Assembly (NCBI GenBank): GCA_017934545.1
Contig: JAGBJI010000013.1
Coordinates: 62,001 to 126,000 of the forward strand
Reading direction: 5' to 3'
Origin: Bacteroidales bacterium
GTDB taxonomy: Bacteria; Bacteroidota; Bacteroidia; Bacteroidales; P3
DNA: 64,000 bases
The notes under the pieces were generated by a model, which was not told where the DNA came from, searched no databases, and was given only the letters and a program-made list of their open reading frames with translations. Positions 1 through 64,000 of this stretch are shown piece after piece; position 1 is the first letter of the stretch; each line of letters opens with the position of its first letter. The translations under genes were made by a program, and so were the position numbers.

Positions 1-732
1 GCTGTACTCCGCAGGCTCGTTGTTCTGGTCTGCATAAACACGGAACACTGAAAAATCGCCTGTATGACGCGGCCACATCCAATTGTCCGTATCCCCTCCG
101 AACTTACCTATATTTGACGGCGGGGCAGCCACTAAACGTACGTCTTTGTATACTTTGTTGACATACATCATATATTGGTTGCCGTAGTACAAAGGTTTGA
201 TTTGTGCCGTAAGATTGGTCCCCTGCGTGGCTTTTTCAATTATGGCTTTGATGTTTTCATCGGTTACGGCTTTGCGTTGCTGTTCGCTCATAGAAGAACT
301 TACGCCTTTCAAAACCTCATCGGTTACGTCTTTCATGTATTGCAAAAGCGTGACAGTCAAACCCGGACAAGGCAGTTCTTCGTCCGTGCTTTTCGCCGCA
401 AACCCGTTGGTCAAATAGTCGTGGTCAACCGTTGAATGTCTTACTATCTGATAATAACCGCAATGATGGTTGGTAAAAACAAGTCCGTTTTTACTTACGA
501 ATTCGCCCGTACAACCCGTGCCGAAAAGCATTACGGCATCTTTTATACTTGCATTGTTAACGTCGTATATTTCTTTTGCAGAAAGTTTACATCCTTTGCT
601 CTGCATGTCTTTTTGGTTGTTTTGCAAAAGCATAGGAATCCACATTCCGCCCTGTGCAAATGAGTTGTGAACGGTTGAAATACACATGACAACCGCACCT
701 ATCAAAACTAAAAACCGTTTATTCATCTTCAT
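1..732 (-). CDS. S46 family dipeptidyl-peptidase (DPP7/DPP11-like), N-terminal part
   Basis: The first 244 codons of a secreted serine dipeptidyl-peptidase of family S46; the rest lies beyond the left edge. I translated the minus strand from the ATG at 732; an in-frame ATG at 726 is an equally possible start. Residues 1-27 form a signal peptide ending in SFAQG. 'TNHHCGY' carries the catalytic His of the family, and the 'GGDTDNWMWPRHTGDF' block near the edge is a family hallmark that includes the catalytic-Asp region. The Ser and the residue that separates DPP7 from DPP11 specificity are not in the window. Known members are periplasmic and take dipeptides from peptide N-termini in asaccharolytic Bacteroidota. 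It is divergent from dnaE. Family call is firm, subtype open. Confidence 0.87.
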   Translation of the reverse strand, partial: MKMNKRFLVLIGAVVMCISTVHNSFAQGGMWIPMLLQNNQKDMQSKGCKLSAKEIYDVNNASIKDAVMLFGTGCTGEFVSKNGLVFTNHHCGYYQIVRHSTVDHDYLTNGFAAKSTDEELPCPGLTVTLLQYMKDVTDEVLKGVSSSMSEQQRKAVTDENIKAIIEKATQGTNLTAQIKPLYYGNQYMMYVNKVYKDVRLVAAPPSNIGKFGGDTDNWMWPRHTGDFSVFRVYADQNNEPAEYS

Positions 733-752
733 GTTGTTTTTAAATTAATGTG

Positions 753-760
753 CAAAGATA
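753..760 (-). promoter_or_regulatory. Bacteroidota -7 box for the S46 peptidase gene
   Basis: On the minus strand this reads TATCTTTG, a perfect match to TAnnTTTG, 20 bases upstream of the start at 732. No clear -33 TTG is visible at the expected distance. Confidence 0.6.
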
Positions 761-847
761 TGAAAATTTATCAAAATACAAATCATTATCAGAATATAAT
801 GTTGCATAACATCAATTTACCGCAACCTAATCAAAAAAGACTTCTCT

Positions 848-930
848 GCAAAACCGTTTTGCAACACTTACAATACCGTCTTGCAGACCTTGCAAAACGG
901 TTTTGCAACGCTTGCAAGACGGTTTTGCAG
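848..930. repeat. Array of four GCAAAACGGTTTTGC-like palindromes at 21-22 bp spacing
   Basis: Four palindromic units centred near 855, 877, 899 and 920. The first (GCAAAACCGTTTTGC) and third (GCAAAACGGTTTTGC) are almost perfect; the second is degenerate and the fourth carries one change (GCAAGACGGTTTTGC). The 21-22 bp period puts all units on one face of the helix. The array lies just upstream of the dnaE -7 box, between two divergent genes. It looks like a multi-site operator or a relative of the dispersed 22-bp-periodic elements found elsewhere in the window. Confidence 0.75.
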
Positions 931-955
931 AAAACAGGTTCTGAAAAAAAAATTG

Positions 956-963
956 TATATTTG
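956..963 (+). promoter_or_regulatory. -7 box of the dnaE promoter
   Basis: TATATTTG matches TAnnTTTG exactly and ends 20 bases before the dnaE ATG. The -33 region is not obvious and falls next to the palindrome array, which could modulate it. Confidence 0.6.
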
Positions 964-983
964 CAAAAAAATATATTCATTCT

Positions 984-3900
984 ATGACGGATTTTACACA
1001 TTTGCACGTACATACGCAGTATTCCATACTTGACGGAGCCTGCTCGGTGAAAAAATTGGTCAAAAAGACCAAAGACTTGGGCATGGACGCCGTTGCCATA
1101 ACCGACCACGGCAGTATGTACGGCGTTTTGGACTTCAGAAACACATGCGTTAAAGAAGGAATAAAACCTATTTTGGGTTGCGAAATGTATGTCGTGCCTA
1201 ACGACAGGTTCAACAAAACCGACGAGGGACGCGGACACCACCTTATACTCTTGGCAAAGAACATGACAGGTTACCAAAACCTGATAAAACTTGACTCAAT
1301 GGGTTTTGACCCCAAAGCGTTCCACTACAATTCGCGTATAGACAAGAATCTGTTGTTTGAATACCACGAAGGCTTGATTTGTTCTTCGGCCTGCGTTGCG
1401 GGAATTATACCGAGGCTTTTGTATGCAGGCAAAACCCAAGAGGCCGAACGCACGGCAATGGAATACAAAGAGGTTTTCGGCGACGATTATTATATAGAAC
1501 TTCAGAATTTCTGCGGCAAGAACGAAATGCAGGACGATGTTAATCCCAAGCTTATAGCCCTTGCCAGAAAATTGGACATAAAACTTATAGCCACAAACGA
1601 CGTTCACTTCATCAACAAGGACGATTTCTACGCCCACCGTATACTTATATGCCTGTCAACAGGCACAAAAATCAACGACCAAACCAAATTGATGTATTCG
1701 GGCGAAGAATACATGAAATCGGCCGACGAGATGGCTGAACTGTTTAAGGATGTACCCGAAGCCATAACCAATACACGCGAAATAGCCGACAAGGTGGAAG
1801 TCTACGATTTGGAACGCGGACCTATATTGCCCGTGTTTGACATACCCGAATCGTTCGGCAAATTGGATGAATATTACGAAAAATACAGTCCGCAGACAGT
1901 TAACGACTATTTGTTGGAACAGTTGGTAAAACGCAACAAAATAGACGCCTCGGCAAGCGAAGAAGAAAAACTCAAACTTGTGGAAAAAACCTTGCAGGAC
2001 AAAGGCGGATATGACAAAATGGTGCATACCGAATTTGATTTTGCATATTTGAAACACTTGACTTACGAAGGGGCTGCCAAGAAATATCCTTCTCCGCTTG
2101 CGGAAAACATAAAAGCCCGCATTGACATGGAGTTGGAAACTATTGAATGGATGGGATTTCCGGGCTATTTTTTGATTGTGCAGGATTTTATCAACTATTC
2201 AAGGGACAACTTAGGCGTAATAATAGGTCCGGGAAGAGGTTCGGCGGCTGGAAGCGTCGTTGCGTATTGTTTGGGTATAACACAGATAGAGCCTATGACG
2301 TACGATTTGCTGTTCGAACGTTTCTTAAACCCCGACAGAATATCGCTGCCCGACATTGACGTGGACTTCGATGACGAAGGAAGAGAGAAAACGCTTCATT
2401 ACGTTCAGGACAAATACGGAGCATCGCACGTGGCACAAATCACCACTTTCGGTACTATGGCCGCCAAGATGAGTATCAAGGACGTAGCACGTGTGTTAGA
2501 CCTGCCTTTAGCCGATGCCAACCGTTTGGCAAGCTATGTTCCCTCGCGTCCGGGCATAAGTTTGGAAAAAGCATTGCAGGAATCGCCCGACTTGCAACAG
2601 GCTATGGAAAAGGGAACCGACTTGGAAAAGAAAGTTCTTAAGTATGCAATGGATTTGGAAGGCTCGGTACGCAGCACGGGCGTGCATGCCTGCGGAGTGA
2701 TTATAGGCCCTGATGACATAAGCAACTATGTTCCGCTTGCCAAACCCAAAGATTCCGACATGATGGCGGTGCAGTTTGAAGGCAAACTGATAGAAAGCGT
2801 CGGAATGATTAAAATGGACTTTTTGGGATTGAGCAACCTTTCCATTATAAAGGACGCCTGCCAAAACGTTTTCAAATCCACGGGCAACAAAATAGACATT
2901 GACCGCATTCCTTTGGACGACAAACTGACATTGGAACTGTTTGCAAGGGGAGATACTACGGCAACGTTCCAATTTGAAAGCGAAGGTATGAAGACCCATT
3001 TGCAGAATCTTAAACCCGATAAGTTCGAAGATTTGATTGCAATGAACGCTTTGTACCGTCCGGGTCCGATGGCATACATACCGGAATTCATTAAAAGAAA
3101 ACACGGTGAGGCAACGATAGAGTACGAATTCCCTCAAATGGAGAAGTATCTTGCGGACACTTACGGTATAACCGTATATCAAGAGCAGGTCATGCAGCTT
3201 TCAAGGGCTTTGGCGGGTTTTACGCCCGGCGAAGCCGACACTTTGCGTAAAGCAATGGGTAAAAAAAAGAAAGATGTTATGGCAAAAATGAAAGACAAGT
3301 TTGACAAAGGTTGTGCGAAAAACGGATTGGACAGCGAAAAGACAGAAAAGATTTGGCACGATTGGGAAAAATTTGCCGAATATGCGTTCAATAAATCCCA
3401 CGCAACCTGTTATGCTTACATAGCTTTTCAGACCGGATACTTAAAATCGCACTTCCGTGCGGAATATATGTCGGCAGTGTTGACACACAATGCTAACAAT
3501 CCTAAAAACATTACTGATTATATCGCCGATTGTCTTAAACACGGCATAGCCGTATTGGGACCTAACGTAAACGAATCCGACATCAATTTTATGGTAAACA
3601 AGAAAGGTGAGATTCTTTTCGGACTTAACGCCATAAAAAACGTAGGGGAAAAGGTGGCGGAATCCATAATCCAAGAACGCAAAGAACACGGAGAATACAC
3701 TTCTGCGGAAGATTTTATAATGCGGAATATAGGTGTGACCAACCGAAAGGCCGTTGAATCTTTGGTAAAAAGCGGAGCGTTTGACTGTTTTGCCGATGTA
3801 GACCGGGCGCAATATCTGTTAAGTACGGACAACGGTACGGAAATTTTCATCGAAAAGATAATGAAGTATTGCATCAAGCGGAAAGAACGCGAAAGTTCCG

Positions 3901-4667
3901 CCCAAGTATCGCTGTTTGCTTCGGAAACCGTTGCGGAAGATTTGTCAATAACTTACCCCGAATGCGAACCTATGAGCCTTTTGGAGAAATTGCGTTACGA
4001 AAAAGAACTTATCGGCTTTTATATCTCGGGACATCCGTTGGATAATTACGCCGACGAAATCAAATCTTTTGCCAATTCGTCGGTAACGGAACTTGACAAT
4101 GTGGACGAATTGTACGACAACAAGAAAACATCTCTTTCAGTTGCGGGAATAATAACAGAAGCGGGTTCGGCAATGAGCAAAAAAGGCACGCAATACGGTT
4201 ATTTCACTTTGGAAGACAAGCAAGGCACGCACCGCTTTTCACTTTTCGGCAAAGACTTTCTTACTTACGGACATTTCTTAAAGCCGAATATCTACGTATT
4301 TATCAAAGGCAGAGTGGACAGACGGTCGTTCGGCGAAGGTGCAAGGGAAAGTGTACGCACGGAATTCAAAATAGAAAAGATGGAACTGTTGGAAAACATG
4401 TTTTCTTCCTATGGTACAGGCATCAAAATAGTAATAGAAAATCCCAAACTGACCGATGATTTGGTTGCAAACATAACCAAAGCCGCCAAAACCAACAAAG
4501 GCTCTGCCGATGTTACGTTTGTCGTCTTTGACACCAAGAGTGACATCCGCGTAACGCTTGAAAGCAAAAAATACAAGGTGGATATAGCATCCGTAATTCC
4601 TAATTTGAAAGACATGGTAAAGGCGGGTGATGTTTACGATTACGTGGTTCAAACCCGCAATATATAA
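984..4667 (+). CDS. dnaE: DNA polymerase III subunit alpha
   Basis: Replicative polymerase of 1227 residues, cytoplasmic, copying DNA as part of the holoenzyme. It opens with the PHP domain ('HLHVHTQYSILDG'), followed by the C-family polymerase core with 'GPGRGSAAGSVVAYCLGIT' and the catalytic aspartates in 'LPDIDVDFDDEGRE'. The helix-hairpin-helix and OB-fold region follows ('GYFTLEDKQGTHRFSLFG'). Length is normal for dnaE1. The ATG at 984 is the natural start because it sits 20 bases behind a clear -7 box and the PHP motif starts at once. queG follows after 9 bases and is probably cotranscribed. Confidence 0.97.
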   Translation: MTDFTHLHVHTQYSILDGACSVKKLVKKTKDLGMDAVAITDHGSMYGVLDFRNTCVKEGIKPILGCEMYVVPNDRFNKTDEGRGHHLILLAKNMTGYQNLIKLDSMGFDPKAFHYNSRIDKNLLFEYHEGLICSSACVAGIIPRLLYAGKTQEAERTAMEYKEVFGDDYYIELQNFCGKNEMQDDVNPKLIALARKLDIKLIATNDVHFINKDDFYAHRILICLSTGTKINDQTKLMYSGEEYMKSADEMAELFKDVPEAITNTREIADKVEVYDLERGPILPVFDIPESFGKLDEYYEKYSPQTVNDYLLEQLVKRNKIDASASEEEKLKLVEKTLQDKGGYDKMVHTEFDFAYLKHLTYEGAAKKYPSPLAENIKARIDMELETIEWMGFPGYFLIVQDFINYSRDNLGVIIGPGRGSAAGSVVAYCLGITQIEPMTYDLLFERFLNPDRISLPDIDVDFDDEGREKTLHYVQDKYGASHVAQITTFGTMAAKMSIKDVARVLDLPLADANRLASYVPSRPGISLEKALQESPDLQQAMEKGTDLEKKVLKYAMDLEGSVRSTGVHACGVIIGPDDISNYVPLAKPKDSDMMAVQFEGKLIESVGMIKMDFLGLSNLSIIKDACQNVFKSTGNKIDIDRIPLDDKLTLELFARGDTTATFQFESEGMKTHLQNLKPDKFEDLIAMNALYRPGPMAYIPEFIKRKHGEATIEYEFPQMEKYLADTYGITVYQEQVMQLSRALAGFTPGEADTLRKAMGKKKKDVMAKMKDKFDKGCAKNGLDSEKTEKIWHDWEKFAEYAFNKSHATCYAYIAFQTGYLKSHFRAEYMSAVLTHNANNPKNITDYIADCLKHGIAVLGPNVNESDINFMVNKKGEILFGLNAIKNVGEKVAESIIQERKEHGEYTSAEDFIMRNIGVTNRKAVESLVKSGAFDCFADVDRAQYLLSTDNGTEIFIEKIMKYCIKRKERESSAQVSLFASETVAEDLSITYPECEPMSLLEKLRYEKELIGFYISGHPLDNYADEIKSFANSSVTELDNVDELYDNKKTSLSVAGIITEAGSAMSKKGTQYGYFTLEDKQGTHRFSLFGKDFLTYGHFLKPNIYVFIKGRVDRRSFGEGARESVRTEFKIEKMELLENMFSSYGTGIKIVIENPKLTDDLVANITKAAKTNKGSADVTFVVFDTKSDIRVTLESKKYKVDIASVIPNLKDMVKAGDVYDYVVQTRNI

Positions 4668-4676
4668 ACTCTTTGT

Positions 4677-5603
4677 ATGTACATACCCATTCAAACGGTA
4701 AAGGATTTGGCATTGAAAGAAGGGTTTTGCAGTTGCGGTGCAACAAAAGCCGAAAAGATGGATATTTCCTCTTTTAAAGACTGGCTTGCAAAGGGTTATA
4801 ATGCTTCTATGTCTTACCTTGAAAACTATTTGGACAAAAGGGAAAACCCTGCATTGTTGCTTGAAGGTACCCGCAGCATATTCAGTTTCATTATGTCCTA
4901 CAATGATGACAGCGAAACAAGTACGCACAAATTCAAAATCGCTTCCTACGCCTGCCGCAAGGACTATCACTACACCATAAAGCAAAAACTCAACAATATA
5001 ATTATAAAATTAAAAGACCAATACCCTGATTTGCAGACTAAAATATTTGTTGATTCCGCTCCTGTGCAAGAACGCAATTGGGCAATAAGATGCGGGCTTG
5101 GTTGGAAGGGAAAAAACTCACTTTTAGTCACGAAAGAATTTGGTAACAAGGTGTTTATAGGCGAAATTTTGGCAAACTGCACGTCTGATTATGCAGAAGA
5201 AACGGCTAATGCGTGCGGCAATTGCAACAAATGCTTAACCTCATGCCCTAACAACGCCATTCTGCCCGACGGAAACATAAATGCAAACCTTTGTATCTCA
5301 TACCAAACCATTGAAAACAAGGAAGAAATCCCTGAAAATATAAATTTAAGAAATTATATCTACGGTTGCGATATTTGTCTTAACGCTTGCATTTGGAACA
5401 ACAGGGCAAAGAAAACAGAAGTTCAGGACCAAGAAGTTAAAAATCTTGTTTGCAGTATGTTGGACAAGATAGAAAAAGGAGAAGACTTTAAAAGCGAGTT
5501 TCAGAAATTGAGAAAACTTTCGCCGATGGACAGAATAAAATATCAGAAACTGCTTTCAAATGTTGAACTTGCCAAAAAACAATCCTTAAATACAGATTTA
5601 TAA
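4677..5603 (+). CDS. queG: Epoxyqueuosine reductase
   Basis: 308-residue cobalamin and iron-sulfur enzyme that reduces epoxyqueuosine to queuosine in the wobble position of GUN tRNAs, the last step of queuosine synthesis. 'SAPVQERNWAIRCGLGWKGKNS' is the family signature, followed by two ferredoxin-like clusters: 'CGNCNKCLTSCP' and 'CDICLNAC'. The C-terminal HEAT-like extension seen in some QueG proteins is short here. It starts 9 bases after dnaE and is closed by a strong terminator. No other queuosine gene is in the window. Confidence 0.93.
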   Translation: MYIPIQTVKDLALKEGFCSCGATKAEKMDISSFKDWLAKGYNASMSYLENYLDKRENPALLLEGTRSIFSFIMSYNDDSETSTHKFKIASYACRKDYHYTIKQKLNNIIIKLKDQYPDLQTKIFVDSAPVQERNWAIRCGLGWKGKNSLLVTKEFGNKVFIGEILANCTSDYAEETANACGNCNKCLTSCPNNAILPDGNINANLCISYQTIENKEEIPENINLRNYIYGCDICLNACIWNNRAKKTEVQDQEVKNLVCSMLDKIEKGEDFKSEFQKLRKLSPMDRIKYQKLLSNVELAKKQSLNTDL

Positions 5604-5612
5604 ACAATTAAA

Positions 5613-5647
5613 GGGGGACATCATTTTTACACAATGTCCCCTTTTTT
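5613..5647 (+). terminator. Rho-independent terminator after queG
   Basis: Stem GGGGACAT / ATGTCCCC with a 12-base loop, followed by six T, just downstream of the queG stop. It also separates dnaE-queG from the opposing tRNA cluster. Confidence 0.9.
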
Positions 5648-5651
5648 CCCG

Positions 5652-5725
5652 TGATCTAAGAAGGATTCGAACCTTCGACCTACTGCTTAGAAGGCAGTTG
5701 CTCTATCCAGCTGAGCTATTAGACC
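5652..5725 (-). tRNA. tRNA-Arg (anticodon TCT)
   Basis: Minus-strand cloverleaf: acceptor GGTCTAA/TTAGATC, D-arm with AGCTCAGCTGG, anticodon stem ACTGC/GCAGT with loop CTTCTAA (anticodon TCT), T-loop GTTCGAAT. Discriminator A. The CCA end is not encoded. It is the last of three tRNAs in the minus-strand cluster. Confidence 0.96.
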
Positions 5726-5742
5726 ATTCGTCCTTCTCAAAG

Positions 5743-5817
5743 TCGGGGTAGTAAGATTCGAACTTACGACCTCCACATCCCAAATGTGGCGCGATAACCG
5801 GACTACGCTATACCCCG
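5743..5817 (-). tRNA. tRNA-Pro (anticodon TGG)
   Basis: Minus-strand cloverleaf starting CGGGGTATAGCGTAGTC, with acceptor CGGGGTA/TACCCCG, anticodon stem CCACA/TGTGG, loop TTTGGGA (anticodon TGG) and T-loop GTTCGAAT. Discriminator A; CCA not encoded. It lies 17 bases upstream of tRNA-Arg. Confidence 0.96.
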
Positions 5818-5861
5818 TATATACACAATGAACATTCTTTTTCTCAAATCCTCTTTTTTTG

Positions 5862-5949
5862 CGGAGAATGGGGGATTCGAACCCCCGGTACCCTAATCGA
5901 GTACGACAGTTTAGCAAACTGTTGGTTTCAGCCACTCACCCAACTCTCC
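5862..5949 (-). tRNA. tRNA-Ser (anticodon GCT)
   Basis: 88-base tRNA with a long variable arm, as expected for a class II tRNA. Acceptor GGAGAGT/ATTCTCC, anticodon stem ACAGT/ACTGT, loop TTGCTAA (anticodon GCT), T-loop GTTCGAAT, discriminator G. CCA is not encoded. It is first in the minus-strand tRNA cluster. Confidence 0.95.
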
Positions 5950-6176
5950 GTATGGCTGATTTGGGATTGCAAAATTACAACAATTTTTATTACTGACAAA
6001 AAAAATTTGAAAAAAATTGAAATTTTATATGTTTTTTTGTGCCGCAATGCGTTTAAAGAATTGTGTTTTAAAAGAATTTCACTAAAAAAACAATACAGTG
6101 CATCCTAAAAAATTTTCCGCTGAAACTGAAAAATTTATGCCTAAACGAATAAGATTTTTGCCGAAGTAAAAAAGGC
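5950..6176. other. AT-rich intergenic stretch with no supported gene
   Basis: Between tRNA-Ser and the first dispersed element. It consists of A and T runs with stray pieces (TTTTTGCCGAAG, AAAAAGGC) that resemble arm fragments of the neighbouring element. No promoter with a good -7 box, no ORF with a plausible start and no hairpin was seen. Confidence 0.5.
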
Positions 6177-6289
6177 TTTTGCCGATTCAGAAAAGAGGAA
6201 TGAAAAAAGCAGGTTTTTTACATCAAAAAAAGTGGTTTTTTACTCAAAAAACCACTTTTTTTCTGAATTGTTTTCTGAATCGGCAAAAA
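6177..6289. repeat. Dispersed 22-bp-periodic element, copy 1 (cores GCAGG/GTGG/CCAC)
   Basis: Perfect outer arms of 18 bp, TTTTGCCGATTCAGAAAA at 6177-6194 and its reverse complement at 6271-6288. They enclose three units of A6-core-T6: GCAGG at 6209, GTGG at 6232 and inverted CCAC at 6252, about 21-22 bp apart. It is intergenic between the minus-strand tRNAs and the plus-strand phospholipase-D-like gene. It could act as a bidirectional terminator, a curved DNA segment or a protein-binding array; the sequence alone does not decide. Confidence 0.85.
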
Positions 6290-6386
6290 CCTTTTCTGAA
6301 AACAAAAAATTGTATTCGCAAAAGGCATTTATAAGTGCTGAACACAGGTGCGTTAAGTGCTTAAAACAAAAAGAAACGGCAAAATA

Positions 6387-6418
6387 TTTGCCCAAGAAAA
6401 AATATTTTCATAATTTTG
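6387..6418 (+). promoter_or_regulatory. Promoter of the phospholipase-D-like gene
   Basis: TTTG at 6387-6390, a 20-base spacer and TAATTTTG at 6411-6418 match the Bacteroidota vegetative promoter (TTTG-N19/20-TAnnTTTG) almost ideally. It places transcription start near 6425 and so rules out upstream start codons for the next gene. Confidence 0.8.
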
Positions 6419-6441
6419 CTGATTATATCCGCAAAAGGCGG

Positions 6442-7527
6442 ATGTGCATGATGATGCAAAACAATGACAAATACATATTGTATGACGACAATCTGAAGAT
6501 GTATGACGCCATGCTGGACGACATCGGCAGGGCTAAAAGGGTCATATTTTTGGAAACTTTCAGATTCGGACGCGGAGCTATGGGCGACAAGTTCCTTTTG
6601 GCTTTGTACAAAAAGGCCAAAGAAGGCGTCAGCGTAAAATTGCTCTTGGATGCGTGGGGAACAGGCAGGGATTTGTCTTATTTTCAACCGATTATAGAGG
6701 CAGGCGTGGAAATCCGTTTGTACCGCAAAGTCAGGCTAACCAAGGGTATGTTGGCAAAGAACCATTGCCGCAATCACAGAAAATTGCTCATCATTGACTC
6801 CGAAATTGCATACATGGGTTCGTCCAACATAACGGCGTACAGCGTTTCGTGGAGGGAGTTGAACTTAAGGACAACCGACCACAAACTGTTGACGGTTTTC
6901 AGACGCAGTTTCAGGGATTCTTTCCGTACATACAACAAATACGACATTCCGATGGTGGCAAGCAACAAAAGTTACCACATTGACGATTGGACGTTTATAC
7001 AGGAGTATCCCGACAGCGTGCGTCAAAGAATAAAAAGAAAGTACGAAAACCTTATAAGACAGGCAAAAAAGAGTATAATAATTGAAACGCCTTATTTTCT
7101 TCCGGGACACAACTTAAGAAAAGAATTGGCGGACGCCGCCAAACGCGGAGTGGACGTCAGGGTTCACGTTCCGTACAATTCGGATGTAAGGGTTGTGGAC
7201 ATAATACGAAGACATTATGCGGGTATTTTGCACAGGGCAGGTATTAAATTTAAGTTCTATGTGCCTGCAAACCTGCATGCTAAAAGTGTGATGATAGACG
7301 GCGAAATTTTTTCCTTATCGTCGGCCAACTTTGATTACAGAAGTTTCCGCTATCAATACGAAATCGCCCTTGTGGGCAAGAATCCTTCAATTATACAGCA
7401 GTTAAAACAACACTACGCATACACCGAACAATACAGCCGTGATTTTGATTACGACACATGGAAGCAACGTTCGGGTATAGAGAAACTTGTGGAATGGATT
7501 TTACTGCCTTTAAGATATTTTATGTAA
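6442..7527 (+). CDS. Phospholipase D-like protein (cardiolipin synthase type)
   Basis: About 361 residues with two HKD motifs: 'NHRKLLIIDSEIAYMGSSN' and 'HAKSVMIDGEIFSLSSANFDYRS'. Two such HxKx4D sites form one active centre in cardiolipin synthases and related phosphatidyltransferases. The usual N-terminal membrane helices of ClsA are absent, so it resembles the short soluble ClsB-type. I chose the ATG at 6442 (6448, 6451 and 6454 also possible) because a strong promoter ends at 6418; the open frame reaches back to 6232 only by running through the repeat element. The activator gene follows after 15 bases. Substrate is inferred from family. Confidence 0.82.
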   Translation: MCMMMQNNDKYILYDDNLKMYDAMLDDIGRAKRVIFLETFRFGRGAMGDKFLLALYKKAKEGVSVKLLLDAWGTGRDLSYFQPIIEAGVEIRLYRKVRLTKGMLAKNHCRNHRKLLIIDSEIAYMGSSNITAYSVSWRELNLRTTDHKLLTVFRRSFRDSFRTYNKYDIPMVASNKSYHIDDWTFIQEYPDSVRQRIKRKYENLIRQAKKSIIIETPYFLPGHNLRKELADAAKRGVDVRVHVPYNSDVRVVDIIRRHYAGILHRAGIKFKFYVPANLHAKSVMIDGEIFSLSSANFDYRSFRYQYEIALVGKNPSIIQQLKQHYAYTEQYSRDFDYDTWKQRSGIEKLVEWILLPLRYFM

Positions 7528-7542
7528 ACTTTACGGGCAATT

Positions 7543-8775
7543 ATGGCAGATATACAGGCAATAAAACAAAGGTTCGGAATAATAGGCAATGACGTGCAAC
7601 TGATGCGTGCAATAGAAGTGGCGGTGGAAGTTGCAATAACGGATATGAGCGTGCTTGTCACGGGAGAAAGCGGCGTTGGTAAAGAAGTTTTTTCAAAGAT
7701 AATCCACAACTATTCCCCCCGTAAACACGGCAAATACATAGCCGTCAACTGCGGGGCTATACCCGAAGGCACCATAGAAAGCGAACTGTTCGGCCATGTC
7801 AAAGGTGCGTTCACCAATGCCGACAGGGACCGCAAAGGATACTTCGCCGAAGCGGACAAGGGTACAATATTTTTGGACGAAGTGGGTGAACTGCCTATGA
7901 ACATGCAGGTTAAACTGTTGCGTGTGCTGGAAAGCGGTGAGTTTCTGCCCGTAGGAAGCAGCAAAACCCTGCATTGCGACGTAAGAGTAGTGGCTGCAAC
8001 CAACGTAAACCTCATCAACGCAATAGAAAAAGGCACTTTCCGCGAAGACCTTTACTATCGGTTGAACCAAATATCCATATCCATACCTCCTCTGCGTAAA
8101 AGAAAAGACGACATATACATGTTGTTCAAACGTTTTGCCGTAGACCAAGCGGAAAAATACAACATGCCCCATATATCGCTCACTCCGCAGGCACGGGAAT
8201 ATCTTAAAAACTATCCTTGGCAGGGAAACGTACGCCAACTTAAAAACGTAGCCGAGCAGATTTCAATAATTGAAAAAGACCGTACTATAGATACGGAAAC
8301 TTTGATGCGTTATATTCCGCCCGTATCCTCATTGCCGATGGTTGTAAACAATGGTTTTGAGAACGTACAGACGCAGGACGAGGCATTGTTTGCCATAATG
8401 CAGAACAAAAAAGACATTGCGGATTTAAGAAACGATGTAGAGCAACTGAAAAACGTAGTTGCAACCCTTATCAACAACCGAATCCCGCACGCAACTCCTT
8501 TGCTTATTGACAACAACGGTGAGATTAACAACAGCACTTACACGCCTGCACATGCGGATATTATCAATGCCGACAGTTATGCGGGCGAAAGCAAAGAACA
8601 AGTCATTGAAATGGACGAAAGCAAGGCCGTGATGACTTTGGCGGAAATGGAAAAACAGGCAATAATATCTTCACTGAAACGCCATAGAGGGCATAGAGCC
8701 CAAGCGGCAAAGGAATTGGGTATATCGGAAAGAACGTTGTACAGAAAAATCAACGATTACAACCTTGACAATTAG
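7543..8775 (+). CDS. Sigma-54-type AAA+ transcriptional activator without receiver domain
   Basis: 410 residues: AAA+ domain from about residue 10 ('GESGVGKE' Walker A, 'GTIFLDEVGELP' Walker B, 'YYRLN' and 'RKDDI' regions) and a C-terminal Fis-type helix-turn-helix ('AQAAKELGISERTLYRKIND'). There is no N-terminal receiver or sensing domain. The loop that touches sigma-54 reads GAFTNA instead of GAFTGA, a change at a position usually critical for sigma-54 contact. A linker of about 100 residues separates AAA+ and HTH. It ends exactly one base before the aroA ATG, so the two are translationally adjacent. No rpoN gene is in the window, and its targets are unknown. Confidence 0.88.
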   Translation: MADIQAIKQRFGIIGNDVQLMRAIEVAVEVAITDMSVLVTGESGVGKEVFSKIIHNYSPRKHGKYIAVNCGAIPEGTIESELFGHVKGAFTNADRDRKGYFAEADKGTIFLDEVGELPMNMQVKLLRVLESGEFLPVGSSKTLHCDVRVVAATNVNLINAIEKGTFREDLYYRLNQISISIPPLRKRKDDIYMLFKRFAVDQAEKYNMPHISLTPQAREYLKNYPWQGNVRQLKNVAEQISIIEKDRTIDTETLMRYIPPVSSLPMVVNNGFENVQTQDEALFAIMQNKKDIADLRNDVEQLKNVVATLINNRIPHATPLLIDNNGEINNSTYTPAHADIINADSYAGESKEQVIEMDESKAVMTLAEMEKQAIISSLKRHRGHRAQAAKELGISERTLYRKINDYNLDN

Positions 8776-10047
8776 ATGGTTAACGGCTGCATAACACTGA
8801 CTTTAGGAAACAAAGCCACAAACGGCACAGTCATAGATTTGCCTTATTCCAAAAGTATCAGCAACCGTTTGCTTATAATCAATTTTCTTTCGGGAAAAGA
8901 CATTGCTTCAAGAGAAAATTTTTCTGATGCCGACGATACGGAATTGTTGTACAATATTTTACAACATGTAAAATACAAAACCGAAAATTCGTTTCATTGC
9001 AAAAATGCGGGTACAAGTACAAGGTTTTTGATTGCTTTGCTATCTTTATGTGAGGGTACGTGGTATCTGAATGCCGACAGACGTATGCAACAAAGGCCTT
9101 TGTTGCCGTTGATTGAGATTTTGACCCGATTGGGTGCGGATATAAACGTTGCAGGCAACGGAAAAATATTTCCACTACGCATTTGCGGAAAAAAATTGCA
9201 ATGCACTCAAACAATCAAAACAGATTGTACGCTGACAAGTCAGATAGTCAGTGCGTTGTTGCTTATATCGCCGTACTTAGAAAACGGAATGAAAATACTA
9301 TTGCCCGAAAATCAAAGTTCCGTTTCATATATAAACATGACAATATCCGCAGTCAATGCTTTCAACGGCAATATCACAAAAGTAAACAATCTGCTTATCA
9401 GCAAACCATCGCAATATAAATTCCGTGACATTGCAACGGAATGGGACTACCCTTCGGCTTGCTTTTTTTATCTCTATACTGCGGTAGGTAAATTGACAAA
9501 TTTACGCATTAACCATCTGCATCCAAGTTCGTTGCAAGGAGAGTCAATTGCGGGTGAATTGTTTCTGAAACTCGGAGTTGAAACTGTGTTTGATTCTTTC
9601 GGAGCTATACTGAATTACAACGAAACATTGATTGACCCGAACGCCGAACTTGTATTTGACACAGGCGATTGCCCCGACATTTTTATTGCATTGGCAACGG
9701 CATGTTTTCTTTCGGGCAGAAAAACAACTATAACCAATCTTGCCCCGCAACGTTTAAAAGAATCAGACCGATTGTCAAGCACCGTAAAAGAACTGAACAA
9801 AGCGGAAAACCGCTGCTCAATCATCGGTGATTCACTTTTTATTGAAAAAAGAACCGCACTTAATTGCAACAAAAATCTGAAAGAATCCGTTATTTGCTTT
9901 TCTTCTTACAATGACCACCGCATTGCCATGGCGTTATGTGCATTTGCTTTTGTCTGCAAGAGAATTGAAATAGACAATCCGTCGTGTACAGAGAAATCTT
10001 TTCCGCATTTTTGGGAACAAGCGGAGAAATTATTTGTTTTAAATTGA
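8776..10047 (+). CDS. aroA: 3-phosphoshikimate 1-carboxyvinyltransferase (EPSP synthase)
   Basis: 423-residue shikimate-pathway enzyme joining phosphoenolpyruvate to shikimate-3-phosphate. Signatures: 'LPYSKSISNRLLI' (S3P-binding Lys/Ser), 'NAGTSTRFLIALL', 'DRRMQQRPL', and the C-terminal 'RLKESDRLS' and 'SYNDHRIAMAL' blocks. The ATG directly abuts the stop of the activator gene. Other shikimate genes are absent nearby. It faces the PHP phosphatase gene tail to tail. Confidence 0.95.
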   Translation: MVNGCITLTLGNKATNGTVIDLPYSKSISNRLLIINFLSGKDIASRENFSDADDTELLYNILQHVKYKTENSFHCKNAGTSTRFLIALLSLCEGTWYLNADRRMQQRPLLPLIEILTRLGADINVAGNGKIFPLRICGKKLQCTQTIKTDCTLTSQIVSALLLISPYLENGMKILLPENQSSVSYINMTISAVNAFNGNITKVNNLLISKPSQYKFRDIATEWDYPSACFFYLYTAVGKLTNLRINHLHPSSLQGESIAGELFLKLGVETVFDSFGAILNYNETLIDPNAELVFDTGDCPDIFIALATACFLSGRKTTITNLAPQRLKESDRLSSTVKELNKAENRCSIIGDSLFIEKRTALNCNKNLKESVICFSSYNDHRIAMALCAFAFVCKRIEIDNPSCTEKSFPHFWEQAEKLFVLN

Positions 10048-10065
10048 GATTTTATCTGATTGTTT

Positions 10066-10923
10066 TTACTTTGTAACGAAAGCATTTATATCTTCCGCAT
10101 GCCAACCTTGCTCAAAATAGTACAATTCTTTGCAGTTAAGTTCTTTTAAATGCCGTAAGGCTTCCTTGTAATAAGCACCGGCTTCATCCGCTTTGTGACA
10201 ATCGGTGCTGACAGTCAGCGGTATATTGTGTTCAATCAAGTATTTAATCCAAAAAGTTGACGGATAATAATCGTTATGTCTTTGTTTGTACAGTCCGCGT
10301 GTGTTTATTTCTACGACAGTGCCGCATTTTGCCACTGTATCTATAAGAGATAAAACCAAATCTTCGTACCATTTCTCGCTCTGAAGGAAATACCTGTCCT
10401 TGTTGTGCATAACCACTTTGTCAAAGTGACCCAACACATCGGGACGGTTATGCTCTATCATCTCTTTTTGTTGATTAAAAAAACACGTAACGCCGCTTTT
10501 TATGTCATTATCAAAGACTTCTTTCAATCCAAGGTCGTATTTCTCACTTTTACCTCCGTCTATAAACCATGTTTTTAGTGAATTATTATGTTCTTTTACC
10601 TGATGGACGCTCCCGATAAAGTAATCCAACCCATAATCCACCGCCTTGTGCCGTATATCTTCGCATATATCAGGCACAAAATCCATTTCCAATCCTATAT
10701 AAAGTTTGATTTTGTCCGCATATTTATCTTTCAACCGCAGAAATTCACGCTTGTATGCAGGAATATCTTCTTCTTTCAATGCAAAATCATTGCTTATCGG
10801 AAACGGAGCGTGCGAAGATACGCCCCAATGGGTAAATCCGCACTCTACGGCACTGATTACCATCTCTTCCATAGTGCTTTTGCCGTCGCAAAAGGTTGAA
10901 TGCGAATGATAGTTTGTAAGCAT
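10066..10923 (-). CDS. PHP-family histidinol-phosphatase
   Basis: 285 residues of the polymerase-and-histidinol-phosphatase fold. Metal-binding motif 'NYHSHSTFCDGK' at the N-terminus, then 'GVSSHAPFP', 'GLEMDF', 'HFDK', 'EINTRGL' and 'STDCHK' supply the expected metal ligands in order. The size and motifs fit HisJ/HisK, which removes phosphate from L-histidinol phosphate, but closely related PHP phosphatases act on other small phosphates. Its ATG overlaps the stop of the U32 gene by one base (TAATG), so the two form an operon. Confidence 0.82.
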   Translation of the reverse strand: MLTNYHSHSTFCDGKSTMEEMVISAVECGFTHWGVSSHAPFPISNDFALKEEDIPAYKREFLRLKDKYADKIKLYIGLEMDFVPDICEDIRHKAVDYGLDYFIGSVHQVKEHNNSLKTWFIDGGKSEKYDLGLKEVFDNDIKSGVTCFFNQQKEMIEHNRPDVLGHFDKVVMHNKDRYFLQSEKWYEDLVLSLIDTVAKCGTVVEINTRGLYKQRHNDYYPSTFWIKYLIEHNIPLTVSTDCHKADEAGAYYKEALRHLKELNCKELYYFEQGWHAEDINAFVTK

Positions 10924-12161
10924 TATTTGTGGATTATCTTATATAGTTTGTCGTTTCTTCTCACTACACAGGAGGTAGGTATTGAAAACATCTCGCCCTT
11001 AATGGTTTTTTGCACTGGCTTTAGGTCAACGCGTATCTCTTTTACCATATCTTCGTAAACTCCGGTCGTAGGTCCGATAATATAAATATCATCTCCCACC
11101 GACAATTCTCCCGTTTCCGTACGAATTTCCGCAACGTTTATGTTCTTAAAATAGTTTGTCACCGTACCTATAAAGACTTTTGTCGTCGTTGCCTGCGAAC
11201 CGTACTTTTCAGACCACTCTCCTACACGTTGTCCGAGGTAGTATCCGTCCCAAAAATCTCGGTTGTAAACCTTACGCAAGTCCGTATTCCATTTTTCCAA
11301 CAGCTCTTGGCTCCAAGTACCGTTGCAATATGCCTGAACCGCTTGCTTATAACAACGGGTTACAACCTTGACATATTCGGGCGACCTGCCTCTTCCTTCT
11401 ATTTTAAACACTCTTACGCCCGCATCAATTATACGGTCAATGAAGTCAATGGTCTTTAAATCTTTGGGACTCATTATATATTCATTGTCAATCATCAGTT
11501 CGGTACCGCCGTCGGTATCCGTAACGCGGTAAGGTCTGCGGCAAAACTGCAAACACGCCCCTCTGTTAGCACTCATGTTAGCATTGTCAAGCGATATATA
11601 GCATTTGCCCGAAACAGCCATGCACAATGCCCCGTGTACAAAGCATTCTATCCGCAGCAATCCGCCGCTTTTCCCCCTTATATTCTGAATTTTTATCTGC
11701 TCGGTGATGTATTTTACCTTGTCCAAACTCAATTCACGGGCGGTAACTATCACATCGGCAAATTTTGCATAAAACTTAACGGCTTCCAAATTGGTTATAT
11801 TGCATTGGGTGGACAGATGAATCTCCATACCCACCGAGTTGGCGTAAGAAATCACCGACATATCGGACGCAATCACCGCACTGACCCCGTTTTGCATCGC
11901 TGCGTCGATGACTTGGTGCATATAAGGTATTTCGCTGTCGTATATTACCGTGTTAACGGTCAGATATGTCTTTATATTATGACTCTTGGCAATGGCACAT
12001 ATTTGTTTTAAATCGTCAAGGTTAAAGTTATTGGCAGAGTGTGACCGCATATTCAGTTGCCCTACGCCGAAATATACACTGTCAGCCCCCGCTTCAACGG
12101 CCGCCATCAGCGATTCGTACGAACCGACGGGCGACATTATCTCTATTTGTTCAGAATTCAT
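10923..12161 (-). CDS. Peptidase U32 family protein (tRNA hydroxylase TrhP-like)
   Basis: 412 residues starting 'MNSEQIEIMSPVGSYESL', a typical U32 N-terminus; an upstream in-frame ATG at 12191 would add ten non-conserved residues. The core 'IECFVHGALCMAVSGKCYIS', 'NRGACLQFCRRPY' and 'KIEGRGRSPEYVK' is the family signature with conserved Cys. Single-copy bacterial U32 proteins of this length include TrhP/YegQ and YrrO, which hydroxylate tRNA uridine 34; the 'peptidase' name is historical. The substrate is inferred. A -7 box lies at 12238-12245, and the PHP phosphatase gene overlaps its end. Confidence 0.83.
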   Translation of the reverse strand: MNSEQIEIMSPVGSYESLMAAVEAGADSVYFGVGQLNMRSHSANNFNLDDLKQICAIAKSHNIKTYLTVNTVIYDSEIPYMHQVIDAAMQNGVSAVIASDMSVISYANSVGMEIHLSTQCNITNLEAVKFYAKFADVIVTARELSLDKVKYITEQIKIQNIRGKSGGLLRIECFVHGALCMAVSGKCYISLDNANMSANRGACLQFCRRPYRVTDTDGGTELMIDNEYIMSPKDLKTIDFIDRIIDAGVRVFKIEGRGRSPEYVKVVTRCYKQAVQAYCNGTWSQELLEKWNTDLRKVYNRDFWDGYYLGQRVGEWSEKYGSQATTTKVFIGTVTNYFKNINVAEIRTETGELSVGDDIYIIGPTTGVYEDMVKEIRVDLKPVQKTIKGEMFSIPTSCVVRRNDKLYKIIHK

Positions 12162-12237
12162 ATATAATATATAATGTATTAATCCATTCAAACGACGGTT
12201 TTTTGCAGTAAAACCGCAAAACGCCTGTTTCAGAGTG

Positions 12238-12245
12238 CAAAATTA
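12238..12245 (-). promoter_or_regulatory. -7 box for the U32 / PHP phosphatase operon
   Basis: Minus strand TAATTTTG, a perfect TAnnTTTG, about 77 bases upstream of the chosen start. It sits directly behind the terminator of the upstream phosphofructokinase gene, as expected for a new transcription unit. Confidence 0.6.
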
Positions 12246-12256
12246 GTAAATAAAAA

Positions 12257-12288
12257 GCAGATTAAAGTGTGCCGACACCTTAATCTGC
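12257..12288 (-). terminator. Terminator after the PPi-phosphofructokinase gene
   Basis: A 14-bp stem with a four-base loop: GCAGATTAAGGTGT / ACACTTTAATCTGC read on the minus strand, where the only irregular pair is a G-U wobble, followed by TTTTTATTT. On the plus strand that pair would be an A-C mismatch, so it is built for the minus strand. Confidence 0.88.
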
Positions 12289-12321
12289 ATAAATTTATAA
12301 CCTCTTGCGTGAACTAAAACC

Positions 12322-13557
12322 CTATTCCGTAGGTTGTACTTTAGGGAAATCCGTGCGGAAAGTTTCAAATTCAGGCTGTCCTATGATATGTGAAAGGAAG
12401 TCTTTGTACATATCGGTAAAGCAGAACGTGTTTTCGTCAAAATATTCCTGCGGTAAAGGACGGTTACCTATCTTTCCCATGTCAATAGACGAACAGTTGT
12501 ATTCCTCCAATTCAGAATATGAACATACTTTTTTCAACACAGGCATCTGTCCGTAGTCTTCCCTTAACAACAAATCGGTTGCTTTGTCGGCAAGAGCCTG
12601 CGTAAAACGGCGGTCATACGCACTGCACATCCCGCTTCTCGGGTAATAACCCGTCATTTGAGCCCTTGCGTCTATTTTAAGTTTCGCTGTTATCTCGCTT
12701 GCTATCGTTCCGCATACGCCGCCCAACCGTGCATGGCCGTATTCGTCCTGTTCGGTGGAAGCATATACCACATCGCATTTGCCCGTCTTCTCATCATACC
12801 AACGCACTCCCTCACTTACTGGTATTATCAGGGCTTTGTCAGGAGAATTTTTATATGCTTGGTTGACCAAATCAAAGAATTGTTCTTTTCTTTGTTTGTT
12901 CATCTCCAATTCCGGTATCAATGCTATCGTGCTTCCGCCGAATGTTGCGGCACCGGTCAGCCATCCTGCATCGCGTCCCATCACTTCCATGACCATAATC
13001 CTTGCATGCGATTCGGCAGTGGTCTTCAACCGTGCGGCAAAGTCCGATATGGCTTTGGCAGCGGTCGGAAATCCCGGGCATATAACCGCATCAACTTCGG
13101 TATTGTTATACTTGTGCATGGTCAAAGTACGCAAATCGTTGTCTATTGTTTTGGGAAATCCGATAACAGGTATACCTTCCTGCTCGTAAAGGCGTTTGGC
13201 TGCACCGTTTGTGTCATCGCCGCCGATGGTCACAAGAACGTCTATCTTGTAACGCTTCAAATTCCTCATCACTTGCGGTACGCGGTCCTCAGGATTCTTT
13301 TTTGACGGGAAAGGATTGGTCCTTGACGAACGCAATGCCGTTCCTCCGTACAGTCCGAAGTAAGGACGGTCGGTCAAATCCACTATATCTCCGTCGCCCA
13401 ACAGTCCTTTCCAGCCTGTTCTTATCCCATAAACTTTGAAACCCAACATTAAAGCACGGTTTCTTACGCTTTCTATGCTTGAATTGATTGCAGGAGTGTC
13501 GCCGCCGCCCGAAAGTATGGCAAGCGTTTTGCCCGCAAATAGTTTTTGTCTGCTCAT
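12322..13557 (-). CDS. Pyrophosphate-dependent 6-phosphofructokinase
   Basis: 411-residue phosphofructokinase phosphorylating fructose 6-phosphate. Motifs in order: 'SGGGDTPAIN', 'GGDDTNGA' (112-119), 'PKTIDND' (135-141), 'EVMGRDAGWL'. ATP-dependent PfkA has GGDGT and PGTIDND. Asp in place of the Gly after GGD, and Lys before TIDND, are the accepted marks of PPi-dependent enzymes, because they close the ATP site. This suggests reversible, PPi-driven glycolysis. It lies 13 bases downstream of the DUF3109 gene, probably in one transcript, and ends in a strong terminator. Confidence 0.9.
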   Translation of the reverse strand: MSRQKLFAGKTLAILSGGGDTPAINSSIESVRNRALMLGFKVYGIRTGWKGLLGDGDIVDLTDRPYFGLYGGTALRSSRTNPFPSKKNPEDRVPQVMRNLKRYKIDVLVTIGGDDTNGAAKRLYEQEGIPVIGFPKTIDNDLRTLTMHKYNNTEVDAVICPGFPTAAKAISDFAARLKTTAESHARIMVMEVMGRDAGWLTGAATFGGSTIALIPELEMNKQRKEQFFDLVNQAYKNSPDKALIIPVSEGVRWYDEKTGKCDVVYASTEQDEYGHARLGGVCGTIASEITAKLKIDARAQMTGYYPRSGMCSAYDRRFTQALADKATDLLLREDYGQMPVLKKVCSYSELEEYNCSSIDMGKIGNRPLPQEYFDENTFCFTDMYKDFLSHIIGQPEFETFRTDFPKVQPTE

Positions 13558-13570
13558 ATTTTGATAAATT

Positions 13571-14137
13571 TTATATGTTATTGTTAATTGTCCGCTCCAA
13601 TTCTCCGTACCACGCCTCGCCGAACCGCCTAATCAACGGTTGACGGCAATATTCATACAATGCAATGCCGTCTTTTCGGCCTTTTTCCAACGCCCCTTCG
13701 CAAATGTCCCAACGATGATAGTTCAATACCGTCATCTCGTCGTACTTATTTATCCTTATAGGGTAAAGATGACACGACAAAGGTTTGATAAAATCAATTT
13801 TTTGTTCCGTAAAAAGCTTCTGAAACACGCAAAAAGTGTGGCCTTCGGCGTTTTTGAACGCAAAAACGCAGTCTTTTTTGTCAATAATTTGCGTTACCAA
13901 CTGTTTTTCGTCGTCAAAAGTATAAAAACCCTGCTCTTCTATGACTTGCAATGACCGCAAAGGAAGATATTTTTTCACCGTCGGCAGAATTTTTTCAATC
14001 GTTTTTATCTCCTCTTCTTCCAACGGTGCGCCGTAATCGCCTTCCACACAACAATTACCGCAACATTTTTCCATATTGCAGCAAAATTTTACGTCACGTA
14101 TATCATCGCTTATTATGCTGTTGCCAACTATCAACAT
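13571..14137 (-). CDS. DUF3109 family cysteine-rich protein
   Basis: 188 residues when started at the ATG at 14137. This start matches the 'MLIVGNSIISDDIRDVKF' opening typical of the family and lies 20 bases behind a -7 box; the open frame extends to 14263 only through low-complexity sequence. 'FCCNMEKCCGNCCVEGDYGAPLEEEE' with clustered Cys, plus later 'SCHLYPIR' and 'WDICEGA', suggests a zinc or iron-sulfur site related to YkgJ-type CxxxCxxCC proteins. Function unknown. It precedes the phosphofructokinase gene in an apparent operon. Confidence 0.8.
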   Translation of the reverse strand: MLIVGNSIISDDIRDVKFCCNMEKCCGNCCVEGDYGAPLEEEEIKTIEKILPTVKKYLPLRSLQVIEEQGFYTFDDEKQLVTQIIDKKDCVFAFKNAEGHTFCVFQKLFTEQKIDFIKPLSCHLYPIRINKYDEMTVLNYHRWDICEGALEKGRKDGIALYEYCRQPLIRRFGEAWYGELERTINNNI

Positions 14138-14157
14138 AAAAGAACCGTTTGTTTTTG

Positions 14158-14165
14158 CAAAAATA
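14158..14165 (-). promoter_or_regulatory. -7 box for the DUF3109 / phosphofructokinase unit
   Basis: TATTTTTG on the minus strand, matching TAnnTTTG, 20 bases upstream of the ATG at 14137. No -33 TTG is evident. Confidence 0.6.
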
Positions 14166-14255
14166 CGTATAAAATCCGTAATAGGCCGGAAAAAATTAAA
14201 AAAAGGCCGAAAAAATTTGATAAAACGCCCAATAAATTCCGCCAAACGCCGTTTT

Positions 14256-14326
14256 AACTTCAAAAAGTGTCACTTTTTGAATGAAAGGTGACACTATACT
14301 AATGTAAAGGTGACACTTTTTGAACT
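14256..14326. repeat. Dispersed 22-bp-periodic element, copy 2 (core GTGTCAC/GTGACAC)
   Basis: Three 7-bp cores at 14267, 14288 and 14310 (periods 21 and 22): GTGTCAC, GTGACAC, GTGACAC. A-rich and T-rich tracts flank the first and last, so CAAAAAGTG...CACTTTTTG pairs. Outside, at 14180-14250 and 14330-14420, GC-bearing blocks such as GGCCGAAAAAA and TTATTCGGC recur in opposite orientation as a loose outer inverted repeat. The arms differ from those of the other copies, so family membership rests on the period and unit architecture. Confidence 0.6.
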
Positions 14327-14450
14327 TTATCGGGCTTCTGACGGATTTTATTCGGCTTCTTTTTATTTTTATTCGGCATATTTTTATTCTTTATCGGCGG
14401 CTTTTATTTTTTATCAGGCCTCCGTTGTTTTAAAAACCGATTTTTTTGAG

Positions 14451-14650
14451 TATATATAATATAGGTATAAACCGAAATTGCAGCGGGTTTTTATTATATA
14501 TATTATGGTATAGTCCGAAATTGCGGCAGTTTTATTATATATATTATGGTATAAGCCAAAAATTGCGGCGGTTTTGTTATATATAATATAGGTATAAGCC
14601 GAAAATCAGGCGGGTCTGTTATATATAATATAGGTATAAGCAAAAAAACT
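14451..14650. repeat. 42-bp tandem repeat, about 4.7 units
   Basis: Units begin near 14452, 14494, 14535, 14577 and 14619 (periods 41-42). Each opens with TTATATAtaATATaGGTATA and continues with an A-rich part, a GCGG block and a T run. Units differ by a few substitutions. 42 bp equals four helical turns. The array ends just before the stop codon of the membrane dehydratase gene (14669), within a 530-base gap that has no ORF of its own. Confidence 0.85.
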
Positions 14651-14668
14651 TATAAAAAAGGGGGCGGG

Positions 14669-16624
14669 TCAGTCCAATGACGAAAACTTGCTGTTGTTTG
14701 ATTTGAACGTTTTGACCAATGATTTGATGTTTTTCACTATCTGCATATCCGTATCGGCAGTGTGCGGTTGGCGAACAATCTGTTGCAACTGCTCAAGGTG
14801 CTGACGGACTTCGTCTTCGGGCAGTTGTTCGGTTTTGGCTATGAATATTTTGCCGTGATACGTAGGCAGGGTGTTTTCTTTGGCGGTAAGAAGTTCTTCG
14901 TATAGTTTTTCGCCAGCACGAAGCCCCGTATACTCTATCTTAATGTCCTTGTCAGGTTCAAAACCAGACAGTTTTATCATCTTGCGTGCCAAATCGTCTA
15001 TCTTAACGGGCTGCCCCATATCAAAAAGGAATATTTCGCCGCCGTTACCCATCGCCGCAGCTTCCAAAACCAACCTCGCAGCCTCGGGAATGGTCATAAA
15101 ATAACGCGTAATGTCTTTATGGGTCACCGTAACAGGCCCTCCCGCCGCTATCTGATGCTTAAACGTAGGGATAACCGAACCGTTTGACCCCAATACGTTG
15201 CCGAAACGCGTGGTTATAAACCGTGTTTTGCCGCCGCTTTCGGCGTTTGCTCCGTTGCAGGCGTAGATACTGCTCAGCATAATCTCCGCATAACGCTTTG
15301 TAGCACCCATTACGTTGGTCGGATTGACCGCTTTGTCGGTGGAAATCATCACCATCTTCTCGGCATTGTACTTCAAACACAGGCGTGCAACGTTTTGCGT
15401 TCCGAAGATGTTGGTCATTACCGCTTCGTACGGCTCTCTTTCCATCATAGGAACATGTTTGTAGGCTGCAGCATGGAATATTATCTGCGGACAATAGCGT
15501 TTGAATATGTCTTCCAAGTGATTGTAATTGCGTATATCGGCGATAAGTATTTGTTTTTTTATGTCCGCAAAGCGTTCGTTCAACTCGTTTTCAATGTAAA
15601 ACAACGGTGTTTCGGCGTTATCCAACAAAAGAATCTCGGGATTGTACTTGGTAAGTTGACGGACAATCTCGCTGCCGATGCTGCCCGCCGCTCCGGTGAC
15701 CAAGATACGCTTTTGGCCCAAGACATTGCTGATTGCAGCGGTGTTAGGCTTTATTTCCTTGCGGCCGAGCAAGTCTTCAATCTGAATTTCCTTTATATTG
15801 TTTTCGTTCAACTTGCCGTCAATCCAATACTTCACCCTCGGAACGGTGAGAACCTTTATATTGTTTTGGTGACACAACTCAAAAATCTTGGCTTTACGCT
15901 CGTTGGAGATACGTCCCGTCGCTATAATCAGCTGGTCTATGTCTTTGTATTTCAAAATATACTCTTCCCTGTCGGTAGACCACACTTTAATGCCCTCAAT
16001 GGTCTTTCCCGTCAGGGTTTTGTCGTCATCAAGGAAGCCTTTGATGTAATATTTGGTGTCGGAGGATAAAAGAGCGTGGGCAGTGGCTATTCCCGTGTGT
16101 CCTGCTCCGAAAATCAGGGTTTTGATTGTAAACCTTGAGTCCGTACCGTTGTGATATGCTTTCTCAAAGAGCCATCTGACGAACATTCTAAACATAAACA
16201 AGGCAATAAAAGTTACGAAAAAATTGATTATAACCAATTGTTTGGGATAGTAATCGTTGATTCCCTGTCCGTAAGTGTACTTATACGCATGGTTAACCGC
16301 AAGTAATATAAGGTTGGTCACAATCAACGCCCCCATAATCCGCAACATATCCGAAAAAGACGAGTAACGGATGATGCTTCTGTGGATTTTGAAACAAAAA
16401 ATGCAGACAATGGTGATGAAAAACGTCAAAAGGATAAACCTCAACGAATAGTTGTCAAACGGAAAATTGAACCATGTTTCCTTAATATCAATAATCCAGC
16501 CCGAAATAAAGATAGACAGCAAGATAAGAACGGAATCCAGAACCATGATAACCCAAGGCGGAATGTAGCGTTTGTACATCACCTTGTTGATTATCTGCAA
16601 CATTTTTATGTATAGTCTGTTCAT
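14669..16624 (-). CDS. Membrane-anchored nucleoside-diphosphate-sugar 4,6-dehydratase (FlaA1/PglF/WbpM family)
   Basis: 651 residues: four transmembrane helices in the first ~140, a first Rossmann-like domain ('IFGAGHTGIATA'), and a C-terminal extended short-chain dehydratase domain with 'VTGAAGSIGSEIV', 'AAYKHVPMME' and 'STDKAVNPTNVMGATKR'. The usual YxxxK catalytic Tyr is replaced by Met (MGATK), which is normal in this family. Members convert UDP-GlcNAc to a 4-keto-6-deoxy sugar for surface glycans. No other glycan gene is adjacent. A -7 box precedes it. Confidence 0.9.
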   Translation of the reverse strand: MNRLYIKMLQIINKVMYKRYIPPWVIMVLDSVLILLSIFISGWIIDIKETWFNFPFDNYSLRFILLTFFITIVCIFCFKIHRSIIRYSSFSDMLRIMGALIVTNLILLAVNHAYKYTYGQGINDYYPKQLVIINFFVTFIALFMFRMFVRWLFEKAYHNGTDSRFTIKTLIFGAGHTGIATAHALLSSDTKYYIKGFLDDDKTLTGKTIEGIKVWSTDREEYILKYKDIDQLIIATGRISNERKAKIFELCHQNNIKVLTVPRVKYWIDGKLNENNIKEIQIEDLLGRKEIKPNTAAISNVLGQKRILVTGAAGSIGSEIVRQLTKYNPEILLLDNAETPLFYIENELNERFADIKKQILIADIRNYNHLEDIFKRYCPQIIFHAAAYKHVPMMEREPYEAVMTNIFGTQNVARLCLKYNAEKMVMISTDKAVNPTNVMGATKRYAEIMLSSIYACNGANAESGGKTRFITTRFGNVLGSNGSVIPTFKHQIAAGGPVTVTHKDITRYFMTIPEAARLVLEAAAMGNGGEIFLFDMGQPVKIDDLARKMIKLSGFEPDKDIKIEYTGLRAGEKLYEELLTAKENTLPTYHGKIFIAKTEQLPEDEVRQHLEQLQQIVRQPHTADTDMQIVKNIKSLVKTFKSNNSKFSSLD

Positions 16625-16643
16625 CGGCGTAAAATTGCAAAGG

Positions 16644-16651
16644 CAAAATTA
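16644..16651 (-). promoter_or_regulatory. -7 box of the dehydratase gene
   Basis: TAATTTTG on the minus strand, perfect to TAnnTTTG, 19 bases upstream of the ATG at 16624. Confidence 0.62.
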
Positions 16652-16711
16652 CGAAAATAATTTCTATCCCCGCAAAACCTGCTGCAATTATTATCGTACA
16701 AGGTCTTTATT

Positions 16712-18433
16712 TTATCTAAAATAACCTTCCAAACGGAAAACATAAGCATATTTGCTCTTGATATCCGCCATTGACAAGCGGGAAAGGTCTATTGTGAGCA
16801 ATCCGTCGGCATATTTCCACTTCAAGTCGGCGTTTTCGCTGCCCAAAAGCGTTATTTTCATGTTTTTATCAGGCTTTCCGTCCAAGGCAAAGGACAATTC
16901 CCTGCCCAAATCCTGCGTTGCAACAGCGTAAAGATTGCCGTGGTTGACGGTAAAAAACGTTACAGGACGCTGCCACGTCAATTTGCCGTGCCAAAGCGTA
17001 TCTGCGGCAAAAGCAACGGCGTTGCCGTTTTTGTCAAATGCCGTTAGGTGCAGATGTGCGTCCACATCAACTTCTTTGTACAACACTTCAAACAAATATT
17101 TCTTCCCTTTTTTGAAATCAATCGTAAACTTTAGCTCTGAATCCTTCGTTGCAACTCCACCATACAAACACTTGCCGCCCTCATATACAGAAATCTTTGC
17201 TTCGTCGTCTGCTTTAAGCGAAAAAGTCATCGGCGTATCGCTTGCAGGAGTGAGAGTATTAGTCCAAGATATTGAAAAATTGTCTTCTGTGCATTGTTTG
17301 ACGGGAGCATTCCTCACCCAATCAAAGTCAAGTGCGGCACTGTATATATCAACCGTCGTTTGCTGCGAGGTATACGGCACTTTGTAAGGTTTGCTTCCGT
17401 AAACAGATTCACCGTTTATCAAAAGCCAGCCGCCCAACTGCAAAAGACGTTCCTGCTGCAACAACGGAATGCGTCCGTCGGCCGACGGAGCTACGTTTAA
17501 CATCAATCCGCCGCCCATACTTACCAACTGAACGAAATGTTTTATCAATTCTTCCGCCGTAAGATAGTCTTCCAACGGAGAAAACCTGTTCAGACCGAAA
17601 CTTCTTGCCAAACTGCGGCATTCACTCCACGGACGGTCGGTCACGTTTATCCCCGCAGAATATTCGGGCGTGAGAAAACCGTAAGGGTTTCCCGTTCCCC
17701 AGCGGTTGTTTACTATTACCTCGTCCTTGCCTACGGTTTTAGTCAGATAATCCACCATCTCTTCGCTGCGTAATGTCTTGTAATCAAAGTCCCAATCCCC
17801 GTCAGCAAAGACTATTGAGGGTTTGTACATGTCAACCAACTCTTTGAACTGCGGAATTAAGTAACGGTCAACATATTTCTCTATTCCCGCCGTGTCAAAA
17901 GTCCAACGGTATATAGGGTTGTCCCATTCGGTCAAAGAATAATACAACCCGAAACGCATGTCTTTGCCTTCGCATGCTTTTTTCAGTTCCTTTACAAAAT
18001 CACGGTGTGCAGGCGTATTCATTGAATTCTTGTTTGTAGTCTTTGTGTCCCACAGACAAAAGCCGTCGTGGTGCTTTGAGGAAAAGACTATGTATTTTGC
18101 ACCCGATTTTTCAAACAAATCAATCCATTCATCAGCGTTAAACAACTCGGCTTTGAACATTTTGGCAAAATCAAAATAAGAAAAATCCTCACCGTATACG
18201 CGTTTAACGAAATTTTGCCGCAAAGTATCGGAAGTGACGAACCCTTTGTAAAACCATTCTGCGTATTGCTCACGCCCCGAATACGACGGCACGCTGTACA
18301 ATCCGTAATGAATCATCACACCAAGCTTAACGCTGTCAAACCATTGCGGAAAAACGTTTTCCTGTTGTGCTTTTACCGCATTTTGCAACAGTACTGCACA
18401 CAATATCAACAGTACGGAGAATTGTTTTTTCAT
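16712..18433 (-). CDS. Secreted alpha-L-fucosidase, GH29
   Basis: 573 residues with a signal peptide (about 1-22, ending 'VKAQQ'). The GH29 catalytic barrel shows 'LGVMIHYGLYSVPSYSGREQYAEW', 'SSKHHDGFCLWDTKTT' and 'FADGDWD', where Asp211 lies where the family nucleophile is expected. After residue ~350 a beta-rich C-terminal region follows, probably carbohydrate-binding. It hydrolyses alpha-L-fucosyl linkages on glycans in the periplasm or outside. There is no SusC/SusD pair nearby, so it is an orphan rather than part of a visible polysaccharide locus. It has its own -7 box. Confidence 0.92.
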   Translation of the reverse strand: MKKQFSVLLILCAVLLQNAVKAQQENVFPQWFDSVKLGVMIHYGLYSVPSYSGREQYAEWFYKGFVTSDTLRQNFVKRVYGEDFSYFDFAKMFKAELFNADEWIDLFEKSGAKYIVFSSKHHDGFCLWDTKTTNKNSMNTPAHRDFVKELKKACEGKDMRFGLYYSLTEWDNPIYRWTFDTAGIEKYVDRYLIPQFKELVDMYKPSIVFADGDWDFDYKTLRSEEMVDYLTKTVGKDEVIVNNRWGTGNPYGFLTPEYSAGINVTDRPWSECRSLARSFGLNRFSPLEDYLTAEELIKHFVQLVSMGGGLMLNVAPSADGRIPLLQQERLLQLGGWLLINGESVYGSKPYKVPYTSQQTTVDIYSAALDFDWVRNAPVKQCTEDNFSISWTNTLTPASDTPMTFSLKADDEAKISVYEGGKCLYGGVATKDSELKFTIDFKKGKKYLFEVLYKEVDVDAHLHLTAFDKNGNAVAFAADTLWHGKLTWQRPVTFFTVNHGNLYAVATQDLGRELSFALDGKPDKNMKITLLGSENADLKWKYADGLLTIDLSRLSMADIKSKYAYVFRLEGYFR

Positions 18434-18466
18434 AATCTACGGAGTTAAAACATTAATTTACATGTG

Positions 18467-18474
18467 CAAAGATA
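18467..18474 (-). promoter_or_regulatory. -7 box of the fucosidase gene
   Basis: TATCTTTG on the minus strand (TAnnTTTG), 33 bases upstream of the ATG at 18433. Confidence 0.6.
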
Positions 18475-18586
18475 ATACATAATTTGTTCTCTTTTGTGTT
18501 TGAAAGCATTATTATCCGCCGCAAAAACGCATTTTTCCGTCTAAACCCCGCCCTTAAACATTCAATTGCCGCTTCATAGCATTTTA

Positions 18587-18701
18587 TTTTTGCCCCTTGC
18601 GAAAGTAATCCGAAAAAAAATAGGTTTTTTAACTTAAAAAAATAGGTTTTTTCGGTCAAAAAATCTGATTTTTTTAAAACTCTTTTCTGAAAAGGCAAAA
18701 A
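18587..18701. repeat. Dispersed 22-bp-periodic element, copy 3 (cores TAGG/TAGG/TCTGA)
   Basis: Outer TTTTTGCC at 18587 and GGCAAAAA ending at 18701 (115 bp). Cores TAGG at 18621 and 18643 (22 bp apart) and TCTGA at 18664, each between A6-8 and T6-7 runs. It lies between the divergent fucosidase gene and the kinase/Hxs operon. It is an inverted near-duplicate of copy 7: by hand alignment only three of 115 bases differ, all in one spacer. Confidence 0.88.
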
Positions 18702-18738
18702 CCAAAAGGCAAAAGGCGTTAATCTTATATAATTTTAG

Positions 18739-18746
18739 TATCTTTG
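18739..18746 (+). promoter_or_regulatory. -7 box of the kinase / vWA / PP2C / Hxs operon
   Basis: TATCTTTG, a perfect TAnnTTTG, 22 bases before the ATG at 18769. This is the only clear promoter upstream of the ten-gene run that follows. Confidence 0.62.
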
Positions 18747-18768
18747 CAACATATATTCTTTTTCACAC

Positions 18769-19141
18769 ATGGAAATCACACGATTGAGTAACGATGCTTT
18801 CGCCGTCTTGGCTCAATGTTCCAGGACAGAGAAACCTTTCGGTATCACCGTCGATACGCAAGGGGGGGGGGGATTTGCTCACTTTTGTATGGGCTTTTAA
18901 CATAGACAAACAAAAAGCACACAGAGAAGGTTTTGATAAAAAGCACGTCAAGGGAGCCGTTTCTTTGGACATAAACTTCAACGGTTGTCCCCATTGCAAA
19001 ACAAAAAGATTTTACGTTTGCCAAAACTGCAAAACGGTTGTCTGTTGGCACGGTGAAAAAACCGTCACCTGCCCTTCATGCCGTCAAAAAGGCACGGTTC
19101 AAGCAGCGGAATCAATAGATTTAAACGGTTTCGGATATTAA
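18769..19141 (+). CDS. TerY-C-like zinc-ribbon protein, reading frame broken at an 11-G run
   Basis: From the ATG at 18769 the frame reads 'MEITRLSNDAFAVLAQCSRT', 'EKPFGITVDTQGG' and then stops at 18900 because of 11 consecutive G. With ten G (or a one-base slip) it would continue into 'GDLLTFVWAFNIDKQKAHREGF' and end at 19141 after two zinc-ribbon knuckles: 'CPHCKTKRFYVCQNCK' and 'CPSCRQKGTV'. The restored product is about 123 residues and looks like the stand-alone TerY-C domain found with vWA proteins of Ter-type stress systems. Both halves are well preserved, so this is a recent or reversible break rather than an old pseudogene. Either phase variation or a homopolymer sequencing error explains it. 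Confidence 0.72.
18862..18872 (+). repeat. Poly-G tract of 11 bases inside a coding sequence
   Basis: Eleven uninterrupted G inside codon 32 onward of the zinc-ribbon gene, in an otherwise AT-rich genome. Lengths of 7, 10 or 13 would keep the gene in frame; 11 does not. Poly-G tracts of this length are known slipped-strand switches in other bacteria. Confidence 0.9.
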
Positions 19142-19152
19142 TTTTTCTTACA

Positions 19153-20439
19153 ATGGAACTTTCAAAAGGAACTAAAGTAAATTTAACGGCAGGTTTCTCT
19201 GCAACCGTTATCAAAGAATTGGGCAGAGGCGGTCAGGGAATAGTCTATTTGGTGCAGGCGGAGGGCAAACAATTGGCATTGAAATGGTACACAACGCCTT
19301 TGGATGAAAAGTTTTACAAAAATTTGGAACGCAATATTGCCTGCGGACCTCCGTCTGACAATTTTATTTGGCCTTTGTATTTGACCCAAAAGCAATACGG
19401 CAGTTTCGGATACCTGATGCGGTTGCGTCCCGAGGGCTATTTTGAATTCGGCAACTATCTTTTGGCACGCCAAAAATTTGCTTCAATCAATGCAATGTTC
19501 ACCTGTGCGATGAAAATATGCAACGCTTTTATGATGTTGCACCGTTTCGGATTCAGTTACCAGGATTTGAACGACGGCAATTTCTTTATCCGCCCATCTG
19601 ACGGTGATGTTTTGATTTGCGACAACGACAACGTAATGCCGCAGGGTGAGAAATCGGGCATAATGGGAAAAGCACGCTACATGGCACCTGAAGTTATTGC
19701 AGGGGGAATACCCGACAAATACAGCGACCGTTTTTCTTTGTCGGTTATTTTGTTTATGTTGTTTTTCGGCAATCACCCTTTTGAAGGGGCAAAAGTTGTG
19801 GCTTGCCCTTGCATGACAGAGCAGTTTGAAAAAAGTTTTTACGGAAAAGACGCCGTCTTTATATACGACCCGACCGACAAAAGCAATCTTCCCGTACGCG
19901 GAGTACACGGCAATGTCATCAAACGGTGGCCTTTGTTCCCGTCATTGCTCAAACAAACCTTTGAACAGCAGTTCGCAAAGGATTGTCTTGCACATCCGAA
20001 CAAAAGAATGATAGAACAACAGTGGCAGAAAATTATATCAAAGACAAAGGATTTACTGATTGTCTGCCCTCATTGCAAAGAAGAAACTTTTGCCGATGCA
20101 CACAATGAACACAACTTGTGTATTGCCTGCGGCAAAGACATAAACACGGACAAACAACTGCACATTGACTCAAGACACATTGTCCTTTCGGCAGGGACGT
20201 TGCTTTACTTAACCGACGCCGTTACGCCAGAGGGCAAAACCGAAACATTTCCTTCGGACAACAACCTGACGGTTATCCGCAACATAAGCCAAAACAATTG
20301 GATTGCAACCACGCCGAGCGGCAAGATAAAGACCGTTAAACCGCAGGAATTCTTCCCCGTTATCAACGGATTGAAGGTTTCTTTCGGACAAAACGCCGCT
20401 TCAAACACGGCAGTAAAAGGAGAAATAACAGTAAAATAA
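19153..20439 (+). CDS. Divergent Ser/Thr protein kinase with C-terminal zinc ribbon
   Basis: 428 residues from the ATG at 19153; the open frame to 19078 overlaps the zinc-ribbon gene and is not needed. Kinase features: Gly loop 'GRGGQGIVY' (24-32), Lys44 in 'ALKWY', 'SYQDLNDGNFF' with Asp138 in place of the HRDxxxxN loop, Asp157 in 'CDNDN' at the DFG position, and 'GKARYMAPEV'. A zinc ribbon follows the kinase domain ('CPHCKEETF' and 'CIACGK'), then about 90 residues of beta-like sequence. No membrane helix. With the next two genes it makes the kinase-vWA-PP2C set known as the TerY-P triad. Targets unknown. Confidence 0.87.
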   Translation: MELSKGTKVNLTAGFSATVIKELGRGGQGIVYLVQAEGKQLALKWYTTPLDEKFYKNLERNIACGPPSDNFIWPLYLTQKQYGSFGYLMRLRPEGYFEFGNYLLARQKFASINAMFTCAMKICNAFMMLHRFGFSYQDLNDGNFFIRPSDGDVLICDNDNVMPQGEKSGIMGKARYMAPEVIAGGIPDKYSDRFSLSVILFMLFFGNHPFEGAKVVACPCMTEQFEKSFYGKDAVFIYDPTDKSNLPVRGVHGNVIKRWPLFPSLLKQTFEQQFAKDCLAHPNKRMIEQQWQKIISKTKDLLIVCPHCKEETFADAHNEHNLCIACGKDINTDKQLHIDSRHIVLSAGTLLYLTDAVTPEGKTETFPSDNNLTVIRNISQNNWIATTPSGKIKTVKPQEFFPVINGLKVSFGQNAASNTAVKGEITVK

Positions 20440-20459
20440 CCAAAAACAATAATTAAACC

Positions 20460-21212
20460 ATGGGACTTTTAGACGAAACGGTAAGCGTTCCCCGCAGAAC
20501 GATGACACTTTTCTTTATGATTGACACCTCGGGAAGTATGGAGGGCAACAAAATAGGAGCGGTTAACGATGCAGTGGTAAATGTGCTGCCTTTGTTGAAC
20601 GACATATCGGAAACAAACCCCGACGCAGAGATAAAAGTTGCGGCTTTGGAGTTTTCCAACTCTGTCAGTTGGCTGTACGACGAACCCAAGAATGCCAAAG
20701 ATTTCATCTGGCAGGATGTTTGTGCCGGCGGATTGACATCATTGGGTGCGGCATGTGCGGAACTATCTTCAAAACTTTCCCGTAACGGAGGATTTATGCA
20801 GTCTGCAAGCGGCTCTTTCGCCCCTGCAATCATATTGCTTTCTGACGGCGGACCTACAGATGATTACCAAAGCGGGTTGAACAAGCTGAAAAACAACAAT
20901 TGGTTCAAATCCGCAATAAAAATAGCGATAGCCATAGGCGATGATGCGGACAAAGACGTGTTGAAAGACTTTACAGGGTCGTCGGAAGCGGTGATTACGG
21001 TTCACAATATTGACGCTTTGAAACAGATAATCCGCATTGTAGCCGTCACTTCCTCGCAGATAGGAAGCAAAAGCAGCACCGCAGGCGAAACAACCAAACA
21101 AGAACAGGTGTTGAAAGATATACAGGATGCCGCACAAAGCATAAACGGAGCGGAAACATCCGATTCGGTGTCCTCTGTTGACAGCAGTCAATATATTGAT
21201 GATTGGGAATAA
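20460..21212 (+). CDS. vWA-domain protein, TerY-like
   Basis: 250 residues. The von Willebrand factor A fold covers roughly 10-200 with an intact MIDAS: 'FFMIDTSGSMEGNK' (DxSxS), Thr in 'GGLTSLGAA', Asp in 'LLSDGGPTD'. It is of the short cytoplasmic TerY type without signal peptide or membrane helix. The tail is rich in Ser, Gln and Asp, and it lacks its own zinc ribbon; the separate ribbon protein at the head of the operon may supply that part. Its TAA overlaps the ATG of the phosphatase gene (TAATG). Confidence 0.88.
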   Translation: MGLLDETVSVPRRTMTLFFMIDTSGSMEGNKIGAVNDAVVNVLPLLNDISETNPDAEIKVAALEFSNSVSWLYDEPKNAKDFIWQDVCAGGLTSLGAACAELSSKLSRNGGFMQSASGSFAPAIILLSDGGPTDDYQSGLNKLKNNNWFKSAIKIAIAIGDDADKDVLKDFTGSSEAVITVHNIDALKQIIRIVAVTSSQIGSKSSTAGETTKQEQVLKDIQDAAQSINGAETSDSVSSVDSSQYIDDWE

Positions 21213-22378
21213 TGGTCAGAGGTTACAATTTCTCCTGCCAAGGCTTCAGTCACAAAGCCACAAATAAGCCTTGTCAGGATTATTCTCTGTGCCGCATTGA
21301 AAGCGGTTCGCATTCCGTAATCATAGTTTGCGACGGTCACGGCGGAGAGCGGTATTTCAGAAGCGGCATCGGGGCAAAGACTGCGGCTCAGGTGACGCTT
21401 GATGCAGTTGACAAGTTCGTTCGCTGCACCGACAAGTCTTTGTTCAACGGCGTTTTATATACTGCACGCCCTGCGGCGGCGGATAAAAACAACGACAGGC
21501 CTTTTAACGCAATTGACAATGCTTTCCGTCAACTGTTTTCCTCAATAATATGTCAGTGGAACAACCAAACAGAAGCCCACGCCGCCGCAAATCCGCTCAC
21601 CGATTGGGAAAAAGCCAACGTCAAACAAGAATACAAGGACGCATTTCTTGCAAAAAAAGATTTGGAGAAGATTTACGGCTGTACCCTTATTGCTTATGTG
21701 CAGAGCGAAACCTATTGGTTTGCTTTTCAAATCGGCGACGGCAAGTGTATATCGTTCATGCAGGACATTGTATACACCGAACCTGTGCCGTGGGACGACA
21801 AATGCTTTTTGAACAAGACTACTTCGCTGTGCGACAATGCGGCTTTGGAAGAGATACGTTATTGTTTTGACGGTTCAAAAACTTTTCCCGTAGCCGTATT
21901 TTTAGGTTCTGACGGCGTAGACGATTCTTTCGGAACAACGGAAAACCTTGTCAACTTCTACATACAGGTTCTTAAAATGTTAGATTCCGAAGGGTTTGAC
22001 GCTACAACGCAGTCCTTGCAAAAGGATTTGCCCGTTTTGAGCAGTATAGGCAGCAAAGACGATATGTCCGTTGCATTTATTTACGATGAAAACCGATTGA
22101 AAGACCGCATTACGCAGCTTATACAATACCAAATATCGCTTGTACAGGACGGAATGCAGCAACTGAATAAAAGGATTTATACCTTGAAAGCAAAAATTCT
22201 TAACCTTGAAAACCCAAATCCGCAGGACAGAAAAACAAAGATTGAACTTGATTATGCCAAACAAGATATTGCTTCGGCGGAACAACAAAAGGAAAATCTG
22301 CAAACCAAACTGAACATTTTGTATCAACAACTGCCTTGCAACCGAACATCACCAAAAGAAAATACGGCACATGAATAA
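21212..22378 (+). CDS. PP2C-family protein phosphatase
   Basis: 388 residues from the ATG at 21212. Metal-binding signatures are visible: 'KPCQDYS', 'VCDGHGGERYFRSGIGAKTAA', 'QIGDGKCI', 'GSDGVDDSFG', and 'SKDDMSVAFIY' near the end of the catalytic domain (about residue 300). The last ~80 residues are a predicted coiled coil. PP2C enzymes remove phosphate from Ser/Thr, so it likely opposes the kinase two genes upstream. It overlaps the previous stop by one base and the next start by eight bases (ATGAATAA). Confidence 0.88.
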   Translation: MVRGYNFSCQGFSHKATNKPCQDYSLCRIESGSHSVIIVCDGHGGERYFRSGIGAKTAAQVTLDAVDKFVRCTDKSLFNGVLYTARPAAADKNNDRPFNAIDNAFRQLFSSIICQWNNQTEAHAAANPLTDWEKANVKQEYKDAFLAKKDLEKIYGCTLIAYVQSETYWFAFQIGDGKCISFMQDIVYTEPVPWDDKCFLNKTTSLCDNAALEEIRYCFDGSKTFPVAVFLGSDGVDDSFGTTENLVNFYIQVLKMLDSEGFDATTQSLQKDLPVLSSIGSKDDMSVAFIYDENRLKDRITQLIQYQISLVQDGMQQLNKRIYTLKAKILNLENPNPQDRKTKIELDYAKQDIASAEQQKENLQTKLNILYQQLPCNRTSPKENTAHE

Positions 22379-23546
22379 CAACGACAAAACCTTACCCGAT
22401 TATATCAAACAGGCCGTTGACCTTTACGGACGGGACACTGTCAAAGACATAAGGCTGTCTAACATACTCAACGACATTGCTTCGTTTGAACCGTTTGCGG
22501 CCTCAAAAAACATAATCCGCACATTGCTCAAAGACGGTTACGGTATTAAAGTGTTGCAAACCGAAGGTTCGCTTTTGGCATTGCATGCTTTGTCGTCGGA
22601 AATTGCGGATAAATACGGCTATTTGCCGCAATCAACGGATTATATTCTCTTTTCACTTGCCTACGGTTTAGGTTTTGTTGAAGACAAACCCGTATATGAA
22701 AACATCAACGCCGAAACTTACGAATACACAAACACACAAAGTGAGTATAAAATCACCGACCTCAACAGTGAACTTGCAAAACAAAAAGAAGAATATGCCG
22801 TTTTGCTGAACCGTCTTATTACCGTACCGAAATATCTTCCGGGTTTTTACTCTGCATCCGCCCTTTCGCAGCTGCAATTGACGGAAAATAAAATATTTTT
22901 ATTGCAAAAAGCTTTAAACATTCCGCAAGATGATTGGTGCCAAAAGGAAAAAGAAGCGGTGCTTAAACGATATAGTAAAAATACTTCATCGCTTAAAAAA
23001 CGGGTACGTACTGCATCCGCAGTTGCCGTTTTGTTCCTTATTATATTTATTGTATACGGAAGTTTGTACATAAGTGCATCTTCTGACCGCAAAACATTCG
23101 CTTCGCACATTCAAAAAGGAGATGCGTTGTTGCAAAAAGGCGACTATGAACAAGCCGTATCGCATTACAAAAATGCGTATACTGATTACAATGCCTTCAG
23201 AAGTGTTTCCTACAAACGCAATGCACTTGACAAAATAAACAATGCTGCAGATATGCTGACAAATTCAGGCAGCAACGAAGCCTTACGTCAATCTTACAAA
23301 TTATTGCAATCGTCAATGCAGTTGAACTTATCCCCTACGGAGCGGTTATCAGTACAGGACAAAATAAAATCTCTGCAAACGGAGATAGATTCACGTTTGG
23401 ACAAAGGCCGCAACACATTGGCGTTGAATATATCCGCCAATAACGGAAAATTAAACAAGGACGGAGAGCAACTTTTGGAGGATTTGCTAAAGTTATCTCC
23501 CGAAGATTATTGGTTGAATTTTATAAAAAAGAAAAACAATGAATAA
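22371..23546 (+). CDS. Unrecognised single-pass membrane protein with TPR-like C-terminal part
   Basis: 391 residues with no family I can name. The first ~100 residues are helical and contain 'NIIRTLLKDGYGIKVLQ'; a second helical stretch (130-200) follows. One strong transmembrane segment lies at about 214-234 ('VAVLFLIIFIVYG'), preceded by a basic cluster (KKRVR), which suggests an N-in, C-out topology. The part after residue 245 shows one clear TPR-like helix pair, 'GDALLQKGDYEQAVSHYKNAY'. Its place between the phosphatase and hxsA, with overlaps on both sides, fits a physical link between cytoplasmic signalling and the exported Hxs product; that is inference. Confidence 0.75.
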   Translation: MNNNDKTLPDYIKQAVDLYGRDTVKDIRLSNILNDIASFEPFAASKNIIRTLLKDGYGIKVLQTEGSLLALHALSSEIADKYGYLPQSTDYILFSLAYGLGFVEDKPVYENINAETYEYTNTQSEYKITDLNSELAKQKEEYAVLLNRLITVPKYLPGFYSASALSQLQLTENKIFLLQKALNIPQDDWCQKEKEAVLKRYSKNTSSLKKRVRTASAVAVLFLIIFIVYGSLYISASSDRKTFASHIQKGDALLQKGDYEQAVSHYKNAYTDYNAFRSVSYKRNALDKINNAADMLTNSGSNEALRQSYKLLQSSMQLNLSPTERLSVQDKIKSLQTEIDSRLDKGRNTLALNISANNGKLNKDGEQLLEDLLKLSPEDYWLNFIKKKNNE

Positions 23547-24444
23547 AACGGCAAAAAAGATTTTCAAATCATTGCTTCTCACTTCGCTGCTTTCGGTCAT
23601 AACCACAGGTTCCAAAGCAAAGAACAGTCTGTTGCCCGAAGCGGAATTTGATGACAACGATACTGACAAGATAAACGAGTTGAAAAGCAAGGTAATCAAA
23701 AACGTTATAAAGATAAACCGCAGCGGTGAAGCCGTACCTGTCAACTCGCACCGTTCGCATTCGTCGCATTCTTCCCACCGTTCGCACTATTCATCAAGCG
23801 GAGGACACAGTTCACACTCATCCCACTATTCCAGCTCCCATGCTTCGCACTACTCGAGTTCTTCTTCAGGCAGTTCTTCTTCCAAAAGCACGTCTTCAAC
23901 CGCCAACGGACTGTATTCCGCTCCGAAAACAAAAACACCCGCCGACTATTCGCTGGGTGACAGAAGCATTAGCAACGGAACATTCGGCCAAGACGTCACT
24001 TTGCTTGCAGATTTGCTTGTGGAAAAATATTATTTGAGAAAAGACAAAGTAAGCAAAAAATCGGGCTATGCACAATATAATGCCGATATGTCGCAGGCCG
24101 TAAAACATTTTCAGCGTGATGCATCGCTGCCTGTGACCGGAACGGCGGATAACACCACGGTTCTCACCTTGCAAACGTGGGACAAAATAAAAACAACCGT
24201 TGACTTGGGGATAAGGGAAATAAAAGACGGAGTTTTCGGTTACGATGTTTCGGTGTTGGTTAAACTTCTTTCCGCCGCAGGTTATGCCCCTGAAGCAAGC
24301 AAAATTCAATACAAATCGGGCTTCGTTGTCTTTGACAAAGAAATATCAACAGCCGTTAAAATGTTTCAGGCTTACAACAAACTGAACGTAACGGGTAAAG
24401 CGGACACACCTACTTTGAACAAACTTAAAACCTTTCAAAAATGA
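23539..24444 (+). CDS. hxsA: His-Xaa-Ser repeat protein HxsA
   Basis: 301 residues. A signal peptide-like start (to about residue 27) precedes a low-complexity region at 71-118 with ten His, each followed by Ser at +2 (positions 71, 74, 77, 80, 83, 90, 93, 96, 101, 104), ending in a Ser run. Two peptidoglycan-binding-1 type domains follow, about 140-215 ('AVKHFQRDASLPVTGTAD') and 222-301 ('AVKMFQAYNKLNVTGKAD'). This combination defines HxsA, the presumed substrate of the radical SAM enzymes HxsB and HxsC. The product is probably exported and bound to the cell wall after modification of the repeat. It overlaps its neighbours by 8 and 4 bases. Confidence 0.9.
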   Translation: MNKTAKKIFKSLLLTSLLSVITTGSKAKNSLLPEAEFDDNDTDKINELKSKVIKNVIKINRSGEAVPVNSHRSHSSHSSHRSHYSSSGGHSSHSSHYSSSHASHYSSSSSGSSSSKSTSSTANGLYSAPKTKTPADYSLGDRSISNGTFGQDVTLLADLLVEKYYLRKDKVSKKSGYAQYNADMSQAVKHFQRDASLPVTGTADNTTVLTLQTWDKIKTTVDLGIREIKDGVFGYDVSVLVKLLSAAGYAPEASKIQYKSGFVVFDKEISTAVKMFQAYNKLNVTGKADTPTLNKLKTFQK

Positions 24445-24728
24445 CACTGACCGTTGACAAAACCGTTTACGGTGACGCTTGCATATCAAAAACGGTATAT
24501 TGGTTGAGCGGCAAATATGTTATCAACCGCAAGAACGAGGGCAATAACGAGATAATAAGCGTTGAAAACGCAAGCGACATGCAGGCTTTCAAAACCGAAT
24601 TCTTTAAACTTCTGAACGATTACAAACTGCGGGGCATAATAGAAGAACAGACCAAGGACATACGCACCGTTCTTTATGCCAAAGCGTTCGGAGAATTTGA
24701 TTCATTGACACAGGAAGATTTTATATAA
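24441..24728 (+). CDS. hxsD: His-Xaa-Ser system protein HxsD
   Basis: 95-residue protein of the Hxs set, named from size and its fixed place between hxsA and hxsB; starts 'MTLTVDKTVYGDACISKTVYW'. No catalytic motif is visible. Small partners of radical SAM peptide maturases often bind the precursor peptide, and that role is plausible but unproven here. ATGA overlap with hxsA and direct abutment to hxsB. Confidence 0.8.
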   Translation: MTLTVDKTVYGDACISKTVYWLSGKYVINRKNEGNNEIISVENASDMQAFKTEFFKLLNDYKLRGIIEEQTKDIRTVLYAKAFGEFDSLTQEDFI

Positions 24729-26129
24729 ATGAAACGCTACCGTTTGCTTCCGTTTTGCTTTACCGCCGTTGCGGACAAAGAAATTCTGACCAACGAACTG
24801 GGCGACATGATTGCCGCTCCGCTCGGAACGGTGCAGGCAATTGTCAACCGCAAACTGCAAGACGGGGAACTGTACAAATCTTTGGTTGCAAACTTTTTTA
24901 TTTCCGAACAACTCTTACCGCCGTTGATTGACGTGTATGCTTCACGGTTGAGAATGAAAAAACGTTTTTTGGACGACCGCACCTCGCTTCATATCTTTGT
25001 TTTGACATTGCGGTGCAACCAAAACTGCATATATTGCCAAGCATCAAGCCGTGAAGAACACTCAAAGCATTGTTCCATGACCTTTGAAGCGATGGAAAAT
25101 TCCGTCAATCTTATGTTCCGCTCCCCGTCCGAACACTTGACAATGGAGTTTCAGGGCGGAGAACCGAGTTTGGAATACGGCTTGATAAAATTCGGAATAG
25201 AAAAAGCCGAACAAATCAACCAAACGGAAAACCGCAAAATTACTTACGTGCTTTGTACCAACTGCAGAAATCTTTCCGATGAGGTGTTGGATTTGTGCAG
25301 AACATACAATGTGCTTATCTCAACGTCGTTGGACGGCCCTGCGTTTTTGCATAACGCCAACAGAGGCAAAACCGACAGTTACCAAAAAACCATTGCAGGC
25401 ATAGAAAAAGCCCGCACGGTGTTGGGACATGAGCGTGTGTCGGCATTGATGACCACTTCCCAAGCGGCATTGGATTATCCCAAAGAAATAGTTGACGAAT
25501 ATGTCAAAAACAAATTCAGCGGTATTTTCCTCCGTGCGTTGAACCCTTACGGTCTTGCCATGCAAAACAACGATTGGGACGGATATACCGAAAGGTTTAT
25601 AAGTTTTTACAAACAGGCATTGGACTATATAATACAGTTGAACCTCAACGGAACATTTTTCCGTGAGGAATATGCCTGCATAATTTTACGCAAAATGCTC
25701 ACCCCTTACTCAACGGGATTCGTTGATTTGCAATCCCCTGCGGGTATTGTCAACTCCGTACTCGTGTACAACTACGACGGCAAAGTATATGCCTCGGACG
25801 AATCAAGGATGTTGGCACAAAACAACGACTATACTTTTGCTTTGGGCAAGGCTTCGGACAGATACGAAGACATTGTCTGCGGAAAAAAAGTGTTGGAATT
25901 GGGCAAAATATGGGCTAACGAAGTATTGGCAGGTTGTTCGGATTGTGCTTTTAAGGTGTATTGCGGTGCAGACCCGGTAAGAAACCATTCAACGCAAGGT
26001 GATATGTACGGATTCCGTCCCGATTCGCAGGTATGCCGAAAAAACAAAGCCATAATTGAATACCTTATTTATCTGATTACGCAAAAAGGCAACGGGGTTT
26101 TGAGCGTATTTAAAAGTTGGTTAAGATGA
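24729..26129 (+). CDS. hxsB: Radical SAM maturase HxsB
   Basis: 466 residues. The iron-sulfur/SAM motif is C96-NQN-C100-IY-C103, followed by 'MEFQGGEPSLE' (SAM-binding GGE) and 'ISTSLDGP'. The C-terminal third has a Cys cluster like SPASM/twitch maturases: 'CSDCAFKVYCGADP' and 'QVCRKN', likely holding auxiliary clusters. It belongs to the peptide-modifying radical SAM group; HxsA is the expected substrate. The ATG follows the hxsD stop with no gap and the end overlaps hxsC by four bases. Confidence 0.9.
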   Translation: MKRYRLLPFCFTAVADKEILTNELGDMIAAPLGTVQAIVNRKLQDGELYKSLVANFFISEQLLPPLIDVYASRLRMKKRFLDDRTSLHIFVLTLRCNQNCIYCQASSREEHSKHCSMTFEAMENSVNLMFRSPSEHLTMEFQGGEPSLEYGLIKFGIEKAEQINQTENRKITYVLCTNCRNLSDEVLDLCRTYNVLISTSLDGPAFLHNANRGKTDSYQKTIAGIEKARTVLGHERVSALMTTSQAALDYPKEIVDEYVKNKFSGIFLRALNPYGLAMQNNDWDGYTERFISFYKQALDYIIQLNLNGTFFREEYACIILRKMLTPYSTGFVDLQSPAGIVNSVLVYNYDGKVYASDESRMLAQNNDYTFALGKASDRYEDIVCGKKVLELGKIWANEVLAGCSDCAFKVYCGADPVRNHSTQGDMYGFRPDSQVCRKNKAIIEYLIYLITQKGNGVLSVFKSWLR

Positions 26130-27061
26130 AACAAACACTGAAAACAGATTCCGACAGCAATATATTGTTTGTCACAAACCGTTGTAACAACCGTTGCCTC
26201 ATGTGCTGCCAACCGCCCAAAGACAGTTGTGACACGGATTATTTCTTTAAAAAGAACATTGACCTTGTGGCTTCGGCACCCAAGGATGTGAAAACGGTGT
26301 GCATAACGGGCGGCGAGCCGACGCTTGAGGCTGACAGACTGATAGAACTTGTGGACTTTGTACACCGGACTTTGCCTGATACACAGATACATATACTGTC
26401 CAACGGACGCAATTTCGCAAACCCTGACTTGGCACGTCAGTTAAAACTTGCAGCAGGGGACCATGTGCTTGTGGGCGTTGCGTTGCACTCCGACTATTGC
26501 GGTGACCACGATTTGATTGCAGGACAAAAAGACGCATTCAATCAAACCGTCACGGGTCTGTACAATTTGGCGGACAATGACATCGCAACGGAACTGCGTG
26601 TGGTTATAAACAAACTCAACTATACGAGGCTTGAACATATGTCGGAGTTTATCTTCAAAAACCTTTACTTCGTTGCATGGACGGCTTTCATGGCTATGGA
26701 GTATACGGGGTGGGCGGTAAAAAACCGCAATATGATTTGGGCAGAACCCGTTGACTATATGCCCTATTTGTGCAGGGCGGTAAAAAATTTAAGTCAAAAC
26801 TGCATGGAAGTTTTTATTTACAATATACCGCTTTGTCTTATTCCCGACGCTATGCGTCACTATGCCGTAAGGAGCATATCCGATTGGAAAGTGGTATATG
26901 CCGACACCTGTCTTGCATGTTCGGCAAAAGATTTGTGCTGCGGGCTGTTCGGCACTTCAAAACGGCGGTTTGAAGGATTGAAACCTATAAACGCCGTTGC
27001 CGATTCAGAATTCACTTCGGAAAAAACCCCCTTTTTTGACCCGAAAAACCCCCTTTTTTGA
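26126..27061 (+). CDS. hxsC: Radical SAM enzyme HxsC with a tail encoded by a repeat element
   Basis: 311 residues from the ATG at 26126 (ATGA overlap with hxsB; an upstream TTG at 26117 is unlikely). The radical SAM motif is C20-NNR-C24-LM-C27, then 'VCITGGEPTLEADRL'. A C-terminal Cys group ('TCLACSAKDLCCGLFG') resembles that of other HxsC proteins. The last 21 codons, from 'VADSEF' to the stop, are read from dispersed element copy 4: the normal end was replaced by 'TPFF' and 'NPLF' repeats. This tail is very unlikely to be functional but shows that the element inserted at, or recombined into, the end of the gene. Confidence 0.9.
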   Translation: MKQTLKTDSDSNILFVTNRCNNRCLMCCQPPKDSCDTDYFFKKNIDLVASAPKDVKTVCITGGEPTLEADRLIELVDFVHRTLPDTQIHILSNGRNFANPDLARQLKLAAGDHVLVGVALHSDYCGDHDLIAGQKDAFNQTVTGLYNLADNDIATELRVVINKLNYTRLEHMSEFIFKNLYFVAWTAFMAMEYTGWAVKNRNMIWAEPVDYMPYLCRAVKNLSQNCMEVFIYNIPLCLIPDAMRHYAVRSISDWKVVYADTCLACSAKDLCCGLFGTSKRRFEGLKPINAVADSEFTSEKTPFFDPKNPLF

Positions 27062-27110
27062 GTGAAAAAACCCCCTTTTTTTGACAACGGAATGCGAAGA
27101 GGCAAAAACC
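26997..27110. repeat. Dispersed 22-bp-periodic element, copy 4 (core CCCCC x3)
   Basis: Three CCCCC cores at 27027, 27049 and 27071, exactly 22 bp apart, each between A5-6 and T6-7. Arms: GTTGCCGATTCAGAATTC at the left, GCGAAGAGGCAAAAACC at the right. The left half lies inside hxsC and contributes its last 21 codons and stop (27059-27061). Confidence 0.87.
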
Positions 27111-27210
27111 AAATCACAAAACAAAAAAACAGAATGTGAAAACACAAAATATATTACGCCAAAAATAAAATCAAATATTGACAACAACCGTATAATCAGC
27201 AAATTCAGTT

Positions 27211-28356
27211 ATGAAAATACATATAAACAAATCCGACGCATTCGCTGTGCCTGACAGTATATCCGAACATTTTGATTTTTTCACCCGCAGTTTGCCGCAC
27301 AGAGCCGACGTATGTCTGTCAAAACAAGGAGAATATTCCGTGTTGGTTGACTATTCGGCCGATTCCGAATGGGAACTTGCCGCCAAAAGAAGCCCCCAAT
27401 ACAAGACTACGGTGATGAATGTTTCTTACAAAATGGCGGATGCGTTCAACAAATGCAACGACGCCTTTGCCACTCTTTATCTGCAAACCGACAAACCCAA
27501 AACGACGACTGGTATAAAAAACAAACTGAACCGTCTTATGCCCGAAAAATATACATGGGAAAAGTTTTCATTGAACCCGCCCGACAAAGCCGAACTGCAA
27601 AAGGATTTGCAGCGGGATGCCGAAGCGGAATTTTTCTCCTTTTGGAAGAGCAACAAAAAGGCAAAACTCCGATTCATAAACGACAACTTGGACAGTGAAT
27701 ACAACAAAAGGTTGCAGTTTTTCAACCAAGCGGCATCATACCATCAGGCAATTCAGAGTTATTTGGCGTCAAAGGCCGACGAACAATATTTAAAAGAATA
27801 CCAAGCAAAAAAGAAAGCCTTGGAAGACGAACTTTACGGACAGGAAGATTTGGTAAACAAAAGGTTGGAGGAATTGAAAGACAAATGTCTTTTGCCTTAT
27901 GCAGCGGATTTGGACTGTATGTATGACAAAGACTGCGGTGTTTTGCAATGTACGGTGTCAATACCCGAAAACTTGGGCATTCCTGCGGCAAAAGCCTCCT
28001 TGCTTTCGTCGGGCAAAATCAGCATAAAGCCCAAAACAAAGAAAGAAACGGAAGCCGACTGTACAAATACTCTCATCGGACTATCGTACTATCTGGCAGG
28101 ACATTTGTTCAACATTGCTTTCAATATCAACACTGTAAGTATTACACTTGTAAGCGGCCATTCGGCTTATTATTGGGTTGAATTCAACAGAAAACAGTTC
28201 GCATCCCTGTCGTTTAAAGAAGCATCGCCTGCGGACAATCTGTTGCTTTACCCGCATGTAATTGAAATAAAAAAATCCAATATTGAATTAATGCCCGTTG
28301 AAGAGTTGAAAAAACGTGTTGCCAAAGTAAAAGAAACCCAGCCATCAGGCAATTGA
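27211..28356 (+). CDS. Unrecognised coiled-coil protein at the end of the Hxs cluster
   Basis: 381 residues, no signal peptide, no membrane helix and no family I recognise. The N-terminal ~110 residues look globular; about 110-240 is strongly helical and charged with a likely coiled coil ('KEYQAKKKALEDELYGQED'); the C-terminal ~130 form a second globular part with 'SGHSAYYWVEFNRKQF'. It follows hxsC after 150 bases that hold the rest of the repeat element and no clear promoter, so readthrough from the operon is likely. Same strand and composition as the cluster; membership is inferred. Confidence 0.7.
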   Translation: MKIHINKSDAFAVPDSISEHFDFFTRSLPHRADVCLSKQGEYSVLVDYSADSEWELAAKRSPQYKTTVMNVSYKMADAFNKCNDAFATLYLQTDKPKTTTGIKNKLNRLMPEKYTWEKFSLNPPDKAELQKDLQRDAEAEFFSFWKSNKKAKLRFINDNLDSEYNKRLQFFNQAASYHQAIQSYLASKADEQYLKEYQAKKKALEDELYGQEDLVNKRLEELKDKCLLPYAADLDCMYDKDCGVLQCTVSIPENLGIPAAKASLLSSGKISIKPKTKKETEADCTNTLIGLSYYLAGHLFNIAFNINTVSITLVSGHSAYYWVEFNRKQFASLSFKEASPADNLLLYPHVIEIKKSNIELMPVEELKKRVAKVKETQPSGN

Positions 28357-28363
28357 CAACCGT

Positions 28364-29197
28364 TTATTCCCAATCTTTAATATCCGCAGCGTCTTTTACC
28401 TGTGCGGCAATCTCTCCGCTCAAAGACGGGAAGAACTTTATGCCCGTTATACGCTCGGTTTGGTTTATGGTGTTGACGTAAAAATCTTTTTTACGGTTGC
28501 CGTCGGTGTTGCGGCATATGAATCCTATGCCCTTGGGTGTAGGGTTGAATCTGACAATTACTTTAAAAAATGCTTCGGGGACAACGACTTGGTTTTGTCC
28601 GACAGTTTCGTGTTGCTGTCTGAACAGAACGGGACCGCATACAATATATATATCGCCGTATTTTTCCGCCCAACGTCTGCATGCTTTCTCTATTTCGTGC
28701 CAATCGCCCGAGTTCAGGTTGGCGTTTTGCGGACATGCGTTGGTGAACAAAAACGATTCGTACATCGCCTGTGCGTTCCACTTGTTGTCACCTGCGGGAC
28801 ACATATGCCCGCGTGTCCATCCGTTGTTGCGGTAATCACCGTCGGTTGCACGCGGCAAAGGTACCTGTATGTCTTCATGCCATGCGTTTTTCGGCCTTTT
28901 GACTTCCCCCGCAACATGAGCGGCGGTTAAATGCCATGCAACCCAATTGGGAATTTTCAAATCCTTGTTATACGAAACTATATAGCCCTTACGGTAAAGA
29001 ATTTGTTCGGAAACATCCTGCAAAGGCAGCGGTATGTCAATGCTGTCGGTTGCATTATCCTGAACTTCTTGCGTGTCCTGCCTTACCGAATGAACATTTT
29101 CAACGGTACTTTCACTTAACACTCTGCCCTTAAGCCCCAATGCCGCCGTTATTGCAACAAAGAGCAAAAATATGACCGATATTACATATTTTTTCAT
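28364..29197 (-). CDS. DNA/RNA non-specific endonuclease (NucA type)
   Basis: 277 residues. One N-terminal hydrophobic helix (about 4-22) acts as a signal anchor or signal peptide. The nuclease domain has the DRGH-type motif as 'TRGHMCPAGDNKW', with catalytic His and the metal-binding Asn further on ('FLFTNACPQNANLNSGDW'). The first residue of DRGH is Thr here. Such enzymes cut nucleic acid in the periplasm or medium. It lies tail to tail with the coiled-coil gene (gap 7) and 28 bases upstream of rnc on the same strand. Confidence 0.88.
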   Translation of the reverse strand: MKKYVISVIFLLFVAITAALGLKGRVLSESTVENVHSVRQDTQEVQDNATDSIDIPLPLQDVSEQILYRKGYIVSYNKDLKIPNWVAWHLTAAHVAGEVKRPKNAWHEDIQVPLPRATDGDYRNNGWTRGHMCPAGDNKWNAQAMYESFLFTNACPQNANLNSGDWHEIEKACRRWAEKYGDIYIVCGPVLFRQQHETVGQNQVVVPEAFFKVIVRFNPTPKGIGFICRNTDGNRKKDFYVNTINQTERITGIKFFPSLSGEIAAQVKDAADIKDWE

Positions 29198-29225
29198 GGC
29201 ATTTTGTTTTTAACCGACCGTCAGT

Positions 29226-29966
29226 TTAATTGTCACCGTTTATAATTCCGCTTGATACCAACCGCTTGTAAGTCTTCTCACTTGCCGATTGCTCGGCCGC
29301 TTTTATGGAAAAATCCACCGCCGTTTCCTGCGGAAAGGAGTCAATGTAGATTTGGATTTTATATTGTTTGCGTTTGTTTTCTTCTTTTATGTCCGCCACT
29401 TGATAAGAAATGCGGTGGCGGGTTTTTTGTCCCCAATCTATGATTTTACTTTTGTAATTCCATTCCTTTGTTTCCATATCCGAAACATTCATATACGCCG
29501 TCAAAATACGGTTAATGACTATTTTATAAGTAAAATCGTAGCCTTTGTCCAAATACATTGCACCCGTAAGGGCTTCAAATGCGTCACCGCTCATGGACAA
29601 ATAGCCTCCTCCCCGTCCGTGTGTATATTCTATCAACTGGGAAAGACCTATCTTTTTAGATAAAGCGTTAAGGGAACTCCGGCTTACAATCTTCGAACGC
29701 ATTTCGGTCAGAAATCCTTCGCCTTGATACGGATATTTTTTGAACAGATAATCCCCTACAATCGTACTCAACACCGTATCGCCCAAATATTCCAACCGTT
29801 CGTTGTTTATTTTGTTACCTCTGCTGTCTTTATGCGTCTTTGACTTATGAATAAGTGCCGTCTTATACAAAAGAATATTCCCAGGTTTGACCCCAAGAAT
29901 ATTCTTAAGAAATTTTAATAATTCTTTATCTTGTCCTGTTTTTCTTCTTTTAAAGAAAAAGAACAT
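29226..29966 (-). CDS. rnc: Ribonuclease III
   Basis: 246 residues. The endonuclease domain carries 'NERLEYLGDTVLS' (family signature with catalytic acidic residues) and 'SGDAFEALTGAMYLDKG'. The double-strand RNA-binding domain follows to the end. It cleaves structured RNA, including rRNA precursors. It directly follows fabF (one base gap) in the widely conserved acpP-fabF-rnc order. Confidence 0.94.
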   Translation of the reverse strand: MFFFFKRRKTGQDKELLKFLKNILGVKPGNILLYKTALIHKSKTHKDSRGNKINNERLEYLGDTVLSTIVGDYLFKKYPYQGEGFLTEMRSKIVSRSSLNALSKKIGLSQLIEYTHGRGGGYLSMSGDAFEALTGAMYLDKGYDFTYKIVINRILTAYMNVSDMETKEWNYKSKIIDWGQKTRHRISYQVADIKEENKRKQYKIQIYIDSFPQETAVDFSIKAAEQSASEKTYKRLVSSGIINGDN

Positions 29967-29967
29967 A

Positions 29968-31218
29968 TTATTCCGTTATTTTTTTGAACGCCAATGATGC
30001 GTTGTGGCCTCCGAAACCGAAAGTATTGCTGATTGCCGCCTTAATTTCTCTCTTCTGTGCTTTATTGAATGTATAATTCAACGCAGGCAGATTCTCATCA
30101 TCTGTGAAATGATTGATGGTCGGAGGAACTATTCCGTTATAAACAGCCAATGTTGTAGCCACTGCTTCTATTGCACCTGCCGCTCCGAGCAAATGTCCCG
30201 TCATTGACTTCGTACTATTTATATTAATGTTTTTGGCATGTTCCCCGAATAAATTAACGATAGCTTTTATTTCGGCAATATCTCCTAACGGTGTGGATGT
30301 ACCGTGTGTATTGATGTGGTCAATGTCTTCCAATTTCAATCCGGCTTCTTCAACTGCAAGCTTCATTGCCCTCATTGCACCCAAACCTTCTGGATGCGGA
30401 GCCGTCATATGATAAGCGTCAGCCGTAAGACCCGTTCCTGCAAGTTCGGCATATATCTTTGCCCCTCTTGCTTTGGCATGTTCGTACTCTTCCAATATCA
30501 ATGCACCGGCACCTTCTCCCAATACAAATCCGTCCCTGTCCTTATCAAACGGACGCGATGCGGTTGCAGGGTCATCGTTTCTTTGGCTTATCGCTTTCAT
30601 TGAAGAAAAGCCGCCCAAACCTGCATGTGTTACGGCTGCTTCACTGCCTCCTGAAATCATTATTTTGGCTTTTCCCAACCGTATATACATAAACGATTCT
30701 GCCAAAGCGTGTGCAGAAGAAGCACAAGCACTCACCGTACAAAAATTAGGTCCGCGGAAACCGTATTTCATTGATATATGACCGGCACAAATATCAGCAA
30801 TCATCTTAGGAATAAAGAAAGGAGAAAACCGCAAAGTGCCGTCGCCTTTCACGTAATCCGTAATTTCATCTTCAAATGTCTGAATTCCGCCGATACCTGA
30901 CGCCCAAATAACACCTGCAAAGTCCTTATCAATCTTTTCAAGGTCTAATCCGCTGTCTTGCATTGCCTGTTCGGCTGCAACAATTCCGTATTGGGAAAAT
31001 CTGTCGTACTTACGGATTTCTTTTCTGTCGAAAAAATCTTCCCCTTTGAAGTTTTTAACTTCGCAGGCAAAGGTTGTCTTTGCATTAGTTGCGTCAAAAT
31101 GAGTAATAGGTGCGGCACCGCTTACACCATTAACCAATCCCTGCCAATATTGGTCAGTGTTATTGCCTATTGGTGTAAGAGCACCTAAACCAGTGATTAC
31201 AACACGCTTCATTTCCAT
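29968..31218 (-). CDS. fabF: Beta-ketoacyl-ACP synthase II
   Basis: 416-residue condensing enzyme of fatty acid elongation. The catalytic Cys is in 'CTVSACASSAHA', the two His in 'NTHGTSTPLGD' and 'GHLLGAAGAIEA'; 'GVIWASGIGG' and the C-terminal 'NTFGFGGHNASL' are typical. It lies 23 bases downstream of acpP and directly upstream of rnc in one operon. Confidence 0.96.
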   Translation of the reverse strand: MEMKRVVITGLGALTPIGNNTDQYWQGLVNGVSGAAPITHFDATNAKTTFACEVKNFKGEDFFDRKEIRKYDRFSQYGIVAAEQAMQDSGLDLEKIDKDFAGVIWASGIGGIQTFEDEITDYVKGDGTLRFSPFFIPKMIADICAGHISMKYGFRGPNFCTVSACASSAHALAESFMYIRLGKAKIMISGGSEAAVTHAGLGGFSSMKAISQRNDDPATASRPFDKDRDGFVLGEGAGALILEEYEHAKARGAKIYAELAGTGLTADAYHMTAPHPEGLGAMRAMKLAVEEAGLKLEDIDHINTHGTSTPLGDIAEIKAIVNLFGEHAKNININSTKSMTGHLLGAAGAIEAVATTLAVYNGIVPPTINHFTDDENLPALNYTFNKAQKREIKAAISNTFGFGGHNASLAFKKITE

Positions 31219-31241
31219 AACAAAAATGAAATGTTTCTAAT

Positions 31242-31478
31242 TTATTTTGCAGCGTTTTCTATATAAGTGATAGCATCACCTACTGTTGCAATCTTCTGAG
31301 CATCGTCATCCGGAATTGAAATATTGAATTCTTTTTCAAGTTCCATTATCAATTCAACTGTATCCAATGAATCTGCACCCAAATCGCTTGTGAAATTAGC
31401 TTCAGGGGTAACTTGACTTTCTTCAACTCCTAACTTATCTACAACGATAGCTATTACTTTCTTTGCAATTTCTGACAT
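31242..31478 (-). CDS. acpP: Acyl carrier protein
   Basis: 78 residues, acidic, with the phosphopantetheine attachment Ser in '[15 protein letters not shown]'. It carries growing acyl chains for FabF and other synthases. First gene of the acpP-fabF-rnc operon, divergent from purN. Confidence 0.97.
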
Positions 31479-31747
31479 AATTTATAAAATTTTAATTAGT
31501 TAAAAATTAGGTTTGCAAAATTGCGACAATTTTTTTAATTAGACAACAAAAATTTCATAAAATTGCTGTTTTGCAAACATATTCTCTTTATACACAGTCT
31601 ATTACCTACGGCGTTGTTTTAATGTTTTAGCGTCATTTTTCTCCCTTTTTCAAGCCAAAAATCAGGTGCTTGGACAATTTTTTTAACGTTTTTAAAAATT
31701 TTTATGCGTTTTTTCAGTTATATAAAGATAAAAATTTGTGAACCGAT
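31479..31747. other. Divergent promoter region between acpP and purN
   Basis: 269 bases, very AT-rich, no ORF. The acpP side has only an imperfect -7 (CAATTTTG on the minus strand); the purN side has TAAAAATTTG, with two extra bases relative to TAnnTTTG. No hairpin or operator palindrome was seen. Confidence 0.4.
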
Positions 31748-32329
31748 ATGAAAAAACTTGCATTGTTTGCCTCGGGCAACGGAACTAATGTACAACAGAT
31801 AACGGAATACTTCGCAGGTAACGACGGCATAATGGTGGATTGCGTCATTGTGAACAGAAAGAATATATATGTAATAGAAAGAGCGAAGAATTTGTGTGTA
31901 GACTGTTTCTATTTTTCCAAAGAAGATTTTTACCAAACGGACAATGTACTGCAACTGTTAAGGTCCCGCGATATAGATTTTATAGTTTTGGCGGGATTTT
32001 TGTGGCTTATTCCGCAGAATTTGCTTGATGCTTACAATCACAAAATCATAAATATCCATCCTGCGTTGCTGCCTTCTTACGGCGGAAAGGGCATGTACGG
32101 CCACCATGTACACGAAGCGGTCATTGCTTCGCACGAAAAAGAAAGCGGAATCACCATTCACTATGTCAATGAGCATTATGACCGGGGGTCAATTATCTTT
32201 CAGGCGAAATGCCAAATAGAAAAAGGCGATTCGGCTGAGGATTTGGCAGCCAAGATTCACAATTTGGAGAAAAAGTATTACCCTAAAATCATTGAGCAAG
32301 TCGTGTTGCACGACTCTATAAACGGTTAA
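31748..32329 (+). CDS. purN: Phosphoribosylglycinamide formyltransferase
   Basis: 193 residues. It transfers the formyl group of 10-formyl-THF to GAR in purine synthesis. 'ASGNGTNVQ' is the phosphate-binding loop, 'INIHPALLPSYGGKGMYG' holds catalytic Asn and His, and 'HYDRGSIIFQ' holds the catalytic Asp. Divergent from acpP; the deaminase follows after 14 bases. Confidence 0.95.
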   Translation: MKKLALFASGNGTNVQQITEYFAGNDGIMVDCVIVNRKNIYVIERAKNLCVDCFYFSKEDFYQTDNVLQLLRSRDIDFIVLAGFLWLIPQNLLDAYNHKIINIHPALLPSYGGKGMYGHHVHEAVIASHEKESGITIHYVNEHYDRGSIIFQAKCQIEKGDSAEDLAAKIHNLEKKYYPKIIEQVVLHDSING

Positions 32330-32343
32330 ACGCAAACAATCAT

Positions 32344-32811
32344 ATGAACGAACGATTTTTAAAACAAGCCATAGAATTGGCAAAAGCCAACGTTGAACAG
32401 GGCAAGGGCGGTCCGTTCGGTGCAGTTATAGTAAAAGACGGTCAGGTTATAGCCGTCGGCACCAACACTGTGACTTCGTCCAACGACCCTACCGCACATG
32501 CCGAAGTCAATGCCGTAAGAAACGCCTGCAAAGCGTTGGACAGTTTCAACCTTTCGGGTTGCGAAATTTATTCATCGTGCGAACCGTGTCCTATGTGCTT
32601 AAGTGCTTTGTATTGGGCAAGAATTGACCGCATTTACTATGCAGCCGACCAAAACGACGCTGCACTCGGCGGCTTTGATGACTCATTTATATATAAGGAA
32701 CTCTCGCTTGACAAAAGCCAAAGGGCTATACAAAGCGGACAATTCCTAAAATCCTTGGGTAAAGAACCGTTTGATATTTGGAACAACAAACAAGACAAAA
32801 TCCGGTACTGA
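32344..32811 (+). CDS. Nucleoside deaminase, guanine deaminase-like
   Basis: 155-residue cytidine-deaminase-fold enzyme. Zinc site: His-Ala-Glu in 'TAHAEVNAVRNAC' and the two Cys in 'SCEPCPMCLSALYW'. The C-terminal 'SIYKELSLDKSQR' type segment and 'YYAADQNDAALGGFDD' fit the GuaD branch better than the tRNA-adenosine deaminase TadA, which has a different tail. GuaD converts guanine to xanthine, consistent with the purine gene upstream. Isozyme assignment is moderately sure. Confidence 0.85.
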   Translation: MNERFLKQAIELAKANVEQGKGGPFGAVIVKDGQVIAVGTNTVTSSNDPTAHAEVNAVRNACKALDSFNLSGCEIYSSCEPCPMCLSALYWARIDRIYYAADQNDAALGGFDDSFIYKELSLDKSQRAIQSGQFLKSLGKEPFDIWNNKQDKIRY

Positions 32812-32840
32812 CAAAACCTTTGCTTTATCCGTACTTTAAA

Positions 32841-32975
32841 AATCTCTTTTCTGAAAACAGAGAAAAAAAACATATGTATTTTTTTGAAAAAACATATGAA
32901 TTTTGAATGAAAAACATATGTTTTTTGTTTCAAAAACATATGTTTTTTTATTTTTGTTTCTGATTTCAATGTTTT
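32841..32975. repeat. Dispersed 22-bp-periodic element, copy 5 (core CATATG x4)
   Basis: Four palindromic CATATG cores at 32871, 32893, 32915 and 32937, each exactly 22 bp apart, embedded in A and T runs. Left arm pieces TTTTCTGAAAAC resemble those of copies 1 and 9; the right arm is poorly conserved (TTGTTTCTGATTTC). The only four-unit copy of the family proper. It lies between the deaminase gene and prfB on the same strand. Confidence 0.83.
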
Positions 32976-33082
32976 GCAATGCAAATATTTTATACCCTTG
33001 CGGCACAATATTGACCCGCACGGCACAATAAACGGCAATTTTTTACGTATTTATATACATTATTAATTATAATCAAACCATC

Positions 33083-34169
33083 ATGACAACAGAAGAAACT
33101 ATCAAAGATTTTGAGTCCCGTCTTCAAGATCTATGGAGGTGTCTTTGACATCGGTAAAAAACAAGACCTTATCAGAGAAAAACAAGCCGTAACCGAACAA
33201 CCTGATTTTTGGGCCGACCCCAAAAAAGCCGAAAAGCTGTTAAAAGAGATTTCTTCGTTAAAAGACGTCGTTGAGGACTACAACCAAGCCCGTTCAACGT
33301 TTGAAGACTTAAAGGTATTGAAGGAATTTTTGGATGCGGGCGACGTCAGTGAAGACGAATTCAACGCCGAAAGCACTAAAACCGCAAAAAAAATAGAAAA
33401 CCTTGAGTTTAAAAAGATGTTGGGTGCGGAAGAAGACTCGCTCAATGCCATATTGACCATAAATTCAGGTGCAGGCGGAACGGAAAGCTGCGATTGGGTG
33501 TCCATGCTTATGCGTATGTACGTCCGTTGGGCTGAAAGAAACGGTTTCAAAGTTGAAGAAGTTTCCTCGCAGGAGGGCGATGTAGCGGGATACAAGAACG
33601 TTACCTTGGAAATAAGCGGCAAATACTGCTACGGATACCTCAAAGGCGAAAACGGCGTTCACCGTTTGGTAAGACTTTCTCCGTTCGACGCAGCCAACAA
33701 ACGCCATACATCGTTCGCATCCGTATATGCCTATCCCGTAGTTGACGAAAATATTGAGATAAACGTAAACCCTGCCGACATAGAATGGGAAACGTTCCGT
33801 TCTTCGGGGCCGGGAGGACAAAACGTAAACAAGGTGGAAACGGCTGTAAGGTTGCATTACAAACCCGACAACATAATCATAGAATGCCAACAGACCAGAA
33901 GTCAGTTGCAGAACAGGGAAAAAGCCTTGCAAATGCTTAAAAGCCAATTGTACGAACAGGAGTTAAGAAAAAAACAGGAGAAAATTGCCGAAATAGAAGC
34001 CGGAAAGAAAAGAGTGGAATGGGGTTCGCAAATCCGTTCTTACGTGCTTCACCCTTATCATATGGTAAAAGATTTGCGTACGGAATACGAAACGTCGGAC
34101 ACGTCGGGTATTTTGGACGGGGATTTGGACGCTATGATAAAAGCATATCTTATGCAATTCGGAGGATAA
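33083..34169 (+). CDS. prfB: Peptide chain release factor 2, with programmed +1 frameshift
   Basis: Two frames joined: ATG at 33083, 21 codons to CTT at 33143-33145, an in-frame TGA at 33146-33148, then +1 slip to GAC and on to 34169, giving about 361 residues. The site reads TGGAGGTGTCTTTGAC: an internal Shine-Dalgarno-like GGAGG just before CTT-TGA-C, the classic autoregulatory site where low RF2 favours frameshifting. The peptidyl-tRNA hydrolysis motif GGQ lies in '[21 protein letters not shown]'. RF2 ends translation at UGA and UAA. Confidence 0.96.
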
Positions 34170-34175
34170 CGCATT

Positions 34176-35666
34176 ATGAGTGACATAAAAAAACTTGCCG
34201 GTCAAACCGCTGTATACGGTGTGCCGACCATTGTAGGAAGGTTTTTGAACTATTTCCTTGTTCCGCTCTACACATATAACATCGCTACACAGGATTACGG
34301 AATGGTGTCCGAATTGTACGCATATGTGGCTTTTCTTATGATATTGCTCACCTACGGAATGGAAACCGCTTTCTTCCGTTTCTCACAGGACAACGACAAA
34401 GACAAGGTTTTCAACACTGCAATGCTGAGTTTGCTGTGCAGCACTTCGCTGTTTTTGATTGTAACCTTTGTTTGCCTCAAACCAATCACCGCCGCAATGG
34501 AATATCAGGGACACCCGTCCTACATAGTTCTGTTTTTGCTGATTTTGGCAGTGGACGCACTCAAAGCCATACCCTATGCACTGCTGCGCAGGGAAAACCG
34601 CCCCAAACGCTTTGCACTAATCAAAACCACGGATATATTTTCCAACATAATCTTCAACCTGTTTTTCATTGCCCTTTGCCCCGTTCTTTACAGGCAAAAA
34701 CACGCTTGGATAACTTCTTGGTTCAATCCAAACGATTTGGTCTTCTATATATTTCTTTCCAATCTGATTGCATGCGTCATAGCCATGGTTATGCTGCTGC
34801 CGGAATACAAAAAATTCAGATTTGACGCAGACTTGCAACTTTTGAAAAAGATGCTCTCCTACGGATTTCCCGTAATGATAGGCGGGCTTGCGGGTATGGT
34901 GAACGAAACTTTTGACCGTATTGCACTGAAACATTTAGTCAACGTACCCGAAGACTTGACCGACCAAGCACAAATATCGCAATGGAAGATGAGCCAGATA
35001 GGTATATACGGTGCATGTTACAAACTGTCGGTGGTAATCTCGCTTTTCATCCAGGCTTTTAAGTTTGCCGCCGAACCTTTTTTCTTTTCCAAGATGAAAA
35101 AAGACAACGCCAAACAAAGCTATTCGTCGGTTATGACGGCTTTTGTCATATTTCTGTGCTTTGTTTTTCTTGTCGTAATGGGATATATTGACATATTCAA
35201 ATATTTCATGGGCAGCCAATACCGACAAGGCATATCCGTAGTACCCGTATTGCTGATGGCAAACATCTTTTTAGGCATTTATTACAATTTAAGTATATGG
35301 TACAAAGTGACGGACAAGACCAAATGGGGAGCCGTTATCTCAATCATCGGAGCCGTTATCACGCTTGCGGGCAACTACTTGTTGGTTCCCGTGCTTTCTT
35401 ATACGGGTGCTGCCGTTACCACGCTGGTTTGCTATGTGTCAATAGCGGTTATATGCTACTGTTTGGGTCAAAAATACTACCCCGTTGACTACAAAGTAAA
35501 ACGGTGTCTGATGTACGTATTTTTGTCCGTAGCATTGTTCGGGGTAATGTCTGCAATACGCACGCTGAATGCAGGAACGCCTGTCAACATTGCATGCTCC
35601 ACGCTGTTGATTGCACTTTATGCCGCCGTTGCATTCAAATTTGACATCCGCAAACTGTTGAAATAA
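34176..35666 (+). CDS. Polysaccharide flippase-like membrane protein (MOP superfamily)
   Basis: 496 residues with about 12-14 transmembrane helices along the whole length and the N-terminal 'GQTAVYGVPTIVGRFLNYFLVPLYT' seen in Bacteroidota oligosaccharide flippases (Wzx-like). Members move lipid-linked sugars across the inner membrane. No glycosyltransferase neighbours it, so the cargo is unknown. It starts 6 bases after prfB and may be cotranscribed. A repeat element separates it from the opposing oxidase gene. Confidence 0.85.
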   Translation: MSDIKKLAGQTAVYGVPTIVGRFLNYFLVPLYTYNIATQDYGMVSELYAYVAFLMILLTYGMETAFFRFSQDNDKDKVFNTAMLSLLCSTSLFLIVTFVCLKPITAAMEYQGHPSYIVLFLLILAVDALKAIPYALLRRENRPKRFALIKTTDIFSNIIFNLFFIALCPVLYRQKHAWITSWFNPNDLVFYIFLSNLIACVIAMVMLLPEYKKFRFDADLQLLKKMLSYGFPVMIGGLAGMVNETFDRIALKHLVNVPEDLTDQAQISQWKMSQIGIYGACYKLSVVISLFIQAFKFAAEPFFFSKMKKDNAKQSYSSVMTAFVIFLCFVFLVVMGYIDIFKYFMGSQYRQGISVVPVLLMANIFLGIYYNLSIWYKVTDKTKWGAVISIIGAVITLAGNYLLVPVLSYTGAAVTTLVCYVSIAVICYCLGQKYYPVDYKVKRCLMYVFLSVALFGVMSAIRTLNAGTPVNIACSTLLIALYAAVAFKFDIRKLLK

Positions 35667-35707
35667 TTTCGCTTTTTTTCATTTTATTAACGCCCTTTCG
35701 CATTTGA

Positions 35708-35822
35708 TTTTTGCCCCTTCTGAAAACAATCTCAAAAAAAATAGGTTTTTTTGGTGAAAAAATGTGGTTTTTTGAGGCAAAAAATGTGATTTTTTTGAGA
35801 TTACTTTCGCAAGGGGCAAAAA
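35708..35822. repeat. Dispersed 22-bp-periodic element, copy 6 (cores TAGG/TGTGG/TGTGA)
   Basis: 115 bp between convergent genes. Left arm TTTTTGCCCCTTCTGAAAAC, right arm TTTCGCAAGGGGCAAAAA; inner stems AATCTCAAAAAAA / TTTTTTTGAGATT pair. Cores at 35742, 35763 and 35785, 21-22 bp apart. Weaker outer flanks (CGCCCTTTCGCATTTGA and CAAAAGGCGG) extend it to roughly 150 bp. The left and right arms are of different subtype, as if recombined from two elements. Confidence 0.87.
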
Positions 35823-35884
35823 CAAAATATCAAAAGGCGGTAAAAGAATGAAAAAGGGCGGTAAAGAAATGTGCAAGAAGAGGT

Positions 35885-38809
35885 TTATTTCAAAGCATTG
35901 TAAAGTATTTCAACAGGATGCAATGCTTTTCTTTCGCAAAAGTCCGCTATCTGTTGGCGGCACGAAGTACCCGAAGCACAAATCAAAGTCTGTTTTGCGG
36001 CATTGTTTATATACGGTATCAACACCTGATGGACTATGGCTTCGCTTTGTTTGTAGTGTTTGGCTTCGTAACCGAAACTGCCTGCCATTCCGCAACATCC
36101 CGACGGTATTGCCTTGGCGTGATATGCCTTGGGAATGGACAGAATTGCCTGCATATACTTTTCACCTACTATTGCTTTTTGCTGACAATGGGTATGGTAG
36201 ATAATCTCTGCACTTTCTTCGGTAAACTGTGTCGGTTTTATATTGCCCTTTTCATATTCGCGGTACAAAAATTCATCAAAACACAGACAGTTTTTGCTCA
36301 CTTGACTTATGTCTTCTGATGTAAGCGACGGATATTCGTCCCTGAAAGAAAGCACGGCGGAGGGTTCCAAGCCGACCAAAGGGTGAGCGTCGGAAATCAA
36401 ATCTTTTACCATGTCAATATTGTGCCGTGCAAGTTTCTTTCCACGCTTAACAAGACCTTTGGAAAACAGTATACGTCCGCTGTTTTTCACCGGTGCAAGC
36501 CGTACCTCGTAGCCCAAACGGTGCAAAAGTTTAAGAAAAGTTTCGGCAATGTGTGCATCTTGGTATTGGGAAAACTCATCAACAAGCAAATAAACATAAG
36601 GCAGCGGAGTGTTTTGTACAGGTTGCAACGCAGTCTTACGCACAAAATGGTTGTAACGTTGTCTGAAAGTCAAATTGTGCAGTTTAGGCAATGTGCGAAG
36701 GGGTGAAAAATGCATCATCTTCTTGATTATTGAACCCGTAACGGCGTTGGACACTATGAAATTGTAAACCTGCGGCATCATACTGCCCGCTTTTTGTATC
36801 AAAGGCAGATAACCCATCAACAGTATATGCAACGGAGTTCCTTTTTGCTGATAGTAATGTTGTAAGTATTCGGATTTGAGCTTTGTCATGTCCACATTGG
36901 ACGGACATTCCCGCTTGCAACCTTTGCACATAAGGCAATCGTCCAATAAGTCTTTTATTTCCTGCGAAGCAAAAGCTTCCTTTACGGAACGGGAAAGGAA
37001 TATTTCACGCAAAATATTGGCACGGGCGCGGGTTGAAAAGCGTTCGTCGTTGCCTGAAATGCGGAACGAAGGACACATAGTGGCTTGAAACAATGTGTCT
37101 TTTCTGCATACTCCCGCTCCGTTGCACTGTTCTACGGCCTGAAGAAAGGATATTTCTTTGTCAAACGAGTAGTATGTAGCAATGTTGTACACATCTTTGT
37201 CCGCTTTTCCGCCGCCGTATCTTAAGTATGCGTCCATCGGGGGCGTGTTAACTATTTTTCCGCGGTTGAAAATGTCATTAGGGTCAAACGTTTTCTTCAA
37301 TTCCTGCATCAATTTGTAGACCTCATCGCCGTACATCAACGGTATAAACTCCCCTCTCAACCGTCCGTCGCCGTGTTCGCCCGACAAAGAGCCGCCGTAT
37401 TTCTTAACCAACAATGCCACATCGTATGCTATTTTGCGGAAAAGTTCAACGTCCTGCTTTTTTTTCAGATTCAACACGGGACGCAAATGCAGTTCGCCGC
37501 TGGCAATATGTGCATGGTAAACGCAATCAAGTCCGTATTTTTTCAACAAAAGGGCGAAATCTTCCATGTATTGCGGCAAATCTTTAGGTGCAACGGCGGT
37601 ATCTTCCACAACACTTACGGGTTTGCTGTCACCGGGTACATTGGTTAACAGACCCAAGCCTGCTTTCCGCAGTTCCCATACACGTTTTATGTCTTCTCCC
37701 CTTACAACCGTGTACTGATAACCTAATTTGTCCTTTTTCAACAAAGCAACGGTGTCGGCAATTGCCTGTTCCAACTCCTCACTTGTAGGTTTGCACAACT
37801 CATCTACTATAATTGCTTTGGGGTTTCCGCTTATGAAGAAAAGATTTCCGCTTTGCTCTTTGTTGCGTTTAGCTGCCGATATAATGTTTTCATCCATCAA
37901 TTCAACGGCAATAGGAGAAAATTCCAAACAACGCAGATTGGCAAGAAAACTTTCAGATAAGCTGTTGAAATGTACGCATATTGCGGCACGGTGTTGGGAA
38001 GGCAAATCCATAATCTTCAACTTCATTGCCGTAATATAGCAAAGTGTGCCTTCGCTGCCCGCAATCAAACGGCACACGTCTATATTGTCTTCGTCTAAAA
38101 CCTCATCCAAGGCGTATCCATTGTTCCTTCTGATTACGTCTTTGTTAGGAAAAGAAGATTTGATTGCGTTTTTGATGTTTTCATCTTTGCATATACCGTA
38201 TATATAGCGGTATATCCCGGTTTCAAGGCTTGGATTTGCGGAACTGCTTTCTGTTTTCTGCAAAAATTCCTGCCTTGTCAAACGTTTGAATGTTACTTCC
38301 GAACCGTCTGCAAGTATACATTCCAACTCCAAAATGTTATCTCTGGTCGTTTCCCACGCCACAGAATGCAATCCGCATGAGTTGTTGCCGACCATACCTC
38401 CCAATGTGCAGCGGTTGGATGTTGAAGTTTCGGGTGCAAAAAACTTGTTGTACTGTTTTAGTTCGTGATTCAAAACGTCCCTTACCACTCCGGGTTCGGC
38501 CCATACATAGTTCTCCTTGGCGTTAATCTGCTTTATACGGCAGAAATGTTTGCTTATATCCACCACGATTCCCTCTCCGACAACCTGACCTGCCAAAGAA
38601 GTTCCAGCACCTCTGAAGATTATGTTAATCTTATGCTCATTGCAAAAAGTTATTATTGTTTTGATGTCTTTTTTGTCCGCAGGATAAACCACCGCAACGG
38701 GTTTTTGTCTGTACGCCGAGGCATCGGTGGAATACAAAACGAGCGTTGTATAGTCCGTTTTTATTTCGCAGGAAATCAATTCCTGCAATTGTTTCAATTG
38801 TTGCGTCAT
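35885..38809 (-). CDS. FAD-linked oxidase with iron-sulfur and CCG domains (D-lactate/glycolate dehydrogenase type)
   Basis: 974 residues from the ATG at 38809 ('MTQQLKQLQELI'); upstream extension to 38884 overlaps dtd and is rejected. Order: FAD_binding_4 domain (about 25-220, 'FRGAGTSLAGQ', 'GGMVGNNSCGLHS'), FAD-oxidase C-terminal domain with 'SGEHGDGRLRGEF', two 4Fe-4S ferredoxin sites ('CMCKGCKRECP'-like at about 620), and a C-terminal Cys-rich CCG domain ('HTHCQQKA', 'SGCCGMAGSFGYE'). It fuses what other bacteria make as GlcD plus GlcF, passing electrons from a 2-hydroxy acid to the respiratory chain. Substrate not determined. Last in the rluB-dtd operon. Confidence 0.88.
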   Translation of the reverse strand: MTQQLKQLQELISCEIKTDYTTLVLYSTDASAYRQKPVAVVYPADKKDIKTIITFCNEHKINIIFRGAGTSLAGQVVGEGIVVDISKHFCRIKQINAKENYVWAEPGVVRDVLNHELKQYNKFFAPETSTSNRCTLGGMVGNNSCGLHSVAWETTRDNILELECILADGSEVTFKRLTRQEFLQKTESSSANPSLETGIYRYIYGICKDENIKNAIKSSFPNKDVIRRNNGYALDEVLDEDNIDVCRLIAGSEGTLCYITAMKLKIMDLPSQHRAAICVHFNSLSESFLANLRCLEFSPIAVELMDENIISAAKRNKEQSGNLFFISGNPKAIIVDELCKPTSEELEQAIADTVALLKKDKLGYQYTVVRGEDIKRVWELRKAGLGLLTNVPGDSKPVSVVEDTAVAPKDLPQYMEDFALLLKKYGLDCVYHAHIASGELHLRPVLNLKKKQDVELFRKIAYDVALLVKKYGGSLSGEHGDGRLRGEFIPLMYGDEVYKLMQELKKTFDPNDIFNRGKIVNTPPMDAYLRYGGGKADKDVYNIATYYSFDKEISFLQAVEQCNGAGVCRKDTLFQATMCPSFRISGNDERFSTRARANILREIFLSRSVKEAFASQEIKDLLDDCLMCKGCKRECPSNVDMTKLKSEYLQHYYQQKGTPLHILLMGYLPLIQKAGSMMPQVYNFIVSNAVTGSIIKKMMHFSPLRTLPKLHNLTFRQRYNHFVRKTALQPVQNTPLPYVYLLVDEFSQYQDAHIAETFLKLLHRLGYEVRLAPVKNSGRILFSKGLVKRGKKLARHNIDMVKDLISDAHPLVGLEPSAVLSFRDEYPSLTSEDISQVSKNCLCFDEFLYREYEKGNIKPTQFTEESAEIIYHTHCQQKAIVGEKYMQAILSIPKAYHAKAIPSGCCGMAGSFGYEAKHYKQSEAIVHQVLIPYINNAAKQTLICASGTSCRQQIADFCERKALHPVEILYNALK

Positions 38810-38861
38810 AATAAAAGAATTTTGCACTTGTTTACAATGCAGGACAGCACAACCAATCCTG

Positions 38862-39314
38862 CTATTCTTTGAGTTTGGTGTCAATAATTATGGTAACGGG
38901 ACCGTCATTGCACAGACTTACCTGCATATCTGCACCGAATCTGCCCGTAGCAACGGGTTTGCCCAAAACCTTTTGCAACGAAGCGACAAAACGTTCATAC
39001 ATCGGCAGGGCGAAATCAGGTTTGGAACTTCTCAAATAAGAAGGACGGTTGCCTTTTTTAGTTGATGCAAACAGCGTAAATTGACTTACAACCATTATAT
39101 CGCCCCCTGTCTGCAATATATTCAGATTCATAACCGAGTTTTCGTCATCAAAAATCCGTAAACCTACAATCTTGCCCGTCAACCAATCAATATCGGCCTG
39201 TGTATCCGTATCTTCAACGGCCAACAATACGACCATACCGCCCTGTACGGACGATACGGCAACATTGTTGATTGTTACCTGTGCATTTTTGCAACGTTGA
39301 ATAACAACCCTCAT
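38862..39314 (-). CDS. dtd: D-aminoacyl-tRNA deacylase
   Basis: 150 residues; removes D-amino acids and glycine from mischarged tRNAs. Catalytic-site signatures 'VVSQFTLFA' and 'NDGPVTIIID' (cross-subunit Gly-Pro motif) are intact. It lies 33 bases after the pseudouridine synthase gene and 52 bases before the oxidase, in one minus-strand unit. Confidence 0.95.
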   Translation of the reverse strand: MRVVIQRCKNAQVTINNVAVSSVQGGMVVLLAVEDTDTQADIDWLTGKIVGLRIFDDENSVMNLNILQTGGDIMVVSQFTLFASTKKGNRPSYLRSSKPDFALPMYERFVASLQKVLGKPVATGRFGADMQVSLCNDGPVTIIIDTKLKE

Positions 39315-39347
39315 CGCAATTAAAAAATATGTTTGCTCGGTTTACGG

Positions 39348-40448
39348 TTATTTCTGCATATACAGAAATCCTATCTCTTTGTCTTCAAGGAACCGATACT
39401 GTCCCCGCAAAAGATTTTTCTTGGTTAAACCCGCAAAATACACTCTGTCCAATTTTTTGACTTCGTAACCCAAATATTCAAACAGACGTCTTATTATACG
39501 GTTTTTCCCCGAATGAATGCTTATGCCTACTTTTTTCTTGTCCATAGGCGTATTGTTCTGCCAATTTATGTCGTCCACCCTCATCATACCGTCTTCCAAC
39601 TCCACGCCTTCCAACAATTTGTTCATATCTTCCTTCAACAACGGACGGTCAAGTTCGGCATTGTAAACCTTTTGAGCCCCGTATGACGGATGGGTCAGTT
39701 TCTTTGTCAACTCACCGTCATTGGTTAAAAGCAACAATCCCGTTGTCATTCTGTCCAAACGGCCTACCGGATAAACTCTTTCCCTGCATGCTCCGTCTAT
39801 AAGCTCCATTACCGTTTTGCGTTGGTGCGGGTCGTCGGACGTGGTTATATATCCCTTGGGTTTGTTTAACAAGATATATACTTTTTTCTCGTTTCTCAAA
39901 GTACGGCCGTTGTATTGGACCTTATCACCGGGCTGTACCCTGTATCCCAATGTGGTTACAACTTCGCCGTTTACCTTTATAACGCCCGTGGTTATCAACA
40001 CGTCGGCTTCGCGTCTGGAGCAAATGCCGGCATTGGCTATATACTTGTTCAACCTTACGGCTTTGTCAGCTTGTTGCGGCTGTACTTGGGCGGGAGTTGC
40101 CGCTCTTTTTTCCCTGAACAATCTTTCGCCGTTTTCACCGTACTGAACACGCGGACGTCTGCCCGGTTGGTTCTCGCTTTGATACTGTTCAAAAGCACGC
40201 TGACGCTTTTGATACGGTTGGGTACTGTCTTTGCCGTAACGTTTTGAGTTGCCGTTGCGGTCAAAACGCCTGCCGTAGTTTGAAGACTTGCTTTTATCGG
40301 AATTTTCCCTGCGGTTCTGCTGTTTAAACGGCTCTCCGTCAGATTGATGATTTCTTTTGTCACGAGAATATCTGTCATCGCGACGATTCTCTCTACGACG
40401 GCCGCTGTCGTTGCGTGACCAATCGTGATTGTTTCTCTCTGTTGCCAT
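39348..40448 (-). CDS. RsuA/RluB-type pseudouridine synthase with long basic N-terminal extension
   Basis: 366 residues. The first ~125 are disordered and very rich in Arg, Asn, Gly, Ser and Lys ('RENRRDDRYSRDKRNHQ'), a common extension in Bacteroidota. An S4 RNA-binding domain ('RLNKYIANAGICSRREAD') and the synthase domain follow, with catalytic Asp in 'GRLDRMTTGLLLLTNDG'. By motif it modifies 23S (RluB-like) or 16S rRNA; the site is not decided by sequence. First gene of the unit with dtd and the oxidase. Confidence 0.9.
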   Translation of the reverse strand: MATERNNHDWSRNDSGRRRENRRDDRYSRDKRNHQSDGEPFKQQNRRENSDKSKSSNYGRRFDRNGNSKRYGKDSTQPYQKRQRAFEQYQSENQPGRRPRVQYGENGERLFREKRAATPAQVQPQQADKAVRLNKYIANAGICSRREADVLITTGVIKVNGEVVTTLGYRVQPGDKVQYNGRTLRNEKKVYILLNKPKGYITTSDDPHQRKTVMELIDGACRERVYPVGRLDRMTTGLLLLTNDGELTKKLTHPSYGAQKVYNAELDRPLLKEDMNKLLEGVELEDGMMRVDDINWQNNTPMDKKKVGISIHSGKNRIIRRLFEYLGYEVKKLDRVYFAGLTKKNLLRGQYRFLEDKEIGFLYMQK

Positions 40449-40474
40449 AATAAAAATTACATTAAATTATTTTG

Positions 40475-40504
40475 CAAAGTTACTTATATTCTTTGAATTG
40501 ACAA
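40475..40504 (-). promoter_or_regulatory. Promoter of the pseudouridine synthase / dtd / oxidase unit
   Basis: Minus strand: TTG (plus CAA at 40502-40504), 19-base spacer, TAACTTTG (40482-40475). Both boxes fit the Bacteroidota consensus; the -7 is 27 bases from the ATG. Confidence 0.75.
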
Positions 40505-40529
40505 TTTATTGCCGCCGAATTCGGAAAGA

Positions 40530-40644
40530 TTTTTGCCTTTTCAGAAAAGAGTTTTAAAAAAATCAGATTTTTTGACCGAAAAAACCTATTTTTTTGAGGC
40601 AAAAAACCTATTTTTTTTCGGATTACTTTCGCAAGGGGCAAAAA
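40530..40644. repeat. Dispersed 22-bp-periodic element, copy 7 (cores TCAGA/CCTA/CCTA)
   Basis: 115 bp, an inverted near-duplicate of copy 3 (three differences in my hand alignment, in one spacer: GAGGC against AAGTT). Cores at 40563, 40585 and 40607, exactly 22 bp apart. It lies between the divergent pseudouridine synthase and RND efflux genes. Confidence 0.88.
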
Positions 40645-40750
40645 CCGAATGTCAAAAGGCGGAATTTTTTTCACAAAGGGCGGAAGAAAAATGCTTTTAT
40701 TTCATAAAATTTTTACAAAATTTTGTAAATCAAATGTGCCTGTATTGCAA

Positions 40751-40758
40751 TAATTTTG
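40751..40758 (+). promoter_or_regulatory. -7 box of the RND metal-efflux operon
   Basis: TAATTTTG, perfect to TAnnTTTG, 30 bases before the GTG start at 40789. No convincing -33. No MerR-type operator or regulator gene is visible nearby. Confidence 0.58.
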
Positions 40759-40788
40759 CACTGTAATTGAAAATCTACGCATATTTTT

Positions 40789-43700
40789 GTGAAAACAATA
40801 ATAAAATATTTTCTTCAAAACAGGGCGGTAACCGCCATAGTGCTGACAGTAATCATTGCAGGGGGCATATACACCGCTCCGTTTGAGTGGACAAAAGGCT
40901 CTTTTCCCCGCAATCCCGTATCGGTAGACGCCATACCCGACGTAGGCGACAATCAACAGATAGTAACCTGCGAATGGATGGGCAGAAGTCCCAAAGACAT
41001 TCAAAACCAAATAACTTACCCGCTCACAACTCAACTTATAGGCATTCCCGGAGTTAAAACCGTACGCTCTTCTTCAATGTTCGGAATGTCCTTTATATAT
41101 ATAATCTTTGACGACAAGACCGACTTTTATTTTTCACGCTCGCGTATTTTGGAAAAACTAAACTCCCTGCCCGACGGAACGCTGCCCGAGGGAGTCAAAC
41201 CTACGCTCGGCCCTGACGCAACGGCATTGGGTCAGATTTTTTGGTATACCTTGGAGGGCAGGGACACAAAAACGGGTAAGCCGTCGGGCGGTTGGACGCC
41301 GCAGGAGTTGCGTTCAATACAGGATTATTATGTAAAATACGCTCTGTCTTCGGCCGAAGGAGTGTCGGAGGTGGCTTCCGTAGGCGGATACGTCAAAGAA
41401 TACCAAGTGGATTTAGACCCGCAAAAAATGCTTGCATACAATATTGACATAATGCAGGTAATGCAGGCCGTAAGCAACAGCAATATTGACGTAAGTGCAG
41501 GCACTATGGAGATAAACCGTATGGAGTATCTGATAAGGGGTCTGGGGTACATACACAGTATTGAGGATTTGGAAAACGCAGTGATAACTTCCGTCAACGG
41601 AGTACCCGTAAGAATAAAAGATGTGTGCAAAGTCAACGTCGGACCGTCGGAAAAACGCGGCGGATTGGACAAAGAGGGCGTTCAGGCTACGGGAGGAGTG
41701 GTCGTTGCACGCTACGGAGCCAATCCTATGGAGGTTATAAACAATGTAAAAGCCAAAATAGAAGAGTCGCATGCGGGTATGCCGCAAAAAACCCTCAAAG
41801 ACGGTTCGGTAAGCAAGGTGACGATAGTTCCTTTCTACGACCGCACGCAATTGATTAAGGAAACAATCGGCACATTGGAGAGTTCGTTGCTGCACGAAAT
41901 ACTTATATGTATAATAGTTGTGTTGATATTAGTTTTGAATCTGCGTTCGTCGTTAGTTATTGCCTCAATGCTGCCGCTGGCCGTGCTTATGACATTCATA
42001 ATAATGAAACTGACGGGTTTACAGGCAAACATCGTGGCTCTGTCAGGTATAGCCATTGCCATAGGAATAATGGTTGATGTGGGCGTGGTGTTTGTTGAAA
42101 ACACTATAAAAAGACTTGATGCAAACAAAAAAGCCGGTAGCAATGAAGACCTTGTGCAGACAATCTTGCACGCTGTCAACGAAGTGGCTCCCGCAGTGAC
42201 AACGGGAATGCTGACAACGGTTGTAAGTTTTCTGCCCGTATTTGCAATGCAGGCACAGGAGGGAAAAATGTTCCGCCCGTTGGCTTTCACCAAGACATTT
42301 GCCCTTATGTCAGCGTTTATATTAGGCATTACAGTGCTGCCGACGTTGATTTATTGGATTTTTTCAATTCATTGGCCTGAAAAATTCAAAACCAAAGTCC
42401 GCAAAGCGACCTCATCAATCCGTGACAACAAATTAGTACGTTTTGTATTTCGCAACAAAAAGCCTATAACCTTGATTGCCGTAATCACAATCGCCGTATA
42501 CATACTGTCTTTCAAGTGGATGCCGCTCGGAGCCGACAAAGGCGTTACGTTGAACACGCTGTTCGTCTTTTTGATAATAGGTTTTATTTTAGCAATGCTG
42601 TGGTTGTTGGTAGTGTTTTATGAAAGAATTTTGTCGTGGTGTCTTCGCAACAGGGTGAAATTTATGCTTATACCGTTGTTTACTCTTTTGCTGGGCATAA
42701 CTATATGGTTCGGAACGGAAAAACTTATAGGCATTCCTACCAAGTGGTTCCCCGGGGTGGGAAAGGAATTCATGCCTTCGCTGGATGAAGGAAGTTTCAT
42801 GCTGATGCCTACTTCCATGCCTCACAGCGGTGTTGAGCAGAACACGGAATATATATCCGTTATGGACAGGCGTATAAAAAACATACCCGAAGTGGAATGC
42901 GTGGTAGGCAAGTGGGGACGCGTCAACTCTGCATTAGACCCTGCCCCCGTACAAATGTATGAAACCACAATAAATTACAGAAGCGAGTATCTGTTGGACG
43001 CTTCGGGTAAAAGAGCAAGGTTTAAAACCGATTCAAAGGGACGTTTTATCTTAAAAAACGGCGGTAAGTATGACCCGGAACATGAATTCAGAATATTCAC
43101 TGCAGATTCTTTAGTCCGCTCTTCATACGGAAGATATTTAAGACAGTGGCGTAAAAACATAAAGTCAACGGACGACATATGGAATGAAATATCCGCCGCC
43201 GCAACAATACCGGGCGTTACCACCGCTCCTAAACTCCAACCCATAGCAACGCGAATGGTCATGCTGTCTACTGGAATGCGCGCCCCGATGGGAATAAAAA
43301 TCACGGCATCTTCCGCACAGGACATAGAAAAGGCAGGACTTATTTTGGAGAAAGAACTTAAAAACGTTGCACAGGTAAATCCGTCAAGCGTGTTTTACGA
43401 CCGCAGTCTGTCGTCTGCATATATGGAGATAAAACCTGACAGAGAGAAGATGGCTCGTTACGGTATAACCATAGCAACTTTGCAGGACGTTGTCACCGCA
43501 GCTATAGGCAATATGCCGATGACTACCGTTGTTGACGGAAGGGAACGTTATCAGGTCAGAGTCCGATATCCGAGGGAATTGAGGGATAATCCGCACGAAA
43601 TAGAAAACATACTCGTTCCCGCAGCAGACGGTATACAGATTCCTTTGTCACAGGTGGCTGATTTGGAATTCACCAAAGGCGAACAGATGATACAAAGCGA

Positions 43701-44478
43701 GAATACTTTTTTGACGGGTTATGTCATCTTTGACAAGCAAGGTGCGGTTGCGGAAACGGATGTGGTTCACAAAGCCAAAACATATATTGACAATAGGATT
43801 AAAGAGGGCAAAATATCGCTGCCTAACGGTGTTTCGTACCGTTTTGCAGGCAACTATGAGCAGCAGGAACGTGCTTCAAAGCGGTTGGCTTTGGTTATTC
43901 CCGTATCTTTGTTGATTATATTGATGATTCTGTACTTCCAATTCAAAAGTATTACCGCTTCTTTAATACATTTTTCAGGCGTTTTCGTTGCTTTTGCGGG
44001 CGGATTTATACTTATATGGCTGTATTCCCAACCTTGGTTCTTGGATTTTTCCGTATTGGGAACCAATTTAAGGGATATGTTCAACATAAACGGAACAATA
44101 AACTTAAGCGTTGCTGTATGGGTAGGATTCATTGCACTTTTCGGCATAGCAACCGATGACGGTGTGCTGATGGGAACTTATATCCATCAGGTATTTCTTG
44201 AAGACAAACCCTCAACACAAAAAGAAATTTTCCTCGCAGTAGTTAAAGCGGGCAAAAAAAGAGTACGCCCTGCCGCAATGACAACGGCTACGACATTGAT
44301 AGCACTTTTGCCTGTATTGTCTTCCGTAGGCAAAGGCTCGGACATAATGATACCGATGTCCATACCATGTTTCGGCGGTATGCTTTTGCAGGTAATGACA
44401 ATGTTTGTAGTACCTGTTTTGCAATATACATGGCGCAGTGCAGCATTAAAACACAAAATCAATTCGGAAACAAAATGA
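40789..44478 (+). CDS. CusA/CzcA-type heavy-metal RND efflux pump
   Basis: 1229 residues starting at GTG ('MKTIIKYFLQNRAVTAIVLT'). This inner-membrane trimer subunit exports metal ions, probably Cu(I)/Ag(I) given its partners, using proton flux. 'GDNQQIVTCEWMGRSPKDIQNQITYPL' and the charged residues of TM4 ('GIAIAIGIMVDVGVVFVEN') are diagnostic for the heavy-metal branch. It is about 190 residues longer than E. coli CusA: extra hydrophobic sequence around 560-640 and an insertion of ~50 residues near 750 ('RTADS' region). Order here is A, C, B; the stop overlaps the next ATG (ATGA). Confidence 0.92.
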   Translation: MKTIIKYFLQNRAVTAIVLTVIIAGGIYTAPFEWTKGSFPRNPVSVDAIPDVGDNQQIVTCEWMGRSPKDIQNQITYPLTTQLIGIPGVKTVRSSSMFGMSFIYIIFDDKTDFYFSRSRILEKLNSLPDGTLPEGVKPTLGPDATALGQIFWYTLEGRDTKTGKPSGGWTPQELRSIQDYYVKYALSSAEGVSEVASVGGYVKEYQVDLDPQKMLAYNIDIMQVMQAVSNSNIDVSAGTMEINRMEYLIRGLGYIHSIEDLENAVITSVNGVPVRIKDVCKVNVGPSEKRGGLDKEGVQATGGVVVARYGANPMEVINNVKAKIEESHAGMPQKTLKDGSVSKVTIVPFYDRTQLIKETIGTLESSLLHEILICIIVVLILVLNLRSSLVIASMLPLAVLMTFIIMKLTGLQANIVALSGIAIAIGIMVDVGVVFVENTIKRLDANKKAGSNEDLVQTILHAVNEVAPAVTTGMLTTVVSFLPVFAMQAQEGKMFRPLAFTKTFALMSAFILGITVLPTLIYWIFSIHWPEKFKTKVRKATSSIRDNKLVRFVFRNKKPITLIAVITIAVYILSFKWMPLGADKGVTLNTLFVFLIIGFILAMLWLLVVFYERILSWCLRNRVKFMLIPLFTLLLGITIWFGTEKLIGIPTKWFPGVGKEFMPSLDEGSFMLMPTSMPHSGVEQNTEYISVMDRRIKNIPEVECVVGKWGRVNSALDPAPVQMYETTINYRSEYLLDASGKRARFKTDSKGRFILKNGGKYDPEHEFRIFTADSLVRSSYGRYLRQWRKNIKSTDDIWNEISAAATIPGVTTAPKLQPIATRMVMLSTGMRAPMGIKITASSAQDIEKAGLILEKELKNVAQVNPSSVFYDRSLSSAYMEIKPDREKMARYGITIATLQDVVTAAIGNMPMTTVVDGRERYQVRVRYPRELRDNPHEIENILVPAADGIQIPLSQVADLEFTKGEQMIQSENTFLTGYVIFDKQGAVAETDVVHKAKTYIDNRIKEGKISLPNGVSYRFAGNYEQQERASKRLALVIPVSLLIILMILYFQFKSITASLIHFSGVFVAFAGGFILIWLYSQPWFLDFSVLGTNLRDMFNINGTINLSVAVWVGFIALFGIATDDGVLMGTYIHQVFLEDKPSTQKEIFLAVVKAGKKRVRPAAMTTATTLIALLPVLSSVGKGSDIMIPMSIPCFGGMLLQVMTMFVVPVLQYTWRSAALKHKINSETK

Positions 44479-45734
44479 AAAAATTTCCAGTAATACTTTC
44501 ATATACCTTATTTATATTATTATCGGGCATAACCTATGCTCAGGATTATCTAAACGCATATATAAATATAGGTATAGCAAATTCCCCTCAATTAAAATCT
44601 ATAGAGTATGAAATATCTTCGACAAAAGAAAAAATTTCTTCCGAAGCGGCATTGAACGATATGGAACTTTCTTTATCTGTATTGCCCGAACCAATGATGA
44701 ATGTCAACGGTGAACAGGTTGCAACCGTTTCTTTGATGCAGATGTTTCCGTGGCCGGGTACATTGGCAAGTTCGGCTAAAGAAATGAAATGTATGACGGA
44801 AAGCAAAACTTTTCTGTTGCAACAAACCAAAGCAGAATTGCAGTACAAAATAGAAACGTCTTATTATGATATGGTGTTGGTTCAATATGAAACTTTGTTG
44901 ATTCAACAACGTCTGACACTGTTAAGCAATATTGAGAAAAACTTTTTATCAAAATATGTAAGCCAAATGCCAGATGCCAAAAGCAAATCCGCTGTTCCTA
45001 ATTTAATAAACATACAACTGCAACAAGAAGAACTGTCCCTGCAACTTGAAATCTTAAAAGACAATCTCGCAACGGCAAAACGCAAATTCAATATCTTACT
45101 GCACAGAAACGAAACGGAAGAAATATTATTGGCGGATTCCGTAATTGAATATCCGTTTACAATTTATAATTATGAAAATATATTGAATAAAAACCCAGAA
45201 CTTGGTATGCTCAATGCACAAAAGCAAGCCGGAATGCATGGTGTTGAAATGCAGAAGAGAATGTCTTATCCCATGATTGGCGTAGGTGTTGAGTACATGA
45301 TAAACAAACAAACCGACAATCCTAAAATGGAAGACATGAACGGCAAAAACATGTTCATGGCAATGTTTAAAGTTTCCATGCCGGTATTCAGAAAAAAATA
45401 CAATTCCGCAATTAATTCCGCTAAATTCAAAACCCGCAGCATTGAACAACAATACGAACAAAAAACGGATAACATTAAAAACGAAATTATTTCTCTTGAA
45501 CAAAACTATATCAACCTTAAAAAGAAATTAGTCTTGTATACAAAACAAACATCTTTATTACAAGAGAAAATAAATATTCTTAACACTGCTTATACCGCAT
45601 CGCAATCGTCGGTGACAGATATACTTGAAACAGAAGAAAAGTTACTTGATTACAAACTGAAAACTGCAACCACTGTAACAGAAATAAACAAAACAACTGC
45701 AAAATTAAAAACATTTATTTCCGAAGAGTTATGA
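44475..45734 (+). CDS. TolC-family outer membrane efflux protein
   Basis: 419 residues with signal peptide (about 1-22, 'SGITYAQ'). Long helical stretches with OEP-type repeats and the 'MFPWPGTL' segment typical of CusC/CzcC relatives of Bacteroidota. It forms the outer-membrane channel of the pump. Start chosen at 44475 because of the ATGA overlap and the signal peptide; the longer frame lies inside the pump gene. It overlaps the adaptor gene by four bases. Confidence 0.88.
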   Translation: MKKFPVILSYTLFILLSGITYAQDYLNAYINIGIANSPQLKSIEYEISSTKEKISSEAALNDMELSLSVLPEPMMNVNGEQVATVSLMQMFPWPGTLASSAKEMKCMTESKTFLLQQTKAELQYKIETSYYDMVLVQYETLLIQQRLTLLSNIEKNFLSKYVSQMPDAKSKSAVPNLINIQLQQEELSLQLEILKDNLATAKRKFNILLHRNETEEILLADSVIEYPFTIYNYENILNKNPELGMLNAQKQAGMHGVEMQKRMSYPMIGVGVEYMINKQTDNPKMEDMNGKNMFMAMFKVSMPVFRKKYNSAINSAKFKTRSIEQQYEQKTDNIKNEIISLEQNYINLKKKLVLYTKQTSLLQEKINILNTAYTASQSSVTDILETEEKLLDYKLKTATTVTEINKTTAKLKTFISEEL

Positions 45735-46972
45735 AAGAGTTTATAAACAAATACAAAACGGTTTTGCCGTTAGTGTTAATTATTTTAGGAATATTCATCG
45801 GTTGGGTTATTTTCGCTCCTTCAAAAAATAAACAGTCGGATAAAAAAGACACGGCAACAAAAGAATACACTTGCAGTATGCATCCGCAGATACGGCAGGA
45901 CAAAGCGGGAAAATGTCCTCTGTGCGGAATGGATTTAACCGAAGTAGGAAAAACCTCGGAAGAACACCTTGACCCGAATACCGTGATGTTTACCGACCAA
46001 GCAGCCGCACTTGCAAACATTGAAACCATGGTTGTATGGGAAGAAGACGGCGAAAAAGTACTTACACTTTACGGAAACGTTGAAATCAACCAACGCACCG
46101 CCCAAGTTCAACCGTCATATGTAAGCGGACGGATTGAGAAGTTATACATAAATGCAGAGGGTGACAGAGTGACGAAAGGGCAAAATATTGCCAAAATATA
46201 CTCACCCGAACTGTATACGGCAACACAGGAATTGATTACCGCCTTGTCCTACCCCGATAAAATGCAAAGTGAGATATTGGTAAACGCCGCAAAAGAAAAA
46301 CTTTTGCTTTGGAATTTGACCGAATCTCAAATAAACAATATAATAAACACGCATAAAGCCACTCCTTATATAGATATTAAAGCTGTAACATCGGGCATTG
46401 TAACCGAAAAGAATGTGAACCAAGGGGATTATATTTCGCCCGGAAAAAATCTTTTCACCGTTGCAGACCTTGCAAATGTATGGATTGTTTTGAAAGCATA
46501 TGAAAAAGACCTTGCATTTTTGCATACGGGACAGAAGGTAACGTTCACCTGTGAAGCTTTGGCGGGAAAACAATTCAACGGAAGTATATCTTTCATTGAC
46601 CCGGTGATAAACAATCAGTCCCGTACGGCTGATGTAAGGGTTGTAATTCAAAATGCGTCGGGTATGTTCAAACCTAATATGTATGTAAAGGCCAATGTAA
46701 CTGCCGATTTATCGCAATACAAAGGTAAAATCATTGTTCCTAACAGTGCAGTGCTTTGGTCGGGCAAGAAAAGCATAGTCTATGTTAAAGACCCCGAACA
46801 AGAACAACCCTCGTTCACGCTTAGGCAAGTGGAATTGGGACCTTCGCTGAACGGGTCGTACATTATACTCAACGGATTGCAGGAAGGGGAAGAAATAGCT
46901 ATTGAAGGCGTGTTCGCAATTGATGCTGCCGCACAATTGGAGGGTAAAAAGAGTTTGATGAACGGTGATTAA
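45731..46972 (+). CDS. CusB-like periplasmic adaptor with N-terminal metal-binding domain
   Basis: 413 residues. One N-terminal membrane anchor (about 10-30), then a heavy-metal-binding domain 'YTCSMHPQIRQDKAGKCPLCGMDL' with Cys, Met and His ligands, then the membrane-fusion fold (lipoyl-like 'VSGRIEKLYINAEGDRVTKGQ', beta-barrel, membrane-proximal domain). It links pump and channel and hands metal to the pump. The binding domain points to copper or silver. Last gene of the A-C-B operon. Confidence 0.92.
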   Translation: MKEFINKYKTVLPLVLIILGIFIGWVIFAPSKNKQSDKKDTATKEYTCSMHPQIRQDKAGKCPLCGMDLTEVGKTSEEHLDPNTVMFTDQAAALANIETMVVWEEDGEKVLTLYGNVEINQRTAQVQPSYVSGRIEKLYINAEGDRVTKGQNIAKIYSPELYTATQELITALSYPDKMQSEILVNAAKEKLLLWNLTESQINNIINTHKATPYIDIKAVTSGIVTEKNVNQGDYISPGKNLFTVADLANVWIVLKAYEKDLAFLHTGQKVTFTCEALAGKQFNGSISFIDPVINNQSRTADVRVVIQNASGMFKPNMYVKANVTADLSQYKGKIIVPNSAVLWSGKKSIVYVKDPEQEQPSFTLRQVELGPSLNGSYIILNGLQEGEEIAIEGVFAIDAAAQLEGKKSLMNGD

Positions 46973-46991
46973 ATATACCTCTATTTGGGTA

Positions 46992-47022
46992 TTGCCGCTG
47001 TAATATTATGGTATTATTTTTG
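46992..47022 (+). promoter_or_regulatory. Promoter of the secreted HMA protein
   Basis: TTG at 46992-46994, 20-base spacer, TATTTTTG at 47015-47022; 41 bases before the ATG at 47064. This gene can therefore be transcribed apart from the pump operon. Confidence 0.7.
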
Positions 47023-47063
47023 CAGACAAGTAATTACAAACAATAATTTAATATTTTAAGACA

Positions 47064-47435
47064 ATGAAAAGAACAATCAAAGTAATGGCAATGGCAACAT
47101 TTGTTTTTGTTGCAATGGGTTTTTCATCTCTTCAAGCCAAAGAAGCGAAAATCAAAGTGAACGGAGTTTGCGGAATGTGCAAAACAAAGATAGAAAAAGC
47201 CGCAAAGAGTGTTAAAGGTGTTAAAACTGCCGTATGGAACAAAGAAAACCAAACTTTAACATTGAATTTTAACGAAAAACTTACTGACATCAAAACCATA
47301 TCACAGGCAATAGCCAAAACGGGATATGATGCAGGCGAAATAAAAGCCGACAAAGAAGCACGTGCAAAACTTCCTGGTTGCTGCAAAGGCGAAGGACACC
47401 ATCACAACGGTACGGATAAAGGTTGTGAAAAGTAA
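47064..47435 (+). CDS. Secreted heavy-metal-associated (HMA) domain protein
   Basis: 123 residues: signal peptide (about 1-25, 'FSSLQAKE'), one ferredoxin-fold HMA domain with CGMCKTKIE (a CxxC metal site, with CGMC instead of the usual GMTCxxC), and a short His/Cys tail 'CCKGEGHHHNGTDKGC' that could hold a second metal. Likely a periplasmic copper or silver chaperone feeding the pump encoded upstream. Confidence 0.87.
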   Translation: MKRTIKVMAMATFVFVAMGFSSLQAKEAKIKVNGVCGMCKTKIEKAAKSVKGVKTAVWNKENQTLTLNFNEKLTDIKTISQAIAKTGYDAGEIKADKEARAKLPGCCKGEGHHHNGTDKGCEK

Positions 47436-47503
47436 TTGCGGCACAACGCAAACAGGTGTTTATCCATTTATTTTTTGCAAACAAATTTGTCAAAATTTGA
47501 TTT

Positions 47504-47992
47504 ATGGTTTACAACAACAGTAATGTCCGCCGACAAGACAGACTTTTAAACGAACAACGTGCAAGGTTTCTGTTGCAAACAAGCGAATACGGCGTTTTGT
47601 CCATGATTGACAAAGACTCTTTGCCGTATGCAGTGCCTTTAAACTTCGTTTGGGACAATGCCTCTTCCGTTTATATACATTGTGCAACGGAAGGAAAAAA
47701 ATTGGAAGCCTTAAAACAAAACCCCGATGCTTCTTTTTGCATCATAGGCAATGTACATCTGCTGCCCGATAAGTTCACTACGGAATACGAAAGCATAATA
47801 ATGAAAGGAAAAGCCTGCGTAAACATATCCGACAGTGAGAAACACAAGGCAATAGAACTATTGTTACAAAAATTATCTCCTAATGATGTGGAAACAGGAA
47901 GAAAATACGCTGAAAAATCTTTTCACCGTACACAGATAATACGTATTGATTTCACGGAATTCAGCGGTAAAACCAAAAAGATAATGCGGTAA
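47504..47992 (+). CDS. Pyridoxamine 5'-phosphate oxidase-fold protein, Nim-like
   Basis: 162 residues. The opening 'VRRQDRLLNEQRARFLLQTSEYGVLSM' and 'AVPLNFVWD' are typical of the NimA-like flavin-binding family, which includes 5-nitroimidazole reductases. Most family members have unproven substrates, so drug resistance should not be assumed. It lies 68 bases after the HMA gene and ends in a terminator. Confidence 0.85.
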   Translation: MVYNNSNVRRQDRLLNEQRARFLLQTSEYGVLSMIDKDSLPYAVPLNFVWDNASSVYIHCATEGKKLEALKQNPDASFCIIGNVHLLPDKFTTEYESIIMKGKACVNISDSEKHKAIELLLQKLSPNDVETGRKYAEKSFHRTQIIRIDFTEFSGKTKKIMR

Positions 47993-48010
47993 TGTTTTTC
48001 TTTGTTTGTC

Positions 48011-48051
48011 AAAATATACGGTTGGAGTGAAGCTTCAACCGTATATTTTTT
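48011..48051 (+). terminator. Terminator after the Nim-like gene
   Basis: Long stem AAATATACGGTTGGAG / CTTCAACCGTATATTT (one G-U pair) with a short loop, followed by a T run. Confidence 0.9.
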
Positions 48052-48105
48052 GTGTTTTTTGCAATATAACCCCTAAATAATTAGGATGATATTGCAAAAT
48101 TATCG

Positions 48106-48113
48106 TATTTTTG
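48106..48113 (+). promoter_or_regulatory. -7 box of glnN, with a small hairpin at the transcript start
   Basis: TATTTTTG (TAnnTTTG) 71 bases before the ATG. Just after the expected start site, AACCC...GGGTT at 48121-48141 can form a five-pair hairpin followed by TTTT, which might act as an attenuator or 5' cap structure. The hairpin is short. Confidence 0.5.
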
Positions 48114-48183
48114 CACCGTTAACCCCGTTTCGTTGCGGGTTTTAAATAAAAAATACCGTAATTTTATAAAATCTAAAGTAAAA

Positions 48184-50373
48184 ATGTCAAAATTCAGATT
48201 CATTGCTTTGCAGGAAGTTTCGCAAAGAAAACCGGTGGATGTACATGCCCCGGAAAAAGAAGTGGCGGATTATTTCGGCTCACATGTTTTTAACAAAAAG
48301 AATATGCAGAAATATCTGTCCCAACAGACAATCGACGCCATAGACCAGGCCGTTAACGAAAGCAAAAACATATCCCTGCAGGATGCAGACTTGATTGCCA
48401 ACGGCATGAAGTCGTGGGCCAAAGACAACGGAGTGACCCACTACACCCATTGGTTTCAACCGTTGACTGACGGTACGGCCGAAAAGCATGATTCTTTTTT
48501 TGAGTTCTCCAAAGAGGGAAATCCTATTGAAAGATTCTCGGGCAAAGTCCTTGTTCAGCAAGAACCCGACGCCAGCTCCTTTCCTTCGGGCGGTCTGAGG
48601 AACACTTTCGAAGCCAGAGGGTACACTGCGTGGGATATTTCTTCACCTGCTTTCATTGTTGACGATACTTTGTGTATTCCTACCATATTTATTTCTTACA
48701 CAGGGGAAGCTTTGGACTATAAAACTCCGCTGTTGAAAGCCTTGATGTCGGTTGACAAAGCCGCAACGGGCGTTTGTCAGTATTTTGATAAGAATGTACA
48801 GAAGGTAACCGCCAATTTAGGTTGGGAACAGGAATATTTTTTGGTTGATTCCGCACTTTACCGTGCAAGACCCGACCTTTGTCTTACGGGGAGAACGCTT
48901 ATGGGACACTCATCTGCCAAAGAACAACAATTGGACGACCATTACTTCGGCTCCATTCCCTCAAGGGTAACTTCGTTTATGAAAGATTTGGAATACGAAT
49001 GCTATAAATTGGGCATACCTCTGAAAACACGGCACAACGAGGTCGCTCCCAACCAGTTTGAACTCGCTCCGATATACGAAGAAGTCAATTTGGCAAACGA
49101 CCACAACCAATTGGTGATGGATTTGATGAAAAGAATAGCCTTAAAACACAACTTCAACGTTCTTTTCCACGAAAAACCGTTTCAAAGTGTGAACGGAAGC
49201 GGAAAGCATAACAATTGGTCGCTGACAACCGACACGGGAGTGAATCTGTTTGCCCCGGGAAAAAATCCTAAAGGCAACATGCTGTTTTTAACTTTTATTA
49301 TCAACGTAATGGTTATGGTGTTTAAAAACCAAGACCTAATCCGTGCGAGCATAATGTCTGCAACCAACAACCGCAGATTGGGAGCTAACGAAGCCCCTCC
49401 CGCAATCCTTTCCGTTTTTTTGGGAAAAAGCTTGAGCAAGATGTTGGATAAATTGGAGAAAGAGGTTGTTGACTACAAGATGACGCCCGAAGAAAAAACT
49501 GCATTGAAACTCGGCATCGGCAAAATACCCGAAATATTGATTGACAACACCGACCGCAACCGCACTTCGCCGTTTGCTTTTACGGGCAACCGCTTTGAGT
49601 TCCGCGCCCAAGGCTCTTCGGCCAACTGTGCAGCCTCCATGATAGTTATAAATGCCGCTATGGCACATCAACTTTCGGATTTTAAAAACCAAGTTGATGA
49701 ATTGATAAATAAAAACGTCAACAAGGACGAAGCAATATTCCGTGTGCTGAAAAAATTAATAAAAGAAAGCAAAAGCATATGCTTTGAAGGCGACGGATAT
49801 TCAAAACAATGGGAAAAGGAAGCGAAGAAACGCCGTTTGACAAACATAAACAACGTGCCGCAGGCGTTGTTGAAATACGAAGACAAGGCATCTAAAAAAG
49901 TTCTTATCGGAGAAAAAATCTTCAACGAGGCAGAATTGGAAAGCCGGGTGGACGTTGAGATGGAGAAATACGTAAAAAAAATTCAGATAGAGGCACGTGT
50001 GCTCGGCGATTTGACCATCAACCACATTATTCCTACCGCCGTTACGTACCAAAACAGACTCTTGGACAATATTGTCAAAATGAAAGAAGTTTTTTCCGCA
50101 GATGAATACGAGCAATTGACTTGTAAGCGTCGGGAACTTATAAAAGAAATCCAAGAACATATAGATGAACTGAAACGGTTGGTAAACGAGATGATTGAGG
50201 CAAGAAAATATGCCAACAATCTGCCTGATATACGGCAAAAAGCCTTTGCATACAGCGACAAAGTGGATATCTACCAAGACAAAATCAGGGAACACATAGA
50301 TACATTGGAAATGGAGATTGACAATGAGTTGTGGCCGCTGGTCAAATACAGGGAACTATTGTTTACAAAATAA
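48184..50373 (+). CDS. glnN: Glutamine synthetase type III
   Basis: 729 residues, the usual GSIII length, starting 'MSKFRFIALQEVSQRKPVDV' (the frame to 48133 is not needed). It makes glutamine from glutamate, ammonia and ATP as a dodecamer. Family features: 'GLRNTFEARGYTAWD', 'HNEVAPNQFELAPIYEE' (substrate site), 'NGSGKHNNWSL', 'NRTSPFAFTGNRFEFRA'. GSIII is the main nitrogen-assimilating form in many Bacteroidales. No nitrogen regulator lies next to it. Confidence 0.96.
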   Translation: MSKFRFIALQEVSQRKPVDVHAPEKEVADYFGSHVFNKKNMQKYLSQQTIDAIDQAVNESKNISLQDADLIANGMKSWAKDNGVTHYTHWFQPLTDGTAEKHDSFFEFSKEGNPIERFSGKVLVQQEPDASSFPSGGLRNTFEARGYTAWDISSPAFIVDDTLCIPTIFISYTGEALDYKTPLLKALMSVDKAATGVCQYFDKNVQKVTANLGWEQEYFLVDSALYRARPDLCLTGRTLMGHSSAKEQQLDDHYFGSIPSRVTSFMKDLEYECYKLGIPLKTRHNEVAPNQFELAPIYEEVNLANDHNQLVMDLMKRIALKHNFNVLFHEKPFQSVNGSGKHNNWSLTTDTGVNLFAPGKNPKGNMLFLTFIINVMVMVFKNQDLIRASIMSATNNRRLGANEAPPAILSVFLGKSLSKMLDKLEKEVVDYKMTPEEKTALKLGIGKIPEILIDNTDRNRTSPFAFTGNRFEFRAQGSSANCAASMIVINAAMAHQLSDFKNQVDELINKNVNKDEAIFRVLKKLIKESKSICFEGDGYSKQWEKEAKKRRLTNINNVPQALLKYEDKASKKVLIGEKIFNEAELESRVDVEMEKYVKKIQIEARVLGDLTINHIIPTAVTYQNRLLDNIVKMKEVFSADEYEQLTCKRRELIKEIQEHIDELKRLVNEMIEARKYANNLPDIRQKAFAYSDKVDIYQDKIREHIDTLEMEIDNELWPLVKYRELLFTK

Positions 50374-50409
50374 AAAATAAATTATTTAAAACACAATTGT
50401 TTTCAGCCC

Positions 50410-50439
50410 TGTGCCGTTTGGTTGTTGCCAAACGGCACA
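50410..50439 (+). terminator. Hairpin terminator after glnN
   Basis: Perfect stem TGTGCCGTTTGG / CCAAACGGCACA with loop TTGTTG. The following T run is weak (ATGTTTCTG), so it may rely on the adjacent element for termination. Confidence 0.75.
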
Positions 50440-50442
50440 ATG

Positions 50443-50557
50443 TTTCTGCCCCTTGCGAAAGTAATCTCAAAAAAAATAGGTTTTTTCACTCAAAAAAATA
50501 GATTTTTTCATGTAAAAAACCTATTTTTTTTCAGATTAAAGTGCGAAGGGGCGGAAA
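50443..50557. repeat. Dispersed 22-bp-periodic element, copy 8 (cores TAGG/TAGA/CCTA)
   Basis: 115 bp. Arms TTTCTGCCCCTTGCG / CGAAGGGGCGGAAA, where both arms carry the same change relative to other copies (TTTC/GAAA instead of TTTT/AAAA). Cores at 50477, 50499 and 50520. Inner AATCT / AGATT also pair. Right flank AACGCAAAAGGCGG matches those of copies 3, 6 and 7. Confidence 0.88.
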
Positions 50558-50648
50558 TTAAAACGCAAAAGGCGGAACTCTTTTTGCAAAAGGCAAAAAT
50601 ATATTTCGGAAATATTTTCAAAAAAGAACAATTTCGGAATAATTATTG

Positions 50649-50656
50649 TAACTTTG
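50649..50656 (+). promoter_or_regulatory. -7 box of the secreted protein gene at 50702
   Basis: TAACTTTG, perfect to TAnnTTTG, 45 bases before the ATG. Confidence 0.55.
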
Positions 50657-50701
50657 CTTTTTCAAAAAAGAGTATTAACATTTTTAAAAAAAACAGAAAA
50701 C

Positions 50702-51442
50702 ATGAAGAAAATAGTTGCAACGGTTGCCTTGTTTGCATGCTCGCTTGTATTGGGTATGAACTGCATTGCCCAACAGGGCGAATGGGCAGGTATAATTAAA
50801 TATAAGCTTACATGGAAAGGCAACGTACCTGAAGGCAATCTGCCTGAAACCTATGAAACCAAAGTTTTTAAAAATTTGGAAGGCACAGACTTTATGACTT
50901 ATGTAGGTTTGGGCGGATTGATGAAATCTATCAGCAATTCAAACAACCACATGGTTACCTTTATGGTAGACTTTTCCATGTTCCCTGACGAAGGTCCGTA
51001 TGAAGGAATGTCGGGCAAATGGTATTTCAAAGAAAAAGCCGACATGGAAAAAGCCAAATCAAAGATTCATTATGAATATACGGGCAACACAAAAGAAATT
51101 GCAGGTTTGAAATGTGAGGAAGTTAAGGTTTCGGCAAAGTCGGAAGAAAGCGGCAAAGAGGAATCGGAAGTTATCTGGGTTACCAAAGAGTTGGGACCGA
51201 AAGAGAACATGACCTATTATCCGGGCTTGGACGCTTTTCCGATGGAGTTCACAATTGACCTTTCTGCAGAACTGTCTATTTTGGTTACCGTTACCGAATG
51301 TCTTAAAGGCAAAGCATCGCAGGCAGATTTGATGTTGGAGTCGGGTTATGAAGAAATAGCCAAAGAAGACTTCCAGGAATGGATGCAGAGATTGGGACGT
51401 TCCATGCAATCAGGCGGTGACGACTCGGACGATGATATGTAA
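50702..51442 (+). CDS. Secreted protein of unknown function
   Basis: 246 residues with a clear signal peptide (about 1-24, 'LGMNCIAQQG'). The mature part starts with a 'GIIKYKLTWKGN' beta strand, has 'GKWYFKEKADMEKAKSK', 'IAGLKCEEVKVSA' and an acidic C-terminus 'GGDDSDDDM'. The pattern of small beta segments resembles periplasmic LolA/DUF4412-like proteins of Bacteroidota, but I do not claim a family. Start fixed by the signal peptide; the frame to 50654 begins within the promoter. It precedes ftsK by 11 bases. Confidence 0.78.
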   Translation: MKKIVATVALFACSLVLGMNCIAQQGEWAGIIKYKLTWKGNVPEGNLPETYETKVFKNLEGTDFMTYVGLGGLMKSISNSNNHMVTFMVDFSMFPDEGPYEGMSGKWYFKEKADMEKAKSKIHYEYTGNTKEIAGLKCEEVKVSAKSEESGKEESEVIWVTKELGPKENMTYYPGLDAFPMEFTIDLSAELSILVTVTECLKGKASQADLMLESGYEEIAKEDFQEWMQRLGRSMQSGGDDSDDDM

Positions 51443-51453
51443 TCTTTGGGCAG

Positions 51454-53997
51454 ATGGCCGCAAAAAAACAGACAAAGAACAAACAATCTAAAAAGAAAGA
51501 CACTTTAAAGCAAGAAGAAAACGTTTTGACGATGGTTAAACACGGATTGAAAAGTCCGCAGTTGCCGTTGGTTACAGGCGTTTTCCTCTTCTTGTTTGCC
51601 GTATTTTGTTTGTTGTCCGTGATTTCTTTTTTCTTCACATGGGCAACAGATTATGATACGGTGAAAAATATTTCCGCCCACGACCTTTTGACAGGCGAAC
51701 AAAACATAAAGAATTGGTGCGGAAATTTAGGGGCGTTCACCGCTTACTATATTACAAGCCATACTTTCGGCATAGGTTCTCTGGGGCTTATAGTGATTTG
51801 CGTGCTGTTTGCATTGCGGTTGCTGAAAGTCAAAATAACGCTTTTCTCCAAATGGATTGTGTCCGTGACGGTCATAATGCTGTGGATGTCGTGTATAACG
51901 GGCTTTATAGTAGTAGGTTTCGGCGTTGAGAAGTTGGAATATTTTGCAGGCCTTATCGGCATAGGCATAAACAGCGGACTTTGTTCGCTTATGGGCAAGG
52001 TAGGTTGTGCAATAGTTTTGCTGGCTTTTACAATAGTCATACCTATGTTGCTTTTCGGTGTTAAATATTTGTGGGTAAGACAGGCGGTGAACAATATTGC
52101 TTCACGCAAAACTCCGACGCAGGAAAGCGAAAACAACAACCACCAAGACGATAACCGTAAAGATAACGACCAAAACGAAACCAAACAGGAACAACCGCAA
52201 CAAGAAGAAAATCCTTTTGAGCAACAACCGCAACAGGAAGAAGACGAAGAGGATTATGAACAAGAACCGCAACAAGAACAAGAGCAGGAAGATTACACCG
52301 AACAGGAAGAAGAAAATACGGAAAGTGAAGATGATGAAATAAACAACGGTTCGGAGCAAGACGAAATACCGTTTATTATCAATACACAGAACACAGACCA
52401 AGACCAAAGCGAAGAAGATGAAGACAGCACCGCTCAACAGCAGGAGCAGCCGCAGCATTATTCTGCCACAGACCCGTACGACCCGTACAAAGAGTTGAGC
52501 TTTTACCGTTTTCCGTCAACCGACTTGCTTATAGATTATGATAAAAACAATACGTTCATATCCGAACGCGAACTTATCGCCAACAAACACCGTATAGAGC
52601 AAACGCTCTTAAACTACAGCATAAAAATTTCTTCCATAGAGGCAACCGTAGGTCCTACGGTGACATTGTACGAGATTGTTCCCGCACCCGGCATACGTAT
52701 TTCCAAGATTAAAGCCCTTGAAGACGATATTGCCTTGAGTCTTTCGGCATTGGGCATCCGTATCATCGCACCTATACCCGGCAAAGGCACAATAGGTATT
52801 GAAGTTCCTAACTCCAAACCGCAGATAGTGTCAATGAAATCCATGTTGGAGTCACCGCAGTTCAATGACAACAAATTTGAGTTGCCTATTGTGATAGGAC
52901 GGCGTATTGACAACACTCCTTACGCCTGCGATTTGGCCAAAATGCCCCATCTTCTTATGGCAGGAGCGACGGGACAAGGTAAATCGGTCGGCTTGAACGC
53001 CATCATATCGTCATTATTGTATAAAAAACATCCGTGCGATTTAAAATTTATCTTCGTAGACCCTAAAAAAGTTGAACTGTCGCTGTATTCCAAACTTGAG
53101 AAACATTACTTGGCCAAAGTGCCTAACGGAAAGGAAGCGGTGATTACTGACGTTAAGGACGTGGTTTATACTTTGCGTTCGCTGTGTCAGGAGATGGACA
53201 CGCGTTACGAACTGTTGAAGCAGGCAGGGTGCAAAAAGATTACCGAGTATAATAAAAAGTTTATAGCAAGACGCCTCAACCCCGAATCAGGACATAAATA
53301 CATGCCGTACATCGTGCTGGTTATTGACGAGTTTGCTGATTTGATTATGACGGCAGGCAAAGAGATTGAAAAGCCTATATGCCGTCTTGCACAGTTGGCA
53401 CGTGCTGTGGGAATACATCTTATCATTGCAACACAAAGACCGAGTGTTAACATAATAACAGGTACAATCAAGGCGAATTTTCCTGCTCGTGCGGCGTTCA
53501 AAGTAAGTTCCTTGACTGACTCCCGTACAATCCTTGACACAAAGGGTGCAGAGCAGCTGATAGGACGCGGAGATATGCTGGTAAGTAACGGAGGTCCGCT
53601 CGTCAGGTTGCAGTGTGCATTGATAGATACTGAAGAAATTGAAAAGGTTGCGGACTTTATCGCCGAACAACAGGGATTCAGTGAATGTTTCTTACTGCCT
53701 GAAGTCAAGGAAGAGGCAGATGATGACAACACGGAGAAGAAAAGTTTTGACGATGACAGATTGGACTCCAAGTTTGAGGAGGCTGCACGCCTTGTAGTGA
53801 TGACCCAACAGGGTTCAACGTCAATGCTTCAACGCAAATTGGCACTTGGTTACAACCGTGCGGGAAGAGTGATGGACCAATTGGAACATGCAGGCATCGT
53901 AGGGCCTGTACGCGGAAGCAAAGCCCGCGATGTATTGGTTACAACCGAAGAAGAACTCCAATCAATCCTTGATTCCGTTCTGAAAAAGCAAGCCTGA
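51454..53997 (+). CDS. ftsK: DNA translocase FtsK/SpoIIIE
   Basis: 847 residues. Four membrane helices in the first ~200 anchor it at the septum. A linker at about 215-335 is almost only Gln, Glu, Asp, Asn. The motor follows with Walker A 'AGATGQGKSVGLN', Walker B 'YIVLVIDEFADLIM' and 'IIATQRPSVNIITGTIKANFPAR', and a C-terminal winged-helix gamma domain ('LQRKLALGYNRAGRVMDQLE') that reads orienting sites on DNA. It pumps chromosome termini during division. The LolA-like gene follows directly. Confidence 0.95.
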   Translation: MAAKKQTKNKQSKKKDTLKQEENVLTMVKHGLKSPQLPLVTGVFLFLFAVFCLLSVISFFFTWATDYDTVKNISAHDLLTGEQNIKNWCGNLGAFTAYYITSHTFGIGSLGLIVICVLFALRLLKVKITLFSKWIVSVTVIMLWMSCITGFIVVGFGVEKLEYFAGLIGIGINSGLCSLMGKVGCAIVLLAFTIVIPMLLFGVKYLWVRQAVNNIASRKTPTQESENNNHQDDNRKDNDQNETKQEQPQQEENPFEQQPQQEEDEEDYEQEPQQEQEQEDYTEQEEENTESEDDEINNGSEQDEIPFIINTQNTDQDQSEEDEDSTAQQQEQPQHYSATDPYDPYKELSFYRFPSTDLLIDYDKNNTFISERELIANKHRIEQTLLNYSIKISSIEATVGPTVTLYEIVPAPGIRISKIKALEDDIALSLSALGIRIIAPIPGKGTIGIEVPNSKPQIVSMKSMLESPQFNDNKFELPIVIGRRIDNTPYACDLAKMPHLLMAGATGQGKSVGLNAIISSLLYKKHPCDLKFIFVDPKKVELSLYSKLEKHYLAKVPNGKEAVITDVKDVVYTLRSLCQEMDTRYELLKQAGCKKITEYNKKFIARRLNPESGHKYMPYIVLVIDEFADLIMTAGKEIEKPICRLAQLARAVGIHLIIATQRPSVNIITGTIKANFPARAAFKVSSLTDSRTILDTKGAEQLIGRGDMLVSNGGPLVRLQCALIDTEEIEKVADFIAEQQGFSECFLLPEVKEEADDDNTEKKSFDDDRLDSKFEEAARLVVMTQQGSTSMLQRKLALGYNRAGRVMDQLEHAGIVGPVRGSKARDVLVTTEEELQSILDSVLKKQA

Positions 53998-54048
53998 ATG
54001 CGTACAATACTTATGCACAGCGGCATGGATATTGATAACAAATTTATT

Positions 54049-54705
54049 ATGAAAAGAATAGCAGTAATATTATTAGGATTGATTGTTTCCCTCGGGGCTT
54101 CGGGTCAGACGGAAATAAAAAACGGAGTGGTGATTGACAAAGGTGCGCAAAAGATTGTGGACAATGTCATTGCACAGATGAAAAAAGATACGCCGTTGTC
54201 ATTTTCTTTCACCTTCAACATACAGGACGAAGGCGGCAAACAACAAGGCAAAGGAACATTTGTAAGCAACAACGCACAATATTCCATAGTTACCGACCAA
54301 TTCTCACAGTTCAGCAACGGCACAACTACATGGAACTATATCAAAAAGACCAATGAAGTTGAAATAATGGACGTTGAGGACGGCAACACCATGTTTAACT
54401 TCGTCAAAATCATAAACAATTCCGTCAAAAACTTCCGTCCCAAACTTATACGTCAGGAAAAATACAACAATATCAACTGCAATATCGTTGATTTAACGCC
54501 TATGAAAGGCGGAAGCATAAGCAAAATCCGTATATATTCATCCGTTTCCAACAATCGCTTGCAAAAGATTGAAATGCACACATATAACGGCGGTAAATAC
54601 ATATATACGTTTTCCAATTACAAGCCTAACGTAGCGGTAAGTTCAAAAGATTTCACTTTTGACAAGACCAAATACCCTAAAGTAAAGACTGTGGATTTGC
54701 GGTAA
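54049..54705 (+). CDS. LolA-like outer-membrane lipoprotein carrier protein
   Basis: 218 residues starting at the ATG at 54049, which opens a signal peptide (about 1-20, 'LGASGQTEI'); the frame to 53998 lacks one. 'KKDTPLSFSFTFNIQDEGG', 'GTFVSNNAQYSIVTD', 'GTTTWNYIKKTNEVEI' and 'DLTPMKGGSISKIRI' follow the LolA pattern of half-barrel strands. LolA shuttles lipoproteins across the periplasm. Position after ftsK is a frequent synteny. It converges on rsgA with a 7-base gap. Confidence 0.85.
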   Translation: MKRIAVILLGLIVSLGASGQTEIKNGVVIDKGAQKIVDNVIAQMKKDTPLSFSFTFNIQDEGGKQQGKGTFVSNNAQYSIVTDQFSQFSNGTTTWNYIKKTNEVEIMDVEDGNTMFNFVKIINNSVKNFRPKLIRQEKYNNINCNIVDLTPMKGGSISKIRIYSSVSNNRLQKIEMHTYNGGKYIYTFSNYKPNVAVSSKDFTFDKTKYPKVKTVDLR

Positions 54706-54712
54706 GCGGCTT

Positions 54713-55681
54713 TTATGCCATATCGTCCGCATTGAGCAGTTTGATGTAATTGTTGTACCGCTGCGAAGATATTTCTCCATATTCAACTGCCTGTTTTATA
54801 GCACATCCGGGTTCGTGCGTGTGAGTGCAATTGTAATATTTGCAATTCTCCAAGCGTTGCTTCATCTCGGGAAAATACAGAGCCAATTCCTCTTTTTTGA
54901 AGTCTACCACACCGAAAGACTTAACCCCCGGAGTATCAATAATCTTTATGTCGCCGTTCTCCAACATTGCGGCAAATGTCGTGGTATGTTTACCGCTGTG
55001 ATGCGTAGAAGAAACTTCTTTGGTTTTTTGATTTGCCGAAGGGCATAATATGTTTATCAGCGTACTTTTGCCTACTCCGCTGTTGCCGCTGAACAGTGCC
55101 GTCTTACCTTTCAGTTCTTCCTTTAACTTATTCATTCCCAAGCCTGATACTGCACTTGTCAACAACACCTCATAGCCTATACTCTCATAAAGTTCGGTCA
55201 AAAAACCCGCATACACTTCCGATTCTTCATCAAGCAAATCCACCTTATTGATAACAATTTTACAAGGCACGTTGTACGCATTAGCAGTCACTAAAAACCT
55301 GTCTATAAACATGGTATCGGTTTTGGGTTCTTTGCACGACACTATTAAAAACGCCGTATCTATGTTGGACGCTACGATGCTGTAAAGTTTTGAGAGGTTA
55401 ACCGATTTGCGTATTATGTAGTTCTTGCGGGGAAATATGCTGTCAATCTGTGCGTATTCGCTGTTGGGAGTAAACACAAAATGAACCCTGTCACCGACTG
55501 CAACGGGGTTGGTAGTCTTTATGTTCATCGTGCGGAATTTGCCCTTGATAACACAATTGACCAACGAGCCGTCATCACGTTTTACTACATAATAAGAACC
55601 TGTTGAACAGACAATTACACCTATGTCAACATTAGTTTGTAAATCCGTTTTATTAGGTTGGTTTTCCATAGGAGAGAACAT
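54713..55681 (-). CDS. rsgA: Small ribosomal subunit biogenesis GTPase RsgA
   Basis: 322 residues: N-terminal OB fold, circularly permuted GTPase with 'NKVD' (G4) before 'GNSGVGKSTLIN' (G1) and 'DTPGVKSFG' (G3), and a C-terminal zinc knuckle (Cys-x5-Cys-x-His-x5-Cys in 'CKYYNCTHTHEPGC'). It acts in late 30S maturation. Start could be 55681 or the Met four codons later. It lies 20 bases from the initiator tRNA on the same strand. Confidence 0.94.
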   Translation of the reverse strand: MFSPMENQPNKTDLQTNVDIGVIVCSTGSYYVVKRDDGSLVNCVIKGKFRTMNIKTTNPVAVGDRVHFVFTPNSEYAQIDSIFPRKNYIIRKSVNLSKLYSIVASNIDTAFLIVSCKEPKTDTMFIDRFLVTANAYNVPCKIVINKVDLLDEESEVYAGFLTELYESIGYEVLLTSAVSGLGMNKLKEELKGKTALFSGNSGVGKSTLINILCPSANQKTKEVSSTHHSGKHTTTFAAMLENGDIKIIDTPGVKSFGVVDFKKEELALYFPEMKQRLENCKYYNCTHTHEPGCAIKQAVEYGEISSQRYNNYIKLLNADDMA

Positions 55682-55701
55682 ATAATCCTATAAAAAGAAA
55701 G

Positions 55702-55773
55702 TAGCGGGGGCAGGATTCGAACCTACGACCTCCGGGTTATGAGCCCGGTGAGCTACCACTGCTCTACCCCGCA
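55702..55773 (-). tRNA. Initiator tRNA-fMet (anticodon CAT)
   Basis: 72 bases without CCA. Loop CTCATAA gives anticodon CAT. Initiator marks: three consecutive G-C pairs at the base of the anticodon stem (CCGGG/CCCGG), no Watson-Crick pair at 1-72 (T1 against T72), and A11-T24 in the D-stem. Acceptor pairs 2-7 are GCGGGG/CCCCGC. Confidence 0.92.
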
Positions 55774-55837
55774 TTCTGTTTTCAGTTTGCAAAATTACAA
55801 CTAAATTCTGAACTGACCAAATTATTTTGTGATTTTA

Positions 55838-55950
55838 TTTTTGCCGATTCAGAAAACAATCTGAAAAAAGGTGCTTTTTTCATGTAAAAAAAGTGGTTTT
55901 TTCAGTCAAAAAACCACTTTTTTTAAAATCAGAATGCGAATCGGCAAAAA
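55838..55950. repeat. Dispersed 22-bp-periodic element, copy 9 (cores GGTGC/GTGG/CCAC)
   Basis: 113 bp. Arms TTTTTGCCGATTCAGAAAAC and GCGAATCGGCAAAAA (GATT pairs with AATC). Cores near 55870, 55893 and 55914, about 22 bp apart. Closest to copy 1 in both arms and cores. It lies between the T9SS cargo gene and tRNA-fMet, both on the minus strand. Confidence 0.87.
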
Positions 55951-55951
55951 T

Positions 55952-55985
55952 AAATCCGCACTTTAAAATTTTTAAGTGCGGATTT
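55952..55985 (-). terminator. Terminator after the T9SS cargo gene
   Basis: Twelve-base perfect stem AAATCCGCACTT / AAGTGCGGATTT with a 10-base loop, followed on the minus strand by TTATTTTT. It lies 28 bases beyond the stop. Confidence 0.88.
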
Positions 55986-56013
55986 GCTAAACCAAGTACA
56001 ACTGTTAATATTT

Positions 56014-57990
56014 TTATTGCTTAATCAAAGTTTTTACTGCCGACTTGCCGTCATAGTGCAGAACCACTTTATACATTCCTTTCGGCAAATCGGAAACATC
56101 AATCATTAAAGTACCGTCAGTTATCGGCTGTTGCAATGTTTTTATATTCTCTCCTATCGTATTGAAAAACGATATATTCACTTGATTTGCAGAAGAATTT
56201 AAATTAATATTAATATTTTCTGCGGCAGGATTAGGAAATAAACTTATCATTTGCAAATCAGACACTTCAGACAAAGAAGAAAGCACTTCCAAATACAATG
56301 TAACTATGCTGTCGCAACTGTTCACGGAAATAAGGGTATCAGTGTACGTTCCGCTTTGTGTATAAATTTTTCCGTTAAGAGTATATTTTTCACCGCTTTG
56401 TATTGTCACCGAATCAACTGCCCAATATACGGAATTAACTACTAAAGTTACGCTGACAAGGCTGTCACACCCGCCCGCAGTATACAGATTCTCTTCATAA
56501 TAACCTGAATTAAACAAAGTTTTGCCGTTAAATTCATAAGTTTCTCCTTGACATATTTCCACGGTATCACTTCCGTCTGATTCGAAATACGAAGGCATGA
56601 CCGTCAAAAACAATTGCACAATACTGTCACAACCGTCAACGGACTGCAACTTATCGGTATAAACGCCTGTCTGCGTTTTGTTTTCAAAATTGTAAGCGTT
56701 ATACACGCTGCCGTCGCATATTGTGTCGTATATATCAGTCATCAAAGTGTCGTTAACCGTCAAAAGCAACTGCACAATGCTGTCACAACCGTCCGTAGTT
56801 TGCATTTGGTTGGTATAAACACCTGATTGCGAAACATTAAAGCCGTTTTTATTGTATGTTTCACCCGTACATATGGTGTCAACATATGTTGTGCTGTAAG
56901 AAATGTTGACCTGCAAATCAACGGTCACTATACTGTCGCAACCGTTGTAGCATTGCAACGTGTCGGAATATTTACCCGTTTTTGTTAAATAAAATCCGTA
57001 GTCCGTATAAACCGAACCCTCGCATATAGTGTCATATATCACCGTATCAAATGCAGAAAGAATTTTCAGATGAACATAAACCGTGCTGTCACAACCGTTA
57101 ATTGTCAGATACTTATCTATATAATCGCCCGCTTTGTTTACTTGCACCCCGCTATTCAGCACATATGTTCCGTTGGAGCATATAGTTACATCCTTATGTA
57201 CTATAAAAGTATCGTAAACAGTTAGGTTATACTTAATTATACTGTCGCATTGAGCCTGCGTTTTCACAGTATCGTAATAAATACCTGACTGATTGATAAT
57301 CTTGTTTCCGATTGCAAAATATTCATTTTTGCATATCGCCTTATCAATCACTGTCATCTTTGCCTTCAAACGTATATTGTCTATCACGGGGGCAGGTTGT
57401 TCGCCGACGGATTTGTCATTACGCCAAACAAAAACCAATTTCGCCGTTGAGCAAGGCACAGGATTTTTAACTACGGCGGTAACTGTCTGTTTTGCATTCA
57501 GTTTATTGATATAATAATTGTCCGTTAGGACAAACTTAAAAGCATTTTCACTGTAATATTTTGCCGCAAAACCTGTGGCATTTTGTGCATTAGTCGGAGC
57601 GAAATCAACGTCGGTCGGTGCCAAGAATACTTTCAAATAATCAGAACCTTCACCGTTGACATTGATGTCCATTTCCAAAATTATACTGTCCGAAGCGGGC
57701 AAAGCTAATTCAGTATATGCTATAACACAAGAACTTGCCGACACCTTATATGCCGTATCCGTACCGTTGGAAGAAACAAACAGGCATTGGTTTTCGCCGT
57801 CGGGTTTGCCTATGTACCATTTATTCGTGCATGAACCGTTTTTTAAAGTCCATTGGTTCTGCTCAACGGCGGTTTCAAATCCGCATGTGTAAAATTCGGA
57901 AACGGAATCGTTGTCCGCAAAAGCCAAAACATTGCAGCTAAACAGAAGAAAACATGCAACAAACAGTCTTCCTGCCAATTTATAAGCCAT
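56014..57990 (-). CDS. T9SS-exported repeat protein with C-terminal sorting domain
   Basis: 658 residues: signal peptide (about 1-26), a beta-sandwich-like region (30-215), seven tandem repeats of about 58 residues (about 215-570), and a type IX secretion sorting domain at the end ('MISLFPNPAAENININL', 'LPKGMYKVVLHYDGK'). Each repeat reads roughly T-I-C-x-G-x-x-Y ... G-x-Y-x-x-x-L ... GCDSIV-x-L-x-L-x-V, with paired Cys likely bonded outside the cell. The seventh has lost the first Cys ('TIQSG'). The product is probably surface-displayed; function unknown. It follows sppA after 15 bases. Confidence 0.9.
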   Translation of the reverse strand: MAYKLAGRLFVACFLLFSCNVLAFADNDSVSEFYTCGFETAVEQNQWTLKNGSCTNKWYIGKPDGENQCLFVSSNGTDTAYKVSASSCVIAYTELALPASDSIILEMDINVNGEGSDYLKVFLAPTDVDFAPTNAQNATGFAAKYYSENAFKFVLTDNYYINKLNAKQTVTAVVKNPVPCSTAKLVFVWRNDKSVGEQPAPVIDNIRLKAKMTVIDKAICKNEYFAIGNKIINQSGIYYDTVKTQAQCDSIIKYNLTVYDTFIVHKDVTICSNGTYVLNSGVQVNKAGDYIDKYLTINGCDSTVYVHLKILSAFDTVIYDTICEGSVYTDYGFYLTKTGKYSDTLQCYNGCDSIVTVDLQVNISYSTTYVDTICTGETYNKNGFNVSQSGVYTNQMQTTDGCDSIVQLLLTVNDTLMTDIYDTICDGSVYNAYNFENKTQTGVYTDKLQSVDGCDSIVQLFLTVMPSYFESDGSDTVEICQGETYEFNGKTLFNSGYYEENLYTAGGCDSLVSVTLVVNSVYWAVDSVTIQSGEKYTLNGKIYTQSGTYTDTLISVNSCDSIVTLYLEVLSSLSEVSDLQMISLFPNPAAENININLNSSANQVNISFFNTIGENIKTLQQPITDGTLMIDVSDLPKGMYKVVLHYDGKSAVKTLIKQ

Positions 57991-58005
57991 TACCAGAAAT
58001 TTTGA

Positions 58006-59793
58006 TTAGAAGTTTATAATGTAATCCATCCGCATTTGAACGCCTTGCATCTCACTTATGTCCTTCAACTGCAAGAAGAAAGAATACGGTTTACCCAATT
58101 CTTTGGTCAGGGATTTCATTTTGGTTTCTTCGGACGTGGTACTCATAATCTGGTCTAATATTCCCATAGTTTTAGGATAGGTAACAATGCCGTAAGACTT
58201 CAGATTAGCCTTGTTTGCAGCCACTTGGATTGCTTTTTTAAGTCCGCCGAATTCATCAACAAGCCCTATCGGTTTAGCGTCTGCACCACTCCAAACTCTG
58301 CCTTTAGCAATGGTGTTGATATATTCAGGAGTTTTTCCTCTGCCCTGCGCAACTTTTGCAATGAAGTTTGTATAAAAGTTTTCTACATTGCGTTGCATCA
58401 TAGCCTTTGCTTCTTTTGTCATCGGAGTAAATATACTCATCGGATTACTGTTAGCATGCGTTTTCACCGTATCAAATGTTATTCCTATCTTATTCTTCAA
58501 CGCTCTGCCGAAGTTAGGAATCACGCCGAAAACTCCTATAGACCCTGTGATAGTTGTTTGGTTTGCAACAATGTAAGAAGCATTTGACGACATTTCATAA
58601 CCTGCCGATGCTGCCATATCACCCATTGAAACGATGACAGGTTTTTTCTTTTTAGCCTTTATTACTTCGTTTGTAATCAATTCGCTTGCTACGGCATCGC
58701 CTCCGGGAGAATTCACCCTCAAAACAATGGCCTTGACTTTGTCGTTATCAGCTGCACGTTCTATTGCTTTACATACTGTTTCGCTGCCTATACTCAAATC
58801 TCCGCCCTTACCTTGATTGACATTGCCGTAAGCATATACAATAGCGATGTTTTCACTCTGCGGTTTGTTTATATCAGTTATTGACTTGCGGTATTTGTCA
58901 TATGAAATATAATTAATCTTTGTTTTTGCGGAAAGTTTGTTCTTTGCAATGACATCTTTGTTTATCGTATCCTTGTAATCGGATTTGAAACCAAGGTAAT
59001 CTATCAATTTATTGTTGTACGCATCCTGCGGAAGAAAGCCTTGCAAAGAAGCAATCAAGTCGTTGAATCTCTGCTCATCAATACCTCTTGCTTTAGACAT
59101 TTGCGAAGACAGAACGCTCCAAATAGAATTCAGATACTGACGTGTCTGAATGCGGTTGGAATCTGACATATGGTTCATCGTATATGTTTCACCTGCTGAC
59201 TTGTATGCGTTGTTGACAGGACGGATTAAATCAACATCAATGTCAAGCTTGGCAATCAAATCTTTGTAATACATCACTTCGCCGCCCAATCCCGACAAAG
59301 TAACCATACCCGCAGGATTGACCATAATCTTATCCGCAACGGTTGCAATGTAATAGGATTTTTGGTCAACCATATCGCCGTAAGCATAAATTTTTTTACC
59401 GTTGGTTTTGAAATCCTGCAATATTTCCCTGACTTCCTGTGCAGTTGCAACGCCGTTTGCCTGAAACATTCCTATATTAAGCATTATGGCTTTAATGTTT
59501 TTGTCATTTTTCGCCTTTTCTATCACTTGCATAAACTCCGTAAGACCTATTGCTTTGTTGTTTATGCCGTCCGTTGAAAGCATTGACTGAATATCTTCAA
59601 TCTCCCGGTCATACACAGGATTGGAAAGGTCAACAACCAAAACGGAGTTGTCTTTTACCTTAACGTCATCGCTGTTTTTGCCAACGGATGCAATCATTGA
59701 GGTGATAACACCCAAAATTATGAAAAACGACAGTATCATCGCCAACCCGCTGCCTAAACACGAGGCAAAAAGGAATTTAAAAAACTGTTTCAT
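58006..59793 (-). CDS. sppA: Signal peptide peptidase SppA, long (67K) type
   Basis: 595 residues with an N-terminal membrane anchor (about 12-35) and two tandem protease-like domains. The catalytic Lys lies in the first half ('NNAYKSAGE'), the Ser in the second ('MGDMAASAGYEMSS'), with 'RVNSPGGDAVASE' before it. It digests cleaved signal peptides in the inner membrane. Upstream promoter boxes fit well. The T9SS cargo gene follows 15 bases on. Confidence 0.94.
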   Translation of the reverse strand: MKQFFKFLFASCLGSGLAMILSFFIILGVITSMIASVGKNSDDVKVKDNSVLVVDLSNPVYDREIEDIQSMLSTDGINNKAIGLTEFMQVIEKAKNDKNIKAIMLNIGMFQANGVATAQEVREILQDFKTNGKKIYAYGDMVDQKSYYIATVADKIMVNPAGMVTLSGLGGEVMYYKDLIAKLDIDVDLIRPVNNAYKSAGETYTMNHMSDSNRIQTRQYLNSIWSVLSSQMSKARGIDEQRFNDLIASLQGFLPQDAYNNKLIDYLGFKSDYKDTINKDVIAKNKLSAKTKINYISYDKYRKSITDINKPQSENIAIVYAYGNVNQGKGGDLSIGSETVCKAIERAADNDKVKAIVLRVNSPGGDAVASELITNEVIKAKKKKPVIVSMGDMAASAGYEMSSNASYIVANQTTITGSIGVFGVIPNFGRALKNKIGITFDTVKTHANSNPMSIFTPMTKEAKAMMQRNVENFYTNFIAKVAQGRGKTPEYINTIAKGRVWSGADAKPIGLVDEFGGLKKAIQVAANKANLKSYGIVTYPKTMGILDQIMSTTSEETKMKSLTKELGKPYSFFLQLKDISEMQGVQMRMDYIINF

Positions 59794-60126
59794 CGTTGTA
59801 TGTAAAATGTTTTAAAGGTTAATAATTATTTATTGTGTTGCAAAATTACGAAAATTTTATATTTCCCAAATAAATACGTTATACTTTCGTACAAAATAAC
59901 CCAAATTATATAAACTATTAACAATCTATAAAACTCAAAAAACACATTATAAACGTTGTTTTAAACAGCATTCCGTTGATTTGGTTGGATGTTACTTTGT
60001 TGAGGTTTATCGGTTCGGGGAAAGTAATGTTGTTTTTAAGTAGGTATAGAATGTCTTGTCGTAAAGAGGCCGATACGTTTCAGTGCAAATATGTTCACTT
60101 ATTATGTATAAATAAAATACTTCTGC
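59794..60126. other. Intergenic region with sppA promoter and a possible gene remnant
   Basis: The left part holds the sppA promoter. On the minus strand, about 59930-60079 is open for some 50 codons ('ASLRQDILYLLKNNITFPEP', then 'INLNKVTSNQINGML') and has the composition of real protein, but no start codon in a sensible place and a stop upstream. It may be the decayed end of a former gene. I cannot name a family. Confidence 0.35.
59841..59870 (-). promoter_or_regulatory. Promoter of sppA
   Basis: Minus strand TTTG (59870-59867), 18-base spacer, TAATTTTG (59848-59841), 48 bases upstream of the ATG at 59793. Confidence 0.7.
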
Positions 60127-60525
60127 TTAATCATTAATTAAAACAGAAATGCGGGTTATTAATTCCGATGTTTTATCTATCAATGGTTCTATATCTTCTT
60201 TTGTTGCCGTAAATGAACAGTTATAATCGCTTTTTTCCCTTATTGTCTGAAGTTGTGAATATAATTTGCCGTCTTCTTTAGTTAATTTACCTGTTACAAT
60301 ATAATATTGTCCCAATAACGCCACTACTCCCTTATGTGTTGAAACGGAATGTTTGTCTTTGATAAGCAAAGCACACGCTGCATGAAATGTTGCATAATAC
60401 AGTCTGTTTGCAACCATATCCCAATATTCCAATTGTTTCAAACTTTCTACTTGTGATAAGGTTGTTTTTGCTTTTGCTAATTCTAAATCTACTATTATCC
60501 TTCTTTCTTCGTCAGTTAGGCTCAT
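60127..60525 (-). CDS. HEPN-domain protein (UPF0332 type)
   Basis: 132 residues, all helical. 'WDMVANRLYYATFHAACALL' and 'STHKGVVALLGQYYIVTGKL', then 'LQTIREKSDYNCSF', are the HEPN/UPF0332 pattern. HEPN proteins next to a minimal nucleotidyltransferase form toxin-antitoxin-like pairs, where HEPN is usually the toxin or an RNA-binding partner. The classic RNase motif Rx4-6H is not obvious here, so an RNase activity is doubtful. The start overlaps the nucleotidyltransferase stop by four bases (ATGA). Confidence 0.85.
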   Translation of the reverse strand: MSLTDEERRIIVDLELAKAKTTLSQVESLKQLEYWDMVANRLYYATFHAACALLIKDKHSVSTHKGVVALLGQYYIVTGKLTKEDGKLYSQLQTIREKSDYNCSFTATKEDIEPLIDKTSELITRISVLIND

Positions 60526-60833
60526 AACAATTTGATTTTGTCCGTTTCAACATTCTTATAAAAAGGCATAAATGACATATTCTGCCACTCTTGTTTGGTG
60601 TATAAGACAGGAATGATAGATTGTCCTAACTGCCACCCTAAATAAGTAAAAGGGTATGCAATATTGTCATAATCCGATTGCTCTAACTTGCTTTTATCTA
60701 ATAGTATCAACAAATCCCAATCAGAATCAGCGTTTGCATCTCCTCTTGCTCTTGAACCGTATAAAACAGCATCACCGTTAAGAGGAATCACATCTTTTGC
60801 AACTTGCTTTATCTTGTCTATTATATCCGTCAT
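60522..60833 (-). CDS. Minimal nucleotidyltransferase (MNT) paired with HEPN
   Basis: 103 residues from the ATG at 60833 ('MTDIIDKIKQVAKD'). The active site is 'LYGSRARGDANADSDWDLLIL' (GSxxxG...DxD). The longer frame to 60884 is rejected because the -7 box at 60851-60858 would lie inside it. In related pairs the MNT AMPylates or otherwise neutralises its HEPN partner. Confidence 0.85.
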   Translation of the reverse strand: MTDIIDKIKQVAKDVIPLNGDAVLYGSRARGDANADSDWDLLILLDKSKLEQSDYDNIAYPFTYLGWQLGQSIIPVLYTKQEWQNMSFMPFYKNVETDKIKLL

Positions 60834-60846
60834 ACAAATATTATTC

Positions 60847-60873
60847 TCTGCAAAAATACTAATTTTCTTTAAG
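60847..60873 (-). promoter_or_regulatory. 27-base promoter block, copy A, of the MNT/HEPN module
   Basis: On the minus strand it holds TATTTTTG (60858-60851) as -7 box. The whole 27-base block is identical to 61562-61588 upstream of the second module. Confidence 0.7.
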
Positions 60874-60910
60874 TCTATTTGCATATAAAATTTGTTATTT
60901 CTAATATGTG

Positions 60911-61249
60911 TTAATCATTTTGTAATAATGATAAAACATCTTTATGCAGTTGCGGAATATGTTTGATAACTAAACTCCAAAGGAATTCTGGCGTTACACT
61001 ATCGTAGCCATGAATAACTCTGTTACGTGTATTAATTACTGCTTTTGCATTATTAAGAATAATGTCAGGGTTATTCTTTAAAAGATGCGTAATAGCCTCT
61101 CCCATAATCTCAACATTCCTTTCAACTGCACGTTGTTTCATGATATCTTTCTCAAACTCAGCAAAGATTTTTTCACCGTTAAAGAAACTTTCTATTTCTT
61201 TACAAGCATTTAAGACGTCAATTAAATATTTTTTTGAGTATTCATCCAT
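60911..61249 (-). CDS. hepT: HepT-like HEPN ribonuclease (DUF86)
   Basis: 112 residues. The HEPN RNase motif is intact as 'INTRNRVIHGYD' (RNxxxH followed by GY/D), the form in which HepT toxins act on RNA or tRNA. 'QRAVERNVEIMGEAIT' is the other DUF86 hallmark. The start overlaps the end of the mntA gene by eight bases. Confidence 0.9.
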   Translation of the reverse strand: MDEYSKKYLIDVLNACKEIESFFNGEKIFAEFEKDIMKQRAVERNVEIMGEAITHLLKNNPDIILNNAKAVINTRNRVIHGYDSVTPEFLWSLVIKHIPQLHKDVLSLLQND

Positions 61250-61541
61250 AGATTTTTACTTTTGTACGCTCTACATTATCAAGAAAAACAGGATTGCGGA
61301 TAGATTTCAATTCCACTAAATCAATTTCTCGTGTCAATAGTTCAGATAATGCGAATTGCAAAGCGAAATAATTGTCGGCATAATCTTCAATTGGAATAGT
61401 TTTAAAACGTACGAGAAAATCAATATCGCTATCGGAATTAAATTTATCGGTTAGTACAGAACCGAAAACATCCAACGATGCAACATTGTACCTATTGCAT
61501 AATGATTTTATTGCATCTATATTTTCATCTATAGCTATCAT
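61242..61541 (-). CDS. mntA: MntA-like antitoxin nucleotidyltransferase
   Basis: 99 residues with 'LDVFGSVLTDKFNSDSDIDFLVRF' (GS...DxD active site) and 'LLTREIDLVELKSIRNP'. In the studied HepT-MntA pair, MntA AMPylates a Tyr of HepT and blocks it; HepT here carries the Tyr of 'HGYD' next to the catalytic His. First gene of its module, 18 bases after the expected transcript start. Confidence 0.9.
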   Translation of the reverse strand: MIAIDENIDAIKSLCNRYNVASLDVFGSVLTDKFNSDSDIDFLVRFKTIPIEDYADNYFALQFALSELLTREIDLVELKSIRNPVFLDNVERTKVKIYG

Positions 61542-61561
61542 ATACTTTTCATTCTAATGTT

Positions 61562-61588
61562 TCTGCAAAAATACTAATTTTCTTTAAG
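61562..61588 (-). promoter_or_regulatory. 27-base promoter block, copy B, of the mntA-hepT module
   Basis: Identical to 60847-60873. The -7 box is TATTTTTG (61573-61566 on the minus strand). Its upstream end (CTTAAAG) also contains the TAA stop codon of the methyltransferase gene. Confidence 0.7.
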
Positions 61589-62780
61589 ATACATATATAT
61601 TATCATTCAATGTTTTGTCTTCCGGTTGTTGTTTGCTCATCTTTTTGCTGCCTTCGTACATTTCAAATTTGTAGAGTTTGCATTCCAAGTTGCCGTTATA
61701 GACATCTATCTTTTTACTTGGTTTCAAACCGATTTTTTTCAAGGCAAAAACATCCGAACTTATGACATAAGCCGTACAACCCGTATAATAGCGTTTGAAA
61801 GTGTCGCCGATACGTTCGTAAAGTGCTACAATATCATCTACTTCCAATCTTTCGCCGTAAGGAGGATTCATTATAACCAATGTTTTCCCCTCGGGACGGT
61901 CGCCTTCTTCCATTGCAGAGCGGCAGACGTTGATGTCAAAATTAAGTTTTGCGTATTTAATATTTTCTTTTGCTTTATCAACGGCTTCCTGTGACACATC
62001 TGTAGCCCAAATCTCGTAATCAAATTCAGTAACTTTCTTGTCAGCGGCTTCTTTCTCCTGTTTCCACTCTACATTATTAAATTCACTCCATTTTTGAAAG
62101 CCGAAACGTTTTCTAAAGTACTGAGCAGGAATATTCATTGCGTACATAGCGGCTTCAATAGCAATCGTACCGCTACCGCACATAGGGTCAATAAAATTAC
62201 AATCTTTTTGCCAACCTGAAAGTTGGATAATACCTGCGGCAGTTACTTCATTAATAGGTGCTTGTCCCGTAGTCTGACGGTAACCACGCTTAAAAAGTTT
62301 ATCGCCTGAGGAATCAAAAGACAGAGTTACGTCATTACCCGAAATATGTAAGTCAATCTTTAAGTCAGGATTCTCTTTATCAACCGAAGGCCGCACGTTA
62401 AAGTATTTTCTGAACCTGTCGCAGATGGCATCTTTTGTTTTCTGGGCGGCATATAACGAATGGTTGAAAACTTTTGAAGCAACGGAGGCGTCAATCATAA
62501 ACGTACCGTCGGGATTCATAAATTTCTCCCATTGCATTTTGTAAATATTATTGTAAAGTTCCTGTTCGTTCTTGGCAGTAAAGGTTGCAATGGGTTTAAG
62601 TATGCAAAGAGCTGTACGCAAACAATAATTGGCACGGTACAACAGCCTCATATCACCGTAAAACTCCACTGCACGGTGCAGTTTTGTAATCTCTTTCGCT
62701 CCTAATTGCTCCAACTCCTTAGCAAGTACGCCTTCCAAACCGTACATTGTCTTGGCAATCATTTTAAATTCCTTATCCAT
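61584..62780 (-). CDS. RlmL-type 23S rRNA (guanine-N2) methyltransferase
   Basis: 398 residues: N-terminal ferredoxin-like and THUMP RNA-binding region (about 1-160), then a class I SAM methyltransferase with 'FIDPMCGSGTIAIEAA' (SAM loop) and 'LVIMNPPYGERL' (NPPY catalytic motif for amine methylation). E. coli RlmL fuses this to a second methyltransferase (RlmK); only the first half exists here, as in most bacteria. The last codons run into the mntA promoter block. Confidence 0.9.
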   Translation of the reverse strand: MDKEFKMIAKTMYGLEGVLAKELEQLGAKEITKLHRAVEFYGDMRLLYRANYCLRTALCILKPIATFTAKNEQELYNNIYKMQWEKFMNPDGTFMIDASVASKVFNHSLYAAQKTKDAICDRFRKYFNVRPSVDKENPDLKIDLHISGNDVTLSFDSSGDKLFKRGYRQTTGQAPINEVTAAGIIQLSGWQKDCNFIDPMCGSGTIAIEAAMYAMNIPAQYFRKRFGFQKWSEFNNVEWKQEKEAADKKVTEFDYEIWATDVSQEAVDKAKENIKYAKLNFDINVCRSAMEEGDRPEGKTLVIMNPPYGERLEVDDIVALYERIGDTFKRYYTGCTAYVISSDVFALKKIGLKPSKKIDVYNGNLECKLYKFEMYEGSKKMSKQQPEDKTLNDNIYVS

Positions 62781-62886
62781 CCCTTATATTTATTATTTGT
62801 TATATATTTTCTTTATAAAATTCTAAAAATCTTGTATTTCAATTATGCCGTATATTATTTTATTTTTGCCTTATTATTTATCATAG

Positions 62887-62996
62887 TTGCCTTATCACAC
62901 TTTATTTTCAAAAAAGCCACTTTTTTCACCTAAAAAACCCACTTTTTTGATAAGAAAAACCCACTTTTTTAAGATTAATATTTAACAAGGCAAAAT
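62887..62996. repeat. Dispersed 22-bp-periodic element, copy 10 (cores GCCAC/CCCAC/CCCAC)
   Basis: Cores at 62916, 62938 and 62960, exactly 22 bp apart, between A5-6 and T6 runs. Arms are worn: GTTGCCTTATC at the left, AACAAGGCAAAAT at the right. A right flank TAACGTAAGGCGTT recalls the GGCGG flanks of other copies. Between two minus-strand genes. Confidence 0.82.
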
Positions 62997-63034
62997 CCTT
63001 ATCAAAAAAGGTAAAAATAAAATAACGTAAGGCG

Positions 63035-63412
63035 TTATTTACTTTCAAATTTCTGTTTATTAACTATAAACCTATTGCATTCTCCTTCGCCTATCTTCTC
63101 CCCTTTTGAGGTTGCAATAACGTTAAAGAACAATTTACGTCCGTCTTGATTAATAAAAGTGCTTTCCAACTGCACCTCATCACCGATTTTTGAGGATTTA
63201 AGGTGATAAACGTGCATCTCAACGCCCACAGATATGTAACCCTCGGGCAGATATGGCTTAACACTTTTTGAAGATACCTCTTCCATCAATGCAAGTAATT
63301 TGGGAGTAGCCAAAACTTCGGCTTCACCGCTTAAGAAGGCAACGGCAGTGTCCTGAGGTTGCACAATATGTTTTTGAAAACCCTTTACACCTTGGGGAAT
63401 AGTGATTTCCAT
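63035..63412 (-). CDS. Hot-dog fold thioesterase, FlK-like
   Basis: 125 residues. 'EVLATPKLLALMEEVSSKSV', 'LPEGYISVGVEMHVYHL' and 'GRKLFFNVIATSKGEKIGEGECNRFIV' match the fluoroacetyl-CoA thioesterase-like family: catalytic Glu in 'LMEEVS' and His in 'VYHLK'. Most members act on unknown acyl-CoAs; resistance to fluoroacetate is not implied. It lies 20 bases downstream of the glycosyltransferase. Confidence 0.86.
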   Translation of the reverse strand: MEITIPQGVKGFQKHIVQPQDTAVAFLSGEAEVLATPKLLALMEEVSSKSVKPYLPEGYISVGVEMHVYHLKSSKIGDEVQLESTFINQDGRKLFFNVIATSKGEKIGEGECNRFIVNKQKFESK

Positions 63413-63432
63413 AATATGTTATTTTAATTTTG

Positions 63433-64000
63433 TTAAATACTTTGTAAAAATTCTTTCAGTTTTTGGTTTCCGAATGTATCAATAAATGATTCTATATTGG
63501 CAGAATAATCAATTGTTTCCTTATTGTCCAATATCTCGGTAATACCTTTAATTAAATTGTCCGCAGAATTATCTTTTATTACAATACCTGTTGAATTCTG
63601 CAAAACCTCTTCCTTAATTCCTCCTACGTCTGTTACAACCACGGGACGGCGGAAAGCATACGCTGTCATAACTACGCCGCTCTGTGTAGCAGAATAGTAA
63701 GGCAGTGCCACCAAGTCAGAGGCAATAAAATACGGTTCTATATCCTCGTTGGCAATGTACTGATTGACTAACATAACGCTGTCTTCCAAACCGTACTCTT
63801 TGATTTTATCCGTATAAACCTTTATATCACCGTAACATTCTCCTGCAATCAAAAGCGTAATATCCTTTCTGTCTCGTTTAATCTCCTTAAAAGCCTCTAT
63901 AAGTCTGTCAAGACCTTTGTAAGGACGGATAAGACCAAAGAAAAGTATTACTTCTTTAGTTTTAATATTCAAAAAATCTCTTGCAGATTGCTTATCATAA
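63433..64000 (-). CDS. Glycosyltransferase family 4 (group 1), C-terminal part
   Basis: About 189 codons; the frame stays open to the right edge (the reading 'YDKQSARDFLNIKTKEVILF' continues upstream), so the N-terminal domain is outside the window. The GT-B C-terminal domain shows 'LFFGLIRPYKGLDRLIEAF', 'LLIAGECYG', and 'LVALPYYSATQSGVVMTAYAF' with the nucleotide-sugar site, then 'RPVVVTDVGGIKE'. It transfers a sugar to a lipid or glycan acceptor; donor unknown. Confidence 0.9.
   Translation of the reverse strand, partial: YDKQSARDFLNIKTKEVILFFGLIRPYKGLDRLIEAFKEIKRDRKDITLLIAGECYGDIKVYTDKIKEYGLEDSVMLVNQYIANEDIEPYFIASDLVALPYYSATQSGVVMTAYAFRRPVVVTDVGGIKEEVLQNSTGIVIKDNSADNLIKGITEILDNKETIDYSANIESFIDTFGNQKLKEFLQSI

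Follow-up and report, generated by a model that had tools for sequence, protein, structure and literature searches.

Correia elements, ERIC sequences, and other MITE-like repeats are intergenic, high-copy sequences of ~100 to 150 bp with inverted ends, and the elements described here are alike in these respects. REPINs and BIMEs are REP-based repeats associated with RAYT transposases (PMC3116915). The BrickBuilt MITE of Porphyromonas gingivalis is described as a run of spacerless tandem 23-nt repeats, with 19 copies in strain ATCC 33277 and ends that most resemble those of ISPg1 and ISPg9 (PMC4596501). Phased A-tract periodicity of prokaryotic genomes is reported in the form of genome-wide statistical signals (PMC3940949, PMC3431218). 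No description of the design considered below was found in searches of open-licence PubMed Central papers; the original prediction likewise knew of no described repeat class with this design.

We analyzed a 64,000-nt stretch (the window) from the genome of a Bacteroidales bacterium, referred to as G000, whose group comprises little-known rumen bacteria. About ten copies of one design had been predicted in it. Eight of the ten coordinates proved to be three-unit arrays, and the sites are of three kinds, represented by eight, one, and one of them. An armed element consists of GCC..GGC arms flanking three units, each composed of an A-run, a core, and a T-run, ~22 bp apart. Counted from 5 bases before GCC through 5 bases after GGC, the eight armed elements of the window have the predicted length of 113 to 115 bp; their arrays are at 6203, 18613, 27021, 35734, 40556, 50469, 55864, and 62910. 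In four of the eight, both ends match the predicted outer-arm sequences, TTTTTGCC and GGCAAAAA, without mismatch; the variant at 32841 has no GCC/GGC within 32 bp.

Subfamily A includes the elements at 18587..18701 and 40530..40644; when one is compared to the other in reverse complement, they share 97.4% identity over 115 bp, and the match stops 26 bp beyond the array at either end. The copy at 40530..40644 is flanked by divergent genes, and two further subfamily A elements are flanked by convergent (35708..35822) and codirectional (50443..50557) genes. Subfamily B is represented at 6176..6289 (arms GCCGATTC; cores GCAGG/AGTGG/CCACT) and, between codirectional genes, at 55838..55950. The element at 26994..27108, with its array at 27021, combines CCCCC cores with two unlike arms, one of either type, and a radical-SAM open reading frame (26126–27061) terminates within this array. 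The cores of the element at 62884..62996 are GCCAC/CCCAC; the congener G001 carries an array at the same place but with different cores, and RGIG5007 has none there. The variant at 32841, in which no GCC/GGC arms were found, is a four-unit CATATG array of subfamily C (32863..32949). Site 14256 contains one A5-core-T5 unit together with GTGnCAC dyads at 14267, 14288, and 14310 (21 and 22 bp apart) and is therefore a ladder of another sequence (14262..14323). Immediately downstream of it, CGGC repeats in 21-bp steps can be read by eye.

Adjacent unit pairs detected in the window by a strict regular expression number 17, compared to a mean of 0.01 (maximum of 1) in 100 first-order Markov sequences, which excludes a chance origin of the arrays. 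A search of 424,756 bp of the 2.377-Mb G000 assembly found 58 arrays. Extrapolation from this sample, whose stretches were hand-chosen and nonrandom, supports ~300 arrays per genome and thus the predicted hundreds. The assembly is partly redundant, since the compared 75 kb of contig C7 are 99.99 to 100% identical to contig C4.

Array detection in G000 and G001 demanded at least three units; under this threshold, 55 of 55 arrays in G001 and, CATATG arrays aside, 35 of 39 in G000 had three units. Unit centers were 22 to 22.5 bp apart in 62 of 82 intervals (G000) and 74 of 110 intervals (G001), consistent with the predicted spacing of 21 to 22 bp, or two helical turns. The spacers between units are variable, mostly 4 to 6 bp. 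In copy pairs that are at least 80% alike (26 pairs in G000 and 325 in G001), divergence affected 2.5 to 2.6% of positions in A/T runs, 39 to 44% in spacers, 23 to 45% in cores, and 18 to 21% in arms; the low value for A/T runs partly reflects the use of these runs to find the arrays. Each arm hit was accompanied by an array (0 of 23 without one in 425 kb of G000 and 0 of 49 in the 899 kb sampled from G001), and no longer parent with the same arms was present among these hits.

The ladder runs on beyond the arms, which is a new observation. Of 34 copies, 31, 21, and 18 have GCC at 21 to 22, 42 to 43, and 63 to 64 bp, respectively, to the left of the array, and 31, 20, and 17 have GGC at the same distances to the right. 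An example is provided by positions 62847..62883, where GCC occurs 42 and 21 bp to the left of the arm GCC of the 62884 element. Nested insertion that left old arms behind as outer rings gave no significant signal when pooled over 10 orthologous pairs; at one of them (62.9 kb), the true partner is the best match for both outer flanks, although the center differs. Also new is the linkage of arm type to core set, seen in 32 of 32 copies having two like arms. The outer rings, this linkage, and the turnover from species to species were absent from the original prediction.

Almost no array lies inside a called gene (0 of 56 in G000 and 1 of 55 in G001), and 45 of 56 codirectional copies are closer to the upstream stop codon. 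All three predicted placements, between divergent, convergent, and codirectional genes, were found. In G000, an array was present in 20 of 47 divergent gaps versus 5 of 44 convergent ones, whereas intrinsic terminators belong at gene 3′ ends and not between divergent genes; the elements are thus not just terminators, as had been claimed. Of the gaps that bear an array, 5 of 56 (G000) and 6 of 49 (G001) are convergent. A TAnnTTTG promoter box was located between the array and the gene start in 50 of 70 genes (G000) and 45 of 66 genes (G001), and 48 of 50 (G000) and 45 of 45 (G001) of these boxes were at least 55 bp from the array end. The neighboring genes scanned in the window belong mostly to ordinary metabolic and housekeeping families.

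Samples from further congeners (9 of 11) and from the family's other genera (7 of 12 genomes) contain intergenic ladders with a 21- to 23-bp step and other letters. Self-matches at lags of 21, 22, and 23 bp were observed in 23, 3, and 2 of 115 intergenic regions of the 11 congeners; in 9, 9, and 4 of 119 regions of the other genera; and in 0, 1, and 0 of 74 regions from 12 genomes of other families. These ladders with other letters are likewise a new observation. Matches are many in G000, G001, and G009 and few in three genus g10 genomes as well as in G002, G006, and G013; 6 of 8 relatives in G002 lie between called convergent genes. Among array-associated gene starts of G000 with an orthologue in G001, 10 of 23 adjoin a G001 array, with arms and cores differing, and 13 of 23 do not. 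In RGIG5007, an arrayless 41-bp gap corresponds to a 254-bp gap with an array in G000, and the flanking genes are 92 to 93% identical.

The predicted mean bend per array, calculated from wedge values, was 86° to 91° versus 35° to 39° for dinucleotide shuffles, in line with the strong curvature expected of phased A-tracts. Ladders of 10 of 12 further genomes bend above their own shuffles on average (most samples comprise one to five ladders). The mean bend was not above shuffles in G005 (three ladders) and G007 (two ladders) or in the left outer 63 bp of G000 copies. Since curvature is lacking in these 2 of 12 further genomes (five ladders) and in the left outer rings, its role as a universal static trait is doubtful. 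Curvature is common but not universal, and the constant in ladder-bearing genomes is the 21- to 22-bp unit spacing.

We propose, with a probability of roughly 0.45, that the element is a DNA-level docking array for a dimeric A-tract–binding nucleoid protein, located at transcription-unit boundaries and spread by copying. The units are near-palindromic, and each is therefore a plausible site for one protein dimer. Dimers at 22-bp spacing would share one helix face, and the arms and outer rings, which proceed in 21-bp steps inverted about the center, would stretch this register to ~190 bp. Bound in this way, the DNA at transcription-unit boundaries, upstream of promoters, would be bent or wrapped, and the complex would serve as a boundary for structure or supercoiling. 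The ~115-bp copies would spread within the genome by gene conversion or through some enzyme, with arms and cores changing jointly. An HU/IHF-type protein would be the likeliest binder, and HU-type (PF18291) matches number 14 in G000, 4 in G001, and 13 in G009. Docking is also favored by the nearly fixed unit number and spacing, the retention of A/T runs, the arm-core linkage, the outer rings, arm hits always accompanied by an array, ladders in further genomes, the intergenic placement with promoter boxes downstream, and the differing letters at orthologous places; the protein, the wrapping, the boundary role, and the copying route are inferred. The failure of HU-type gene number to follow array number, as in G001, counts against docking. 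So does the frequency of arrayless gaps: among gaps of at least 200 bp, 52 of 94 (G000) and 46 of 211 (G001) hold an array, and 42 of 94 and 165 of 211 do not. Since many large gaps are arrayless and 13 of 23 gene starts lack an array in G001, no single copy looks essential.

Alternatively, the copies could be selfish miniature mobile elements of MITE or REPIN kind without host function, the arms being their ends, the array the site of their enzyme, and copy similarity the trace of copying bursts. This is possible, although we consider it doubtful. It is consistent with the near-identical dispersed pairs (18587/40530, as well as CATATG copies 98 to 100% identical over 92 to 112 bp), with the uneven number of matches among genomes, with the empty RGIG5007 gap, and with shared segments whose two ends fall 20 to 31 bp beyond the array, as seen in 16 of the 25 best-matching pairs in G001 (3 of 25 in G000). 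However, a search for Y1_Tnp (PF01797) gave no match in 14 congeners, with control matches in 5 of 14 reference genomes, and a RAYT/REP origin was rejected on this ground. DDE_Tnp_1 (PF01609), rve (PF00665), and Transposase_20 (PF02371) also had no match in the array-rich genomes G000, G001, and G009 (69% complete), which argues against DDE_Tnp_1, rve, and IS110-type transposases as movers there and accords with the prediction that no transposase in the window explains the copies. No direct-repeat signal of target duplication was detected at the ends of 38 copies in G000 and 51 in G001 (best z of 2.7 and 2.1 in 112 offset-width tests each), and arm motifs were never seen without an array in the samples. 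A scan for viral carriers returned a single match, a stretch with a short direct tandem repeat from which the arms are absent. Mobility alone, moreover, gives no reason to expect that other species and genera carry two-turn ladders of unrelated letters.

Operators bound by one or several ordinary regulators, acting as upstream sites that switch the adjacent promoter, would fit the promoter boxes downstream of arrays, the near-palindromic units, and the single core set per arm type; given the convergent placements, the broad array-to-box distance (13 to 462 bp), and the ordinary neighboring genes, this is improbable. A function at the RNA level appears very improbable, whether as a terminator acting in both directions or as a structured RNA that arises when the hairpin is transcribed. 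Folding agrees with it: single strands of all eight armed window copies are more stable than shuffles (z of −2.7 to −9.2), as a hairpin element would show, and this counts against docking. Own arms in G000 also pair better than arms of other copies (z of 3.4 at GCC+3..+7 and 4.4 in the next ring), an excess that the A/B subfamilies may partly explain; the effect in G001 is weak (z of 2.4). Like the folds, this arm pairing in both genomes counts against docking. The convergent placement of G002 relatives points the same way. In contrast, cores of units 1 and 3 pair at chance level (5 of 35 versus 3.3, 9 of 55 versus 8.0, and 6 of 17 versus 4.7 in permutations), and since, in addition, arrays prefer divergent gaps and lie upstream of promoter boxes, an RNA hairpin as the selected form is disfavored, although folds and arm pairing point in the opposite direction. 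Unit stems in G000 are mostly A-U only, and Rfam matches in the window are tRNAs only. Neutral growth of a minisatellite by slippage and fold-back template switching is the least probable explanation: it accommodates the co-occurrence of tandem 21- to 22-bp steps with inversions but not the almost fixed unit number of three, the rarity of a shared core type in units 1 and 2 (6 of 55 G001 arrays versus ~18 permuted; unseen in G000 and G009), or the retention of A/T runs while spacers drift (partly a result of detection).

If the arrays dock a nucleoid protein, then a site of fixed geometry marks about half of the larger gaps in G000 and a fifth in G001, which would make them a countable model of bacterial chromosome partitioning. 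Letters that vary at constant spacing would provide a testbed for how a protein changes jointly with its hundreds of sites. Should the elements be mobile, their mover lies outside the four transposase families tested. A broader conjecture, which we regard as unlikely, is that intergenic DNA of this kind forms a class defined by geometry rather than by sequence, with two-turn dyads constant in several genera of one Bacteroidales family and with letters, arms, and cores changing together between species and between subfamilies, as in a fast-evolving recognition code between a DNA-organizing protein and its hundreds of docking sites. If true, it would be the bacterial equivalent of the coevolution of satellites or centromeres.

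The inverted GCC..GGC ends and short length (113 to 115 bp) are MITE-type features. Unlike in Correia, ERIC, and other MITE-like repeats, no target duplication was detected, the interior is a two-turn array, and letters change while spacing stays constant. With REPINs and BIMEs, as far as their description in PMC3116915 goes, the elements share short length, extragenic and inverted arrangement, high copy number, species-specific letters, and within-genome copying; in contrast, a RAYT-type transposase (PF01797) is absent from each of the 14 genomes in the genus, and their body is made of phased A-run dyads in a 21-bp ladder that continues past the arms. BrickBuilt, as characterized in PMC4596501, likewise occurs in Bacteroidales, is intergenic, has inverted ends, and contains an array whose period (23 nt) is similar. 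The elements differ from it in having mostly three or four nonidentical units with spacers, in reaching hundreds of copies (by extrapolation), and, compared to its ISPg1/ISPg9-like ends, in lacking a match to the four transposase families. Helix-phased A-runs are shared with the genomic periodicity reported in PMC3940949 and PMC3431218; whereas that periodicity is described as a genome-wide statistical signal, here the A-runs are gathered into discrete ~115-bp elements with arms and a nearly fixed number of units.

Eight of the ten sites that the original prediction had assigned to one design carry the three-unit, 113- to 115-bp element, in which units of an A-run, a core, and a T-run lie between GCC and GGC arms. 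The other two are of other kinds: at 32841 lies a four-unit array of CATATG that lacks TTTTTGCC/GGCAAAAA-type arms, and at 14256 GTGnCAC dyads (14267, 14288, and 14310) form a ladder. A5+/core/T5+ units form eight three-unit clusters and one two-unit cluster in the window, i.e., 17 adjacent pairs, while the mean over 100 equally long first-order Markov sequences was 0.01 and the maximum was 1. Exact TTTTTGCC and GGCAAAAA are present at both ends in four of the eight three-unit copies. The family is genuine and extends beyond what was originally reported: the ~115-bp elements are a discrete part of a wider habit of intergenic ladders (dyads or repeats of any letters at a spacing of about two helical turns) in part of one Bacteroidales family.

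Extrapolation from 58 arrays in 424,756 bp of the source genome (G000), in stretches that were hand-picked rather than random, gives ~300 copies, in line with the original suggestion of hundreds per genome. When three units were required on the joined stretches, 56 arrays were obtained. The window corresponds to bases 62001 to 126000 of contig C4 of the 2.377-Mb assembly; since contig C7 repeats C4 (99.99 to 100% identity over the 75 kb compared), the assembly is redundant there and per-assembly counts are somewhat inflated.

Three subfamilies can be distinguished in G000. Subfamily A has CCTAT, CCACA, TCACA, or TCAGA cores in either orientation; subfamily B has GCCGATTC arms and CCTGC or CCACT cores; subfamily C is CATATG, with four units in 13 of 17 arrays. 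Core type agrees with arm type in every non-CATATG array that carries two like arms (23 A and 9 B, of 39 in total). In the remaining seven, A cores accompany a single A arm in three arrays and unclassed arms in one; the last three carry other cores, and one of these combines an arm of each type. Additional core sets were CCCCC, CCCAC, and CCCGGTA. Another repeat type, CTTTTCTGAAAAG-like palindromes flanked by A- and T-runs, was seen in four further stretches (L034 15073, L035 6187, L042 16894, and L044 7335).

Unit centers are 22 to 22.5 bp apart in 62 of 82 intervals in G000 and 74 of 110 in the congener G001, and the unit number is three in 35 of 39 non-CATATG arrays and 55 of 55 arrays, respectively (three being the minimum for detection). 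Of 34 copies, 31, 21, and 18 have a GCC 21–22, 42–43, and 63–64 bp to the left of the array, and 31, 20, and 17 have a GGC at these distances to its right; the visible structure therefore measures ~190 bp and is symmetric. Flank autocorrelation peaked at lags 21 and 42; it was 0.37 at lag 21 and mostly 0.25 to 0.30 at other lags. In copy pairs at least 80% alike (26 in G000 and 325 in G001), 39 to 44% of spacer positions, 23 to 45% of core positions, and 18 to 21% of arm positions differ, as do 2.5 to 2.6% of A/T-run positions, a value biased low by the array detection method. None of the arm-motif matches (23 in G000 and 49 in G001, with motifs taken from known copies) lacked an array. In G001, the first two units have cores of one type in 6 of 55 arrays versus ~18 in permutations; G000 and G009, another congener, show no such deficit.

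The intergenic location was confirmed using a simple codon-usage gene caller with approximate starts: none of the 54 G000 arrays flanked by called genes falls within a gene, and 0 of 56 arrays in G000 and 1 of 55 in G001 lie wholly within one. As originally described, they occupy divergent, convergent, and codirectional gaps (20 of 47, 5 of 44, and 31 of 222 in G000). Among gaps of at least 200 bp, arrays were present in 20/30 divergent, 27/51 codirectional, and 5/13 convergent in G000 and in 19/52, 21/126, and 6/33 in G001. In the two genomes together, 45 of 56 codirectional copies are closer to the upstream stop (medians of 81.5 and 173 bp). The TAnnTTTG box, which we take to be the Bacteroidetes promoter motif, lies between array and gene start for 50 of 70 genes in G000 and 45 of 66 in G001 (~12 expected by chance in each); box and array end are less than 55 bp apart in 2 of the 50 G000 cases and in none of the 45 in G001. 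In the window, a minus-strand tRNA trio (Arg, Pro, and Ser; 5651–5949) directly precedes the 6177 element, and a radical-SAM ORF (26126–27061) enters the element at 26994–27108, which appears to supply its last codons and stop. Two adjacent pairs of small genes at 60127–61541 (HEPN domain plus nucleotidyltransferase and HepT-like plus nucleotidyltransferase) are composed like HEPN-MNT toxin-antitoxin pairs.

A strict three-unit A5/T5 pattern matched in 9 of 190 family genomes, with overlapping counts of 225 in G000, 191 in G001, 67 in G009, 3 each in G002 (also a congener) and G006, and 1 each in G013 and three genomes of genus g10. In G001, long A and T runs enclose CAG, CCC, CTA, and CAC cores; the G009 cores are of CTC, CAG, and CCTATG types. 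An arm query gave eight matches in G002, whose readable copies keep the arms and mostly ACCYY-type spacers with changed cores (GCCCC, GACTGAC, and GTCCGAC); in one (L259 1435–1500), CCTAG-type units replace the A-runs, while arms and spacers are conserved. Among the matches listed, single three-unit matches beyond the genus occur in stretches L050, L053, L055, L056, L085, and L089, including Mucilaginibacter, Lentisphaerae, Flavobacteriaceae, Clostridia, and Chitinophagaceae.

Ladders of other letters were sought in intergenic regions of at least 110 bp as 60-bp stretches self-matching at 60% or more at a given lag. In 11 further congeners, lags 21, 22, and 23 gave 23, 3, and 2 matches in 115 regions and every other lag from 15 to 28 gave 0 to 1; 9 of the 11 had a match at lags 21 to 23, the exceptions being G003 and G012 (4 and 5 regions sampled). 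Twelve genomes of other genera gave 9, 9, and 4 of 119 regions (other lags, 0 to 3), with matches in seven genomes, one G203 match being a simple CAAA repeat. In 12 genomes of other families, 74 regions gave 0, 1, and 0 matches and none at other lags, and dinucleotide shuffles gave 0 to 1 matches. Coding leakage would peak at all multiples of three, so the contrast of lag 21 with 15, 18, 24, and 27 matters, and it holds. Positive genera were g1, g2, g4, g10, and g12; samples of g3, g5, g6, g8, and g11 (one genome each) contained no ladder. Examples are, at 22 bp, CTTTCGSCGAAAG (G025), TACCTCGTGAGGTA (G014), ATCATGSCATGAT (G200), and AAAAAGCSGCTTTTT (G203) and, at 21 bp, AAAACTTTGTTTT (G008) and GTGTTTAACACT (G006).

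Of 69 G000/G001 gaps with both neighbors conserved, three hold arrays in both genomes, one in G001 only, none in G000 only, and 65 in neither. For orthologous 5′ ends, the counts (both, G000 only, G001 only, and neither) were 10, 13, 2, and 95 (Fisher, 5e-7), or 10, 12, 1, and 12 with both gaps at least 120 bp (P = 0.027); for 3′ ends, they were 3, 12, 2, and 101 (P = 0.014), or 3, 8, 1, and 10 (P = 0.59), some gaps entering from both sides. Across 10 orthologous pairs (nine different G000 arrays), arrays were not more alike than mismatched ones (array score, 56.0 versus 56.1; arms, 21.3 versus 21.1), and only for the 62.9-kb pair did outer flanks fit the true partner best on both sides. Independent insertion into tolerant gaps is possible. 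The G000 array at 62.9 kb is missing from the congener RGIG5007. Window 61616–64000 and L045 1–2406 are 92 to 94% identical to L116 of RGIG5007; since most other matches to two named congeners are ~72 to 87%, the block likely reflects recent exchange, judging by identity.

A selfish mobile element is the main rival explanation, somewhat less probable than the reading favored below. Near-identical copies exist: those at 18587 and 40530 are reverse complements (97.4% over 115 bp), and CATATG copies include matches of 100% (112 bp and 92 bp) and 98% (112 bp). Pairs near 90% alike could reflect a shared consensus, not necessarily recent copying. Of the 25 best-matching pairs in each genome, 3 in G000 and 16 in G001 share a segment whose two ends lie 20 to 31 bp beyond the array; in the rest it reaches further or less far. 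No direct repeats were found at element ends. None of the 14 congeners contains Y1_Tnp; DDE_Tnp_1 occurs in four of them, yet not in G000, G001, or G009 (69% complete), three genomes in which rve and Transposase_20 are also missing.

We tentatively favor, with a probability of about 0.45, DNA-level docking arrays for a dimeric nucleoid-type protein. The strong curvature originally predicted was recovered by calculation with wedge values: 91° for non-CATATG and 86° for CATATG G000 arrays and 88° for G001, versus 35° to 39° for shuffled sequences. The outer 63 bp on the left side of the copies had no excess bend in G000 (23° versus 33° shuffled). Mean bend exceeded shuffles in 10 of 12 further genomes (one to five ladders each), except G005 and G007. 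HU-HIG model matches (14 in G000, 4 in G001, and 13 in G009) make an HU/IHF-type dimer a candidate binder, by sequence, with a model that also finds ordinary HU (positive in 9 of 14 controls, including E. coli and B. subtilis); the matches on C4 and C7 probably represent a single gene. A hairpin contribution is possible, because in G000 arms pair better with their own partner than with permuted ones (z = 3.4 at GCC+3 to +7; z = 4.4 for the next ring); the excess in G001 is weak (z = 2.4) and confined to the first segment. RNA folds of all eight armed window copies are more stable than shuffles (z = −2.7 to −9.2); in three species, the cores of units 1 and 3 pair about as often as permuted ones. 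Compared with known repeat classes, the elements depart from REPINs in having no RAYT (Y1_Tnp) and from MITEs in showing no target duplications at their ends.
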